DNA of 64,000 bases from Megalonaias nervosa (Eukaryota > Mollusca > Bivalvia > Unionida > Unionidae): NCBI GenBank assembly GCA_016617855.1, contig JAECUM010009299.1, positions 1 to 64,000 of the forward strand. Direction: 5' to 3'. The notes under the pieces are model-generated. The model saw only the letters and a list, made by a program, of their open reading frames with translations, searched no databases and had not been told where the DNA came from. Made by a program: the position numbers and the translations under genes. Below, piece after piece: positions 1 to 64,000 of this stretch; the first letter of the stretch is position 1, and every line of letters begins with the position of its first letter.

Positions 1-2400
1 TGATGGAACACTCACACGCCATGACTTTCTTGTACAAAATGTACACAAATGAATGGATGACCCTTTTTATGTTTGTGATGATGCAACATAGATTCTCGGA
101 TCTTGCAGAAAGTTGCTAAACATATTGGAAGAAAAATGAACTACGTTCTTCTTCATCTCATTTGGAATCAGTTAGATCTAGGTGTTCATAATCTACCTGG
201 AATTGATTGTGTAAAAGAGGGGGAGACAGCATCTTCCATGAGGGAACTACTGTTACAACCTGTGAGGAATGACAGATATTTTTAAGTAGATTAAGTACAC
301 TCTCACAAATAAGAGCAGCGCCTTCCACGAAAAAGATAGATGATTTTCTAGAAGAGAACCGCATCGACCATTATGGGTTTTAAGCTGGCTGGGATCAAGT
401 GTACCCCCTTGAAGCACCTTCCAAAACACAAGCACTGTAGTGTTACCCTCAGTAGGTGATACAACTGAGCCCTGTTATGGACCTTTGGGGCAGGGTCAAC
501 ATTCACCAACCATCTGAGATGAGTTAATGACCCATTCACATAACCAGGAGGGTAATGTTTTTCTAGCTCTTTTAGTTCTGAAGGAGGTTCCCTCAGATCT
601 GGATTGCCACTGACGTTAAGTGACTGGTCACCATTCACCATGTACCAATCGCCGGGCATCGACACCACTGAGGGTGCCACTCACTGGACACCAGCACTAA
701 TACATGCCAAATCTAGGTATAGGGTCAGGCAGGAGTCAAGCTAGACTTGACCTTTAGGGAGAAGTGACTTCTGCTTTTGGACAGAACAGGGAGAAGTGAG
801 AGCTGAACAGGGAGAAGTGGAAACAAAGCAAGACATGCAATATATGTATATGTATGCGTGTATGTGCATGAGTGTTTGTTTTTGTTCTCTTAATTATGCC
901 CTCAATTTATCTGGATGCATATTTGCAATTAACATTGGTTTTAAGCAATATTTTTTTTTCAAGCAGAAAATTTTCTGAGTTGTATGTACATTATAAAAGC
1001 ATTTTGTATGTGTATAAAAATTATCATATTCATGTGCAGTGTATTTTGACCATATGACTTTAAAAGAGCACTGTAGAAACTATATCCTATAATGAATTTT
1101 AACTGATAGGAATAACTAGATTACAGTATTGTAATTGCAAGTTAGTAAAATGCTTAATCAACTACCCTTAAACAAGAATTGTTTTTTACTTTATGAAGTT
1201 CACTATAAAATGGTAGTTTTGGAAAAACCCTGTAACATGTACATGAGAGCAAATGCAAGTATCTTCATACCATGTTGTTCGTCCCAATTTCTTTGCTGCC
1301 AATAAAACATTACCGTAACTATTCATATATAGCAACCTGAAGCATTACAGTTGGTATATGACTGAACCTTTTTTCCAATTGAATTGAAAAAGCCAATATG
1401 CAAGTGCATCTACTTTTAGAAAGGGGGGAGGGGTTCTTAAAATAATTTAGCTTCATAACAACAGTCCATTGATAGGATTGCAAATTTATGGTTTTATTAT
1501 TTGTCTACATGCGTGTAATAACATCAGGTATTGGTTAAAAAGTATTAACTTCACTGCTTTTTTCCCTGTATTTTCACAAAAATGTGTGAAAACTATTTTG
1601 ACCTGACAGTGCTTCTTGAATTCCACAACATATGATTGTCCCTTTCATTTGGGACCTAAATAATTGCATTTTTGTGAAAAAATCTTCAATGAAATAATAT
1701 TTAGACTTGCTTTCTATGAATTGAATATTTTCCTTAATTTATTTGAATAAATGTTTAGGAAAACAAACACTTCCCAAACTCAGCGATGTCCGCCATTATT
1801 TACCCCTTAAAGGTTCACATATGGTTTCAAACTGATTCTAGGAAGAAAATAATGCACATGTGGCAGTTAAAATCTTCAGATGACCAATTCCATTCTAAAT
1901 TGCTATTTATATGCTATTGTCTAAGTTTCAAAACACAAATTTGTATGTTTTTTTTTTTTTTTATCAAATGACGACTTGCGGAAATTAGCCATTGACAGTT
2001 GCTATAACCAGAGATATATGTATAACACATCTCTGATATAACTTACTCAGAAAAGGGTTAATGGCCAATCAGCTATCAAAACACATGCCTGTGAATGTGC
2101 AAGACTTTGTTGGTGCAATTGAAATTAACACCAGCTATTTGATGGCTTGATGACTACATTTCGCCTTCAGCTAAAACAACACCAGAAATAATTGGCTATG
2201 GCGAGAGAGCATCTCAAAAGTTACAGTCACTCAAAATGTACATCAAAAAAGTCACAGGGTGAAGTCACTTTTGCTATCCTAACAGACAAAGGCGAAGTTT
2301 TCATTTTTTAGGTGACTTAGTCACCCACTTCGCCTGGTAGCACGATCCCTGGGGTCAGGGATAGGATCAAATTTCTCCTGCTTCCACATTACCTTTTTAT
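1..2400. other. No recognisable gene; unassigned AT-rich sequence
   Basis: Only short reading frames occur (longest about 110 codons, - strand, 348-680) and none shows a domain I recognise. The 100-730 stretch is less AT-rich than what follows and may be an old retroelement remnant, but I cannot name it. At 760-825 the motif GGGAGAAGTG occurs three times at short spacing, a small degenerate tandem repeat. A T-tract lies at about 1948-1962. Confidence 0.5.
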
Positions 2401-2439
2401 CCAAGCAAAGGGACAGAGCCTGCTTTTCTGCACTCCTCC

Positions 2440-4140
2440 AGGGATGATCAGGCTGATTTTCCCTCCTTTCCATCATCCCTTACGACCCTTTTGGAACATT
2501 AAGTTTCCCTTAATAGGGAGAGGTAATCCTGTACCACCATCAGTATCTTTCGGTGAGGATCAAAGTCACTATGGAAGGAGCATATTAGTTTTCCTTTCCC
2601 TAAGAGGCCTTGAAGAGGTGAGAAAAATTCTTGTCATTCAGACAAGGCACCTCTTAGGGACAGTTTCATCACTTCACTTGCAAAGTCATGCAGCATCCAT
2701 TTCACTACTTCCTGGATTTCTCACAAGAATTATTTCGGGTCTAACACTCGTGTATCCCACTTAAATCTGAAATGTGGTCAGAGAGGAGGAGACATGGTCA
2801 TTCGACATTGCTGTCAATGAGGTATACTGCCTCCTTCCCCCTGATGTGTTCCCTAAGCCCACATTTTCAAGTGACACGAAGATTCTTTCATGCTTAGAAC
2901 AACTTCCAAGGGCAATACCCAAACCAGACCTGCTACATGTATTACTTTCTCTCTCGCCTATGGGAAGTTATTGTTATTATGGGGTTTAATGCCATTTTGC
3001 AGCACAAGATAGGCTATACATGGCAGCCAGTATAACTGGTGGAGGAAGAACTTAGGAAATAGCTACCAATGCAAGGGAAGCTACTGGCATGCTTTCTCAT
3101 GTACCCACATTGGCCGAGCTTGAGACTTGAACCCACGCAGGCAGAGGTGTAATGACATTGATCCATACAGTGAGATCTTTAGACCACTAGGACACTTGAG
3201 GCCCCTACCTGTGGTTAGAGAAGTGGTGCAGATGGGCAAAGGACAAGAATTGATGAGATGAAATAAAGGGTGGTCAATCCCCCTTTCTACACTGAGATCC
3301 TTAATCGCAGTCTCTAACTATATGGTTCATTCCCCCTCCTGACCAGTAACAACTACCTCCCCCTTTGGATAATGCAGCCTTACAAGTGGGAACTTCATCA
3401 CAGAGGTCATTTGCTCTCCTCACTGTTAAATCATTAGAGGCTTTAGAATCAAAAGGTTGGGTCCGTTGTGACTATAGCATCACACACTGATCTATTCTCA
3501 GTGGCTTCCTTCAGTTAACTGAAAAATGAATCATTATCTGCACTTGTCTTGCAACAGCTGTTAGAGGCTGTAGCAAAGACATCAAGATATGAATTAACTA
3601 TGGCCGTGGCATTGTCAGCGAAGCTCCTCCACCTACATAGAACTGTCGCATTGGATACTCTGAAGTTTTGCTTGAGCATAGTAAAAATCTTCTCAAGGCT
3701 GCACTCATGGAATCTGAGACTTTATTTGACAGTCCCATTTCTGCTATTGCATTACAGGACTTTTAGGGCCACCTTCATAGGTCCTTTGCATCTATTACCA
3801 GCTGTCAAAACTGGCCAGTAAATGAACACAATCTGATCGAGTCAAGGGGCAGCCAAATTTTGAAAATAAGGGTATACAACCACAACAACAAAACAGCCAG
3901 CTCTCCTAGTCCACTTCATAAAAATGAGATATAGAAACTGGAGTGGCAGGGCAAGAAAATATACCAGTACTGTCTCCTCTCCCTTTTGCAATAGGCAAGA
4001 AGGGAAAGAGGATGAGGTCCTTGTGGACACCTTGCCTCTTCTGCAGTGCATACCTCTTCCTTTAACACAAGCAGGTGCTCCATTGGCCCTGTTTTCAGAG
4101 GACTGGTTGAGCATCTGAGTCTCACAGAACTCGCACCTCT
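2440..4140 (+). pseudogene. DIRS gag-like coding remnant, frameshifted
   Basis: Three separated frames (2444-2764, 2774-2989, 3549-3821) and a further piece around 3924-4118 read as fragments of one decayed polyprotein. The piece at 2774 carries a segment with ETWSFD and LLPPD, which I associate with the gag-like ORF of molluscan DIRS elements. That association is from memory and is not proven here. A SINE splits the frame near 2960-3205. No intact start or continuous frame remains. Confidence 0.45.
2960..3205 (-). mobile_element. SINE family A copy, inserted in the DIRS relic
   Basis: Shares an extended match with the copy at 40627-40876: a TTG-rich tail side, then GGGTTTAATGCCATTTT, CAGCACAAGATAGGC, a middle section with GCTTTCTCATG, and a tRNA-like head with an ACTTGAACCCA B-box-like motif read on the - strand. 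Orientation is - (head at the high coordinate, CAA-type tail at the low coordinate). This copy is more diverged than the one at 40.6 kb, and I could not find clean target duplications. Confidence 0.75.
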
Positions 4141-4192
4141 CTGAAGGACACCCATATTCTGTCAGTCAAATGTAACGAAGTTAAAGGAAGAA

Positions 4193-5210
4193 GTGTGCCG
4201 TTCCCTTCTTAAAAACAGTACATTAGAGAGGGTTCACAACATTCAGTTGCTAGCATTCTACTCCAGGATATTTCTGCTCCCCAAAGAGGGCAGAAAAATG
4301 AGGTTGATTATAGATCTTTACCCCATAAATAAATTTCTGAAGGAAACAAATTCAGTTCACAATTGCTATCAGACCTGCATACTTGCCAGTTCTTTTGATC
4401 TTTGGGATGCATATTTCCACAAATCAAAGTTTCCTCAGCACAAAAGGTACAACTTCTGATTTTTGATCAGACAGGAAGTATTTCAGTTCTTAGCTGTGTC
4501 TTTTGGTCAAGTGTCAGTGTCTAGGATCTCGACCATAATTATGGGAGTAATAGGCTATGCACTTGAGGTATCTGGGGATTCCACTCATCTAATACTTTGT
4601 AAACTGGTTGCTGTACAACAATAAACAGTCCCTATTATGTCATATTACCTGCTGTTTGCCTGTAGTGACCCAGGACTTATTCCCAACCTGGAGAAATTGG
4701 ATCTCTTTCCTTCTCAGGATTTTGTGTACATAATAATTAATGAATTTCTTTATATTTCTGGATTGGGTTCATGTTCCCCAGAAAGGATACACAAAGTCCG
4801 GGATCTCTTCAAGACTTTACAGACCAAGATGTCATTGTCATTTCATCTTTACATCTCTCTCTCTCTCTCTCTCTCTTCTGGGAAATTTAAATTCTACAGC
4901 AGATCTGGTATCCCTAAGAAGACTTCATTTATGCCCTACTCCTTTTCTCCTATTATCAGTCTGCAAAACTCACAAGACCTCACTGTCAGATTAAATTTCT
5001 CTAGGGTCGACTTTTCAGTGCCACCTGAAGTGATGGTTCAATCAAAACAAGTTTTCCGTGGTATTTTCTCTGCATGCCCCTAAAGTCCAGTCCTCTCTGT
5101 ACAATGACATGTTCGATTCTGGTGTGGGGAGCCAGAAGAAGTACATGTACTTCTTCAAGGACATTGATCACAGGAAGAAGTCTCCTAACACATCAACAAT
5201 TTATAAATAA
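4193..5210 (+). pseudogene. DIRS reverse transcriptase remnant
   Basis: The frame at 4193-4459 contains FYSRIFLLPK, RLIIDL and SFDLWDAYFH, matching the early reverse-transcriptase motifs of DIRS/Gypsy-like elements (a basic strand, an IDL..LN-type motif, then the catalytic-Asp region D..DAYFH). Later pieces at 4637-5083 include PSQDFVYI and ERIHKVRDLFKTL, typical of the region after the YxDD box in DIRS elements. At least three frame changes and internal stops separate the pieces, so no enzyme can be made. The remnant ends 3' where the LINE inserts at 5289. Confidence 0.65.
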
Positions 5211-5288
5211 AAGCCATGTTCTTCACCCAAAAAGGGTACATAGATCATGTCAAAGGGCATTGCATCATGGTCTCCTTGGACAGCATAT

Positions 5289-5296
5289 TAGTGAAG
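5289..5296. repeat. Target-site duplication of the LINE, left copy
   Basis: TAGTGAAG here is repeated exactly at 7137-7144, bracketing the LINE. Removing the insert plus one copy joins the two halves of the DIRS relic. Confidence 0.75.
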
Positions 5297-7136
5297 ACTT
5301 ACTTACTTGCTTAGACTTAGTTCCTCCTGCGCCGTTCGGCGCATTGGGCAGCGAGTGCTCTCCATCGAGGTCGATATGTCGCAATGGTTTCAGCGTCATC
5401 CAATGATATGCCCAGCGCTCTCAGATCTTCAATGAAGGTGCGTCGCCATGTAGTTCGGGGGCGGCTTTGTTTCCGTCTTCCCCGTGGTGTCCACGAGATG
5501 GCGTTTCTTGGATGCCGTGAGATTGGTTGCCGGAGTACGTGGCCAGCAAAACGTAGCCGGCGCTCTGTCACAATGTCGTTGAGAGGGCGGGTGCCTGTTC
5601 GCTGGTGGATCTCTTCATTTGTGATGCGATCCTTGTACGAGACTTGCAGGATTCGACGCAACCATTGCTGTTGGGCGACATTTAGCCTCCTTGCGATCCG
5701 GGCCGACGTCTTCCATGTTTCACATGCATAGGTTGCAGTCAGGACGACGATGGTATTGAATAGCCGGATTTTTGTTACTACACTGATTTGCGCGTTGGCC
5801 GAGATTGGTAGAAGCCGTTGAATGACTGCCCCTGCTTTCCCTATTCTGCAAGTAACATCGTGGTCGGCGTCGACATCGTTGGCTACGGTGCTGCCTAGAT
5901 AGGTGAATTTCTCTACCTCCTCAAGTTGTTGCTGACCAATCTTCACGGCGTCCCTTGCTGTGGTATATCCAATCCTCATGATCTTCATCTTATTTCCACT
6001 TATCCTAAGTCCAACTCGGGCCGCTTCGCGTTCCAGGCTCATTGTCATTTCTTGCGCTTTTTTATTCGTGGCGCCAAGGAGTGCAATGTCATCCGCGAAG
6101 TCAAGGTCAGTTAGCCGGTTTGATTTCAGCCATGGAATTCCAAAATCATCTTGGTCCATGGCCTTCTGCATAACGAAGTCGATCACCACAAGGAAGAGGA
6201 AAGGAGAGAGGATACATCCCTGTCTCACGCCAGTTTCGATGGCAAAGAAGTCTGTGGTGCCGTCTTCCGTCCTGACACAGCAGCTTGAGTTGAGGTAAAG
6301 GTTTCTAAAGACCTTAACGAATCGCTCCGGAATGCCGTACAACCTCGCTATGCTCCAAAGCGACTCCCGATGTATGCTGTCGAAGGCCTTGATAAAATCG
6401 ACAAAGTTGATAATGAGCCACTGTTGGTGTTCCAGGCTCTGCTCGATGATGTTTCTCAGGACGAATATTTGTTCATTGCACGATCGGCCGCAACGAAAGC
6501 CAGCCTGTTCTTCTCGGAGCTTCGCGTTCACAGCTTCCTTTAGTCGCCGTAGCAGGACAATACTAAACACTTTGCCAGGGACCGAGAGGAGTGTGATTCC
6601 TCGCCAGTTGGTACAGTCCGCCAGGTTTCCTTTCTTTGGAAGTTTGATGATGACTCCCTTGCGCCACTCTTCAGGTACTCGTGTCGTCAACCAACATGAG
6701 TTTAGAATATCTGTCAGTTTGTTGACGAGACACTGTCCACCGTGCTTGAGCATTTCTGCAGACACCATATCCAGGCCAGGCGCTTTGTTATTCTTTAGGA
6801 GCCGTACCGCCATCTCAGTCTCTGCTGTTGATAATTCTTCCGTCCGCACGGCCAGGTTGTTTGCTGGGTTGGGTGGATCAAAAGTGAAGGTAGTTTCTGG
6901 GGTAGGCTGATTTAGCGTTTCCTTGAAGTGCTCAACCCATCGAGCATCTTGTTCTTCTTTGGTTAGACACGGCTTTCCATTTTTGTCCTTGATAGGGGCT
7001 CCGTGTTCACTCTTTGCTCTGGTGAGGTCGCGAACGATGCGGTAGAGCGTCTTTGTGTCATTTTTCTCAGCCACTTCCTGTGCTTCTTGGCTCTTCTGGT
7101 CTAGCCACTCTCGCTTGTCTCGCCTACAGCTTCTCA
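5297..7136 (-). mobile_element. 5'-truncated non-LTR retrotransposon (LINE)
   Basis: A 1.84-kb insertion with higher GC content than its surroundings. On the - strand it carries one long reverse transcriptase frame and ends in a short tail of AAGT-like repeats (low-coordinate end, + strand acttacttacttgctt), the microsatellite-type 3' end seen in several LINE clades instead of poly(A). It is flanked by the 8-bp duplication TAGTGAAG. The 5' end lies inside the polyprotein (no endonuclease domain), the usual result of incomplete target-primed reverse transcription. It sits in a much more decayed DIRS element, so it is the younger of the two. I cannot fix the clade; RTE-like or a related group is plausible. 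Confidence 0.88.
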
Positions 7137-7137
7137 T
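5317..7137 (-). CDS. LINE reverse transcriptase (partial polyprotein, open frame)
   Basis: A 606-codon uninterrupted frame. It holds the RT core in order: a PLPKKG-like strand (VIIKLPKKGN) and NWRGITLL, motif A NFVDFIKAFDSIH with the catalytic Asp, motif B GVRQGCILSPFLF, and motif C FADDIAL with the paired aspartates. Motif YLGS follows in the thumb region. The C-terminal part is basic and ends in an Arg-rich stretch (CAERRRRN). The first Met codon overlaps the target duplication, so it is an accident of truncation and not a true start. The apurinic endonuclease domain that would precede the RT is missing. RT function would be reverse transcription of the element's own RNA at the nicked target. 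The frame is intact, but without its 5' half it is probably not mobile by itself. Confidence 0.88.
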   Translation of the reverse strand: MRSCRRDKREWLDQKSQEAQEVAEKNDTKTLYRIVRDLTRAKSEHGAPIKDKNGKPCLTKEEQDARWVEHFKETLNQPTPETTFTFDPPNPANNLAVRTEELSTAETEMAVRLLKNNKAPGLDMVSAEMLKHGGQCLVNKLTDILNSCWLTTRVPEEWRKGVIIKLPKKGNLADCTNWRGITLLSVPGKVFSIVLLRRLKEAVNAKLREEQAGFRCGRSCNEQIFVLRNIIEQSLEHQQWLIINFVDFIKAFDSIHRESLWSIARLYGIPERFVKVFRNLYLNSSCCVRTEDGTTDFFAIETGVRQGCILSPFLFLVVIDFVMQKAMDQDDFGIPWLKSNRLTDLDFADDIALLGATNKKAQEMTMSLEREAARVGLRISGNKMKIMRIGYTTARDAVKIGQQQLEEVEKFTYLGSTVANDVDADHDVTCRIGKAGAVIQRLLPISANAQISVVTKIRLFNTIVVLTATYACETWKTSARIARRLNVAQQQWLRRILQVSYKDRITNEEIHQRTGTRPLNDIVTERRLRFAGHVLRQPISRHPRNAISWTPRGRRKQSRPRTTWRRTFIEDLRALGISLDDAETIATYRPRWRALAAQCAERRRRN

Positions 7138-7144
7138 AGTGAAG
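7137..7144. repeat. Target-site duplication of the LINE, right copy
   Basis: Exact TAGTGAAG match to 5289-5296. It abuts the truncated 5' end of the LINE. Confidence 0.75.
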
Positions 7145-7598
7145 GCATACTTAAAATAACAAAGGAGGTACCCAAGCTCCTTCTCTCTGTTTGGAAGTCT
7201 GGAACCTTTGTTGGTAGAATCGAAAGTAATTACACTCGGAGTTGATCACATTCCATGAAATAAAAACATCCTTGCAGACAGTCTGTTCACAACAGGCAAG
7301 GGAGTCATAACAGAATTGTCTTTATATCAAGGAGTTGCATCTGTATTCAGTCTACGGGAGAAATCTCCAGTGGACTTGTTTGCAATGAAAGCCAAAATCA
7401 AACTTCCATTTTATGTTTCCCCAGTTACAGATTTCCTGTTGATATGACCTCTGAATGACAATTTGATAGCTCACAGACCACTCATCACCAGCAGGTACAT
7501 CTGGTGGTCTCCATTTTCTCATAAGGACCCCATTTTCCACAAAATAACAAACTGGAACTTGTGTGGCTTCAGTTTCACTAATAGCTCTCTGAAACAAA
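7145..7598 (+). pseudogene. DIRS relic, RNase H-proximal part
   Basis: Continues the element broken by the LINE. The + strand frame around 7350-7440 contains SPVDLFAMKAKIKLPFYVSP, the PxVDLFA..N.KLP.YVSP block found near the RNase H end of DIRS and some Gypsy polyproteins. A stop follows at once, and frames are broken both before and after. The piece ends at the TIR transposon at 7599. Confidence 0.6.
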
Positions 7599-8752
7599 TG
7601 CATAGCTGCCAACCCTCATGATTTTGGCGTGAATTTCACGACTTTTTCAGCGATTCACACATTCACGCCGCATGCAAAAAAATCACGAATTTCCCAATTC
7701 TTAATGATTTTAAATCTTTAATAAAATAATCGATTTCCCGTTAAGTGCTAGTCGTGATATCGGCAGTTGCCAAAACGGTCCGGTATTGCCGGTCACGATA
7801 TTAGTAAAACTATAGCCAAGTGATACAGTTGGCCCGGTAGCAAGCATTTTAGCGTATTTTAATCTATATGTATAAGAGTAGTTTTACAAATGCTTTCAAG
7901 AGAAACTGGACCCTAACCAGAATTGTGCTCCGTGCATGCGCTGCCAACACTGATTTGAATTACCGTTCGGCATTGATATTGAAAATGTCTTCACCACCAA
8001 GGAAAAAGAAATGCATTGCACAAAAGGTGAAGTTAAGTTTGGAATATACCAAAAATTGGCTGTGCATTCAGCCATCAAACACCAACATGTAGGTTGCGAG
8101 ATTTGTGTAGTCATGTGACTAGGAATGCAAATGGCCAGATCCAGGTCAAATTTCAGCAACGTACTTTTGACTCGTCTGTCAGCGGATTAAAGATATAACA
8201 AATGCTATGCTTGCAATTTCTGAGAAAATAAATCATATTCCTATTGATTTCATGCAGGTATATCTCGATGAAAGGTCGTTCAAATTTGCTAGACCGGCTA
8301 GTAAGCGGCTACCCCATGCCGACACCAAATGGTGTCGGCAATTCCAACTTTTCGACAGGCAATGGACTCTGACCCTACACCCCAATATAAATGTCCAAAT
8401 ATTAAAAATGGGGTGGCAAGGGTCAGAGGAAACTCGGACTAGGTGGCAGAGATGGTGTGAGGAAGCACATTGGTAGCAAAAAGCACATAGAGCTTGGGAA
8501 AATTAAGAACTCCAGCAGATTTCAGCTCTGGAGTATTTTAAGCCATCGACGGAAGACCTGCAAGCTACCAATGCTGAAACGTGAGTTTTCTTGTTGAACA
8601 CAATCTACCTTTATCAGCTGGATCCCATGCTAAACTTTTGTACCGACAAATATTCCCGGACTCGAAGATCGCTTCATGAATTCATGTCAAAATTCACGAA
8701 TTTTTATCCCTATTTTCACTAATTGTGAGCCTGGAGAGTTGGCAGCTATGCA
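7599..8752. mobile_element. Non-autonomous DNA transposon with terminal inverted repeats (about 1.15 kb)
   Basis: The left end reads TGCATAGCTGCCAACCCTC and the right end, reverse-complemented, reads TGCATAGCTGCCAACTCTC: 18 of 19 positions agree. The interior has no long frame and holds subterminal TCACGAATTT-type repeats near both ends (about 7675 and 8690). I found no convincing target duplication, so the superfamily is open. It lies between the DIRS and Gypsy relics. Confidence 0.7.
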
Positions 8753-8939
8753 AACAGGTGATCTCATGGTCTTTTTCCTGTTTGACAATGAGTTATTGTC
8801 TTTTGTCACCCTGATTACAATAGAGAAAAATGTGTAGTAAAAGAGGATCATTGTGATCAGTACCACCTGATTGATCAATACCAAGAGTAATGGTGAGCAC
8901 ATTAAAAGACTGACCAATAAATGTGTCAGCTAAAATAAT
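8753..8939. other. Unassigned spacer between transposon and Gypsy relic
   Basis: Short stretch without a recognisable coding motif. It may belong to the 3' side of the Gypsy-like relic on the - strand. Confidence 0.3.
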
Positions 8940-10322
8940 AATTCCTAATCAGCATCATTCTCAAGAGCTTTTTTGTCATAGCTCTGTTAACTACACAAGC
9001 AGGATCCATATCAGGGATTTCAATTCCAATAGGATCAATGTTTTAATCCAAACAAGGCTTGTCAGTTACATATGGATTAACCACAACCTTAACTCCATCT
9101 AGGTCATTGCCCTAGTAATAAATTAATACCCTCGATAGGTGAAGTCATTGCTTCAATATTTATGGATCCTGAGACTAAGTCTGATGCCAAATTGACACAT
9201 TGGAGAGGAACATTAACAATGCTGCACTCGACTACCTGAAGAACACTTTCACTAGCAGAAGACTTCCCATACAAAGGCAAAGTATCTGATAACAAAAGAC
9301 ACTGAGAAACTCCTGTGTGCCATAATATTTTTATAGGAATAGGCTTGGCAAAATCACCAACATGCGATATAAAACTTTCCGTCACAAATGGCTTACAAGT
9401 CTGCAAAATAGAACAAGACAGGGATTTATCTGACCCAACAAATATACTGCTTTCAATACAAGACTGACCTTGACCTATTTAAAGTTAGAGCATTTCAAAT
9501 AGCTCGATCTTTATCATGTTGTTTATGTTTGAACCTGTATCAATCAGAAATGATGTGCCCTTTCTTTTTGCAATAAATGCACATAGGAAGAGATAAGGGT
9601 TTCTGATTTCTACAAGTTGTCCCACTGAGATTTAGAAGTAATCATATGAGACTAAGGTGATTTTACCCCAATAAATGCTGATAGGAAGACTTTTTAACAA
9701 ATGAAACTTTGTGAGTCAATGAATAATCATCAGCTGTGCAAGCAGCATTGTCCAAAGTTTCCACATTTGCTCATCAGGATTTGTCTTGTTATCACTATGA
9801 TTGTAATTGAACTCTTCAATTAATATGACTTTTCTGAAGATATTGTAATCTTTATCAACCTTCTTGGCTGCGCACCACCTACCAAATAGTTGTTCTTTTT
9901 CCATTGCAATTTTGACATCAGTTGCCATCTCATAACCCTTCAAGGTATTTTCCTTAACCACATCATCACATTCTGTTGTACTGATGGTGAAGTGTAAACT
10001 TCATGAGTTTTGCCAGTAAGTACACTTTATAATAACAAAGTCCAATGCTTTCTTGGCCATTTAAAGTTTTCAGCAATTTTCTCATTGTGAAAGAAAATAT
10101 GTATCTACTTCTTTTTGCTGAAAAGGGTATAATAACCAAATATTTCTGGTAACATCAAAGCCAGAACTTGTGCACAAATGGTGTCAACCTGCCAGATCTA
10201 ATTCTCTTAATCTATATTGCATTTGCCTTTCTTCTCTCTGCATCTTCATTTGCTTTTCTTTTCTCTGCATATGCATTTGTATTTCCCTTGTTTTTCTCTC
10301 TGTCTCCTCCTTTCCTGTCTCA

Positions 10323-10375
<53 letters not shown>

Positions 10376-10701
10376 CCTCTCCTTTCCTCTTTCTGAATTT
10401 GCATTTCCTTTTTTCTTTCTGAAGCTGAAGTTTTAATTCCAGTTCCATCTGGTTTTTTAATTTTAATTTCCTATCAAAACCAGAGACAGACTTACCAATC
10501 AAATCCAAATCACTAATATCCAAAATTCCCTTTCCCACCAAATAATGAATGAAAAATTTTCTTTATTTCTTTCTTTGTTAAAGATGCTTTCTCTGCAGAA
10601 AGATCATAATTTCTGGCAAGCTCAAGCAACTCATCCTTCTTCATAGACTCTCTCCCATCCTGGGTAAGATTTGAAACAAAGTTCTTGGCATTGGGTGACA
10701 T
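8940..10701 (-). pseudogene. Gypsy/Metaviridae-like gag-protease relic
   Basis: Read on the - strand from 10701 downwards, the pieces are in gag-protease order. First comes a short N-terminal frame starting at a Met with AAAATG context, containing MKKDELLELA, a SAP-like helix-extension-helix candidate. Next is a charged coiled-coil region rich in K, E, R and Q. Then comes a capsid-like piece (9716-9961, with AAKKVDKDYN). A zinc-knuckle remnant follows near 9560 (CIYCKKKGH). Last is a retropepsin-like stretch (9104-9406) in which the expected Asp-Thr-Gly appears as HTG, so the catalytic Asp codon is lost. Frameshifts and stops break every junction. No reverse transcriptase or LTR was seen. The family call rests on my recognition of this gag type and on domain order. 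Confidence 0.6.
10326..10369. repeat. (CT)n microsatellite inside the Gypsy gag relic
   Basis: A run of about 20 CT dinucleotides. On the - strand it reads as Glu-Arg repeats continuing the charged coil of the gag remnant, so it probably grew from a coding GAGAGA tract. Confidence 0.9.
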
Positions 10702-11104
10702 TTTGAATGCTTGTTGGTTTCACTAAAGACTTCTTAAATGTGTGAAATTAAAATCTTGACCAGAGAAAATGAAATTCTGAAATAAAGTAATTTTAAATTT
10801 TAAAGACAATTTTTCATATCTCTGAAATGTTTAAAAGAAATTTGGTTCCTGGAATATCCCCCAATTACTTTTATGACTATAGATCTTAAACTATGTAACT
10901 GAAAGAAGCAAAACCAACATGTTAAGTTAAATCAACAAACAAATTGTTTTCGACAATACAGAGTGAAAGTATAAAAGACACACTATTGTGAATGAATCCT
11001 CAAATAATCCTAAATGTCTTAAAACGAGTCTAAAAATGTAGAATCTTCTGAATGAAATCCAATAGTCCTGAATGTCCTGATGAATCACAATGATGCAGTC
11101 CAGA

Positions 11105-11106
<2 letters not shown>

Positions 11107-11139
<33 letters not shown>

Positions 11140-11455
11140 TGTGTGTGATTAGGATTTTTAATGTAGCTTTAACAGTTTTTCAGTCATATCGCTACAGTGT
11201 CTGCAGTGTGGGTGTTTATAGTGATGTCTAGCACTGGGGCATCATGCCGTAGACATGTAGCATGATGTCCCACCCAGTCACATTATCCTGACACCAGGCC
11301 AACCAATCGTAACACTAACCTCTTAATGCTGAGTGCCAAGCAAGGCAGCTGTTGGTACTATTTTTGTAAGTCTTTGGTATGACTCGGCCGGGGATCAAAC
11401 CCACGACCTCCCGCATCGAGGCGGACGCTTTAACCACTAGGCCACCGGAGCGGTC
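11107..11455 (-). mobile_element. tRNA-derived SINE family B, full-length copy with tRNA head
   Basis: On the - strand, the head at 11455-11385 reads GGCCTAGTGGTTAAAGC (A-box-like) and later GTGGGTTTGATCCC (B-box-like), a tRNA-derived Pol III promoter. A central domain follows, then a tail of ATCACACAC repeats, seen on the + strand as the (TG)n tract at 11107-11148. The same central domain and tail recur at 47437-47667 in the opposite orientation, which confirms a dispersed family. GTCTTGAATG at the right flank and GTCCAGAATG at the left flank may be a worn target duplication. Confidence 0.82.
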
Positions 11456-11869
11456 ATGTCTTGAATGAGTTAACAATAATTTCAAATAATGTGATAATCC
11501 AAAGTCAGTGAGCTCTTAATAATTCCAATGAATAATTTAAAGAAATAATTCCTCTCAAATTATATTGAACACAACAATAAATTTGGATAGCAAATGGATA
11601 CCACAGACCGATCTTAAAAACAGGAATTAATTATCTGTTTACCAAGACCACTATATATAAACATCCCCACTTGACCTAGATAACAGTCATCCTAAAGGGA
11701 AATTCCATCAAATTGTAAACATGTTTGTTTCTAGAACATTCTAACATCACAAGCAAGTTATTTATAACCTACACTCATGGACAAAAGTTAGCTATGTATG
11801 GTAAACATGTTTAGAAATGACCATTATCTTAAAGTACAATATTAAATCATGGACAAAAGTTAAGCACAC

Positions 11870-11938
<69 letters not shown>
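11870..11938. repeat. (TA)n microsatellite
   Basis: About 33 uninterrupted TA dinucleotides. Just upstream, ATGGACAAAAGTTA occurs twice (about 11776 and 11850). Confidence 0.95.
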
Positions 11939-11939
<1 letters not shown>

Positions 11940-14900
11940 CACTGGGTTGATGCACATGTTCTAATAATTCCTAAGATAGCAGGATGTTACATCTAGCTTG
12001 GATGAGGTTTTTCCATTATGGAAAAGTAAAGCTTAACAATAGGTAAGTATATAAGTCACATAATTAAAATTAGTTTTTCCAACCCCCAATCCCCACATTT
12101 TCCTGTTTAAAACCTTTAAACAAAAATGCTAACTATAGTATAAAAAAAGAAAGACAATGTACCAATATTTGAATAATGGTAAAATACTGTATTTTAAATG
12201 AAAAGTGGTTTTCATTTATTTTGCTTTACTTTCCAATCTTGATCAAACATGATATGACTGAAACCAACATTGTGTTTGCTCTGTGAGCATCACTATATGT
12301 CAAAACTTACCTTAGTACATGAAAAAGGCATGTATAAATTTGAGGTTGGGGTGTATAAATTTCTTTTGCTATAAACTTTCATTGACTCATCAGGTCAAGT
12401 GAATGATATTCCTATGCTTTATTTTATTATAGCTATCATAGATGTGGACCCTTTGACCTCGCTTGTGTATTTTATTTTTTATGAAATTTTTTTTTTGTTA
12501 GGTAGTTGGATGTGGCATTAAATTTATGCACCCGTAATAAGTCAGGGTCCAAGCTGAACCCAAATATTTGGGCAAAATTATCTCTCTCCAGTCTGAATAG
12601 GGTGACGTTGGTGAAAATACAGATAAGTTGGTGTATATAGTTAAAAATAGTCACTTTATGCTTATCTTTTTTCAAACTTTCATGTCAGTTATTAAAATGA
12701 TGATGAAATATTTTTAAAGGTGTATAAAATATTAAAACATTTATTATTTTGCTTCACCACATTTGTAACAGCAACCTGGAAGATTGGTTATGGTAAAAAA
12801 ATCTGCAACATCTACCATGATAGAAATTCTCTTGTCATATGTATATTTAATATTGGATAAAATAATTTTATTAGTGATGGGCCTGGGTATATCATTTTGC
12901 TTCAGATTGGGCTGCAAAAATATGATTTTTCACATATTATTCTTAAAAATTATGTGCACATTTTTGGCAGGAATTCCATAGATGGCAATTATGATCATCA
13001 CATTAGTTCAAAATTTGCTCAAAGAAACCTTATAACTTCTTTTTTATCTTTCCAATTTCTCTTTGAAGGGAAAATTTACATAAAAGTAGATGTCTTACTC
13101 TGATTATTAATGAATTGTATTGAATAAAACTTGGACTGGGGTGGGGGGATAATGTGAAATCAATGCAAAGCAAAGTGAATTTTGCTTTTTGGGCCTGTTT
13201 AGGTGAAATTACAGTCCCTAAAGTGGCTGTTTTGCCCAACTCACCCAAGACCGTTGACCTTGTCAGTATTTGGAGTATCCAGCATGTGCTTCATGTCCAT
13301 TAGCTAACAAGAGAGCAGACAGCTCCCAATTTTCATAATGACAGATATGTAGTCCTTCCTTAATTAGACAATTTTTGTTTGTCCAGCAGTTTGGATAGTT
13401 CACAGTACAAATTTGTAATGGTCAATAACACACATTATGTGCTTTGAATTGCTTATATTTAACACATGGCCTGAGATTTACTACCAAGGTCTGCTTTGTC
13501 TAGCATAAAATGCTAAATGACTTTTTCGTTATTAATTTGCTTCTAATGAGCAAATATTTTTTCTTTATTTAAGGACATAATCTATTTCAGGTCTGTTTTA
13601 AAATTGAAAATAAAATGTAATTTTAAAAAGTACTGAATATTCTAGTGTGTTGGTTTCTCTCCACTTAGTAAATATGATGCAAAGATTCCTATCCTTTAAT
13701 ATAGTACTTTAAACTGATGTGAAACAAACTAATGATGCCAGTTGAACAATATAAGGCACCTTTATTTCAATAACGCCCATAAAATATATAACTAACAGAA
13801 TTATTATAATGCAGCATAAATCTGTAGTATATTATGTTACATTAATAACCTGACAATTTTTTCATGCTAAAGACTTGTTATAAAACATTATTTTCTTTAA
13901 TAGCAAAAACACAAAAAAACAGCAGGTACTTAAGATTAATATTTTAATCTATGTAAAGGGATGTCTGAAAATAAATTGTAACAAAACGTATGAGTGATAA
14001 GGTTTAAGAAGTTTGAAATAATAAACCTATGCATTAAAATTAACAAACTTATTCATTTTATGATGAAAAACTCCCAATTAAATGGATGGGAGCCCAAATC
14101 CTAGATACAGTCACAAAAATGTCTTAAAAACAGTACTGATTAGAATTTATATTGCTCTAGTAATAATTTTATTTAGTTAACAGTTTTACAGCAAAGTTAA
14201 GAGGAGATAATTTTTATTCCAATGATATACAGTGTCCAAGAAATTATTTAAACTAGCAAGGGAACTCCATTCGTACAAAACTCCATGCTACAAGGGGTGG
14301 AGATGGTATACTGAATGGTGAGTGTAATCTTAAGCTTTGATTGAAAAGTAAGTTTGGTATGTGGAAAAAAAAATTTCTTCTGTATATATGCTGGATACGT
14401 TTCATTTTTTGGTAGTCATTTTATATCACATTTGTTTTACTACACAATCAGATACAGCTTGTATTAATGTAAGAAAAGAAAATATTCTCTATGTATTCTT
14501 TTAAATTCCCTTGAGAAATTATCAACTCGGAAGTTATTTTTCCTTAACTGCCATATTTCCTATTGTGTTATTTATAAGTGACTCCTTATTCTTTGAGATT
14601 CTAGTGTCAGCATTGTATATTGTTATTTTAAAATATGGCCACTCTGGCAATAAAAAAAAAAGGCAAAAATAACAAAAACAGGAGCATAGCTAGGCATTCG
14701 CATTGATGCACATGAAAAATGTAGAACAAAAACACTTTGCTTTCAAAGTTCTCAACTGGGCATCCCTTCCAACCCTTTATGTGTCTGAAAATACACTGGC
14801 TATCTACTCCCAACCCACCCCACCCCACCCCTTGCATGATATTAAGATGATCAAATCAGTAATATGTTGTAATTTACTCTCTATCATGGCAATTTGTTTT

Positions 14901-15820
14901 ATGAATTCTACATTTTGTGTTGCAGAGGTTGTCATATAGATGAACTGAGTCTCTTGGAGCTGGACATTTACATATAAAAACAACAGCAAACAAATGTTCC
15001 TGATATTTACGATAGAGCTGGTAAGATTTTATTACAAGCTTTATCTAATTTTGTACAATTTTGTAATTTAGGCGTCAAATCCAAGAACTTGAAGTAATTG
15101 TTCATAAAACACAAATGTTCTGTGCAAGATATTCATTCCCTGTTAGTTGTACAGTACACAAGGATAAAAGGTAACACTGTATTGCTCTTTCATGTTCGTG
15201 GCAGTGCATACATGTAATACAAGATCAAAGTTATCATAAATAATGAAATAGTATTGCAACTATGTATTATACTTTTAAGTGTCAGAATAAGGTCCAGATT
15301 TTATAACTGATGAGCAATTTTTTAAAGATTACAGCCAATGTTCAATCATTATGTAGTCATTTTACTATTTTCATTATCACATCGTTGATTAAACAATTTA
15401 AGAGAAAATTGTGCTTATCTTTTATACATGCATATGGTTTATCTTGCACATTTATTATGAAAATAACAAATTAAACACTGAAAAGTCATTGCAAATTTAA
15501 TGTTATGTGAGAGGAACTATATAGGAGAGGATTCTTGTTTTTAAAGAATTTCAATGTAATAATGGTTTAATTGATCACCTGAACTGACAATTAATTTATC
15601 AAATGCTGAAAAAGAACAACTAATTGACCATAATTGACCATTGTCCACACCATAAATACTTTGGTTATGGTGCAAATATAACTTATCTTGCTTTTATTTA
15701 TTTGATAGATGATATTTTGATTGATTAATTGACTGGTTGATTACATGTACTTGATTCATTGATTGATTGTTTCTTTACTTCTTTATTTTAAGTTTCAAGT
15801 TTCCATGATACTGGTCTCAG
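11939..15820. other. AT-rich stretch, no gene recognised
   Basis: No reading frame here shows a domain, and most are under 75 codons. If the transmembrane-IAP gene model is right, the missing first exon (signal peptide, promoter) should lie here or further upstream. I looked for a short hydrophobic Met-initiated exon ending in a phase-1 GT donor and found no convincing one. A Met-initiated hydrophobic run near 14360 ends at a GT in the wrong phase. Confidence 0.4.
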
Positions 15821-16006
15821 GAAGTTATACTTGTACTGGTGGCCTCAGCAGAGAGCATGATCTCATGGTTATTAGTAATGACTACTGGAACACATGGAAA
15901 TGTTCAAACATTGATAAGAATTATTGTACTGATGTGGGAATGTTCTGCAACCATGCAGAAGGAATTGGTTATTGTGCCGTCGATTATTGCCAAAAAAGAA
16001 GAGAAG
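15821..16006 (+). CDS. Transmembrane-IAP gene: Cys-rich ectodomain exon (exon A)
   Basis: Open exon between CTCAG (ends 15820) and the donor GTACAT (16007), entering and leaving in phase 1. It encodes about 62 residues with eight cysteines (for example YTCTGG, WKCSN, YCTDVGMFCN, YCAVDYC). This density suggests disulfides in an extracellular domain. I cannot match it to a named domain. The acceptor's pyrimidine tract is weak. The frame stays open upstream to about 15763, with a Met codon at 15805, so a start inside this exon is possible but would give no clear signal peptide. Its neighbour in the same phase is exon B at 17533. Confidence 0.55.
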
Positions 16007-16267
16007 GTACATTTTGTGAGAGTGCACACTAACAAGATTATTGCGTGATGTTGGAATGCACAATTTTTATATGCATCTGAATATAAGACTCTGATTTATA
16101 ATGCTTGTGCAACTCATTTTGTTTTCAAATGTTCATCATTTTCATTATTATCTGGGAGCAATAATAATTGTCATAACAAAAGTCTATAAACTTTCTCAAT
16201 CAAAAATATGTAAATTTCAAATGATATTAAAGTTTTATTTTTCAACTTTTATGTCAGTTTGTATTTA

Positions 16268-16535
16268 CAGTGAAACCTGGCTTATTGGACACCTCAGCAT
16301 AAAGTACACCTGTTCATAAAGGACTTTATTAAAACCAGTCATCCCAAGTTTTCGTAACAATTTTCTTCTATATATAGGATGCATGTTCATAAAGGAAAAC
16401 ACAAGTTATGTAAACCCTTCTCCCAGGTTTTTATTTTAACTTTTACCACTATATAAAAGACACTTGTTCACAAAGTCACAATGAATAGAATTTTAGAATA
16501 GTTCTTTGGGTCTCCTTTATAGACTGGTTTCACTG
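16268..16535. mobile_element. Short MITE with pogo/Tigger-like termini
   Basis: The left end CAGTGAAACCTG and the right end, reverse-complemented, CAGTGAAACCAG form terminal inverted repeats, extended imperfectly inward (CTTATTGGAC against TCTATAAAGGA). CAGTgAAACCT-type ends are usual for pogo/Tigger elements. There is no coding capacity in 268 bp. TA precedes the left end; the right-hand TA is not clear. It lies between exons A and B of the IAP gene model. Confidence 0.65.
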
Positions 16536-16651
16536 TTTTATGTATATTATCTGTTGCTTGCAGACTTACTCGATGCTGAGAGTTGGGTCATGGAGCTTGA
16601 ATTAAGTCTTTAACAGCCCATTGTACCAAGATTTCCTTACTGTTATAACTA

Positions 16652-16805
16652 ATGCCTGATGATCATGACACTTCACCCTTGTTTGATTCTGTAACTTCCT
16701 CCCAAATTCCAACCGACACTACCAATACCTGCCATTTTTCCATTAAATTCTTAAATATTCTCAGCATACTTGTCACTTTCACATCTCTTAAAAATTATGT
16801 GAAAG
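16652..16805 (+). CDS. Possible alternative first exon of the transmembrane-IAP gene
   Basis: A Met-initiated frame of 51 codons plus one base ends at a strong donor, AAAG|GTAAGT, in phase 1, the same phase as every neighbouring exon. It could splice straight to exon B (17533). An in-frame stop two codons before the ATG fixes the start. The N-terminal half is polar (Asp, Ser, Thr), followed by a hydrophobic stretch (residues about 35-45, FLNILSILVTF) that could act as a signal anchor. Codon use does not prove it coding, and chance is not excluded. Confidence 0.28.
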
Positions 16806-17218
16806 GTAAGTTAAATTTGTTATTCAGTAGCCTCAAGCTTTGAAATAAATTATAGATAGTATATATATATATATTATTCCTTTTTACATAAAAAAGTATG
16901 TGACAAGATCTTAGACATTTTTTACTTTGCACCTTATTTACCTTCCACAAAGCAAGTGAATTCTCAAATGCTGTCTGATTCTAAATGAATAAATTTGCTT
17001 TTCAGTTTATTATGTTTCTTATTTAGGTCAACTGAAAGTCATTACATAACAGCATGATCTCTAACAGTTTTTCTCAATTACTTATTTTCTATTGGTATAC
17101 CTCCTCCCCATCCTATACGCTTCTGAGATTGAATCAAATTTGTAAAATTGTTGTATGTAGCAAATCAGATGCATTTCATTCCAAATTTGCTTGTAATATA
17201 ACACATTAATTTTTTTTC

Positions 17219-17400
17219 AGGAGCCACAGTGGCTTATTGATTAGTGTGTCAAACTCGTAACTGAAAGTGTGCAGGTTTAGATCTTACCATCGGACAGCTT
17301 GGGTCAACTACCTTGGTGTGTTCTTGGGCAAGCCACTTTACTCCAATTGCCTTGGCACTAACCTACTTGTGTTGCTGTGCAATAAAGCACCAATTTAAAG
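17219..17400 (+). mobile_element. tRNA-derived SINE family D
   Basis: The head GGAGCCACAGTGGCTTATTG with a tRNA-like A-box region is followed by GCAGGTTTAGATCTTACC (B-box-like), then CTTGGGCAAGCCACTTTAC, a block common to several animal SINEs. The tail is A-rich and contains CAATAAAGC. Single copy in this window, within the intron before exon B. Confidence 0.65.
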
Positions 17401-17532
17401 TAAAAATTTGTTTTCTTTAAAATTGTGGGAATATTCTGAAAAAATTATATTATAGGTTTGTGTAAAGGAGGACTTGAGTAGTGTCAAGATCTTTAGATAT
17501 GACTTCTTTAAAATGTATTTTTTTTTTTTCAG

Positions 17533-17826
17533 CAGGATATTATCCTGTACTGAACCTTCATTTAGATGCTGCCTTACATGACATTCATACGTTGGAAGAT
17601 TTCCAAAGACTTAAGTCCTTCCCAAATGAGCAAATTGGATACAAATACATTATGATGAATTTAAATGGAAGGAGAAAGATTAAATTCCAGCCTGGACCAT
17701 CATTTAGAAATAACACATGCCATTGTGACAAACATCCTGTGTACCAGCCAAATACATATCCAAAACAGCAACAAGTAAACCAGACCGAGGAAGTTGATTC
17801 TGAGGCCATTCATTCAAAGTATCACG
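17533..17826 (+). CDS. Transmembrane-IAP gene: second ectodomain exon (exon B)
   Basis: Preceded by a long T-tract and CAGCAG, a tandem (NAGNAG) acceptor that would add or drop one Ala. Ends at CACG|GTCAGT. Phase 1 on both sides, 98 codons plus one base. The residues are mostly polar, with one N-glycosylation-like site (NNTC) beside a Cys-His-Cys cluster (NTCHCDKH) and a Pro/Gln-rich juxtamembrane stalk. Only two cysteines are present, against eight in exon A. No named domain recognised. The following coding exon in phase is the transmembrane exon at 24223. Confidence 0.58.
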
Positions 17827-17883
17827 GTCAGTATTTGATCTTACACTGACAGAAGGTAAACACAGATGTCAATATGAGTATTA

Positions 17884-17913
17884 GTACACACACCACACAC
17901 ACACACACACAAA

Positions 17914-17980
<67 letters not shown>
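17884..17980. repeat. (AC)n then (TA)n microsatellites
   Basis: About 10 AC dinucleotides followed, after a short spacer, by about 28 TA dinucleotides. They directly abut the SINE head at 17981. Confidence 0.93.
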
Positions 17981-17983
<3 letters not shown>

Positions 17984-18120
17984 GGCTCCAGGTGGTCATG
18001 TGTTCTAAGGTGTTCACTCTTTACTGATCACTGCCAACTCACCTCTATCTGCAAGATTGCATGGCCAATATGGGTATGTGAGAAAGCTTACCTTGTGTCA
18101 GCGGTTCTTCTTCAAAACAT
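17981..18120 (+). mobile_element. SINE family A copy, 3'-decayed
   Basis: Matches the reverse complement of the 40.6-kb copy across the tRNA-like head and the first part of the body: GGGGCTCC, GTGGTCATGTGTTCTAA, CAACTCACCTC, GGCCAATATGGGTATGTGAG and GAAAGCTTAC. Similarity fades after about 18115, and no CAA tail is seen. Confidence 0.65.
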
Positions 18121-18639
18121 ATTACCCAACCATAATACCTTAGGAAAACTACTGCTACCTCACCAATCCATCCCTCCCAGGTTAAAACTTGTTAGCTTAA
18201 AAGCTAAAAGTTATCTGCACACCTAGGTGGCAGGTAGAGAGAGTGAGCTCTTTTTGATAACCAGGATTGGCACCAAATCCCATGAAATCAAGTTACTATT
18301 TCCACACATGCTGAGTAGCATGCTCTCTACAGACAGAGAGGCATTGCAAAATCTATACAAGCAGTAAGGGAAGTTTTCTACCTAAAAACAAGTTGGAAAA
18401 TTTTCTTCTTTGAAGAGAAGTATACTCCATCTATATATTTCCAACTTTTCTGTTCTTTCTGTAGTCACCGACAAAGTTTCCTAACTTTCTGTTACCACTT
18501 TGGCATCTAAACACACTTAGGCACGTTTGGTATGCACCTGCACGGGGCACGATGGCGTCCCCTCACATTTCCATAACCATATTAATAAGTGCATCTCTGG
18601 GGCATGATATAGAAAACTCATTTAGTATTGCTGTATAAT

Positions 18640-19200
18640 TTCCTGTGAGTCGGGATACATACAGTTAAGTTTCTGTATTGTCTTAGTGTCTAATTCATAG
18701 TCATATATGTGATGCTTTAGTGATTTTACCTGTATAGAACTTCATTCAGCTTTTCCTACAGGTACCATGGACTCATAATATTGTTGCATTTACTTCATAA
18801 GTATCAATAATGACACTTCAGTTCCTTTTTATGTGCATTTTTTATGTGTAACATAGAAAACTTGTTTATGTTACTGTATAGCTTCCATCGTGGCTGGATA
18901 AGTACGGGTAAGTTTTCTATACATGGTTTACTCAGTAGCCTCCAGCTCATACATGTAATTACTAGAAGCAATGCATCAGTGATTTTACCTGTATAGGCAT
19001 TCCATAATTGGCCTTTCTATGGGTAAATTCTTACTAGAATTGATTATTTGGCTTCCACTTCATGCATGCAGTTGCTAAAAGTGACTGTTCAGTGATTTTG
19101 CCTGTATACGCAGTCAGAATTGATCTTCCCAAAGGTTACTTGTTACTAGAATTAATTATTTAGTATCCATGTGCACCCCTTTATAGGTATTTATCATAGT
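18640..19200. repeat. Degenerate tandem repeats with an AGTGATTTTACCTGTATA core
   Basis: The core AGTGATTTTACCTGTATA, with slight variation, occurs at about 18719, 18968 and 19091. Each is preceded by a CAT...ATG(T/C)A stretch and followed by a CTTnCnnnGGT block. Spacing is uneven (about 250 and 120 bp). Function unknown. Confidence 0.6.
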
Positions 19201-19261
19201 GGGTACCTCTGCACCAACACTCATAAATTCTTAAAGCAGGACACTCACTACACTACATGTA

Positions 19262-19400
19262 CCAGAGAAATTATGCCACAATCAAGAAGGAATTTTTGGC
19301 TTTGATATTGGCATTGCAACACTTTGAAGTGTATATTGGTTCAGCTCCATCTCTGATTATTGTGCTTAGTGATCACAACCCCTTTTTTAAGACCATAGTT
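19262..19400 (+). pseudogene. Gypsy-like RNase H fragment
   Basis: One frame reads RNYATIKKEFLALILALQHF, then VYIG, then LSDHNPF, matching the Gypsy RNase H block (RNYATIEKEALA..ALQHF..Y..G.....TDHNPL-type). The expected TDH motif appears as SDH. The similarity covers only about 45 residues, with no flanking RT or integrase, so it is a scrap of an old element within the intron between exon B and the transmembrane exon. Confidence 0.65.
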
Positions 19401-20879
19401 GTAATAGAACAAATTTGATGAAAATTGTCATGTCCTATAAGTAAATTTTCTGAAAAATTGAATTACAAGAGACATTCATGTAAGTTAAATGATTATATGA
19501 CTTTGGTCAATAATAATAATTACGGTAACCCTAGATTATTTGGGGTTTTTTTGCCTTTTTGACTGTTGGATCATGCAACTTTGTTTTTCAAATTTGTTTT
19601 GATGGATATGATGTTTAAAGTAGGCCACAATGATATGAATTTCATGGTTTGTGCAAGTCTTCAGGTTGACGACTTCTATATGTTCCAAAAACTTTATGGA
19701 TTTTGCAATATGAAGGGTACTGTAAAACATCCATCAATGCAATATCAGTTAAGATACATATTGTTTAGACCACTGATTCTCATCCAGCATAATTTCTGAC
19801 TGACTGCGCTGTCCATAAAAAATTTACTGTATGCACCAGTTGTCAACATCTGCTAGACTTCTGTTTATACTTGATTGGTCAATAATATCACACCTATGTC
19901 AAATCAATATGAACTCGACATAGCTAACCGGTCACTGATGTATGTATAGGTGTGCATAATTAAATCAAGGTTAGATTGTTTTGAGATTATCTTTAACACT
20001 TTATGATAGAGGAAGATGGAATCAATTAAGACTTGATTGAATTGAATTTGATCAAATATCAGCATTTACTTGATTGCCTATAAAATTATAATCAAATTAG
20101 ACAAAATTGGATAATATGGCAGCTCACAAAGCCAGTTGTCAAAGGTTAGTAAAGGTTAGTGGGCAGAATTTTTAATTGTGTTTTGTGCTGATAAATTTCC
20201 TTCATTTTGGTGAAATGTTTAAAAATTAGTTATGACTTGATTCGTGCAACTTTTGATTAAATATCTGAGTACAAGTGTGGTTAATATGAGCGTGGTTTTT
20301 CTAGCCAGAATCATTTGAAGTCAAAGGCAAGGTCATGGAAAGTTAACGAAACTTATCAGGATAGGTGAAGAAGGTCCATCAGTCAAAAACTTTGATGCAG
20401 AGAGGGTTGTTGCTAAGTTTGTAGGGAGTAAAAGTAGGAGGAAATAATTAACTGACATGTTCTGTTCACAGATGACGTCAGAGTATACAGAGTCACCAAT
20501 TGTGATGTTCATCCTTGATAAACCTGAATTTGCCTCATTCATGTTGTTCGATGTATAACAGGGGTGACAAAATTTTGTCAAAATCAAGTTGTCCATGGAC
20601 AAGTAAGTTAAAATGTTTACTTGTCCATCTAAATGACACTTGTCTGTACTTTCTTCTTAGTTTAAAAGAATAGAGGAAGATAAGATTGTTAAAAGGTTTA
20701 CTTTTCTTAAGCTGTACCTCTTAAATGTTGCAATATTGATTTGTGCCATGTAAAATATACTGGATATTTCAACTTGTCCTGCTTTTGCTGTACAAGGTAT
20801 ACTAAGACTTTACAAGTGACAAAACAATTAAATTACTCTAACCTTTAAGTAATTTGTTGTTTTATTGTGCCAGGTCTGT

Positions 20880-22420
20880 GTGTTGGCAACAAAAACAAAG
20901 AATTAACTCTGAAAAAGATAAACTGTCACAAACACATCAGTTAACATGGAGTATTGAAGAGTACACTAATTGAAAGCATTGGTCTGCTTTACTTTTGCTC
21001 TGGCCTTACTGCCACCGATTTTATCAAGCTTACATCCTGAAGAAAGTTTATATTACTGGCTCAGGTTGAGACTGACTTGTACCAGGTTGTGGTTCAGGCT
21101 GAGAACTCAGCTGCTTGGCATTCTTGATGGGATGTCTTTGTTTAACTAATGCATTACACCTTCTGTTGGCTTGTTAATTTTGGAAGTGCAGCAGCACCCA
21201 GAACTCAAATATTTGAAAATGAGACTGTACAGGCTCAGCAAGATCCTGAAATCTGTCCAAAATGTGTTGACTCGTTTGCTGAAGAAAGCTTTTGAATGTC
21301 ATTGCTATTAGTGAAGGCCTTTGGTAATGGATCAATCAGTCTGATGTCTTGATACATTTAAGTTTCTGAGTCAAACTGATAATACAGTTCATACAGTCTT
21401 CAAATATTTACTGTCAGGCTTGCAGATTTGTTTAAAGTGCACATAAAGAGTTTTTCACTTCAGAAATCAGATGTCTGCAACAGCTGACTAACTGCAGATA
21501 CATTATTGAGGATATCAAGCATTATGTGCATGTATTTTATCATCCTGAAATTTCATAGCTTGCATCCTTTCTTCTGTGTGTTTTGAAGACTCTAGGACCA
21601 GCTCTAAATGAATGACTGCTTACTTGAAGTCCATATAAATGACATTTACAACCTTTCTTTGGCTTGCCACACATCTAACTGACATTATGTCAGAGTACAC
21701 GATCAATTCACTGGCTAATATTTCTAAACATTTCTGCAGATTTGCATGACTTTTAGGACTGAAGGAGTAAAATTTGTATAATCTTTTAATTGTCTGTTCA
21801 AAATGCTGGAGGCAAGGTAATTTCTTGGCTGCCTCCAAAACACCAATGTGCTACACATTGCTATGATGACAGGATTATCAACATGTTCTTGGTTCACATG
21901 TATAGCACCATCCATGTTGATGCCAACAAGCTAAGGGCTGTTATGTTGTGTGTTATCAGAACCATCCAGATGTATGTCAGTATTACAAAGTGCCATCTTA
22001 ATTGCAATAAACACCACATTAGAATCTGAGCTTTCTTGATGTTCAACATCAGCAAGCGGCTTGATGTTATTGGGCAGGGTCTTCAGATCTAACAGGAATG
22101 CATTCTTGGTAACTGCTGAATTAAAACTGGTATTTGAAAGGATGGATATGAATTTAGCTCTAGATATTATATCCTTGACATTTTTCAGTAGGACCTTAGA
22201 GGTAATTGTTGATGAAATCTCCACATGCAGTTCTGTTGATGTGATCAGTTCCAAGTTCAATGCCATTATTATCTGCATCTTACTGAGAAAAAGATTTTCT
22301 CGGCTTTGCTATGGCATATTCTGTGCAAAGCAGTTTCTTGTAATTCTTGGTTTGGCCCACATTGTATTGACAGATCTCTCTGTCTAAGTCACCCATGGCT
22401 TCTTTTTTCTAAGCTTTAAT
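20880..22420 (-). pseudogene. hAT-like (DUF4371/ZNF862-type) transposase relic
   Basis: Read on the - strand, 22278-21931 holds ISRAKFISILSNTSFNSAVT and AIKMALC. Frames at 21915-21620 then hold LQHFEQTIKRLYKFYSFSPK and VRCVASQRKVVN. Together they follow the order of DUF4371/hAT-like transposases (a K..F.....D.STD segment, the middle catalytic region, then C..H...L....K and FY..SP, then R.LAS...A). Frame changes between pieces and stops show it is dead. The extent below 21600 and above 22300 is uncertain. It sits in an intron of the IAP gene model on the opposite strand. Confidence 0.62.
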
Positions 22421-23376
22421 GTTTTCATGATTAAATTTTAACTGACATATATTGCACTTTTTTGACGTCCACTGGTTTTATCTGGAATTGCAAGGTATCT
22501 CTAGCATATATTGCAAGATGTGACCATTCAGTCTCTGTTGGCCTCAAGCCTGGGACACTCCAACAGCTAGGAACCTTTGAACTAATATTTTCTTTTTTTA
22601 TCATATTCCCTGTTATATTCAACTTTAGTTTAGCCTGTTATTCAGACGTTTCATTCAACTTTTCACTATTCAGCCCTAACTTTATAAGAAAATTATCCAT
22701 CCATACACATTCCTGGAAATATTTATCATACAGTCTCATAACAGTTACAAGGAAACAGTTACAAGGAGTTCACAACAATGAATTCCTTCGAAAGTCTTAT
22801 TCCCCAGCCCATGAAATATGTTGTGATGCAACTATAAAGAAAGATATTGCCTAAACAGTATCTTCAAAGGCTGAGCTCCAGTTGGTTACAACTACAGAAG
22901 CTGCATTTAGCTTCAGTCCTGATTGATACATTTCAGAATACACTGTGTAAATAACATAAAATGCACTTGCTGGTAAGTGTGAATGATGCTTGCATAAACA
23001 CAGCTAACTATTGCCTTTTCAAATTACAGACCACAATTTACTTGCCCATGGGCAAGTAACCTTGCAGAAGTTGCTGGATGATTAGATTCAATTGGTTGTG
23101 ATATAGAAATTAGATATTTGATTCCAATATAACTTTCATAGTTGTATAGGTATATTTATACATTTAAAGATGATTTTAGAAGTTAAAAATAGAATGACAT
23201 GTATGTTAAGAAGTTAAAAATATGATAAAGTATAAAATAATCCTTTTTATGTTTTACAAGCCAAATCTAAAGTCATTAGAAAGAGAAGCACTTGTACAAA
23301 AATCGGTTATGGCCATATGTCTCACTGTCTGCTTGTTTGTTTCTTACATGATACTATAGAATTTTTCTTTATTCAG

Positions 23377-23471
23377 CAGGAGACAAGATATCTGAAACAT
23401 CACTTTGCTCCATGCATAGTGAACACTCCCAGCTGAGAACTTATGACTGTCAAAATATGATTAACTATTGA
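23377..23471 (+). other. Possible alternative terminal exon (would give a soluble ectodomain)
   Basis: TTTATTCAGCAG is a good tandem acceptor much like that of exon B. In phase 1 from exon B, the frame reads about 30 codons with two cysteines and ends at TGA (23469-23471) before the transmembrane exon. If used, it would end the protein without the membrane helix and IAP tail. A second open frame follows in another phase (23504-23746). This may all be chance or a decayed exon. Confidence 0.2.
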
Positions 23472-24222
23472 GATTTCAGTTTTGACTATTGAGATTTTCA
23501 TTTTAGCTCATGAGATTATGTGGTCAAGGGTCAACTGATTCTTCCGTTTTGAAATCTATTGAGAACCCTGAACCTTGTATGTTTCCATGTGGGTTACCTA
23601 GTAAAAACTTTGACACTGACCACTCTAATAGCAAAAATTGCTTTATTACTGAATTTTCTTACAGTGAAGTAAACTCTAGTGTTGTAATAAAAGATCACAC
23701 TTTCAATTCTAAATTTCTTGCTGAATCAAACCATCATACATATTGAATATAGCAAGTATCAAATTAGTCAAATAGTTTGTACATAGGATTTTAGCTTCCT
23801 TATGACATAAACACCCATTTGAAAACAGATGCTGATCTGTTAGATAACCATTTTGGACACTGACCTTTGCATGACCTTTGCAAGTCAATGAAACAGCAAG
23901 ATTCTGTTCATACAAATTGCCAAGCTACAACTGTCACAGAATTTTGTTTGCTGCAACTGATGTTATCTTTATTGTAACTGTAGGTCAACAAGAATGACCT
24001 TTCAGACTGGTTCAACTTCTCAGTCTAATGCAAGCAAGTATGCATATGCTGCAATTTGATTGGCTAGACTAAATGCATTTAGATATTATCTTTTAAAGGA
24101 GTCAGAAAGTTAGAATTATATGTCTGTTGTATGAAAGACATAATCATCATTTAGATAATGAGTGGTGAACAACCTCTATATCCTTGTTGATATTCTCTTT
24201 ACAAAACTCTATTTCTTTTCAG

Positions 24223-24297
24223 GTGGAGTACTTTGTGCTTGTGTTATAATTGGTTGGTTTATTATATGCTGCGTCGTAAAGTTATGTATTGATTATG
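24223..24297 (+). CDS. Transmembrane-IAP gene: membrane-helix exon
   Basis: A 75-base symmetric exon, phase 1 to phase 1, with a strong acceptor (TTTCTTTTCAG) and donor (TATG|GTAAGC). It encodes one continuous hydrophobic helix, GVLCACVIIGWFIICCVVKL, followed by CIDY. The length (about 20 residues) and the Lys after it fit a type I single-pass span with the following exon on the cytosolic side. Four cysteines in or beside the span could be palmitoylated (inference). It joins in phase to exon B upstream and to the 26925 exon downstream. A one-helix exon between Cys-rich and IAP exons is the key evidence for a membrane-anchored IAP. Confidence 0.65.
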
Positions 24298-25039
24298 GTA
24301 AGCAATTTGATACAAAGAAAATAAATGTCTGTGGTACATAATCACAGTTATGTGATTTTTACACTTTTTATTATCATTGCAAATGTAGCAGGGCATGTAA
24401 AATTACCATGTCTGTTGGGTTTAATGTTATGCATTTAGGTCAGTTTTAAGGTATTTTAATAATTACTATATTTAGTATCTGCTATATAATACATGTTCAT
24501 AACATGTAATCAATTAATACAGCAACATGTACAGCATTGAAACGTACATGTAAGCAAGGTTTATTATAAAATATTCCACATTTATATCAGTCTTGGCAAC
24601 ATGCTAAAGGCTTCATCCTGGTAACTTTGAGCTATGGAATGTTTTATTGTTGATTCACCTAGGTTTCCTCTTCTTATGTGTATGTCACCTCTCTTGAAAT
24701 TTACATAAAAGAATCAATTAGAAGGATTTCATGTTCATTCCATTTCATGTTCATTCCATGCTGAATATATTCTATGAAATCAATACTGAAAAATGCTTCA
24801 CAATATTTCAGAAACTTCCAGAAATAAGCAAAAGACTTAATACAGCCCCATTGACCCCCAAAATCCATATATATTTATATTTCTTATATAACCAAGGTAA
24901 AATATTATATAAAAGACTAGAAGAGATCTTTCAATGCACTTCATATTATCTGATATTACATTACATCTGAATTTATTTTAAACAGAAGTTACTGTAGTTT
25001 CATATTTTATACCCCTGCCACTAAAATAGTTGAATTATA

Positions 25040-25735
25040 GAAGAATCCCTATTTCTATTCATCTACCCTTCCATCCAGCATACAGTCTATACAAGAATCC
25101 CTGTCTATTTATCTATCCTTCCATCCAGTATACAGTCTATACAAGAATCCCTATGTCTGTCCATCTATCCTTCCATCCAGTATACAGTCTATACAAGAAT
25201 CCCTATGTCTATTTACTATCCTTCCATCCAGCATAGTCTATACAAGAATCCCTATGTCTATTCATCTACCCTTCCATCCAGCATACAGTCTATTCAAGAA
25301 TCTCTATGTCTATTTATCTATCCTTCCATCCAGCATAGTCTATACAAGAATCCCTATTTCTATTCATCTACCCTTCCATCCAGCATACAGTCTATACAAG
25401 AATCCCTGTCTATTTATCTATCCTTCCATCCAGTATACAGTCTATACAAGAATCCCTATGTCTATTTATCTATCCTTCCATCCAGCATACAGTCTATACA
25501 AGAATCCCTATGTCTATTCATCAATCCTTCCATCCAGCATAGTCTATACAAGAATCCCTATGTCTATTCATCTATCCTTCCATCCAGTATAGTCTATACA
25601 AGAATCCCTATGTCTATTCATCTATCCTTCCATCCAGTATACAGTCTATACAAGAATCCCAATATCTTTTCTTCTGTCCTTCCATACAAGAATCCCTATG
25701 TATATCTATCCTTCCATCCAGCATACAATCTAGTT
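25040..25735. repeat. Minisatellite, 14 units of about 50 bp
   Basis: Each unit carries AAGAATCCCTATGTCTATT, a CATCTATCC variant, and CTTCCATCCAGCATACAGTC. Fourteen units of 47-52 bp can be counted, the last two degenerate (one short). Length varies mainly by loss of ACA before GTCTATACA and of ATG after CCCT. Units 1-2 match units 7-8 in their variants, suggesting duplication of a block of six. It lies in the intron after the transmembrane exon. Open frames across it are a by-product of the repeat. Confidence 0.93.
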
Positions 25736-25759
25736 AGTACAACTTGTCCTGCATTTTTT

Positions 25760-26480
25760 TGATGGATTGATGTGAAGCTTGATAAATCTCATAAAATGTC
25801 ATCACCTAATGAGATAGGTATCAACAAATTCCTTTCTTTCTGCAGTTTTTATATGCCTGCCATGAGATGGCCTGTATTATGCTATGATGTCTGTCCATCC
25901 ATGTTTTACTAACTTTGTTTCTTCATAATAGCTTGAACATCAGCTAGGGAAGAAGCACTGATTTGGGTGTCAAAAGGTCAAAAGACAAGATCAGTGTTTA
26001 ACTTATAAGAAGAAAAATTGGTTTCTGCACAATGACACTATATCACAGATCTGGACCATACTTTGTGGGTGGCTTCCACTTGGGGTAATCATGAAGCTTG
26101 GTAATATTATCATATTATCATGTGCAAATTACTAGGCCCCTGCATTTTGTCTCACAGATTTGAATAGATCACCATGAAACTTAAGTTATGATCACCATCT
26201 GAAGATATACATATCAACAAATCTCTCTACTCTAGCAATTTTTGTTACAGTAATTGTATGTTTTGATTTAGGGACCAAATCTTGTGAATGCCACTAGGCT
26301 CATGATTTTTAGCTGTTGACTTTCCACAATGTTTTGTTAGAGTTATTGCCCTTTTTGTTTTGTAGTTGAATGTAGTTTGTGACAGAATCTTGTGAATGCA
26401 ACCTTGCAGCTAGTCTTATATTGTTTGATGGATTACTGTGAAATTTAGCACATATATATATTCATCATCTGAAGAGTTTT
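25760..26480. repeat. Degenerate dispersed repeat, several copies
   Basis: The theme TTGATGGATTGATGTGAAGC, then AAATCTCATAA, then ATCAACAAAT recurs imperfectly near 25760, 26160 (ATCACCATGAAACTTAAG and CATCTGAAGATATACATATC) and 26425 (GATGGATTACTGTGAAATTT and CATCATCTGAAGAG). Old tandem copies of a non-coding repeat in the intron. Confidence 0.45.
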
Positions 26481-26924
26481 TGCAAAATTACTATATTCAA
26501 TTGAAATAACTGTCAATTACTCTTCCTTATGTCAAATAATTATGAGATAATATACATCTGTGTCTTGTTGATTGGAATGAACCAAGATGTGCTGTATGTA
26601 TAAAGAGAAGTAATTGACATCTTTTTAATAGTTTCTTTTAGTTTCAGCTGAAAAAATCTGCTGCAATGTGCTATAATAAGTGTGCATTTATTTATTATTG
26701 TTATTTAATTCAGTGTCTGTCTGACTATGCTTAGTCATGTGAGGCTTAGGTATTATTTTCCCACCTGTGGAACTGTGTTAAAGCTTTTGCCAGTCATGTG
26801 GGGTGGGGAAAGGGTCATCAATGTAATACAGATATTACAGAACACTTGTTAATTAATAGACCACTAGCTGAATAAAGATGCAAAATTTATATGTATTATA
26901 ATTAATTTTTGTTCTTACACACAG

Positions 26925-27830
26925 GCACATTTTTGTGCAATATTCAAAAGAAGTTGATGTCCCCCAACAATACAATAAAAGAAACCAGAGGATGTAACAT
27001 TGCTTGTCAGCCTTTAGAAGGCAGAAGAGATGAAAATACAGATACTGAGTCTTTTATTAATTGCCTGTGGTGGCCTAATGTGCAGACATCAAGACTATGT
27101 AGAGTGCAACCTTTCCTGTGCAATGGGAATGAAGTTTCAGAGATGGACAAAAATATGCTGAAAGAGAGAGCACTACATGGAACTGTAGATGTCACCACCC
27201 AAACCTCAGTTAGTACAGAATCAGAGGTTAAGGGTCTCAGCATAAAGCAAACAACTCTGGAAGTCACTGTCAAAACCTTAGATGATACATGGATAGAGGA
27301 TCTCCAAGTGAAGAAGGGATTCTCTGAAGTCAGTGAGGTTGAAAATCTTGGAGGAAAGGAAGTAACTGTGAAAACCAATGCCAAGGCCACTAATAGCACT
27401 GTAGAGGACCTCACAAGAGAGGTGTTTGTTCAAGTTGGTACTAAAGCTAATGAACAGACAGACGTTTGTAAGCTCAAATCAGTTAAGGAATTTTCGAAAA
27501 CCACACTGAAAACCTCATTTCAAGATGTTGAAAGTTGTAGAGGGGAGTGTCGTGTGATTATGCAAGGGGAAGAACTTGAAAGCTCTGATGACCGTATTAC
27601 TTCACATGAACCGGTCAAGGAAGACTACATTAGTGATGATCGAAAGATAGATGTTGTGAATCAATCCTTACACCAAGCAACATGCAAATCTGAAGGTGAT
27701 AAAATTGAAGACAGAAGCAATGACATTTCTGACTATCAAGATATACACAAGGGGAAAAATCAACTGGATGAATCTGGTGAAATATTTGAATCAGTAGAAA
27801 AGCACAAGAAACAGAGTTACAGAGCTAAAG
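26925..27830 (+). CDS. IAP gene exon: juxtamembrane/linker region
   Basis: Acceptor CTTACACACAG, donor AAAG|GTAAAC, phase 1 both sides, 302 codons. The frame begins GTFLCNIQKKL (following CIDY of the membrane exon) and then becomes polar, rich in Glu, Lys, Thr, Ser and Asp with no recognised domain. Repeating patterns such as EVTVKT are visible twice. Likely a disordered cytoplasmic linker. The frame is blocked by a stop shortly upstream of the acceptor, so an exon start at 26925 is needed unless translation starts at the internal Met. Confidence 0.85.
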
Positions 27831-28573
27831 GTAAACTAAGGAGGGTCCACATGGTTGCTGTAAAATTAATATGGTGAAGAGAGCAATATGTGAACAAGCT
27901 TACAAATAAAACAATAATATTTAATATGTTACATTTACAATATTTTTTGTTTTTTGTTGGTTTTAACAAACTTTGAACACATTATTGCCTATATCATGCT
28001 GGAGAAATGGGAGCTAAGTGCCTTTCAATAGGACATACTGGGACAGCCAACACAGGCTGGCCTTGGTAGGTATTAAACCTGCAACCCATGGATTATGAAT
28101 CTGATGCTCTACCAGCTAAGATACCTTGGCTCCCGTATCTAATAGCAAGAAATTTTATTTGAAAGTAATTATTTTTTTAAATTTTCACTCAAGCAAGTAT
28201 ATTAAGGTAATGATAAAAGTATTTGGATCAAGACACTTAAGCACCCAACACCTCACTGAAATTCAAATGATGGAAATGTTTACTAATTAAGGAAAATTTG
28301 AGCTCAGGGCATATTTCAATAAACATCTCAAGTTTCAGAGAGACTTTTCCCAAACAAATATATGCTTTTGATGCTTGGTTTACAATAATGACTCTTTCAC
28401 AGAACATTGAACAGGGTTAATGAATTAAGTAAAGTCATAATCCTTGGAGGGTTATGTTTTTCCTTTGAGGAAACTTCGAGGATTTTGAGTAATTTCTTTA
28501 AATGTGTGCCTGCTTGCACACTTTAATATTATTAATCAGTAGCCTTGCATGTCATGGACAAGAGGAAAGAAGA

Positions 28574-28633
<60 letters not shown>

Positions 28634-31600
28634 GAGAGGGAGAGATTTCCCTATAGTCACAAAACTACTTTTTTTTTAGCTTGGATCATAAAATTCAGAA
28701 TTTGAAACCACACTTAAATTCTCTTTGCAAGCATTCAGAGGCACATACAGTATGTCAGTCCTGAAATTTTCTGTTATAATTTCGACCATTGCAGAGTTCA
28801 AAATGATCAGAATTTACTAAATTTTCAGCAATTATGCTAAAGAAGTTCATGACTGGGACCTGGAGACATTTATTTGAATTTCCTATTTAGTATCTCTGTC
28901 ATTAATGTTTACAGGAAGTGATGCAAGAGATAGAGCTTTCACCTCAACTACAAGTCAGCAATGGTTAGAAGAGAATCCAGATTCTGATATCAGCCTGTCA
29001 TTCAGAGACCCAGGCTTGTCAGAGGAGAAAGACAAGATTAAAACATGTTTTCAGGAAGATAGGAAATGGCCAAAGTCACAGCCATCAGTCATTGGTGTGC
29101 AACAAGAGTTTACTCCAGTAACAAGCACTGTGACAGAAGAATCTCTATTACTAGTCACAGAGGAATCTTATGATGCTTCTTCCCTGAAGTACAAGCAAAT
29201 AAATGATGAAAATTCTGACCATTCTTCTGACTTTATTTCTCTTGAGTCTGAGAAAAAGAGGAAGAAATCTTTATGTTCAAAATTACATTTAAAGACCACA
29301 GGGAACAGTTCAAGTTTTGTTTTCCATAAAAGTAAATTTAAATATGCAGAGGATTTTAAAAATATAAATGGAGTAAAATTGTCCCCTAGTAAAAAACAAG
29401 AGACAAGTTTATCAGTGAGAGCTTCCTTTGCAGCAGAGGTTGCGGGTTGTAACCAGAAACAAGATGCTAATGAAACTGAACAGCAAATCTTATCAGACAT
29501 GGATGTCAGTGTGCAGAAAAAGAAGTGTGAGATTGAAATTGGTGACAGAACTGCTAGAGACATTGACCTGCAAGAGAAGCAAAAGTACAATCTTAGACAA
29601 ATTGTATGGCTTCCAAGAAATTCGCTTCCGCTGCCCAGACTTGGCAGGGATGCAGTAGTTGGGTTTGTTGAAGAACAGACCAGTGATGAACATGGAGGGT
29701 CTACCTTGCCTCCTTCTGAACAGGAAGAACTGAAAGAAATGTTAAGACTACTTGCTTCAGATAATGTACCTGGACCACAGATTACTATGAAATATGAGAT
29801 GCTCCGACTTTGCACAATGAAAACCTTTCCAGGACAGGATCGACCATTTGCCATTAGAATAATAGGAGCTGGATTTTATTATGCTGGACACCAAGACCAG
29901 GTGATATGTTATTGCTGTGGCAATCGTAAGGACAGTTGGGTTCTAGGAGACATCCCACTGCTGATTCACCAGAACATGGCTCCAGATTGTGACTTTTTCA
30001 CACATAATGCTCTAGTCAATGTTCCAATTAGTAAAGCAAATTCCACTGCTGATGTTCGTCTTGTCACAATCCAAAGATCTGATGGTTCAAATCAATCAGA
30101 CACGGCGCAGGGTGAGTCATCTTTGATGCTTCCATCAAGTGAACAGAATCAGGTCAGTGTTTTGAATATGCCTCACCAAATGTTGGTCACTAACAAAAGC
30201 TTGCCATCAAATCAGCTGATGGCTTCAGGGAGACAAAATGTATTGGACAATGTGCAAACTGTTTCAACTGACACATACTCCATGGAAGATCCACCACCCA
30301 AGTATCCACAGTATGCAGTTAAGAACATGAGGATTAACTCCTTCCAGGGATGGCCAGCAGAACTTCAACAGAAACCAGAGGAAATGGCTGAATGTGGATT
30401 CTACTATGCAGGTACAGTAGGTTTGGATATACTCTCCAGCTTTGCATAAACCACTGTCTATATGTATGGATCAAGTATTAGAAACTGACTTGATTGAAAT
30501 GTTGGCACTTCTTTGGTAGTATGTGTACCTTTCCTGGGGCATGCCCAAGGAGTTATCTGACCATGATGAACATGTGTGTGTATACATTCAGAGACGTAAG
30601 AGTTGTGACACCAGTATCTGGTAACCCAAAATTAATAGAACCTTTTAAGTTATGCATTTTGTATCATGTTTTATAAACTCCTTTAGCAGCTCCTGTACCT
30701 GTAGAGAATAAAAATGTCTTTGGAAAATACATAAAGTGATAGGTGTTAAATGAAGTGTCAAAGTGGCATTTAATGAATTCTACCCCATAACTAAATTTAA
30801 AGCAACCCAAGTCCCTATTGCTTTGATATTAACTTGCACATAATTGAAAATGTACAAATTTTGTGGACTTTGTTGTCACCCAAAACCACAAATTTAAAGA
30901 CCAAATGAAAATTAGTCACATATGATAAAGAAGCCCCTTACCATTTTTTTACACTGTGTTTCATTCATAGAGATCAACAAAGCTATTTAATAAATCAAGA
31001 TCATTTCTGTAATCTGGTAAAAATATTAGCTCTTACACATGTATGATTTATTTTAACCCTTAAAGAAAAGAATTATAATGCATTTATATATTGTTTGAGT
31101 GCACACATATGTATACAGTAGCCATAATTTACACTCATTACCTTAAATCGCTATCTTGTGATACATGTGAGGATAGAGAGAAATCAGAAAAAGATAAGGT
31201 ATTCAAACATTGTTACTGAAAATGAATAAATAGGAAATGATACTTTAAATGAAAATTAGATTTAATACTTATTCAATTGAAGTGAAATTGTTGTTCAAAA
31301 TGTTGAATTCTTGTGAAAGCATATCTTATTTTATCAATGAATGTTTAATCCCATTGACTAAAAATAAGAAAACTACTACTTGAGGCACAATTACTAATGA
31401 AACACTGTATTTACACTAATTGGCTCTGTGTATTGAAACTCACACTTCACTGATTTTCAGACAAAACCACTAAATCAACATCTTGTCAAAAAAGTCAGCT
31501 GGTGTACACAAATATTTGTCGAGTAAATAATGCTGAAATTGCTAAATTAAATAAGTCCAACATTCTCAAAGCCATGGATAATTATGTCCATTCCTTGACA

Positions 31601-34600
31601 CATTTTTGCATGAGCTGCAATTATCCATTCAGCATGAATTGGCATGATTGATAAGGTTTAAGTAAAGTCTGGTGGATGAAGTTGGTTTGTACATCACAGG
31701 CAGGCTCAAACACAAAAGTAATTCCATTGTTTTGCAGCATCTTCATACTTTGATAGGCTCTTAAGCACATCAGATGTTTAGCTTGTTAACTGTATTGAGC
31801 AAGAGCCAGTTGGTCATGTGTTGAGTTCACAAGTGGAAGGACGGCATTATCCGAGCTAATGGGAATCTACTTAATGGAATTTTACCACGCTTCAACCGAC
31901 ATGTTAACACCATGGTCATCAGAAAGTAATTAATGGTGCAACTTTATTGACACTGTTTTTAAGGAAGAGATCATACACATGCACTTTAATAAGCATTAGC
32001 ATGGTGTTGTTGGCTGTATCAGTTCATTTTGATGTTGAGTGTAAGTGAGTTATCTAGACAGGTATTTGATTCATGCTCATACAGGTGGTAACATTGTTTT
32101 AACCATTGAAGCAGATATCATTTTGTTGTCATCATAGTTTTGTTCTTTTTTTATTTTTTATTTGAGGTATTTGTACAATTTATCCATTAAATTTAACACC
32201 TTTAAATATGCAAACTTTCAGAGGCAAAATGCATGAATTAAGTAACCATGAAAATGTATTTTCTGTTGTTTGTTGTCAATACCACAAAAGTAAACAATAC
32301 TACAGTAGTTTCATTAACCCAAATGAATACATGTTTGGTGTGTTTATATATATGTTTGTACATTTGTTTTCAGGTACATATTTATTTGGGAAGGGAGGTG
32401 ATTAGTTAGTAGTTGGAATTTTGTTTTTCAGGTGTATGATGATAAATTTTACAATTGACTTCATGTTAGGTTTTGAGTCATGAAACTGAAAACTTGGTGC
32501 AGATCAGGTTGAGTCTCATCAGTGTCATTTGTAATGGGAGATTTGTTGCTTTGCCAATTCTGAACCCTATGCCTTGCTACAGTTGTTTGGATTTATATCA
32601 GGGAAAAGGGGATCAGCACAGATAACAATTAAGTCTCTGAATTTGTTTATTGATGACGCAGCAAATGATTTGCAATGAGTTTTTAATTGACCCTGACAAA
32701 ATACATATCACAATAATTGTGAAAAAGTCTTAATTAAATTTAAAAAAGTACTTATACTGAAGAAAGTTTGACTTTTTTAAATTCAAGGATTCAGCGATTG
32801 TGTGCGTTGTTTTCACTGCGGTGTTGGATTGCGACATTGGATGAGTGAAGATAATCCATGGATTGAACATGCAAGATGGTCAACTGAATGTATATATGTA
32901 CTCAGGATGAAGGGGGAAGAGTTTGTCTCCCTGGTAAAGATGGCAGTAGCAATAGCTGAGAGGGTAAGATAGTTAAATCTGCATTGCCAGAGTATTACAT
33001 TGAGAAATAAATTCCTTACAGTAAAGTTGTAAAATCTGTTCATAGATATTTTTCTTGGTGATATTGTAGTGTTCCATTATGTAAGAGACCATTCCCACCC
33101 TCTTTTTTGTTCTTCCATTTAAATATTGCTACAGTTTTGGTGCACTGTACAGTTAGTATAGTTCTTATGGGTCCCAGATTTTTTTCTCTAGTGTCAGAAA
33201 CTACTACTAGTATTAAATGTTAAAGAATCTCTAACATCAGTATATCAACTCATTAACTCTGCATGCTATATTTACACATCATGATGTTATACCCTATTTC
33301 TGAGCTCTGTACTTTTAGGATATATCCAAGTGGGTGGTATTGCAGAGAAGTAGACAGCTGTAACTGAGGAATGGCACTAAATAATTAGACTTTCTACTTG
33401 CATTACAAAATACAATGGGAAAGACCTTATTTTTGAGACCCAGTTTTCTTAGGCCGAAAATTAAATGTTTTCTGAAGTAGAGTTTGTGTAAAGATTTAAG
33501 ACTTTATGACTGAGATGTAATGCAGTAATGCAGACCAATCTGAACTGCACATGTGCACAGATAGGTGAACCTATGCAAAAAGTAGGATAAGTTTGAGATT
33601 TGGAGTAAAAAGTGGCCAGGACACGAAAATCTTGGGTCCAATGTGTCAAAACAAAAATGAAATCAAAACAAAGACAGTTAAATATTTATCTTTTAATACA
33701 TGCATGTGCTAAATAGCCAATCAAAAGCAGTGTTTTTCATACACCTAGGCATCTGGCTACACAAAAATCGCTCAGAAGCAGATTTATTTTTGAATGTATT
33801 CAGAAGTAACCCAAAAATGCATTTCCTACCCCCATTTCAAGTGAAAAATTTCCTACCCCCATTTCAGGTGAAAATGACAAGAATCTCCAGGGGTTAAAGA
33901 GTTCAAAGCACTAATCAGAAAAATAAGATTGTTTCTTGTACTTGAACAAAACTTGAAAAGGGATGAGTTTTGTATAGAAATCATCTGCTCGTCTCTCCTT
34001 TATTTGTAATATTATACTCCAGTATATCAGGACAATATGGTATGCATCAAAAGTTTTTGAAGTCAGACTTAATTCAAAGTATTAGGACTTTGTTAACTTT
34101 TTTATTCTTTATCAGGAGGAAGCAATAAGAAATAATGGTGAAGGAAACCAAGCACTTAAAAATAGCAATGAAACAGCCCCTGCAGTTCCTGCAAAGCAAG
34201 GTAATAAAGGCATAACCCCTAAAAAAATCTATACTATTCAAACTGGAGGATACACAAGGATTTAGACCATCATATTGGTGGTATACATAATGGTATTGTA
34301 GAGTCCTAAGTGTGGCAGAACAGAAACCTGTAATTATATGCTTTTGAAATATGCTTTTGTACATATTTTTGGGGTGATAGCTGTTTCATTTGTAATTTAT
34401 AGAAAAGTGTCAGTGACTGAGTTTACTCAGTACAAACTTCCACCATCTTCTCATAAATGTGACATCTTAGCAGAATGTTGTTGTTGTTGTTGTTGTTGTG
34501 GGGCTTAACGCCATTTTTCAGCACACGATAGGCCTTAGCAGAATGTAAACTTTCATTGCTAATCAGATTATAAGTGCACACTTGTACATTTGCCATGCAT

Positions 34601-35222
34601 AACATTATGTAATTTTATGATATCATGAAATATTGTACCTGTTACATATAGAAAATTATGATATGGGTATGTTAACCATAAGAAAACAGCAGTCTTATGA
34701 TACAACGTTTTGCATGATTATAATCATCTGTTTACTGAGTTTATCTTAAATAAGTCAGATAAATTCCTTCAATTCTGTAGGTCCAAACAAAAGTGGTACA
34801 ACTAATTCCAATGCTGCCAAAGACTTGCCAGGCAGTGTGGGAGCCACAGATAGCAATGTTGTTAAGGGGGCAGCATCCACCCTGCCACCTGGAAATTCAG
34901 AGATACAGAAATATTTGCTGACTGATGCAGCTCAGAGCGTACTAGATATGGGCTACCAACCCAAGCTGGTGTTGCATGCTATTGAAAGGGTTCTGATGAA
35001 AAAGGGTAAGGGTTTAAATGCTATGAGATTATTGTTAGTTTTGCTTTGAAAAAAGCAAAATTTAATATTATGTACCCAGGTAATGATTTAAATTGGTGTT
35101 TAAAAATTTTTTCATGTAATAACCCAGAATTTCATCAAAATTATCAAAGCACATAAAAAAAGGATTCATTTTAAGTGGATTGTAAAAAACTTTCTGTACA
35201 AAAATATTGCCACATACATACA

Positions 35223-35253
<31 letters not shown>

Positions 35254-38200
35254 CTTTTGCAATTTGGTTAGATTTAATTAATTAATTCTTATGTTTACAT
35301 ACACAGCCTCCATAATAGTAAGAAGTAAGAATCAATCATAAGTGTCATGAATTCCATCGCTTCATTAAGTCACTCAGCGGATACACATACATTATGTTTT
35401 TCTTATTTAATTATAGTGCTCTGTGATGGAAACTCGGTTGACCATTGAAGCAGCCATGTGTTCTGCAAGCAGAATTGATAGAATCTTTGTACACTTGTGT
35501 AAAAAATATCAGTCCATTGAAATACTCAGGGTTGTAGGTCTGCCAGTCCTGTGGAAAATTTTGCAAACTACATAGACCTCTACTGCATGGGCCAGGAGAA
35601 ATTGTTCAGTTTTGTAGATTTTTTTTACTGGTCTGCATGACTTGTGATTTGTTAAAAAAAATTAAGCTAATTTTCATCCTGAGGTTGAGTTTGTTTTAAA
35701 TTTGACAATCTGATATCTCCGATGCCTCTCCAGATTAAAAATGGACCCATTCAGATTCTTCGGTAAATCTTTAGTAATTTTGACACTGGTTCTTTAAAAA
35801 ATATCAGTTTTACTAATTTAAAAAGACTATTTCACAATTTGTTTTAAATATTGATTTTCAATTGTGATCAGGAAGTAAAGAACTGACTGGACAAATTATA
35901 ATGGAAGCTGTATTTGAAATTGATGAAGAGAACAAGTCACAAAGTAAAACTCAGCCAGTATCTTTGCAGCCTCCTGAAGGAGATAAAAGCAATGGAAAAG
36001 GTAATATGTGACTGTTAGAAAATTTGTTACTTTTAATTCTTCCATTTGTGACAGCAAGAGAAGTAGTAGCATTATTATCCAATTATAAACCCATGCATGA
36101 TGATTAACCCATACCCCAATTCTATTTAGGTTCAGCAAAAGTATGATAAAAGTAAGCCTTTACAATCAATAAATCTACCCCCAACTTTTCAACAAATTTA
36201 CAAGGAAGACACCTTGGGCTGATATTGAAGAAATACTGGGGTTTTTTTTGTTGGGGTGGTTGTTTCATGGTTGTCTGCTTATGTCTTCTCACAGTTTTGT
36301 TTCAGTGTGATCACATGATTGAGTGTGGTAAATAACAATATAAATATGGCAGGGATAAAAATGAAATTGCATGTACATTATATAATTATTGCCTTTATAA
36401 GAGGTTTGCATGTGTAGACCTAACTAAAATAAAATTCTCAGAAGTTGTGAACATAGTTGCAGCTGTGATTTGAAACACTGTTTGGCTGAAGATTTAATCA
36501 TTCATAAAGATGTACAGAACAACTATAATGCACAGTGACTTGCCATTTTTGAGTTATGTCTGTCCTTTTTAACTGGAATAGATTCTCTCTATTCATCATT
36601 TTGTTAAGAAAATCTTTTTTTGTGTTGGATAAAGTCTTGTTTGATTTATTATCAGTTACAGCATTCAGGCTAGCCCTTGAAATTCACTATTGGACTTCTC
36701 AAAACCATCTCTGTACACATTTCCTGGCTTCAAATTCATGAATAAATGAACTTAATCTTCCTTTTCTTCAGATCATTGTTTATATGAATACAGATCTCCA
36801 CATATCAGTGTTTATGGAAGTTCAGCTGATAGTGATTTTACTATTGATTAAATTTTTCTTATTTGTCTCCATGTCCAGATTTGTTCCAGAATTGTTCCAT
36901 TACCAGCAATTGATTGCAAATGTCAGGTATTAGACTTATGGACTGTCAGCCAGATTAGTCACAGGTAAAGATGGCAACATAATGTAGGAACATTTTGTAC
37001 TGCCAAGCCCTAATAATTTGTTCTCCTTTGCCCTTGAGAGCAGAAATCAGTTGAGTGAGAAATTAATGATAACCAAACTGGAAATTTTAATTAACCCCAA
37101 TTAGAAAGTAATTATACAAAGCATATGGTTGTTTTGAATAGTGTGCATAGATTTATCGGGCAGAACTATTAACAGTCATCTGTTTCAACCTCAGGTCAGC
37201 TATATTGTTTGGAATTCTCAAAACCAGCTCTGCATTTTGTCTGGCCTCAATTTCACCAGTAAATGGATTCGGCTGTTATTTTCTTCAGATAATTGTTTCT
37301 TTCAGTAAAGACTTTGCTGTGAATTAAATTGCATTTGTTGAATATTTTTATTGTACAGTTTGGTATTACTTGTAATTAGAAAGTGTTGATATCATTTTTT
37401 TGGTGCTAAACATCACAAGTTTCAGACACCGTTTCAGATATTTAATTGTAAATATGGTCATTTTATTTGCAGCATGGAGAGCTGGATGGTCTTGTGTGCT
37501 CTAAATTGTCTCATTAAAATAACACAACAACAATTGATATATCATAGTAGTAATGGTATATTTACATTGCAATGTATCATCATCATCAGATTTAATACAG
37601 TGACAGTCTCTGCAGATATATATGCCAGCAACATGTTAAGATTGTGAAGCACTCACTCCACCTCCACCGCACTCCCTTGGCTCAAGTTAATTTATTTCCA
37701 GGGCATTAATACAGAGTAGCATATTTACCGAACAAGTTGCATCAGTGCTAGTACATTTCAGTGAATATGTGTTGGTCAGATGTAAATAGCAACAGTCCAT
37801 GGGCAATAGTCAGTAGGAAAAGATGTAAGCTTCATCTTGGTACACATCCAAGCACATGCTTTCATTTTAAGCGGTAATAAAATTAGTGTAAACATTTTGA
37901 TACTATGGCAACATTGTTGTAGGAAATTGCCAGTGTGGCAGTGAAACTTTAGACTTGATCAGTTGATATCACTGGTTTATCAGAGAAAAGAAAGCTCATA
38001 TCCAGGTTTGAAAATATTATGTACATGTAACTGTGATTGTTGATTAATTTATTGAATGCTTGATTGGTGTGTAATAGCAAATCAGTACACAAAAGATTAT
38101 TCACAGAAAATTTTGTTCCTGCCATCAAACTTCAACTGTAATTTAATGTTGACACATGATGTGCAGCGATTAAACAAACTTAAGAAAGTTGGAAAACATT

Positions 38201-40554
38201 GTGTTTACAGCATTATTGCCTTGCCAGTTAATATTACCATGTTGGTATCACTCTTCCAATGGATTTGTAGTCATTATTATTGTTGACATCCATTATTAAA
38301 GCTCCTGAAGGTTATTTATCTTCTCCATCAGTTTCTGTAATCAGCTTCAGTTACACAGTAAATCATTACCTTTTTAACAAGCATGCAGACATTATGAATG
38401 TAGTGAACAAACTAATTTTCACTAACATTTTATATTTCCAAAAATTATTTTATGAAAATATAAGCATGACAGAAATGCTATTGTCTGCTAGATTGGATGG
38501 ACAGTTCTAGAACATTGGCACTAAAAATAGAGATTAGTTGCCACCACAAGTAAACAGATGGGCTTATGCATGTTGATTAATAAAATTACTTTCATTGCTG
38601 TTTTGTTATTGCTTGTTTTAACATCTTATTGAACACATATACTGCCAAATTATAATTTTGCTAATTGGTAGTTCATTTAAATCACATCAATACACATTGA
38701 TTAAATTTAAAGATATGTTAACATTAAATGATGTACAGCACACACGCACACACACACATATACAGACACAAACACACACTGTATGCCCATAGCTTGCACC
38801 TTGACATGCTATGATGCAGGTGTCTTGAAATGTTAACATGATTTACATGTATGACTGTATCTTATATGCAAAAAAACCCACTTGATAATCTAATGTCAGA
38901 TGCTTCTAAACAGTACCTGCCATGATTTTGACAAAGAGTGAATCGGTTAGATCCTCTGATTTAACAAAAACTGCTATTGGCACTATTGTGATTCCTGTTC
39001 TGTCTAGCATTACTTTATTATCAGTTTCCTGATCTCATATTGCTAACTCAGCAGATCTTATTTGTGACTTTATTCAAGGATTGATTTTGGGCTAATTTAT
39101 GTTCCCATTTATTTTTCAGCTAACATAATTAATGATGCCAGTAACAAACAAGATGGACGGCAAGGTAAGAACTCATTTTAGCATAATTTAAATACACTTT
39201 AGGATATATACACAAGTATATAAGGTAAAAAGAGAGAAATAATAATAAACAAAATAAAATTCTACAAAGTATCTCCATCTTCCTGACATCTGACCTATGC
39301 GTTCTTGTTGGTTTTTTTTATTTCTCTTTTCTTTTTAAACTAATTTTCTAAAATATACAGATCATACATAACAACCTTGCAAAGTTCAGATATTTGCCAG
39401 AAAAATTTTATCCCAAAGAGCAAGATCCTTTTGTTTAAATTCTTTTCAGCATTTTCAGAAAAATGTTCAGACCTATCCATTCACATTGCTTGTTCAGTAT
39501 AATGACCTTGATTATCAGGTAGTCCTTTAATAATGTACATTTGATTACAGTTTTGTTCATTTCACTTGGTTTTAGTTCTTATAGTTAATGACCTATTAAA
39601 ACCCATTTTGTGAATTGTATGTATAGCTCACAAAAAAAATGTTTGTAGAAAAACTCATGTTAATTAAAGTGTTTTCAGTTATAATGTGACAAATAGTTGT
39701 GTAAGAAAAGTAATAACTGTAGCCAATATTTTTAATGTTATTCATATTGTCAGTGTATTGTATTTTTGAGGTTACATGTACTGCTACTCCCAGTACAACC
39801 ATTCACAACACTTGCTAAATTCCCACCCCCTCATCCACCTAATATGTTGAGAATCTACAACACTGCCTGGTATGTTTGCTATTTGTTATTTTGCAAGCCT
39901 TTTATTCTTTCTGGTGGAATAACTGTTGTTACACAGTTAATTTGTTATACAGTTAATTAACTGGTTTGAGGTAGAGTCTGCAAAGTTAAAGAATGGTATT
40001 TTATGATTAGTTAAATCCTTACTTCACTTGTGTAGATTTGTGTACGAAACCATTAATCAGGTCTTTATTTAGACAAGGATACATGAAATAATTCAGATGA
40101 GCTGATTTATAGTGATGACTACATATTTGAATCAGACAGAAACTAAACATGTCTGTAAACTGTTTAAGTACTTCTTTTATTTGATTTGAAGCAGTTCATA
40201 ACTATTGCATCCACTACGACTCAATCTTCAGTCAGAGCTTCCTGGACCCTGCAGTAACTAGTCATCTGTATAATTTAGATTCCCTTCCATTTACAAATAC
40301 TTTACTTTACAGGGCATGAGGCATCAGGAAATATCCAGTCAGAGGAATCCCAGATAGATCCAGAAAAAATCGTGAAAGAACACAGAGAATTACGTGAAGC
40401 GACACTGTGCAAAATCTGCTTAGAAAATATCATCAGTGTGGTTTTTCTGCCTTGTGGTCACCTTGTGACATGTTCTGACTGTGCCCCAGCCATGAGGAAA
40501 TGCCCAATCTGCAGGACATTGATTAAAGGGACAGTGAAGACATTTTATGGATAA
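26925..40554 (+). CDS. Inhibitor-of-apoptosis (IAP) family protein, BIR-BIR-UBA-RING; cytoplasmic part of the transmembrane-IAP model
   Basis: Exons 26925-27830, 28915-30411, 32788-32963, 34116-34200, 34781-35005, 35872-36000, 39120-39164 and 40313-40554 join in frame at GT-AG introns to a TAA stop. With the three upstream exons the model has about 1,286 residues. In that numbering BIR1 is about 780-849, BIR2 about 955-1024, UBA about 1113-1148 and RING about 1239-1275. Both BIRs keep C-x2-C-x16-H-x6-C. IAP RING proteins bind caspases or signalling partners through BIR domains and attach ubiquitin through the RING; UBA binds ubiquitin chains. About 590 residues of low-complexity, acidic/Ser/Thr-rich sequence precede BIR1, far longer than in ordinary IAPs. 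If the gene instead starts here, a Met at about 26954 is the first in-frame start. IAP identity is firm; the membrane anchor is inferred from exon phase. Confidence 0.9.
28013..28138 (-). mobile_element. tRNA-derived SINE family C
   Basis: On the - strand from 28137 it reads GGAGCCAAGGTATCTTAGCT, then GGTAGAGCATC (A-box), an anticodon-like arm around TTCATAATCC, then GGGTTGCAGGTTTAATACC (B-box-like). This is clearly tRNA-related. The body continues through GCCAGCCTGTGTTGGCTG to about 28013. It is not a functional tRNA: the acceptor stem does not pair and there is a SINE-like body. Confidence 0.65.
28575..28628. repeat. (GT)n microsatellite
   Basis: About 26 GT dinucleotides, followed by a short AGAGAG tract, in the intron before the large BIR1 exon. 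Confidence 0.95.
28915..30411 (+). CDS. IAP gene exon: linker, BIR1 and first half of BIR2
   Basis: A 1,497-base exon (acceptor GTTTACAG, donor GCAG|GTACAG, phase 1 both sides). After about 290 residues of charged, low-complexity sequence, BIR1 begins near 29787. Its zinc ligands are in VICYCCGN and IHQNMAPDC. The Gly-Phe-Tyr-Tyr core (GAGFYYAGHQDQV) is present. The PW.EH and W before the last Cys, which shape the IBM-binding groove in type II BIRs, are replaced (PLLIH, QNMAPDC), so BIR1 is probably a type I BIR. BIR2 starts at 30327 (MRINSFQGWP) and is cut by the intron just after GFYYAG. Confidence 0.93.
30412..32787. other. Intron inside BIR2; nothing recognised
   Basis: A 2.4-kb AT-rich intron with no SINE or domain-bearing frame that I could identify. 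The exon frame runs on for 12 codons past the donor before TAA, so retention would truncate BIR2 and remove UBA and RING. Confidence 0.6.
32788..32963 (+). CDS. IAP gene exon: second half of BIR2
   Basis: Acceptor TTCAAG, donor GAGAGG|GTAAGA; enters in phase 1 and leaves in phase 0. It encodes CVRCFHCGVGLRHW, then SEDNPWIEHARWSTEC: C-x2-C, His and Cys complete the BIR2 zinc site. Acidic SED, the PW.EH segment and the Trp three residues before the last Cys are the features that form the IBM (IAP-binding-motif) groove in type II BIRs such as XIAP BIR3. BIR2 is therefore the likely caspase/antagonist-binding domain. Confidence 0.95.
34116..34200 (+). CDS. IAP gene exon: short linker
   Basis: An 85-base exon (acceptor CTTTATCAG, donor CAAG|GTAATA), phase 0 in and phase 1 out. 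It encodes a polar Asn/Glu/Ala linker (EEAIRNNGEGN...) between BIR2 and UBA. It is supported by frame continuity on both sides. Confidence 0.85.
34478..34533 (-). mobile_element. SINE family A, 56-bp 5'-truncated copy with perfect target duplication
   Basis: Only the 3' end of the family is present: (TTG)n then GGGCTTAACGCCATTTTTCA and GCACACGATAGG. It is flanked by an exact 12-base repeat CTTAGCAGAATG (34466-34477 and 34534-34545). The duplication shows that the small fragment inserted as such and was not left by deletion. Confidence 0.88.
34781..35005 (+). CDS. IAP gene exon: UBA domain
   Basis: Acceptor TTCTGTAG, donor AAGG|GTAAGG, phase 1 both sides, 75 codons. The second half reads SEIQKYLLTDAAQSVLDMGY, then PKLVLHAIERVL: the helix, the MGY loop and the next helix of a UBA domain, as found between BIRs and RING in BIRC2/3, XIAP and related IAPs. 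The role is ubiquitin-chain binding (known for the family). The first half is a Ser/Gly/Ala linker. Confidence 0.9.
35213..35252. repeat. (CATA)n microsatellite
   Basis: Ten tandem CATA units in the intron after the UBA exon. Confidence 0.95.
35872..36000 (+). CDS. IAP gene exon: end of UBA and linker
   Basis: Acceptor TTGTGATCAG, donor AAAG|GTAATA, phase 1 both sides, 43 codons. It begins GSKELTGQIIMEAVFEID, which completes the last UBA helix, then a polar linker. Confidence 0.88.
36001..39119. other. 3.1-kb intron, no gene; possible SINE-A scrap
   Basis: AT-rich with no domain-bearing frame. At 37474-37535 a GAGCTGGATGGTCTTGTGTG head followed closely by ACACAACAACAA looks like an internally deleted SINE family A copy (weak). 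A short AC-rich tract lies at about 38741-38780. Confidence 0.5.
39120..39164 (+). CDS. IAP gene exon: 45-base micro-linker
   Basis: Acceptor ATTTTTCAG, donor CAAG|GTAAGA, phase 1 both sides; encodes 15 residues (ANIINDASNKQDGRQ). The exon is symmetric, so skipping keeps the frame. Supported by strong splice sites and by phase; length alone gives little coding evidence. Confidence 0.7.
40313..40554 (+). CDS. IAP gene last exon: RING domain and stop
   Basis: Acceptor TTTACTTTACAG, stop TAA at 40552-40554. The RING reads CKICLEN, then LPCGHLVTCSDC, then CPICR, then IKGTVKTFYG: C3HC4 ligands with the IAP-type spacing and the C-terminal hydrophobic tail that IAP RINGs need to dimerise and recruit E2 (family knowledge). 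Expected activity is E3 ubiquitin ligase. The likely 3' UTR includes the SINE at 40627; AATAAA motifs occur near 41037 and 41058. Confidence 0.97.
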
Positions 40555-40626
40555 GAGTTACCTTAGTGAAATATAAACAGACATCCCATGTAACAGAAAC
40601 AACAAAAACACATCGAAGCCACTTGC

Positions 40627-40876
40627 TGCTGTTGTTGTAGGGTTTAATGCCATTTTTCAGCACAAGATAGGCCATACATGGCAGCCAATATAAAAGGGGG
40701 TGAAAGAACCCTGGAAAACCCCAGAAAGAACCACCGACCCACGAGAAGCTACTGGCAAGCTTTCTCACATGCCCACATTGGCCACACCCGAGACTCGAAC
40801 CCATGCAGACGGAGGTGAGATGGCAATGATCGTAATGGTGAGCACTTTAGACCACTCACCCATTCGGGGTCCCCCA
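40627..40876 (-). mobile_element. SINE family A, full-length copy with target duplications
   Basis: The 250-bp body is flanked by exact 11-base duplications AAGCCACTTGC (40616-40626 and 40877-40887). On the - strand the tRNA-like head (GGGGGACCCCGAATGGGTGA, then GGTTCGAGTCTCGG as B-box) leads to GAGAAAGCTTGCC, a central body and a tail ending GGCATTAAACCCTACAACAAC. This is the reference copy for the family in the window. It lies just after the IAP stop codon, within the probable 3' UTR. Confidence 0.9.
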
Positions 40877-40887
40877 AAGCCACTTGC

Positions 40888-43480
40888 GAAACTATTTTAA
40901 TTTTGTCTGATGAAATAAGAAAAGTAAACAGAAGATTAGTCCAACTTGATGGGCACATAGAAAACAAATGATGAGTCTGACTGAAACCAGATGATAAGAG
41001 ATAATGAACACCTGAGGCATGAAATGACTTGAAGTTAATAAAATGAGGTTAGAACTAATAAACAAAATCAAGGAGTAACAAAGTATCCGGCAAGTGAACA
41101 ATCAAATAAAATGCCACTTGCAAGAAACTGAGAACAGGTTGCTAAAAACAAATTCAAATGATAGTGACTCACAAGTTTCAGAGGAAGAGATTTATCCAAT
41201 GGTAACAATTAAGAATAGATAAAGAATCATTTTCTTAACAGTCTCCATATAAGAACCTATGTGTACCAAAACCATACAACTTAGATGTTTTGATTGTTCA
41301 AGATTACCAATGGGAGGGCTTTCAAAGTACATGTGATGCTGGTCCACTTTCAAATAAGGCCACTATTGTTAAAAATAAAAACATTTGAACAAATATATTA
41401 ACAGAGCCATTCAACAGAAATCAACTAACTTAAATATAAACCATTAGTGCTTACAAGCCATTGAATACTGGACAAAAATGATGATGTACAATCAAATATG
41501 GATGAAGATACAAGAAATAGAGAAACCTTCTTTTCATACAATATTCAGTCAACAGCATTGGAAGAAATTTATACAGAAAGTGTTCTCTTGACTCCAATCT
41601 CTTGGACACTCAGCATTTGTCAGCCATGCCTCCAGATGAAAATAATGTGCAAAGTTATTATTAGGGTCATTGGTTGGGGTGGGGTGGGGGTGGATTCATT
41701 GCATGATTTGTTAATGACCTGGTATGGAATGACATTGAGTCCGTCTGTCATTCCATAGCTGGTCACAAAAAGCATGCAACTATCAATTTCTATTCGCTTA
41801 ACATTTATTATCCAAAAATAGTAATTTGTATACTCAATTTGATAAATTAAATCCCGTTTACAACATTGATTATATCAAAATGGAAACGTTTCCAGCTGTC
41901 AGTAACGATGTGTCACTCAGATATTTATCCCGATTTGTTCATAAGGCCTAGTGAGCTTATGATATGGTCCTGCATCCAGCATGCATTGTTAGTAAACCGT
42001 TGCTATTTTAAACTCCACCAAAACCACTGGACATGCTCACATGCCATTAGGCCAAGTGTGTTTATGGTATGGCCCTACATTATGTGTGATGCTTAGTCCA
42101 TCTGCATTTGCTATTTTAAACTTATCAGAAATTAGTGGACCACTTTTAACAAAATTTGGCAGTAAGATTGGCATGAAGAGTTTTCAGGTTTAAACAAATG
42201 ATACTGACCAGCTGTCAAATATGGCCACCATCATTAAAACTATGAAAAGGTATAATCCTGGTATAATTTGCTTTCAGATTTGTTCTAATGATGCCAAACC
42301 ATGATTAGATATGGTTACCATTACAAAAGACATAGAAAAAAACGTTTAAATAAGTTTTTCTCTCCAAAAAAAACATCTGGCATGAAGAGATCTAAAATAG
42401 ATATAATTGATGCTGAATGGTGATCATATATGGCCACCATTTATTACCAAGATTGGAAAAACCATTATAACAGAATTTTTGCAAATTTTGACAACTAATC
42501 TGAATTATTTCATGTATCCTTCTGCTAAAATGCTACCAGATGTGAATGAAGATATAAAAAAAATGGAGAAACAGTTATTTTAAAACATTATGGACTGAGT
42601 CAAAAACATTTGAAGACATTTCTGCAAAAAGTATCCTTCTGACCCCGATTCTTAGACAACTGTTGTTGTACCTGGCTATTAGGCAAATATGGCAGGTGAG
42701 CAATCTCAGGATCACTCGGTCATTGTTTCTAGGTGACTTCCTTAGCAGCATTGTGGCTTCCATTATAAGTAGCCAATTTGAAAACCTGTTTTCAACTTCT
42801 TCTCAAAAATAGCTCAGTGAATTCAAATCAAACTTGATAGGAATGATTCTAAAGTTTGTTGTTCTGGAACTATGTTTGGGGTGACTCCCCTACCTATGGC
42901 TTGGATTCTCTAGCAACCAGTGAAAGGACCAATAAGTGATACTCTTCTCCTATGAAGTATTGGTATTATTTACTAATAAAGAACATTTATGTTAGAGTAT
43001 TAATAAAAGGAAGGTAATTCCTTTAATTGATCCATTGGTTTGTTTGCTGGTTTTTTAGCTGCACTTTAACACAATATTAGCTATTCCCACAGAACTTAAA
43101 TTGCACCAGGTGAACATGTTTTTTTTTCTTAATTGAATTTGATATTTTTTGCATAATAAAGCTGTTTGATGAGGAGCAATATCCAAAGTACATATCTGTC
43201 GAGTTACCTACCATGGTCTAATGCACATAGTAGGGAGACCTTGCTACCGTACTGTGCACGTATATATCGCCTGACAGCTCAAACTGGACAGCAGCAGTAA
43301 TTATGCTTTTAAGATATTTAGTAACTGTTGTATTTAGATTTTATTTTCCATGTTGATCTCTTCAGTATATAGCTACTTTCCTAATATTTATCTTATGTGG
43401 CTTTGAGGGAGAAGTTTTAAGCCATTTTTCATGTATGTATGGGGAAATCCAGTGGTAGAGTTACCTCCCATTGATTAATA

Positions 43481-43516
<36 letters not shown>

Positions 43517-46500
43517 GATATATATAGTGCAAGCCTTCAATAGCGCACTTCATTATAGCATGAATTTAGATATAACAGTTGTGGCGTGGCGTCTGAAAAT
43601 TTGTATACATGTATTTGTTCATTCGTGAGCAAAAATTATTTTTTCTTCTAAGTTCAGTGACTAATGTATAAAAAGTTAATTATCGTTTTGGGAAAGCGAT
43701 CATGTATGAATTCAGATATAACATGATTGTAGCTTGGCTCACCAATTTCTTGAAGCAGTGAAAAGTTTTGTGCCAGAATAAACAAGAGTTTGATTTTAAT
43801 AATTTGGCAAGATTTGATACATTCTTGAAGGAAAAACTGTCTTACAATGATTGTATCATTTTTTATATGAAAAGAAAATGTTCAGAATTTCTAATTGTGA
43901 ATATTCATTTTAAATGTGTGAGTAGTCGATCACTGCCCTTCATCTTAACTTAGTTTTGAAAGATGTAAGCTTATTAAAAACCTAATTAGTGTTAATCTTA
44001 TTATTGAACTATGAACAATAAAAACCAGTTAAGTCTACTGTTTTTCTTCAGTGCATTCTGTGTACAGTTTTTGCACAAAGAAAAGGAAAAATTCTCATCT
44101 GAATTTAAAAATCAGTTAATTTCAGTAATTGCTAATCATCAATGTTAATCTCGCTTCTAGTTTATTCAAATTATGGGGCAATAATTTATAACTGAAAAAA
44201 AAAAACGACTAAAGGAGAAAAAAAAGAAAGCTGCTAACATGCGTACGTGGCTTTGTGGTGTTATCAATCATCACAGTCAGATGACTGGTGAATACTACCA
44301 GTATTCTGTATTTCCTATAGAAACAACCCCACTATTCCTTTGCAGTTATTTGTGCTGTAGTCGTTCAAACAAATATGGGGTCAAAGTGTTAATTAGAGAG
44401 TATTTACAACAGATAACCAGATAGAGAAATGTTAAGTTTTTAATTTTCAAGACAAGCTTGAAGCCTTGGGCTGGATTAAGTCCAGATTTACACAACTGCA
44501 ATTAGCTTCAAGATTTAGTGTTTGCAAGTCAAGCAAACAATATGGTGATCTAAAAAGCTTCTCACTCAAATTTCAAAATCAATTTACCTTCCATTTTATG
44601 GGGAAACAATAGATTATTGATGCCAGCTAAATCATCCATCTTACATACCTACAGAAAGAAGTTTAAAGACAGAATTGTCAGCAGTTTTGGTCACTGCCAC
44701 ACACATGTAAAACAACCCCCACCACTTTTCATCTTAACTCTTTTTATTTTCTAGCTTCAGATCATTCACATATACATACGAAACTGTCCTTCTGGTGTAA
44801 ACACTGATTGGAACAAAACTTTAAATTATTATGGTGGAGGGATTGGATATTTTAATCAAACATTCCACTCCCTATTGCTCTGTAGTGAAACAAAATCATG
44901 GTTATATAACAAATGTTTCAATGAATAATGAGTTTATTTTTTTACATTTTTCCTTTGTCCTTTAGAGAAAGAGTTAATTTTTTTTAAGGAACTTGCTCAG
45001 GACCCACACAGTGGAATGGTTTATTCCCAAAATGGGTTCAGGCAGTTTATATGTACACACCTGTTGAATTTCCATCACAAAAGCATTACTAGGGCAATAG
45101 CTTTGCCTTTTTTCAGCTCAAATACATGTACTATTCAAACATAAATATGGGTTTCTTCTTAGAAACTCTCAGTGCCTAAATTAATGAACTTTGTTGTCAG
45201 TCAGAAATCAGACCCTTTGGATATGTCCAGTAAATATGAATGTTAGGGGAGAAAATACACCTATTTCATAATTTTTTTTAATGTATTAGCAAGAAATCAA
45301 ATGGATGGGAATGGGCAATGGAGATGTTTTTTATTATAGAAATTATGCTTCTTTATGCACATTTCTGATGGATTACTATTATGGATAAAAAGATTTGACT
45401 AGCGAGTACATGCACTATTTAGGCCCACGATGCAGATTACGTTAATATTAAATCTGTGACAACTGTCTTAAGTACTTGTTTAATATGGACCAAGCTGACA
45501 GCTGCATCAGTGAAGTCAATAGTAATGTAGCCACTTATGCCCTCCCCCCCATATGCACAATTTTCTGCAGCAAACTTTGTTCAGCTATAGCACGATATGG
45601 TACATAACACAGTATAATTTTGTGGACCCCAATCATTGTGCTTTATCGGGGTTCCACTGTATTAATATAAATAAGTCTTAACTTGATAATTCATTTAAGC
45701 TCTATGAAAAGAGTTGCAGTGTAGTATTCATTTTTCTGGACTTATATAAAAGTTTTAATATTTGCTATATACATGTGTGTTGCTTGACATTTCTTTATGA
45801 AACTAATTAAATAATTGTGTGTAAAAATTGACTGGTTTTTTCTTTTCCTCAGGTACTGATCTCATTATTGATGATAACAAATGATAATTAGGTTCTTAGG
45901 CTAATACTGACCAAACGAAAAAGATTGTGTTCACCAACTCAGCAAATAATTCAGAACTATACCAACATTTTGGGGTTTTTTAAAAATAAACATACTATAC
46001 ATTCTGCTGTGATAATTATAAACATGTGGAAATATTTGCAAGGTGCACAGATGCCACTGAAATAGTAGAAATGTGATCAAGAGAGAGAGACAAAGCAAGT
46101 GCTAGAAATGCTGGGCAAATGAAAAGAAATGGCTTCAGTATAATCCAGGAAAGACTGATGTCATGCACTTTCTGCACTGAGTATTAGAGAAATACAAAAC
46201 AAAGTGCACTGGGTACTTAATTCATTGATGTGCATTAAACCTTTCATAATCAGAAAGTACTAATTTCATTACATGTTGCCAGATCTTAAATGGATGCTAC
46301 ATCAGTAGATACGTATTTGAGTTCTAAGTAACAATTGCAGTATGATTATGCTTTCTGTGTTGATATATTTGTGTATACAGTGATGCAGATAGGATCCCAA
46401 AAGAAGGGATGCTTTGTCCCTACCTTCCAAATTTGAGGAGGATAAACAACATTTTAGAGGGGCATGGGAAAATAGGAGTACGCAATGTACTAACAGTGCC

Positions 46501-47436
46501 ATAAAATCAACATAATCTTATTTCTTTGGACAATTTTGCTATCTTGTGGTCTGCATGGTTTTAATTTTTTTTTTTCCATTTATCAGATTAAAATAAATCA
46601 ATGTCATGTAGGTGCCTGACATTCAGAATCTCAAAGTACAAGTTTCTCAGTTGTATAGTACAGTTTCAGTTTTGTTCTAATCAGAATTGATTGAATGACT
46701 GATAGATTATTATAGGCTGGACTGATCAAATTTTTACATTACATTTATTACAATGACAGCTGTATCATGTACTCAGATGAATAACACGTGAAAACATTAA
46801 CATGTTTGAATATCTGGTCAACCTGAAATGAGTTGCAATGTGAAATTTTCCATTCTGGATCTTGCTGTCATTTAACTTCTGTGTACACTCATTAACTACC
46901 AGCATTTATTGTAATAAATACCTGTTTTCTGAATTACTTTTCTTCTCAAACTAACAAACAATTAGTTAAATGAGGAATCATATATTTCCATAAACTTAGT
47001 CTCATGTCATTATTTCAATCTCAAAATAATTTGTCTTCCTTGTCATAGGGGTGACCTTAACCTCAAAATACAATACACTAACAGCTGTCAAACACTTTAC
47101 ATTGCAACTCATAAAACTATTATAAACATTGTTTTTATTGCTAGACACATTGTTTTAAAATAGATCTTCATTAACATCTGATGGGTTTTTTTAATCACCT
47201 TTGTTGACTTAAGTCATTGCTTGCGCCAACAGAGATATCAATTGATGTCCATTAATGAATATTTGTGGGAGTACTTTTCAATTTATTTTTGAGAAAACTG
47301 CATGCCCACAAGGTCAAGATATGGGGGGATATAGGACAAAAATTTGCTGGAAACTGATGAACCCATACTCAGTATGCAGAACTCTGTATAGTTATTTACT
47401 TAATGTTTAGCTTATCTGTTCCGAGGTGAAATATCT
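40888..47436. other. Intergenic, no gene recognised; old tandem duplications at 41.5-42.8 kb
   Basis: No reading frame carries a domain. 41480-42720 contains degenerate duplications: the piece at 41943-42031 (AGGCCTAGTGAGCTTATGAT start) recurs at 42050-42138, and the piece at 41500-41600 (GATGAAGATAC, GAGAAACC, CTTGACTCC) recurs about 1.04 kb later near 42545-42650. CAAATATGGCCACCAT and variants recur at about 42215, 42310 and 42430. A (GT)n(TA)n tract lies at about 43478-43528. Confidence 0.5.
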
Positions 47437-47667
47437 TATAAAAATGGTACTAGCAGCTGCCTCACTTGGCACTCAGCATTAAGAGGTTAGTGTTAGGACT
47501 GGTCGGCCTGGTGTCAGGATAATGTGTCTGGGTGAGACATCATGCTACATGTCTGCAGCACAATGCCCCAGTGCTAGACATCACTATAAGCTGCCACTGC
47601 AGAAATCATAGCGATATGACTGTAAAATTGTTAAAGATATGTTAAAAATCAGATCACACACACACTG
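47437..47667 (+). mobile_element. SINE family B, 5'-truncated copy
   Basis: Matches the reverse complement of 11107-11380 along its length: GCACTCAGCATTAAGAGGTT, GTGTCAGGATAATGTG, CCAGTGCTAGACATCACTAT, GCGATATGACTG and TTAAAAATC, then a short ACACAC tail. The tRNA-derived head is missing. Confidence 0.85.
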
Positions 47668-50600
47668 AGATGAAATGTTTTTAGTGGATGTAGGCATCCT
47701 TTTCAGTATATTCATGTCTGTGCATACATTATCATTTATTACACTTCTCCCTTAATAACATGCACACAACAGTTTCCAAAAGCAAAAACTGCACTGTGAG
47801 TGTGGGCACACGTTACTGAGAAACCTCCAATAAATTTATCCAAGGGGATGCCATCCCTGCTGGACATCGAGAAAACCCAGGTGGGAGATAACAGAGGTGT
47901 TTAATGGCTGAATACTTGTTTTATTACTGTGTTGGGAATAATTGTTAATATAAAGCTTTTTCTAAAGAAGTTGTTTGCTTTTTTGTATCAATATACCTTT
48001 ATTATCAGGATACCCAACCTCTGAAAGGTCATTAACAACATTACTCCAAGAAGTTTCAACAACCATCACATGTATGCTACAAAATATTGTGTTATGTCAC
48101 TGCTTTTTGTTATTAATGATTCACAACAAAACAAACTTTGTTTTATTATTAAAAACCAGAAACAGATAATGAGTGAAACAATCGTCAACATCAAAACTCA
48201 GTTTTTTTAATTGTTCTATTAGTAAAATACTAATGATGTAATTTCATTGCAAGTAATAGTGAAATTTCTTCTCATCACTGAGGAAATCTCAGTACCAATT
48301 CAGGAATTTTATGTTCATTACAAACTATGGATCACATTTCTCCATATGAACCACTTCTGTGAAACAAAGTGTTTTATTCACCAAGTACTCATTTCATGTG
48401 GTTGTCTTGCTATCTTTGATCATATTTGAGAATTAGTAGGCTTATTTAAGGTAGTTTAATTATATTACTTACATAACAATATTTTAAAAAGTGTTCAATT
48501 GATCAATTGAAATGAATTGACCTGACACACAACCATGACCACTCACACTTATTCAGGTCAGCTTTGCATGCTTTTTAGCTTTACTTTTTTTCCACCTTTT
48601 TTTTTTTTGATGCAAGACATAACATGATAATAATAAGTAGGTCTGCTTTTAACTGAAGTAACAATACAACAAATACCTCTGCAAGTTGGAAGTCATAACA
48701 TGATCATCATTTAATTAGATTCTCAAAGACATGCTCATGGGCATATCTGCAACGGTAGATTTGAATTTTTCATATTTTAATACAAGAGTACATACAGCCT
48801 TTTTGATGGTAACATAGAAACTGAACTGAAGATAGAAACGTGAATTTCAGACAAAACTTATTAAATTAAATGCTTATTTAATTGGCATTTGTTTATTAAA
48901 GTGGTGCCACCAGTAGGTATTAGTGACATATTCACTGATCATAACTTCATCAAATAGTTATTTGAAGTGCACTGAGAATGTTTGGAAAGAAAATTAAACA
49001 TAATATACGACTTATTAAAAATTAAGAATTTCATGATGTTGATACAAATATCTGTTTTCAACAATAAATTGAGCAATCACAATTTTGATTGAGATTTCCT
49101 TCATGTTCAACAAATCGTATTTTTATGATAAAAAAATTGGGATCCATGCCTGACTTCACACTATAATAATAAGCAGGTTCGAAAGTTGTCCAGGCACAAG
49201 TCATCAAGGAAGCGTGTACTTAGTCTACAGGTTTTATGGTGAAAGGTTTCAAGTGTGTCTGTTCATCAGTTGGAATGTGCATAACTTGTTTATGCATATG
49301 GAATTTTTGGTTTCACTAGGTTTATGTAAAATGGGGTAACCTAGTATGTGGAAAAGAATATAAGTCTGTTGGAAGGTTATTCATAAAGTATGCACCCACA
49401 ATCTTGTATGGGTTGTTATCACTTGATGGTTCATAAACTTTTTGTCTTATAAAGAAATCAAGATCTCATTTGTGTCTAGCATCTTTACAATTTATCATTT
49501 CTTTTTGGAATTTTTCTGGTCACTGCACCTTAGACACAGCCATTATTTGAATTTCATGTGATGTAAATTTGCGAATTTTGTGTGAACTTTTATGGAGTTA
49601 GACTGTTTCACTCTATAGGGGGCAGAAGTGATGGCAGTGATGACTGTTGTCATTTAAAATATTTTCAAGTCAGATACATGAGGTGATAGACCAGCACATG
49701 AACACAGACGAGACAACAGACTGAGTGGATTTCTTGTTCTTACTTTACAAGGAAATAATATGTTTAAAAACACTGTGTCCGTCCATGGATGTATCCCCTC
49801 TCATCTGAGTCACAAAAAACTTGAGCATTGTAATGTAGACTGTAATGACAGTAATGCTAAGAGAACAATGTTAACCTATGTCTCATCCTGCTGGCATGAG
49901 ACAAAAAGCACTATCTGAACATATATGATGATGCTCTGGAGATTAATATGCAATTTCCCCACCAGTAACGAAAATTCATAGACAATGATGATATAACTTT
50001 AGAGGTCATAAGGTCATACATATATAGAGGCAAATCAATTATTCAATAGAAATAACATTAAAAAAAACACCTTCCTTAAGTGGCATTCAAGTCATTTTGT
50101 TTGACTACATCAAATCTCATATCAGTAAATCTATATCCATGGTTTGTCATTGTTCAGTTATCAAGTTAACATTTGTTATTTGATTTTGTTTTAACACAGT
50201 TATTTTTTTAAAAATGAAACTGATTAAAATTGCATTAGCTTTGGGCCTCCATTTTCTATCAGGGTTTGGGAGTAGTGCGGGGAGAGTAGGTGCTGTGTTT
50301 TAAAGTTATCATGCCTGCACACAATTTGTGTATGCTACATGTTAAAAGCAGAGATGTTTTTTTGTGTCAATGTCTTATATTGGTCAGTGCTAGAGGATTA
50401 AGTAAGATACATTTGCTTTTTATTTATTTGATGCCTTAGATTTATCTAAACCAAATAGAATATACAAAGCATGGTAAAGGGAAACAATGCTTTTAATTTA
50501 ATTCAAATGAGTTAAGCATTTGTCATCATTTGATAAAGTTATGGCCCAACTTTAGTCAACACAGCCTCCTCTAGTTCACTCAAAGGGACCAACTATTTTA

Positions 50601-52691
50601 TTGGGGGAGGTTTTGATTTTCTTTTTTCATAGATATAAATTTCTTGTTTTGAAAACAAAAATTATCTTCAGGAAAAACAAAATAGGAATACAAGAATATT
50701 CTGCATTTGGAAAAACTCCAAGGCCCACACCCCCCATCTACCAAAAATTAAATGGTCTGTCCCTGTTTTTATTATCTGTAGATTTCAATTAAATTTAATA
50801 TTGACAAGATCTCATTCAAGTTTTATTTTCAGCATTCTACATCATACCCAATATCATTTTGTTCAGTAAATCTTTTTGTCTCACCTTTTTAGAAGAAAAA
50901 TACATGATATAGTGAGCACTGTTGTGCATCATCAGCAGTGGTGGCAAAGCTACAACTACCAGCAGAATTTGATGAAACCTGAAACACTTGATGATTTGGG
51001 TCAGTCCGTATGGATTGTTTTTTGATTTCTACATCAGCTAATTCCCTCTCTGACACTTATAGGAGGGAGATCCCTGCCCCCTTAAAAAACTTGAGATACA
51101 TTTTGCTATGATGCATGCTCAATCTTTGGATTTATCTTTGGAATACTGCATATTAAACAGACAGTTAATTTATTTAGTCCATCAGTTCCCATGGGTCATG
51201 CCACTGTCTGTCCTTGCCACCTTAGCAAGATCAGTTGTACATGTAAAATTTTCGTTTAGAAATTCTGTAACTTTGGAAACCAAATAAATGATGTCTCCCA
51301 AAGAGATGTATCACCTATCATCTCAGAAATGTGACAATGTTTACAGAAAACAAAACAATTTGAACCAATTAATGTTTACATGATGACAAAAGATTAAACC
51401 ATTAGGTCCTAAGTCATGATGGGAATTTTGGGAACTTATATGAAGGTGATCTCTGTGATAAATCTAACTAACAACCTTGACCAAATCTGTGTTTGTATTT
51501 GAAAAGGAAAAAAGCATATAAGATTTAAACAATTTTATTATAATCTGTTATCTACCTTCACTGAGAACAAATAGCAATAGAATCAAACATAGCAACTAAA
51601 AGAGAAATACAGAACATTTATTTGTATGTCAAGCAGATGCATTTGAAACCAAGTGTGAAACAAATTTTTAAAAAAGTATATACACCTTTTTCTTTCTTCA
51701 TTAATGTTTCTTCCTTGAAGTATCTTGGATGTTCCATTACTGTGTGATAATTCCTAGCAAGAGTATTTTAAAACAAACAGGTTTTAAAATTAATATTCCT
51801 CTGCAGGTAAATTTTACTTTTTTGAGTTGTAATATGTTCTCCTTTTCAACAAATAAAATTATGGTTTCTTAAACAGTTTATCTGTTAATTTTGTATTTTC
51901 AGTAATTGTCTCAGGGTGAATTTTTTTGACAACAGGTATTAATGTTTGCAATGAGATAAAAAGAATGTCTAGATTGAGATAAATATTATTAACAATTACT
52001 TTAAAAAATAAAATTTAAAAAAAAAATTTCTCCAACACTTGCTTTAATATGTGATCCAAGTTTAAGATTGAACAAAATAATCTGTTTTTTTGAATAGCAG
52101 ATTTAAAAATGAAAGTAATTTTGTATCATTCATTAATGAAAAAGTAAACCATAAACCAACTAATGTGATATTTTGTTACCAAAACTGATTTTGCAGGAAA
52201 AAAAGATAACTGAATTTATACTTTGGTACAAGAAAAGAAGATAAATATGGATAAATGGCTAACAAAGTACAACCTGCCTTTGATTGCTGGTTTACAAGAG
52301 ACCCAAAACCATAACTAAAATTAAGCCATGTTCATTCATAGCATTTATTTGCATGGCTTCAACCCTTTCAAGACTCAGAAGTTTCCCTTCCCCAACAATG
52401 ATCGACTTTGATGGCAGGTTTTGTTTCTTTGTAAGCTATGTCCTATAAAAACATCTATACAATTTGAGACAAATGTCAAAAGAACAAAATGTTCCACCAC
52501 AATGCATACTGCAAACACCTCCATGGATACATATGATGTAATTCAGTGATGGATTTTTACCCTGTATATGATATGGCATAGCTGGTAGAGTATGTTTTGT
52601 AGAAGTTCTTTGACATCAAGAGGTTTATATAATGCAAACTATAGAATTGCAAGAAATTATAACAGATTTTATTTCTTTGATTTTCCTTAAC
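47668..52691. other. Intergenic, nothing recognised
   Basis: AT-rich sequence. Reading frames are all short and show no domain or splice-linked continuity. No RNA gene seen. Confidence 0.5.
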
Positions 52692-52695
52692 TTAA
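52692..52695. repeat. TTAA target-site duplication, left
   Basis: TTAA directly before the left terminus CCCTGG, matched by TTAA at 56911-56914; the exact site specificity of piggyBac elements. Confidence 0.88.
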
Positions 52696-52825
52696 CCCTG
52701 GTAGTGCAGAAGCCATATATATATGGTTTATGGTACCTGAATCTATATGCGGTAACCACATTTATATGGTCACAGTAACTGTCTTCCGTATGCAGTAGCC
52801 ATAAAAATATGGTTTCGTACAATGA
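52696..52825. repeat. Left subterminal palindromic repeats of the piggyBac element
   Basis: Three related blocks follow the left TIR: GCAGAAGCCATATATATATG, GCGGTAACCACATTTATATG and GCAGTAGCCATAAAAATATG, each a GC(A/G)G start with a CCA...TGG palindrome-like core, spaced about 35-50 bp. Possible transposase-binding sites (inference). Confidence 0.6.
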
Positions 52826-53013
52826 CGTAAACGGATGTTGAATGTTCACCAATCATCAAGCACATGCTAAAAATATTACAGTGAATACCACACAAGATGG
52901 TCCAATAATTATCTCGCTTAAATGTGATTGAGTCTTACCTGACAATAAAACAAATAATAGTAACAAACTTGCCAGGAAATTCGGTTGTCAACAGATGACA
53001 GCGATATAAACAA

Positions 53014-55703
53014 TATGGCGTTTGTGTACAGTGATGAGGAAGATTTCTTGCATGAGTTGGTGTGTGATGAGGATAGTGAGAGTGAATTTGAGGGGTTTGA
53101 TGAGGCAGATATTCTTAAAGTAGACGATGATGATGTTGGTGATGTAACCGTAAGAACAGAGTGCAGTTTCACATCTATACCTGGTATACGGGCACCTGTT
53201 AAGCAACTTCAAGAGCCCCTGGACTATTTAAATCTGTTCATTAAGGACGATGACTACGATGAAATAGCTACAGAAACAAATAGGTGAGTTAATCTTCTAT
53301 AATGGATGGGAAAATATGGCCTGTATAATAACTTACTCCATTATTCACGAGTTAAATTTTATTTTATTTTATAATTGTCAATTATGACATTTCATAGTCA
53401 TATAAATATTGTTGAAATAAATATTGTTTTGTTTCATCAATAACAACAGCATTTAAAAATTCCGATGACAAGGGTGTGGGTAGATTTTATATCTGTCTAT
53501 TTGGGAACTAAGTCAGATACTTAATATAATTTCATCTCTGCAATAACTTAATCACTCACATGACCTATATAAGTTTGCTGTTAAGACTAAACAAAACAAT
53601 TTCAATTATATTGGTAGAAACTATATTGTTCCAATATGATATTTGATTCATTTAAAAAAAATATATCACACTGTCAATATAGTTTTATTTTCTCTGTTTT
53701 TTTGGTCCTGTGACATATCTAAATTAGTATTTGGGTGTTATTTCAATGAACAATTTTTGGACATTATTATTTCAGATATGCTGATGAGTTCTTGCAACAG
53801 AATCATGAGCTCCTGAAACCAAAGTCCAGGTTTTGGCACTGGTGTGCTACAAGTGGAAAGGAAATTAAAGTATTTCTAGCCCTGACTATTGCTATGGGAC
53901 TGATCGTGATGCAAGATATCCAGGTGTGTAATTTTGTTTGACATGCATATCTTTTATATGTAAAAACAAACTTATTTTTATGCAATATCAAAAGAAACAA
54001 TAACATATATATTTCTCCATTTTCACCAATTCTTTTATCATTTAACAAAAGCATGTAATGTTTATGATGATACAATGTAATATAATATCAAACTTTATTT
54101 GGCACATGCTTTGTATATGCAGGACTATTGGAGCACAGATCCAGTGATGTCGACATCATTTTTTCCTTCTGTCATGTCAAGGGATAGATTTTTCATCCTC
54201 ATGCGCTTCTTTCATCTTTGCAACAATGCAGGATGTTGCCAGAGGTAATAAAAACATTTAATGTTTACCACTTCTCAAAGCATGTTATGTCCAAATCAGA
54301 TTATAAAAAATATTATAATTATCATATAACTATAATACACATATTTGGTTTAAATTATAAATTATATTGATTTAGTTGAAATATAAAGTCTGTTATAACA
54401 TTGTCCCAAGTCGAGTAACATGACATGAAATGGGGAATGAATATATAAAAAAAAATTCATATTTGTAAAAAAAATATGTTGTATTTAATATTCTTATTTT
54501 GTAAAATACTGTCTAATGTTTATTTCAGGTGTCCCTGGTTATAATCCAGTCAGAAAACTTGGTTGTGTCTTCAGTAACATAATCAGTAGATTTGGTAGTG
54601 TTTTTTGTACCAAATAGGTATCTGTCTTTGGATGAGGGGATGATCACATGGAGAGGGAAACTCATTCAGGGTATATAATCCTGATAAACCCATAAAGTAT
54701 GGGATTAAGTCCTATATGGTCTGTGACTCTACTAATGGATATTGCTCCAAGTTTCAACTGATGTTGGTAAAAGTAATATACCTGCAAGTGAAAATGGTAA
54801 AACATGCGACCTGGCTATGGACATGATGCGTAACTTTTTTGGACAGGGTTACACTTTGTTTATGGACAGTTACTATTCATCTCCCAGACTGTTCCTAGAC
54901 CTATGGGAATTAGGAACAAGTGCCATTGGGACTGTTCGAAGCACTAGACGAGGGATTCCACAAACTCTTAAAGACAAAAAACTGACAGTTTAACAAGAGA
55001 CTTACACAATGCACACTGGTCCGTTAGTAGCCATGAAATACAATGATAAAAAGCAAGTCATTCTCCTTGGTACAACAGGGACAGTACAGAATGTTCAAAC
55101 TGGCAAAAGCGACCTTAAGACTGGTCTTGCTATTGAATGGCCGGATATAGTAAATCTTTATGATAAGTATATGGGGGGTGTAGATAGATCAGATCAAATG
55201 GTATCGTATCAATGCTTTAATTCTAGAACACTCAAGTGGTGGAAAAAAGTTTTCTTTCATACGCTCAATTTAAGTTTTAAATGCTTATATACTATATAAA
55301 ATATCCTCTCCAGATGTGGTAAAAATGCATCAGCATGTCTTTAGGCGAAAATTAATATCGCAGATTGTTCAAACTGCTTGCTTTGTTGCAGAAATCAAAA
55401 GAGGAAAAACCAGGCCATCTGGAGGGGTCCTAATGAGGCTGGAGGGTCAACATTTTTTATGCAACATGATAAATGAAAATTCTGATTATAATCAGAAAAT
55501 GTGTGCAGCTTGTGGTCCAGCAGAAAAGCAAATACTTGCCTCAAAAGGGATGCAGAAAAGGCGTGCTGGGAGAACTACTACCATGAAATGCAGACAATGT
55601 GATGCGCCACTTTTGTGTTACTCCTTGCTTTGAAATACACCACACAAAGAAGGAGTACATGCTAGCATACACGAGAATGAGACTGGCACAAAATAATGAT
55701 GAA
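53014..55703 (+). pseudogene. piggyBac transposase, intron-split and disrupted
   Basis: The ATG at 53014 opens an acidic N-terminal region (MAFVYSDEEDF). Exons 53014-53283, 53776-53923 and 54123-54244 join in frame at GT-AG introns (HWCATSGKEIKVFLALTIAM, then DYWSTDP and MRFFHLCNN, the usual piggyBac N-terminal core). From 54539 the frame is broken by several shifts and stops (TAG near 54617, TAA at 54991, shifts near 54670, 54750, 55300 and 55615). All three catalytic aspartates are still legible: MVCDST (about 54725), FMDSYY (54865) and GGVDRSDQ (55183). A Cys-rich C-terminal zinc-binding domain follows (CAACGPAE, then CRQCDAPL). Known role: cut-and-paste transposition at TTAA. It can no longer be made whole. 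Confidence 0.88.
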
Positions 55704-56821
55704 TAAGCCAATTTGATCTTAGATATGGAAGAAACTTAAGTATGAAGAAATAAAAAGTAAAGTAAATAAAATGACATAAAATATTTCAATTGATCGTAAA
55801 CCAAACAGGTGAAGAAGTGAGCACTTTTACCACTGTCTATATCATGTCTTCAGCCCCCGAGATATAATATGAACTGCTTTTGAAACATAACCTTGTAATT
55901 ATAATGTTTCAGTTTTAATGCAATATAAATAATTTCTCATTATTTGTTCATTAGCAGAAATTTCGTTTCTGAAAGACAATGCAATAAGATATGTATAAGT
56001 TTAGTAAGAAATTAAATCAGATTGATTGTCATGTTAATACAGTCATATTAAATATGCAATATATTTTCATGTGTAAACCATCATTTATGTTAATAAATCC
56101 TTTCAAATGTTTTTTCTTGCTGTTGTTTGTATTGGTTATTGATTATGTCAAATGTTTCTCTAACAACACTGAATATTTTGCACATTAAAATATGTTACTG
56201 TTTCAACCACGTTATTATTATTTTTATGTTAATTATCTAACAATATTCCTTCTATAACATTCATATCAAGGCCACAGGATCATTCTTCAATATCAAAAAG
56301 GTACACATACAAGTATTAAACATGGGTTTCAAAGAACATTGGTTGCAATAAGTTTTTGAAATACATAATGATCCAATAGACCACCAATATATTTTCAAAT
56401 TTGTTCATGATCAAGACCACTGTTGTTGCTATGAAAATTTATAATATATTGTGATGAGATATAAGGATACGAAAGCATCACACAATACTTGAACCATGAT
56501 ATAAAATTTCAGGGGTAATGAAATAAGAAACATGTTATGATAAGTAATTAATCTGAGAGGAAAGAGTTATATTTAGAAAGTGAAATATTCCCCCCAAAAT
56601 AATTTCAAACTGAATTTATAAAAATGGTTGCTAATTTCTTAAATTTACATATTTTGGTTGCCATGGCAACCGTAATAAGTCTGTTTATATGAATGTAAAA
56701 TACATGTACAGAACCAGGAAACATCCCAGCATTATCTGACCAAATTTCATATAATTCTGTTTAATATAACTGGTTATAAAGCAGTGATCCTGGCATTAGT
56801 AAAAACTCTCTATCAACTCTC

Positions 56822-56901
56822 AAAACAATTCAGCATAGGCAGGTTAAGCAGATACAAACAATTCAGCATGTCGATGGATGTCATGTGAAAACAATTCAGC
56901 A
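56822..56901. repeat. Right subterminal repeats of the piggyBac element (three copies)
   Basis: AAACAATTCAGCA occurs three times at 56823-56835, 56856-56868 and 56889-56901, spaced 33 bp; the last runs into the right TIR. The left end does not have these, so the ends are asymmetric, as is usual for piggyBac. The regular 33-bp spacing (about three helical turns) suggests ordered transposase binding (inference). Confidence 0.8.
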
Positions 56902-56910
56902 CTATCAGGG

Positions 56911-56914
56911 TTAA
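56911..56914. repeat. TTAA target-site duplication, right
   Basis: TTAA immediately after the right terminus (CAGGG). Confidence 0.88.
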
Positions 56915-57628
56915 ATACTAATAAGAAATATGTCATTAAAAATGTTTTGCTTTTTTATTGTATAATAAAGTTGGTACTGGATTTTATTACTGTCATCTTA
57001 TCCAAGTTTTTGAAACTTAAGTAAAAATAAATGGTCAAATAAGACCTGTAAAGAGATATTACACACACAAACATATGCATTACAAGTGCCAAGAAATGAC
57101 TCCATGCACAGAACAAGGGAAAGAATTGGGTAGGATATATGGTAAAATGGAGAATCTGATGAGGGAGATGAGAAAGAAACTGGACAGAAAAGATGCAGTT
57201 CTGGAAATAAATATCTTGATGACAGTCTCAATACAATTACTGATCCAAGATTAGATAATGAAAATATATTGGTCAAATGGAAAAATAATTAGAGAAGAAA
57301 AGACTGAAGAAAATATTGAAAATCTGAAATCATGTAAGAATAAAAGTATACTCAGTGAACAATACTGCTGGGTTTTGTAATTTGTAAAGAGACATTAATT
57401 AGCAAAAATCAAAACAAAACTGAATTTTCGGATGGTGTAAAATAAGGGTACTATTATGATACATATATATTCAATGGGAACATGAACGGTTTTATTTGAG
57501 CCATCATAATTTAAACAAAATAGTCAAAGAAATATGCAAGAACTCTTTATAAAACCAAGAATCCTTTTTTAAATAAAGTGATATTTAGAGGGTCAACTTT
57601 CAGGTCAAGATTGTCTAAATGCTCAGAA

Positions 57629-57985
57629 ATGACATTAATGTATGCTGAACCTGCACTCCTAATCCCATCAGATGATGCTACAAAAGAATTGTACAAAGTG
57701 TATTTGTCGTATCAGTGGACAGATCAAGTTTCCCACTCCCTATCACAAAAACAAGGCATCCTTACATGTATATCAGAAGAATACAGAGTCAACTGTGTCG
57801 TCAAAACTGGTGTACACCTCTTACATAAACTAATGAGTGGTCATTCCTGCAAAGTTCTTATTTGTGAGCAGTTGAAATACAGAGAAAAAGTTTTAGCAAT
57901 ACTTTTGATAATTCTGGGAAAATTATACCATAGAATCTTCAAAAACAACTTAAAGATAAAAACAGTTCATACATTCAAGTTTTAG
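57629..57985 (+). CDS. Unassigned open reading frame, possible exon
   Basis: A 119-codon frame from the first ATG (open back to 57578) to a TAG stop. It contains AEPALLIPSDDATKELYKVY and ISEEYRVNCVVKTG, with composition more protein-like than neighbouring frames, and ends in a Lys/Leu/Ile-rich part. No domain recognised. TTTCAG at 57597-57602 could be an acceptor. It may be the last exon of an unseen gene, a retroelement remnant, or chance. Confidence 0.22.
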   Translation: MTLMYAEPALLIPSDDATKELYKVYLSYQWTDQVSHSLSQKQGILTCISEEYRVNCVVKTGVHLLHKLMSGHSCKVLICEQLKYREKVLAILLIILGKLYHRIFKNNLKIKTVHTFKF

Positions 57986-60900
57986 AGAAGATTACATTTT
58001 ACGACTGGTTAAGTGACAACTATTTTTTTATTTCATGTCTGAAAACAATGTTAAACTTTTCTTTTTCATTTAAAAATGAACATTACTGTGTTAATTACAT
58101 GTGCAGACTTTGATTGTTTCCATATATTGAGACACAGGTTATAAAACTGTGATCTGTTTTCTGAAAGATTTCACATTTTTAGTTATTCTATTTCCTGTTG
58201 AAAGAGATACCAGTATATGAAGTAAGATAATTCAACTTTTTACAGGTATAGTTTATAGTATGCAATGCTGGGTTTTTTTCACAATTCTGATTGGGTTTTA
58301 TTAACTTATATGCCTACAAATTATTCAGCTAATTAGTTGTACAAGTTTTGACACAAACTGAATTTAAGGTGTATTTATACTTGGATTTATATATATTTTT
58401 AGTGTCAGTGGTACACAGCTATAAGGAACTCTACATTAAAAAAACAAAAGTTCTTTGGCCATACTTTTAAAAATCATACAATATTTATATTCTCACTTGG
58501 GTTATAAAATGGTACTAATAAAGGTTTATCTTCAAAAAAGAAATATAAAAAATATTTACACAGATTGCTTACTATAATCAAGTACCAAATCTACTGACTA
58601 AAGGTCACACTACATTAAATTTAAAACACAACTAGGATATTTGTCATTCTAAAACTCATCTCTATCATACTTCAGCATTGTCTTCTCACCTACTGAGAAG
58701 ATGCAAAGGAACTTTTAGTAGGTAATTGATTGAATGATTGTATGTAGAACAAGAGTATTTGATATGGCATATGAAAAGATATTAACCAATTACAACTGGC
58801 ACAAAATTCAATTTAAGGTGTACATCATGTTCTTGGTTAATATACATAAATATATAGAAAAAATAGACACAAATACTGGTATAATACAAATTTATACTTG
58901 TGCACCAGCATTTGGACTTCCATAGAGTGGGTGTATATGTGCTTGTGCTAAAATATCTTAATTTCATTATCTTAAAACAATACAATGGACATTACAATTT
59001 CTTATTCTTGACAAAACCTTCTCCCATCATTATTAGTTACATCATTGATAATCATATCAATAGAAGCTAATAACCAGTCATTTCACTCTGTTAAATTTAC
59101 ATAAAGCGGACAACTGCTCATAGTACTGGAAAAACAATTCCATACTTTTTGTACGATGTTCAAGCCAGACGTGTCAAAATGATTTATATACCTACTTTTA
59201 AAAACTGTAAAGGATGTTTGTAATGCAATGCCATAGAAGGCATCAATGCTCACACTTAAACTCATCTGCAAAATATTGTTTTATAAATTAAATATCATCA
59301 TAAAGATACAACAAATTCACTGATGGGAAAGGAAGAAAATTTCTGCATAATTTTAATAAGTTCACGGTTTGTTTTTCTTGGGGGGGGGGCCTAAAACTCA
59401 GTACAATTTTGAGATACCATATTTGTGTATGTTGTACACTAGTTTAGGCACTGTGTGTGTGTGTGTATTTATATGTATATGAGCATACATCATGGTTTTG
59501 AAGCTGCAATTACATCAATTACAATATGGCAAATTAATTGTACAGTGTAGTATGATTTTCAAAAACCTTTCTCTTGCACACTCAAAGATCTGTTTACTTA
59601 CAAATAAATAAATAATTTCTTTTTAAGAGATTATGGATGGTAAATATGGAGTAATGTGCTGTCATTCTATCAGGATTAAAAAAATATGTAAATGGAGACA
59701 AAACAGTTGCTTGTGTTTTTAAAAAAAATATATCTTGTTTTAAATCTTGGAGAAAGTTCATCTTTTCAGACCACAATTATTTCAGTTTTGTTATGCTAAC
59801 ATATAAATTAATAAAAATTATGGAATAATCAGTCTTGCATATGATGCACTTTACACTTTATGTATATAATTTATAGACGCTTAGCTGGTGCCAAAATATG
59901 GACTATAATCAAAATCATGTGACATCCTCCTACAAAGTGGCCTTTATGAATATTCCTTTATCATTGTTGGACTCTAAATGGTTTTTATTCACACGTATCT
60001 TAGTAAATACAGCTAAAATGACTGATTCTGATCAACTTCTTTCACATAATTAATGAAAGTGCAACCACATTTATGCTATTTTTTTCCCTGAGGGATTGCA
60101 GATTGTCAGAATACATTAGACATATCCAATGCATTGCAAAAGGTTACTTTTCATAACACATTTCTTATAAAAAAAACATTCACCTTTTCTCCCTCTCTCT
60201 CTCTCTCTCTCTCTCTGTTTGTATGTTGTCTCTATGTGTCTATCATTTATTCAAAAATAAATACAATACAATAAAGAAGCACTGAAAATCTGTGAGTGTA
60301 CATAGGTGTGTTTCAGTAGAGGATCAGGTATAATTCAGGATTGCCTGATAATTAAAGTTCCATGTAACGAACTGAAAAGTATCTGCATTTTAAAATAGCC
60401 ATGTAAATGCCATTACTTAGAATGATGTTTAACCTCTTGACTTCATTCTGATTTAGGATGCACATGAACTTTAGAATCATCAAGAAAGGATCCATCTTTG
60501 AGCATGAAAAAGTGGAGTTTTAAATCAATAATAGTCAGGAAAAAGGACTGGGAGTCAAAGTTTCCCTCGGTGTCTAAAAGTGAGAGTCAAACTCAATAAA
60601 AAACAAAACCTGGTGTAAAAACTGGGGGGTCAAATTAAAATCTGAAGGTTTCAGAAGGCACCATTGAGGGTGAAGGGAAACACTGACACTACAGTAAATT
60701 CACCTCTCCCCACCCAACTTCCCCAGCTTTTTCCTGAAATATATCAACCAGTTATCGTAAATAAATGGTGATGAAATGTAATGCATGTACATTAGTGTAT
60801 GTTGACTACTCTCATGATTTCATTACATGGTTGGTTGTGATGTTCCAAACAAGATCTTGGAGTTCAGCATGATAATACATGCCTCAAATGAAGTTCCCCC

Positions 60901-61100
60901 CACCCAAAGCCCATCCCCCACCCCACACCCACCCATCCATAAAATGAACCAAGGGTTGACTCCCCAAACCTATTAAAATTTAATCTAGAGTAATTTTCCC
61001 CAGGAGAAAAAAACTTGAGTCCCTCAAAGGGACTGATGTTTTACTGGGCGAAAAGAATTTCCAGGAATTTAAAATAAGACCTTTTCTTCCTTTTGACTGT
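57986..61100. other. Intergenic, nothing recognised
   Basis: AT-rich; short frames only. Holds a G-run at about 59380-59389, a short (GT)n at about 59454-59466 and a (TC)n tract at 60192-60216. Confidence 0.5.
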
Positions 61101-61179
61101 CAAATGTTCAAACCATCTAAGATATTCTTCAGCTTCAACAAGATATTAAAATTAGCTACTATTGTAGATGAAATGGGTG

Positions 61180-61736
61180 TCAGATTGGCACCATTTTCAT
61201 TTAGGATAAAACAGAGAGAGAGAGAGAGAGATAGAGAGAGAAAGGGAGCTGTCTATAACTTTCCTCTTCCTGAATGGCAAGAGCGAGAATGGGTTGGCTG
61301 GGGGAAAGGGTAACAACATTTTTAAGACAGTTGTTGAGGCAGTCATAATGGATGTACAACTGGAACAATTTTCATTAGGCCTTGGTGAAAATTCCCCATC
61401 ATGATTATTCTGGGGGGGTAGTGACAACAACGTGTTTAAGACAGTCATCGTGGCAGCCATATTAAATGTACAACTTACACCATTTTCATTTAGGATCAAC
61501 TAGGTATTATATGAAGTCTATCCATGAAAACCCCTTTTTGATAAAGTCATCCATTTGGAGAGGAGCAGAGATAACAACATTTTTAAAATATGACTGCCAT
61601 TCAGGAGGAGTAGCAATAACAAGATTTTAAAGATGACTGCAGTGGTGACCATATCAGACATCAGATCAGATCACCATTTTCATTTAAGACCAACTGAACA
61701 TCATAGAAGTCTTCTGGTGATAACTCCATGTCAATA
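61180..61736. repeat. Degenerate tandem repeat array, about 130-190-bp units
   Basis: Units share CACCATTTTCATTTAGGATC, then a CTA..TATTATATGAAGTCT segment, TGAAAACCCC, CATCCATT, AGGAGTAGCAATAACAAGAT or an equivalent, and GACTGC..TGGTGACCAT. Copies begin near 61190, 61365, 61477 and 61671. The array continues after an inserted transposon at 63395. An (AG)n tract (61212-61240) has grown inside the first unit. Confidence 0.65.
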
Positions 61737-63394
61737 CATTAAAAACCTCTGCTATCAGCGACCACCTGTCATTTCCGACCACAATCGTAATGCATGGATC
61801 GATTTTATTATATAAATACTCTGTTATGAGCGTCCACCTGCAGAATGCGACCAGCGACCACAATGTCTTGGCAAACTATACATTTTGACACTGCTATGAA
61901 CGACAGCATCACAAAAATGAAGATAAACTCCACCAACCTTTATTTAATCCCTGTAAGAACGATTGCTCATACCGTTCTAAATATTTAAAAAAAATTTTTA
62001 AAACATAGGCTATTTACTGATGCCTGAAATGTTTGTAGCTATGCTTTTAATGTTTTATAGTTTTTGTCGTAAACCAGGCTGAAGTATATGTAGATTATTT
62101 CCTAGTCTGGTTCCCAGCTTTGTATGCCCCCTGCTATGTTCTCCGCTATTCGTATAGGGTTGAGCAACGCAGGTAGCATACAAAGCAGGGAACCAGACTA
62201 ATTATTCCCCCACTTAGCCTACTTCCTGGCCTTATCGTAGGACCCGGCATCCCTATGAACGACTGTATCGCAAGAACAGACAGACACCACTGACCTATAT
62301 GTAATCAATTGTTACAATGACCGCTTGATTAGTAATGACTGTTCTGATAAAAAACAAACATAAAAGGAATATTAAAAAAAGAAAGGATTGTTGCTACCGG
62401 TGACAGATGCTACAGTCTGTAAACCAGGCAAATGTACATGTCACAAATTGCCGTTGTAGTGCCAAAGTTGACGTAGTGGTTGCGTATATTGTTTGTCTTT
62501 AAGAGTTAATCCATATTGCCGGGGGTGAATAAGATCATTGTCTATTAAACCAGCAAGAAAGAATCGTTTGCGGGATTCAATTGTTAGTGTTCAAGACTTG
62601 TGATGTTTGTTGTTTATCCCCCCGACGTTAAGTGATTTCATCCCAAACACAAAGCTGTCGTCTATTCAAGTTGGTGCAACCAGGTTACACACTTTGCTTA
62701 TAGAGCTAATCTCTGTATGTCATCTTTGAACGAAGCCATTAACTTTTGACTCCGAGTAAATGGTTCTGTTTCTGGATGAGACAATTGTTTCTTTTTATTT
62801 CATGAATTGTTAGATATGAAATGCACATGTATAAATTTTTAATATTTTCCCACAGCCCAGTCAAAACTGTCTTTACATTCAATATCACAACTGAACACTA
62901 ATAATTTTAACACCTAGAACCTTAATAACAATGGGCGAACCTCCAACTAAAGAGAGACAAATTTTAAGGCCGGTGAAAATAATTACTGTAACTGAAAGAA
63001 GTGAGAAAGAGCAGACCACTCGCAAAAAGGCGGTTTAAACGTCAGTAAAACAAATTTTGGTTGTTATAAAGGAAATGGAGTAATTCAGAAACAATTTCAT
63101 ATGCTAAAATATGTGATCTTCAAATGTAAATGTGATTTCATGTTTAATGAAAGAAAGTATATCTTTATTGCCATATAATTTTGTTTTTAAATGAATGCAT
63201 ACAATATTTTAGCAAGAACTATTAATAAAGAATAGAATATATGTACAGTGATTGTGGTTATTTTTCTTAAAAATGTTCTAAAACTGGACCTTGGAAACTG
63301 GACTTTTTGTACAAACCTGCTATGAGAAACCACCTGTCTTGAGAGACTGCTTTTTGTTGGCAGAAGGGGTGGTCTTTCATAACAGGTTTTACTG
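61737..63394. mobile_element. pogo/Tigger-like DNA transposon, non-coding, inserted in the repeat array
   Basis: The left end CATTAAAAACCTCTGCTATC and the right end, reverse-complemented, CAGTAAAACCTGTTATGAAA form imperfect TIRs in which GACCACC follows on both sides. Such CAGTAAAACCT-type ends with repeated (T/C)TAT.A.CGACCA themes inside (for example 61830-61860 and 61905) are typical of pogo/Tigger elements. No transposase frame remains. Repeat-array sequence resumes right after 63394, which confirms the boundaries. Confidence 0.68.
62103..62200. mobile_element. 98-bp foldback MITE nested in the Tigger-like element
   Basis: The ends TAGTCTGGTTCCCAGCTTTG and, reverse-complemented, TAGTCTGGTTCCCTGCTTTG pair over about 32 bp with few mismatches, leaving a loop of about 34 bp. 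Flanks ATTATTTCC (left) and ATTATTCCC (right) look like a 9-bp target duplication with one change, which would fit Mutator-like elements. Confidence 0.78.
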
Positions 63395-63610
63395 CATGAC
63401 TTTCTGTTCAAGTTGAGTTGGAATAAGTTTTTTTAAGATGGTTGCCATATTTGACTTAAGATCAATACCATTTTTATTGAGAGCCAGGTAGACATCATAA
63501 TCAGTTTTTTCTGTGAAAACCTCATGTTGATGTGACCATCCATTCAGGAGAAGTAGCAGTAGTAAGATCTTCGAGATGGACACTGTGTTAGCCATATTAA
63601 ATATTTAAGC
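63395..63610. repeat. Continuation of the tandem repeat array
   Basis: After the transposon, the interrupted unit resumes (TTCTGTTCAAGTTGAGTTGG, then AAGATGGTTGCCATA). One more unit follows (CAATACCATTTTTATTGAGA, GTAGACATCATAATCAG, GTGACCATCCATTCAGGAGA, then AAGATCTTCGAGATGG). Confidence 0.62.
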
Positions 63611-64000
63611 ATCAATTCATTCATTACCAACTCGACCATGGGATGAATGTATTGAAAAGTTTCAAGGCAATCCTCCAAGTAGTTTAGAAGGAATCATGAT
63701 AACAAACTTGTACTAACAGACAGGTGGACAATGGAAAACAAACAATCCCATAGGCTATTCCAGTCTTTAGATTATATTTTCCCTTGGAAAAAAATTCATT
63801 TATCCTCTGGGAAAATTACAATCTACTGTCAATTAACCCCTCCACTAATATTAATTTAAATTCAAAGCAATTCAATGAATATATTTTGTATGATTAACAT
63901 TTTAGTTATCTTTTTTAAATTTTAAATTTTATAAAATATTTTTTATTATTTATTTATTTTAGCATATCATGAAGTTCTATGAAAACTGGACTCTTATTCT
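63611..64000. other. AT-rich end of window, nothing recognised
   Basis: No feature beyond A/T-rich tracts near 63910-63960. Confidence 0.5.

Follow-up and report, generated by a model that had tools for sequence, protein, structure and literature searches.

Exon organisation of the locus

Twelve coding exons on the plus strand were found at positions 14994 to 40554 of the window (the whole 64,000-nucleotide stretch of Megalonaias nervosa DNA that was analysed), and these join to give a single open frame of 1,304 residues. The encoded chain has, in order, a candidate signal peptide, an eight-Cys ectodomain, one helix, nearly 600 polar residues and an IAP. All eleven exons of the initial annotation are present, with GT/AG borders, one frame and no stop at any junction. 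That set was incomplete, as a further 5' coding exon (exon 1; 14994–15020) could be added, with a phase 0 join to 15793 as acceptor in place of the previously chosen 15821. Exon 1 provides the start codon and the N-terminal half of the candidate signal peptide (MFLIFTIEL), and its donor ranks among the top 0.7% of GT sites. The bases before it in the first exon seen (14926–14993) are putative 5' UTR; the acceptor before 14926 is in the top 1.9% of AG sites in the window, and an in-frame stop at 14946 lies upstream of the ATG. The ATG at 14994 has a weak start context (C at -3), and other first exons also fit.

Exon 2 (15793–16006) encodes the remainder of the signal peptide and a segment with six Cys residues, and the join is open and in frame. 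Its acceptor at 15793 is weak, in only the top 12%, and the alternative at 15821 is in the top 3.6%. With the acceptor at 15793 the phases of exon 2 are 0-1, so the earlier proposal that the three exons upstream of the IAP are all 1-1, which requires 15821, holds for exons 3 and 4. Exon 3 (17533–17826; 1-1, open) encodes two more Cys residues, two N-glycosylation sequons, at N140 and N163, and an acidic stalk. The symmetric exon 4 (24223–24297; 1-1) encodes the helix and is followed by intron 4 (24298–26924), the candidate junction between the ectodomain-helix and IAP halves.

Exon 5 (26925–27830; 302 codons, 1-1, open) encodes a basic juxtamembrane segment and a polar, predicted cytosolic linker. 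The linker continues into exon 6 (28915–30411), which also contains BIR1 (29796–29999) and the first 82 bases of BIR2, and the remainder of BIR2 (to 32900) is in exon 7 (32788–32963). A linker exon with phases 0-1 follows (exon 8; 34116–34200). Exon 9 (34781–35005) encodes further linker and the first part of a candidate UBA (from 34894), which extends into exon 10 (35872–36000) and ends at about 35930. Exon 11 (39120–39164) is a linker joined in frame, and exon 12 (40313–40554) encodes the RING (40399–40530), the C-terminal tail and the stop codon.

Domains of the predicted protein

Exon 1 and exon 2 from 15793 together encode MFLIFTIELFQVSMILVSG, the candidate signal peptide. The eight Cys residues previously assigned to one segment were confirmed in number, with six of them in the first ectodomain exon and two in the next. 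The number is even, and both sequons are on the outer side of the helix. The single transmembrane helix of the initial annotation was recovered at aa 180–202, with a peak 19-residue hydropathy of 2.73; the next highest values in the chain, 1.88 and 1.66, belong to the candidate signal peptide and to part of the RING, respectively. The net charge is -3 before the helix and +3 after it, the basic residues being supplied by exon 5, which is the arrangement expected under the positive-inside rule.

No family, the PA domain included, was matched by aa 1–204 in Pfam at E values up to 10, and no credible match to the ectodomain was found in the PDB at the same limit. Two cytohesin-1 sequences retrieved from the PDB (E 0.25 and 0.28) were taken as chance matches. 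Structures predicted separately for the segments encoded by exons 2 and 3, without an alignment, had a mean pLDDT of 44.0 and 45.3, respectively. Viral contigs were also scanned with the ectodomain and helix, giving one pattern match and none that could be confirmed.

For the 3' half, the order BIR-BIR-UBA-RING had been proposed. The two BIRs (PF00653, E 1.3e-34 for the whole protein) and the RING (PF13920, E 3.7e-14; aa 1254–1297 of 1304, C-terminal to the BIRs) are above the Pfam cut-offs. The UBA was not found by Pfam at E values up to 10, and is represented by a weak alignment (7.5 bits) to the cIAP1 chain 3t6p in the expected place between BIR2 and the RING. The zinc ligands (CxxC, His and Cys) are at aligned places in both BIRs, and W, D and W of the last BIR are aligned with cIAP1 BIR3. 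These three residues of BIR2 are predicted to line the peptide groove for IAP-binding motifs. In cIAP1/2 a CARD, or in molluscs a death domain, is expected; as neither was detected in the Pfam scan at E values up to 10, the protein is assigned to the cIAP/XIAP class and is not called a cIAP. Judged by its sequence, the 3' part is an ordinary member of that class. When the chain was compared with the window using tblastn (E up to 10), the match of BIR2 to BIR1 was the only one that was not to self, with no separate row for exon 1 (9 codons).

The candidate junction between exons 4 and 5

The end of exon 4 and the start of exon 5 are both in phase 1, and the acceptor of exon 5 is good (top 1.2%), indicating that something is spliced to exon 5. 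An unlikely alternative to a single chain is a tandem of two genes. The first would encode a small type I membrane protein whose very short tail stops within exon 4 or immediately beyond it; the second would encode a cytosolic cIAP/XIAP-class IAP and have its own promoter, with a 5' UTR exon located in intron 4 and translation from a Met in exon 5. The agreement in phase would arise by chance in about one third of cases. Read-through past exon 4 would add a 14-residue tail, GKQFDTKKINVCGT, with a stop at 24339 and a poly(A) hexamer at 24320. However, this hexamer, 23 bases past the exon 4 donor, precedes the stop, and almost no 3' UTR would be left. The only other AATAAA or ATTAAA in intron 4, at 26871, is 54 bases before exon 5 and would leave the promoter of the IAP no room. 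Hexamers are as few as this in 9% of windows of equal size.

A start of the IAP within exon 5 is possible at either of two Met codons. The first Met of the exon, expected near 26954, is in fact at 26957, only 32 bases after the acceptor, but has T at both -3 and +4, which counts against it. The second, at 27143, is 218 bases past the acceptor in a strong context (G at -3 and +4). The interval itself also argues against a gene end followed by a gene start, since the 2.6 kb gap is of intron size, includes a 650-base tandem repeat (25036–25685) and lacks CpG from 24543 to 27463, the longest run without CpG in the window. As a clear CpG island is also lacking at the proposed 5' end, the missing CpG in intron 4 counts only mildly. 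No other host gene was found in the rest of the window. The T-over-A skew was mixed, with introns 3, 4 and 10 (3 of 11) exceeding all 2,000 flank blocks and introns 5 to 9 unremarkable; when the repeat was removed, the excess in intron 4 was reached by 3.2% of flank blocks. Rfam (gathering score) and ARAGORN (bacterial code) searches found nothing.

In a further arrangement, considered very unlikely, the locus has two products: the 5' promoter drives a membrane form, and an alternative start, within intron 4 or exon 5, gives a cytosolic form that predominates. The context at 27143 would suit such a start, and omission of the symmetric exons 3 and 4 from a transcript would preserve the frame. 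However, loss of exon 4 alone would direct the IAP to the secretory pathway, and no sign of a second promoter was seen in the CpG-free interval.

Coding potential of the upstream exons

The chance of an open frame in the required phase was calculated from the stop frequency in introns (0.0634 per codon), before allowing for site choice. It was 0.0096 for exon 2, 0.0016 for exon 3, 0.19 for exon 4, 2.6e-9 for exon 5 and 6.4e-15 for exon 6; the joint value across exons 2–4 was about 3e-6. A set of 899 decoy acceptor-donor pairs was also assembled (448 from the minus strand, 312 from the plus-strand flanks and 139 from introns). Only 18 of the 899 were open with 1-1 phases, and none of these encoded a helix with a hydropathy of at least 2.5.

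When a codon model was trained on exons 6–12, the combined score of exon 3 (11.3) was above that of every intron decoy (best 5.0) but was exceeded by the best decoys from the minus strand (up to 40.9) and the plus-strand flanks (up to 35.9). Exons 2 (-1.5) and 4 (-0.9) were not distinctive under this model. The very highest decoys were in or opposite a reverse-transcriptase ORF, and a group near 17.8 was in a 3' UTR repeat. With exons 5–12 as the training set, 0.19% of 527 overlapping, stop-free windows from introns scored at least as high as exon 2, compared with 0 of 312 for exon 3 and 73% of 4,746 for exon 4.

It is highly improbable that the IAP alone is real and that the exons upstream of it belong to a dead gene or are open by chance, as the undistinguished codon scores of exons 2 and 4 and an ectodomain without a known relative in Pfam or the PDB stand against the small joint chance of open frames, the lack of any comparable helix exon among the decoys, and the coherent order of signal, paired cysteines, sequons, acidic stalk and helix.

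A candidate receptor-type IAP

IAPs are regarded as soluble proteins that reach receptor complexes via adaptors. The gene described here probably encodes a receptor-type IAP. The single receptor-like chain put forward in the initial annotation is favoured by the signal-peptide exon, the charge asymmetry of the helix, the matching phases and the little room in 2.6 kb for a gene end and a gene start, with the possible start in exon 5 as the point on which it is qualified.

The product would then be a type I membrane protein, with the signal peptide directing the N terminus out of the cytosol. The eight-Cys ectodomain would be outside the cell or in a lumen, the helix would span the membrane, and the long flexible polar tail would hold a BIR-BIR-UBA-RING ligase in the cytosol. 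Clustering driven by a ligand may pair the C-terminal RINGs as dimers. BIR2 could capture partners with an exposed IAP-binding motif, either caspases or an IMD/RIPK-like adaptor, and BIR1 could bind a TRAF- or TAB-like adaptor. Ubiquitination of these partners, or of the ligase itself, at the membrane might lead to NF-kB-type survival signalling or to removal of the receptor with its cargo. Overall, the protein would be a one-chain equivalent of receptor, adaptor and cIAP/DIAP2.

This more specific proposal, of a one-component surface receptor with a complete IAP ligase tail through which a ligand switches caspase capture and NF-kB-type ubiquitin signalling without TRADD/TRAF2 or IMD/FADD, is tentative and is held with slightly less than even confidence. 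That confidence applies jointly to the origin it includes, in which phase 1 exons for the signal, ectodomain and helix were placed upstream of the first coding exon of an ancestral cIAP/XIAP-type gene.

If correct, a natural receptor-IAP fusion would link a signal from outside the cell directly to the control of ubiquitin and caspases, and might place cell death or immunity under the immediate influence of that signal. It would also offer a simple system to test how clustering switches on IAP ligases. Bivalves and snails keep many IAP genes, and a membrane form might bear on these large numbers.

Activation of cIAP through RING dimerisation and recruitment of cIAPs to receptors are described in the excerpt of PMC7290580 used here, and that of PMC9496462 places DIAP2 downstream of PGRP-LC. 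The initial annotation knew of no described family with this order of domains, in agreement with the portions of the open-access literature searched, in which no membrane IAP was found. A phrase search for membrane IAPs returned matches that, by their titles and the starts of their abstracts, were about islet amyloid, intestinal alkaline phosphatase and phosphate nanoparticles. The word "transmembrane" has no occurrence in the main text of two surveys of bivalve IAPs (PMC8917759 and PMC7831173), suggesting that membrane IAPs may have been overlooked and are not necessarily absent. Such proteins, if they exist, can escape surveys in which BIR, RING, UBA and death domains are the only features scored.

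Comparison with known systems

The best PDB match of the IAP half is cIAP1, with 83.8, 7.5 and 76.5 bits for BIR2, the UBA and the RING, respectively, aligned to chain 3t6p. For BIR1 alone, the best single-domain alignment (60.0 bits) was to the cIAP1 chain 3m1d. The BIRs of NAIP are also matched by BIR1 and BIR2, but no NACHT or LRR of the kind found in NAIP and NLRs was detected here by Pfam. The protein differs from cIAP1/cIAP2 (BIRC2/3), XIAP and Drosophila DIAP2 in having two BIRs rather than three and no CARD or death domain by Pfam, and in that coding exons for a signal peptide, ectodomain and helix precede the BIR exon. We know of no signal peptide or transmembrane helix in the known IAPs, which are cytosolic or nuclear. 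To our knowledge, the PA-TM-RING ligases contain no BIR or UBA, and they differ further in their ectodomain, as that encoded here has no PA domain or other Pfam match. However, these ligases (RNF43, ZNRF3, RNF13 and RNF167), as outlined in the excerpt of PMC7291719, likewise combine a signal peptide, an ectodomain, one helix and a cytosolic RING.

Among bivalve IAPs, no membrane form is described in the excerpts covering the oyster architectures, including BIRC9–12 (PMC8917759), and clam types A–G (PMC7831173). The exon layout of the IAP half fits the published rules for IAP genes, as far as these are given in the same excerpt of PMC7831173. In XIAP and cIAP, BIR1 and the start of the last BIR are in one exon, as is the case here. 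In bivalve IAPs a BIR is divided between two exons as roughly 80 and 120 bases (82 and 113 here), the next exon has phase 0 and phase 1 introns (exon 8 here, with the place and phases of its clam counterpart), and the RING is in the last exon (exon 12 here). A helix carried by members of a normally cytosolic immune family has a precedent in the membrane-bound NLRs of sponges, as presented in the excerpt of PMC12909245.

Structure of the predicted gene

The region 7200-42500 was inspected by direct reading and the gene was reassembled by script, with splice sites scored using general matrices. All eleven exons of the initial annotation were recovered with GT/AG borders and were stop-free when joined, though the start of its first exon was moved 28 bases upstream, from the acceptor at 15821 to that at 15793 (exon 2, 15793-16006). 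An additional twelfth coding exon (exon 1, 14994-15020), with a good donor and phase 0, joins acceptor 15793 to give the N-terminus MFLIFTIELFQVSMILVSG-SYTC, which resembles a signal peptide leading into the Cys-rich segment. Only two fitting first exons with donors scoring at least 4 were found in 9-15.8 kb, the more hydrophobic being 14994-15020. When the range was widened to nearly the window start and donors of at least 0 were admitted, 69 first-exon combinations fitted, four of which, using three other donors, start with a more hydrophobic sequence. One of these, a fair rival at 14388-14468, encodes a very hydrophobic N-terminus (MLDTFHFLVVILYHICFTTQ...) in frame with 15793 but has a weaker donor. 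Because rival first exons fit, and because acceptor 15821, which requires a phase-1 first exon, outscores 15793 (top 3.6% versus top 12%), the modelled 5' end is considered no more than likely.

The predicted chain of 1,304 residues consists of a candidate signal peptide (aa 1-19), an ectodomain (aa 20-178) with eight cysteines (23, 46, 54, 61, 70, 75, 143 and 145) and N-glycosylation sequons at aa 140 and 163, a transmembrane helix (aa 180-202), a polar linker (aa 204-799), BIR1 (aa 800-867), BIR2 (aa 978-1042), UBA (aa about 1130-1186) and RING (aa 1254-1297). Net charge is -3 over the 20 residues preceding the helix and +3 over the 30 following. As exon 5 (26925-27830) supplies the basic residues just inside, its join to exon 4 (24223-24297) would form a stop-transfer segment of the usual kind.

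The IAP half

The BIR-BIR-UBA-RING order first proposed for this half was borne out by Pfam for two BIR and one RING, all above cut-off, while the UBA corresponds to a weak 7.5-bit alignment to 3t6p. This cIAP1 chain, which we take to be the closed BIR3-UBA-CARD-RING form, was the best among the 60 listed of 117 matching PDB sequences (83.8 bits for BIR2, 76.5 for RING). BIR1 searched alone matched 46 PDB sequences; NAIP ranked top through the sum of three BIRs, and the best single-domain match was cIAP1 chain 3m1d (60.0 bits). The W, D and W of cIAP1 BIR3, presumably lining the BIR peptide groove, are kept at the aligned places in BIR2. The second Trp position is occupied by Met in BIR1, which would fit a BIR that binds adaptors instead of IAP-binding motifs.

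In clam IAP genes (PMC7831173) a BIR is divided over two exons at about 80 and 120 bases, the next exon is flanked by phase 0 and phase 1 introns and the RING lies in the last exon; the same paper states for XIAP and cIAP that one exon holds BIR1 together with the beginning of the last BIR. In the present gene BIR2 is divided 82/113 bases between exons 6 (28915-30411) and 7 (32788-32963), exon 6 encodes BIR1 as well as the start of BIR2, exon 8 (34116-34200) is phase 0-1 and the last exon (40313-40554) carries the RING; the 3' half is thus a regular IAP gene of cIAP/XIAP layout. Exons 1-5 precede the exon that is the first coding one in mammals. The reading frame stays open across the whole of exon 5 (302 codons, chance 2.6e-9) and exon 6 (499 codons, chance 6.4e-15), and the IAP protein therefore reaches at least into exon 5.

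A short repeat beginning GTTGTTG...GCCATTTTTCAGCACA was seen by eye at 34480-34540 and 40620-40880, the latter copy lying just past the end of the coding sequence, probably within the 3' UTR.

One transcript or two

The joined receptor form is probably the main product. Phases are equal at the 24297/26925 junction and the exon 5 acceptor is good (top 1.2%). Intron 4 (24298-26924) has only two AATAAA/ATTAAA sites, 24320 and 26871, and neither sits where one gene could readily end and a new promoter follow, though about 9% of windows of its size are as poor in such hexamers. Its sense-strand T excess, repeat removed, is reached by 3.2% of flank blocks, and 24543-27463 is the longest CpG-free run in the window. 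However, the CpG mark is also missing at the proposed 5' end. Many genes have a first intron in the 5' UTR with a Met soon after the acceptor, and Met 26957 lies just 32 bases into exon 5; moreover, the start context is strong at Met 27143 and weak at the proposed ATG 14994. Two separate genes are considered unlikely, and a locus making both forms, mainly the cytosolic one, less likely again.

The chance of being open in the required phase is 0.0096, 0.0016 and 0.19 for exons 2, 3 (17533-17826) and 4, respectively. Exon 3 scores above all intron decoys but below the best decoys elsewhere, many of the top ones falling in or opposite a reverse-transcriptase ORF, and exons 2 and 4 are not distinctive by score against decoys. 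Among 899 decoy acceptor-donor pairs, of which 18 were open and 1-1, not one encoded a helix. The encoded features make a sensible order. Exons 2-4 are taken as real, and it is highly improbable that they arose by chance.

Read-through past the exon 4 donor (24298-24341) would add a short tail, GKQFDTKKINVCGT, ending at a stop at 24339, with the poly(A) hexamer at 24320; intronic polyadenylation there could possibly give a short receptor form without the IAP half. Intron 4 also includes a tandem repeat (25036-25685; 12.8 copies of a 52 or 102 base unit), in which many AG sites score well as acceptors.

Other elements in the window

A 642-codon ORF encoding a reverse transcriptase domain (RVT_1, E 5.1e-32) lies on the minus strand at 5317-7245; it is CpG-rich relative to the rest of the window, so is perhaps a young non-LTR element. 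A DDE transposase remnant (PF13843, E 1.5e-10), which we take to be piggyBac-like, was found on the plus strand at 54994-55633. An open frame at 52964-53287, which had no Pfam match, may be its N-terminal part.

Possible signalling and comparison with known systems

The closed cIAP1 monomer is inactive and requires RING dimerisation, and cIAPs are brought by TRAF2 to TNFR-family and other receptors (PMC7290580). In flies, DIAP2 works below the receptor PGRP-LC in a pathway running through IMD, FADD and DREDD, and adds K63 chains (PMC9496462). Judged from domain content, a receptor that carried an IAP as its tail would need no recruiting steps, and ligand-driven clustering could lead directly to RING dimerisation, permitted by a flexible tail of nearly 600 residues. 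Such a receptor might signal in an NF-kB-type manner, trap caspases or proteins with an IAP-binding motif at the membrane, or itself be removed.

We know of no BIRs in the PA-TM-RING ligases. These are receptor-like RING ligases (PMC7291719). Two bivalve IAP surveys catalogue many domain orders (PMC8917759, PMC7831173). Their main texts never use the words 'transmembrane', 'membrane' or 'signal peptide', which suggests that neither survey searched for membrane forms. IAP numbers or expansions have been reported for Aplysia, Bulinus and giant clam, and the passages on IAPs in these reports do not mention helices. The sponge NLRs with helices are an example of a normally cytosolic immune family that is able to carry a membrane anchor (PMC12909245).
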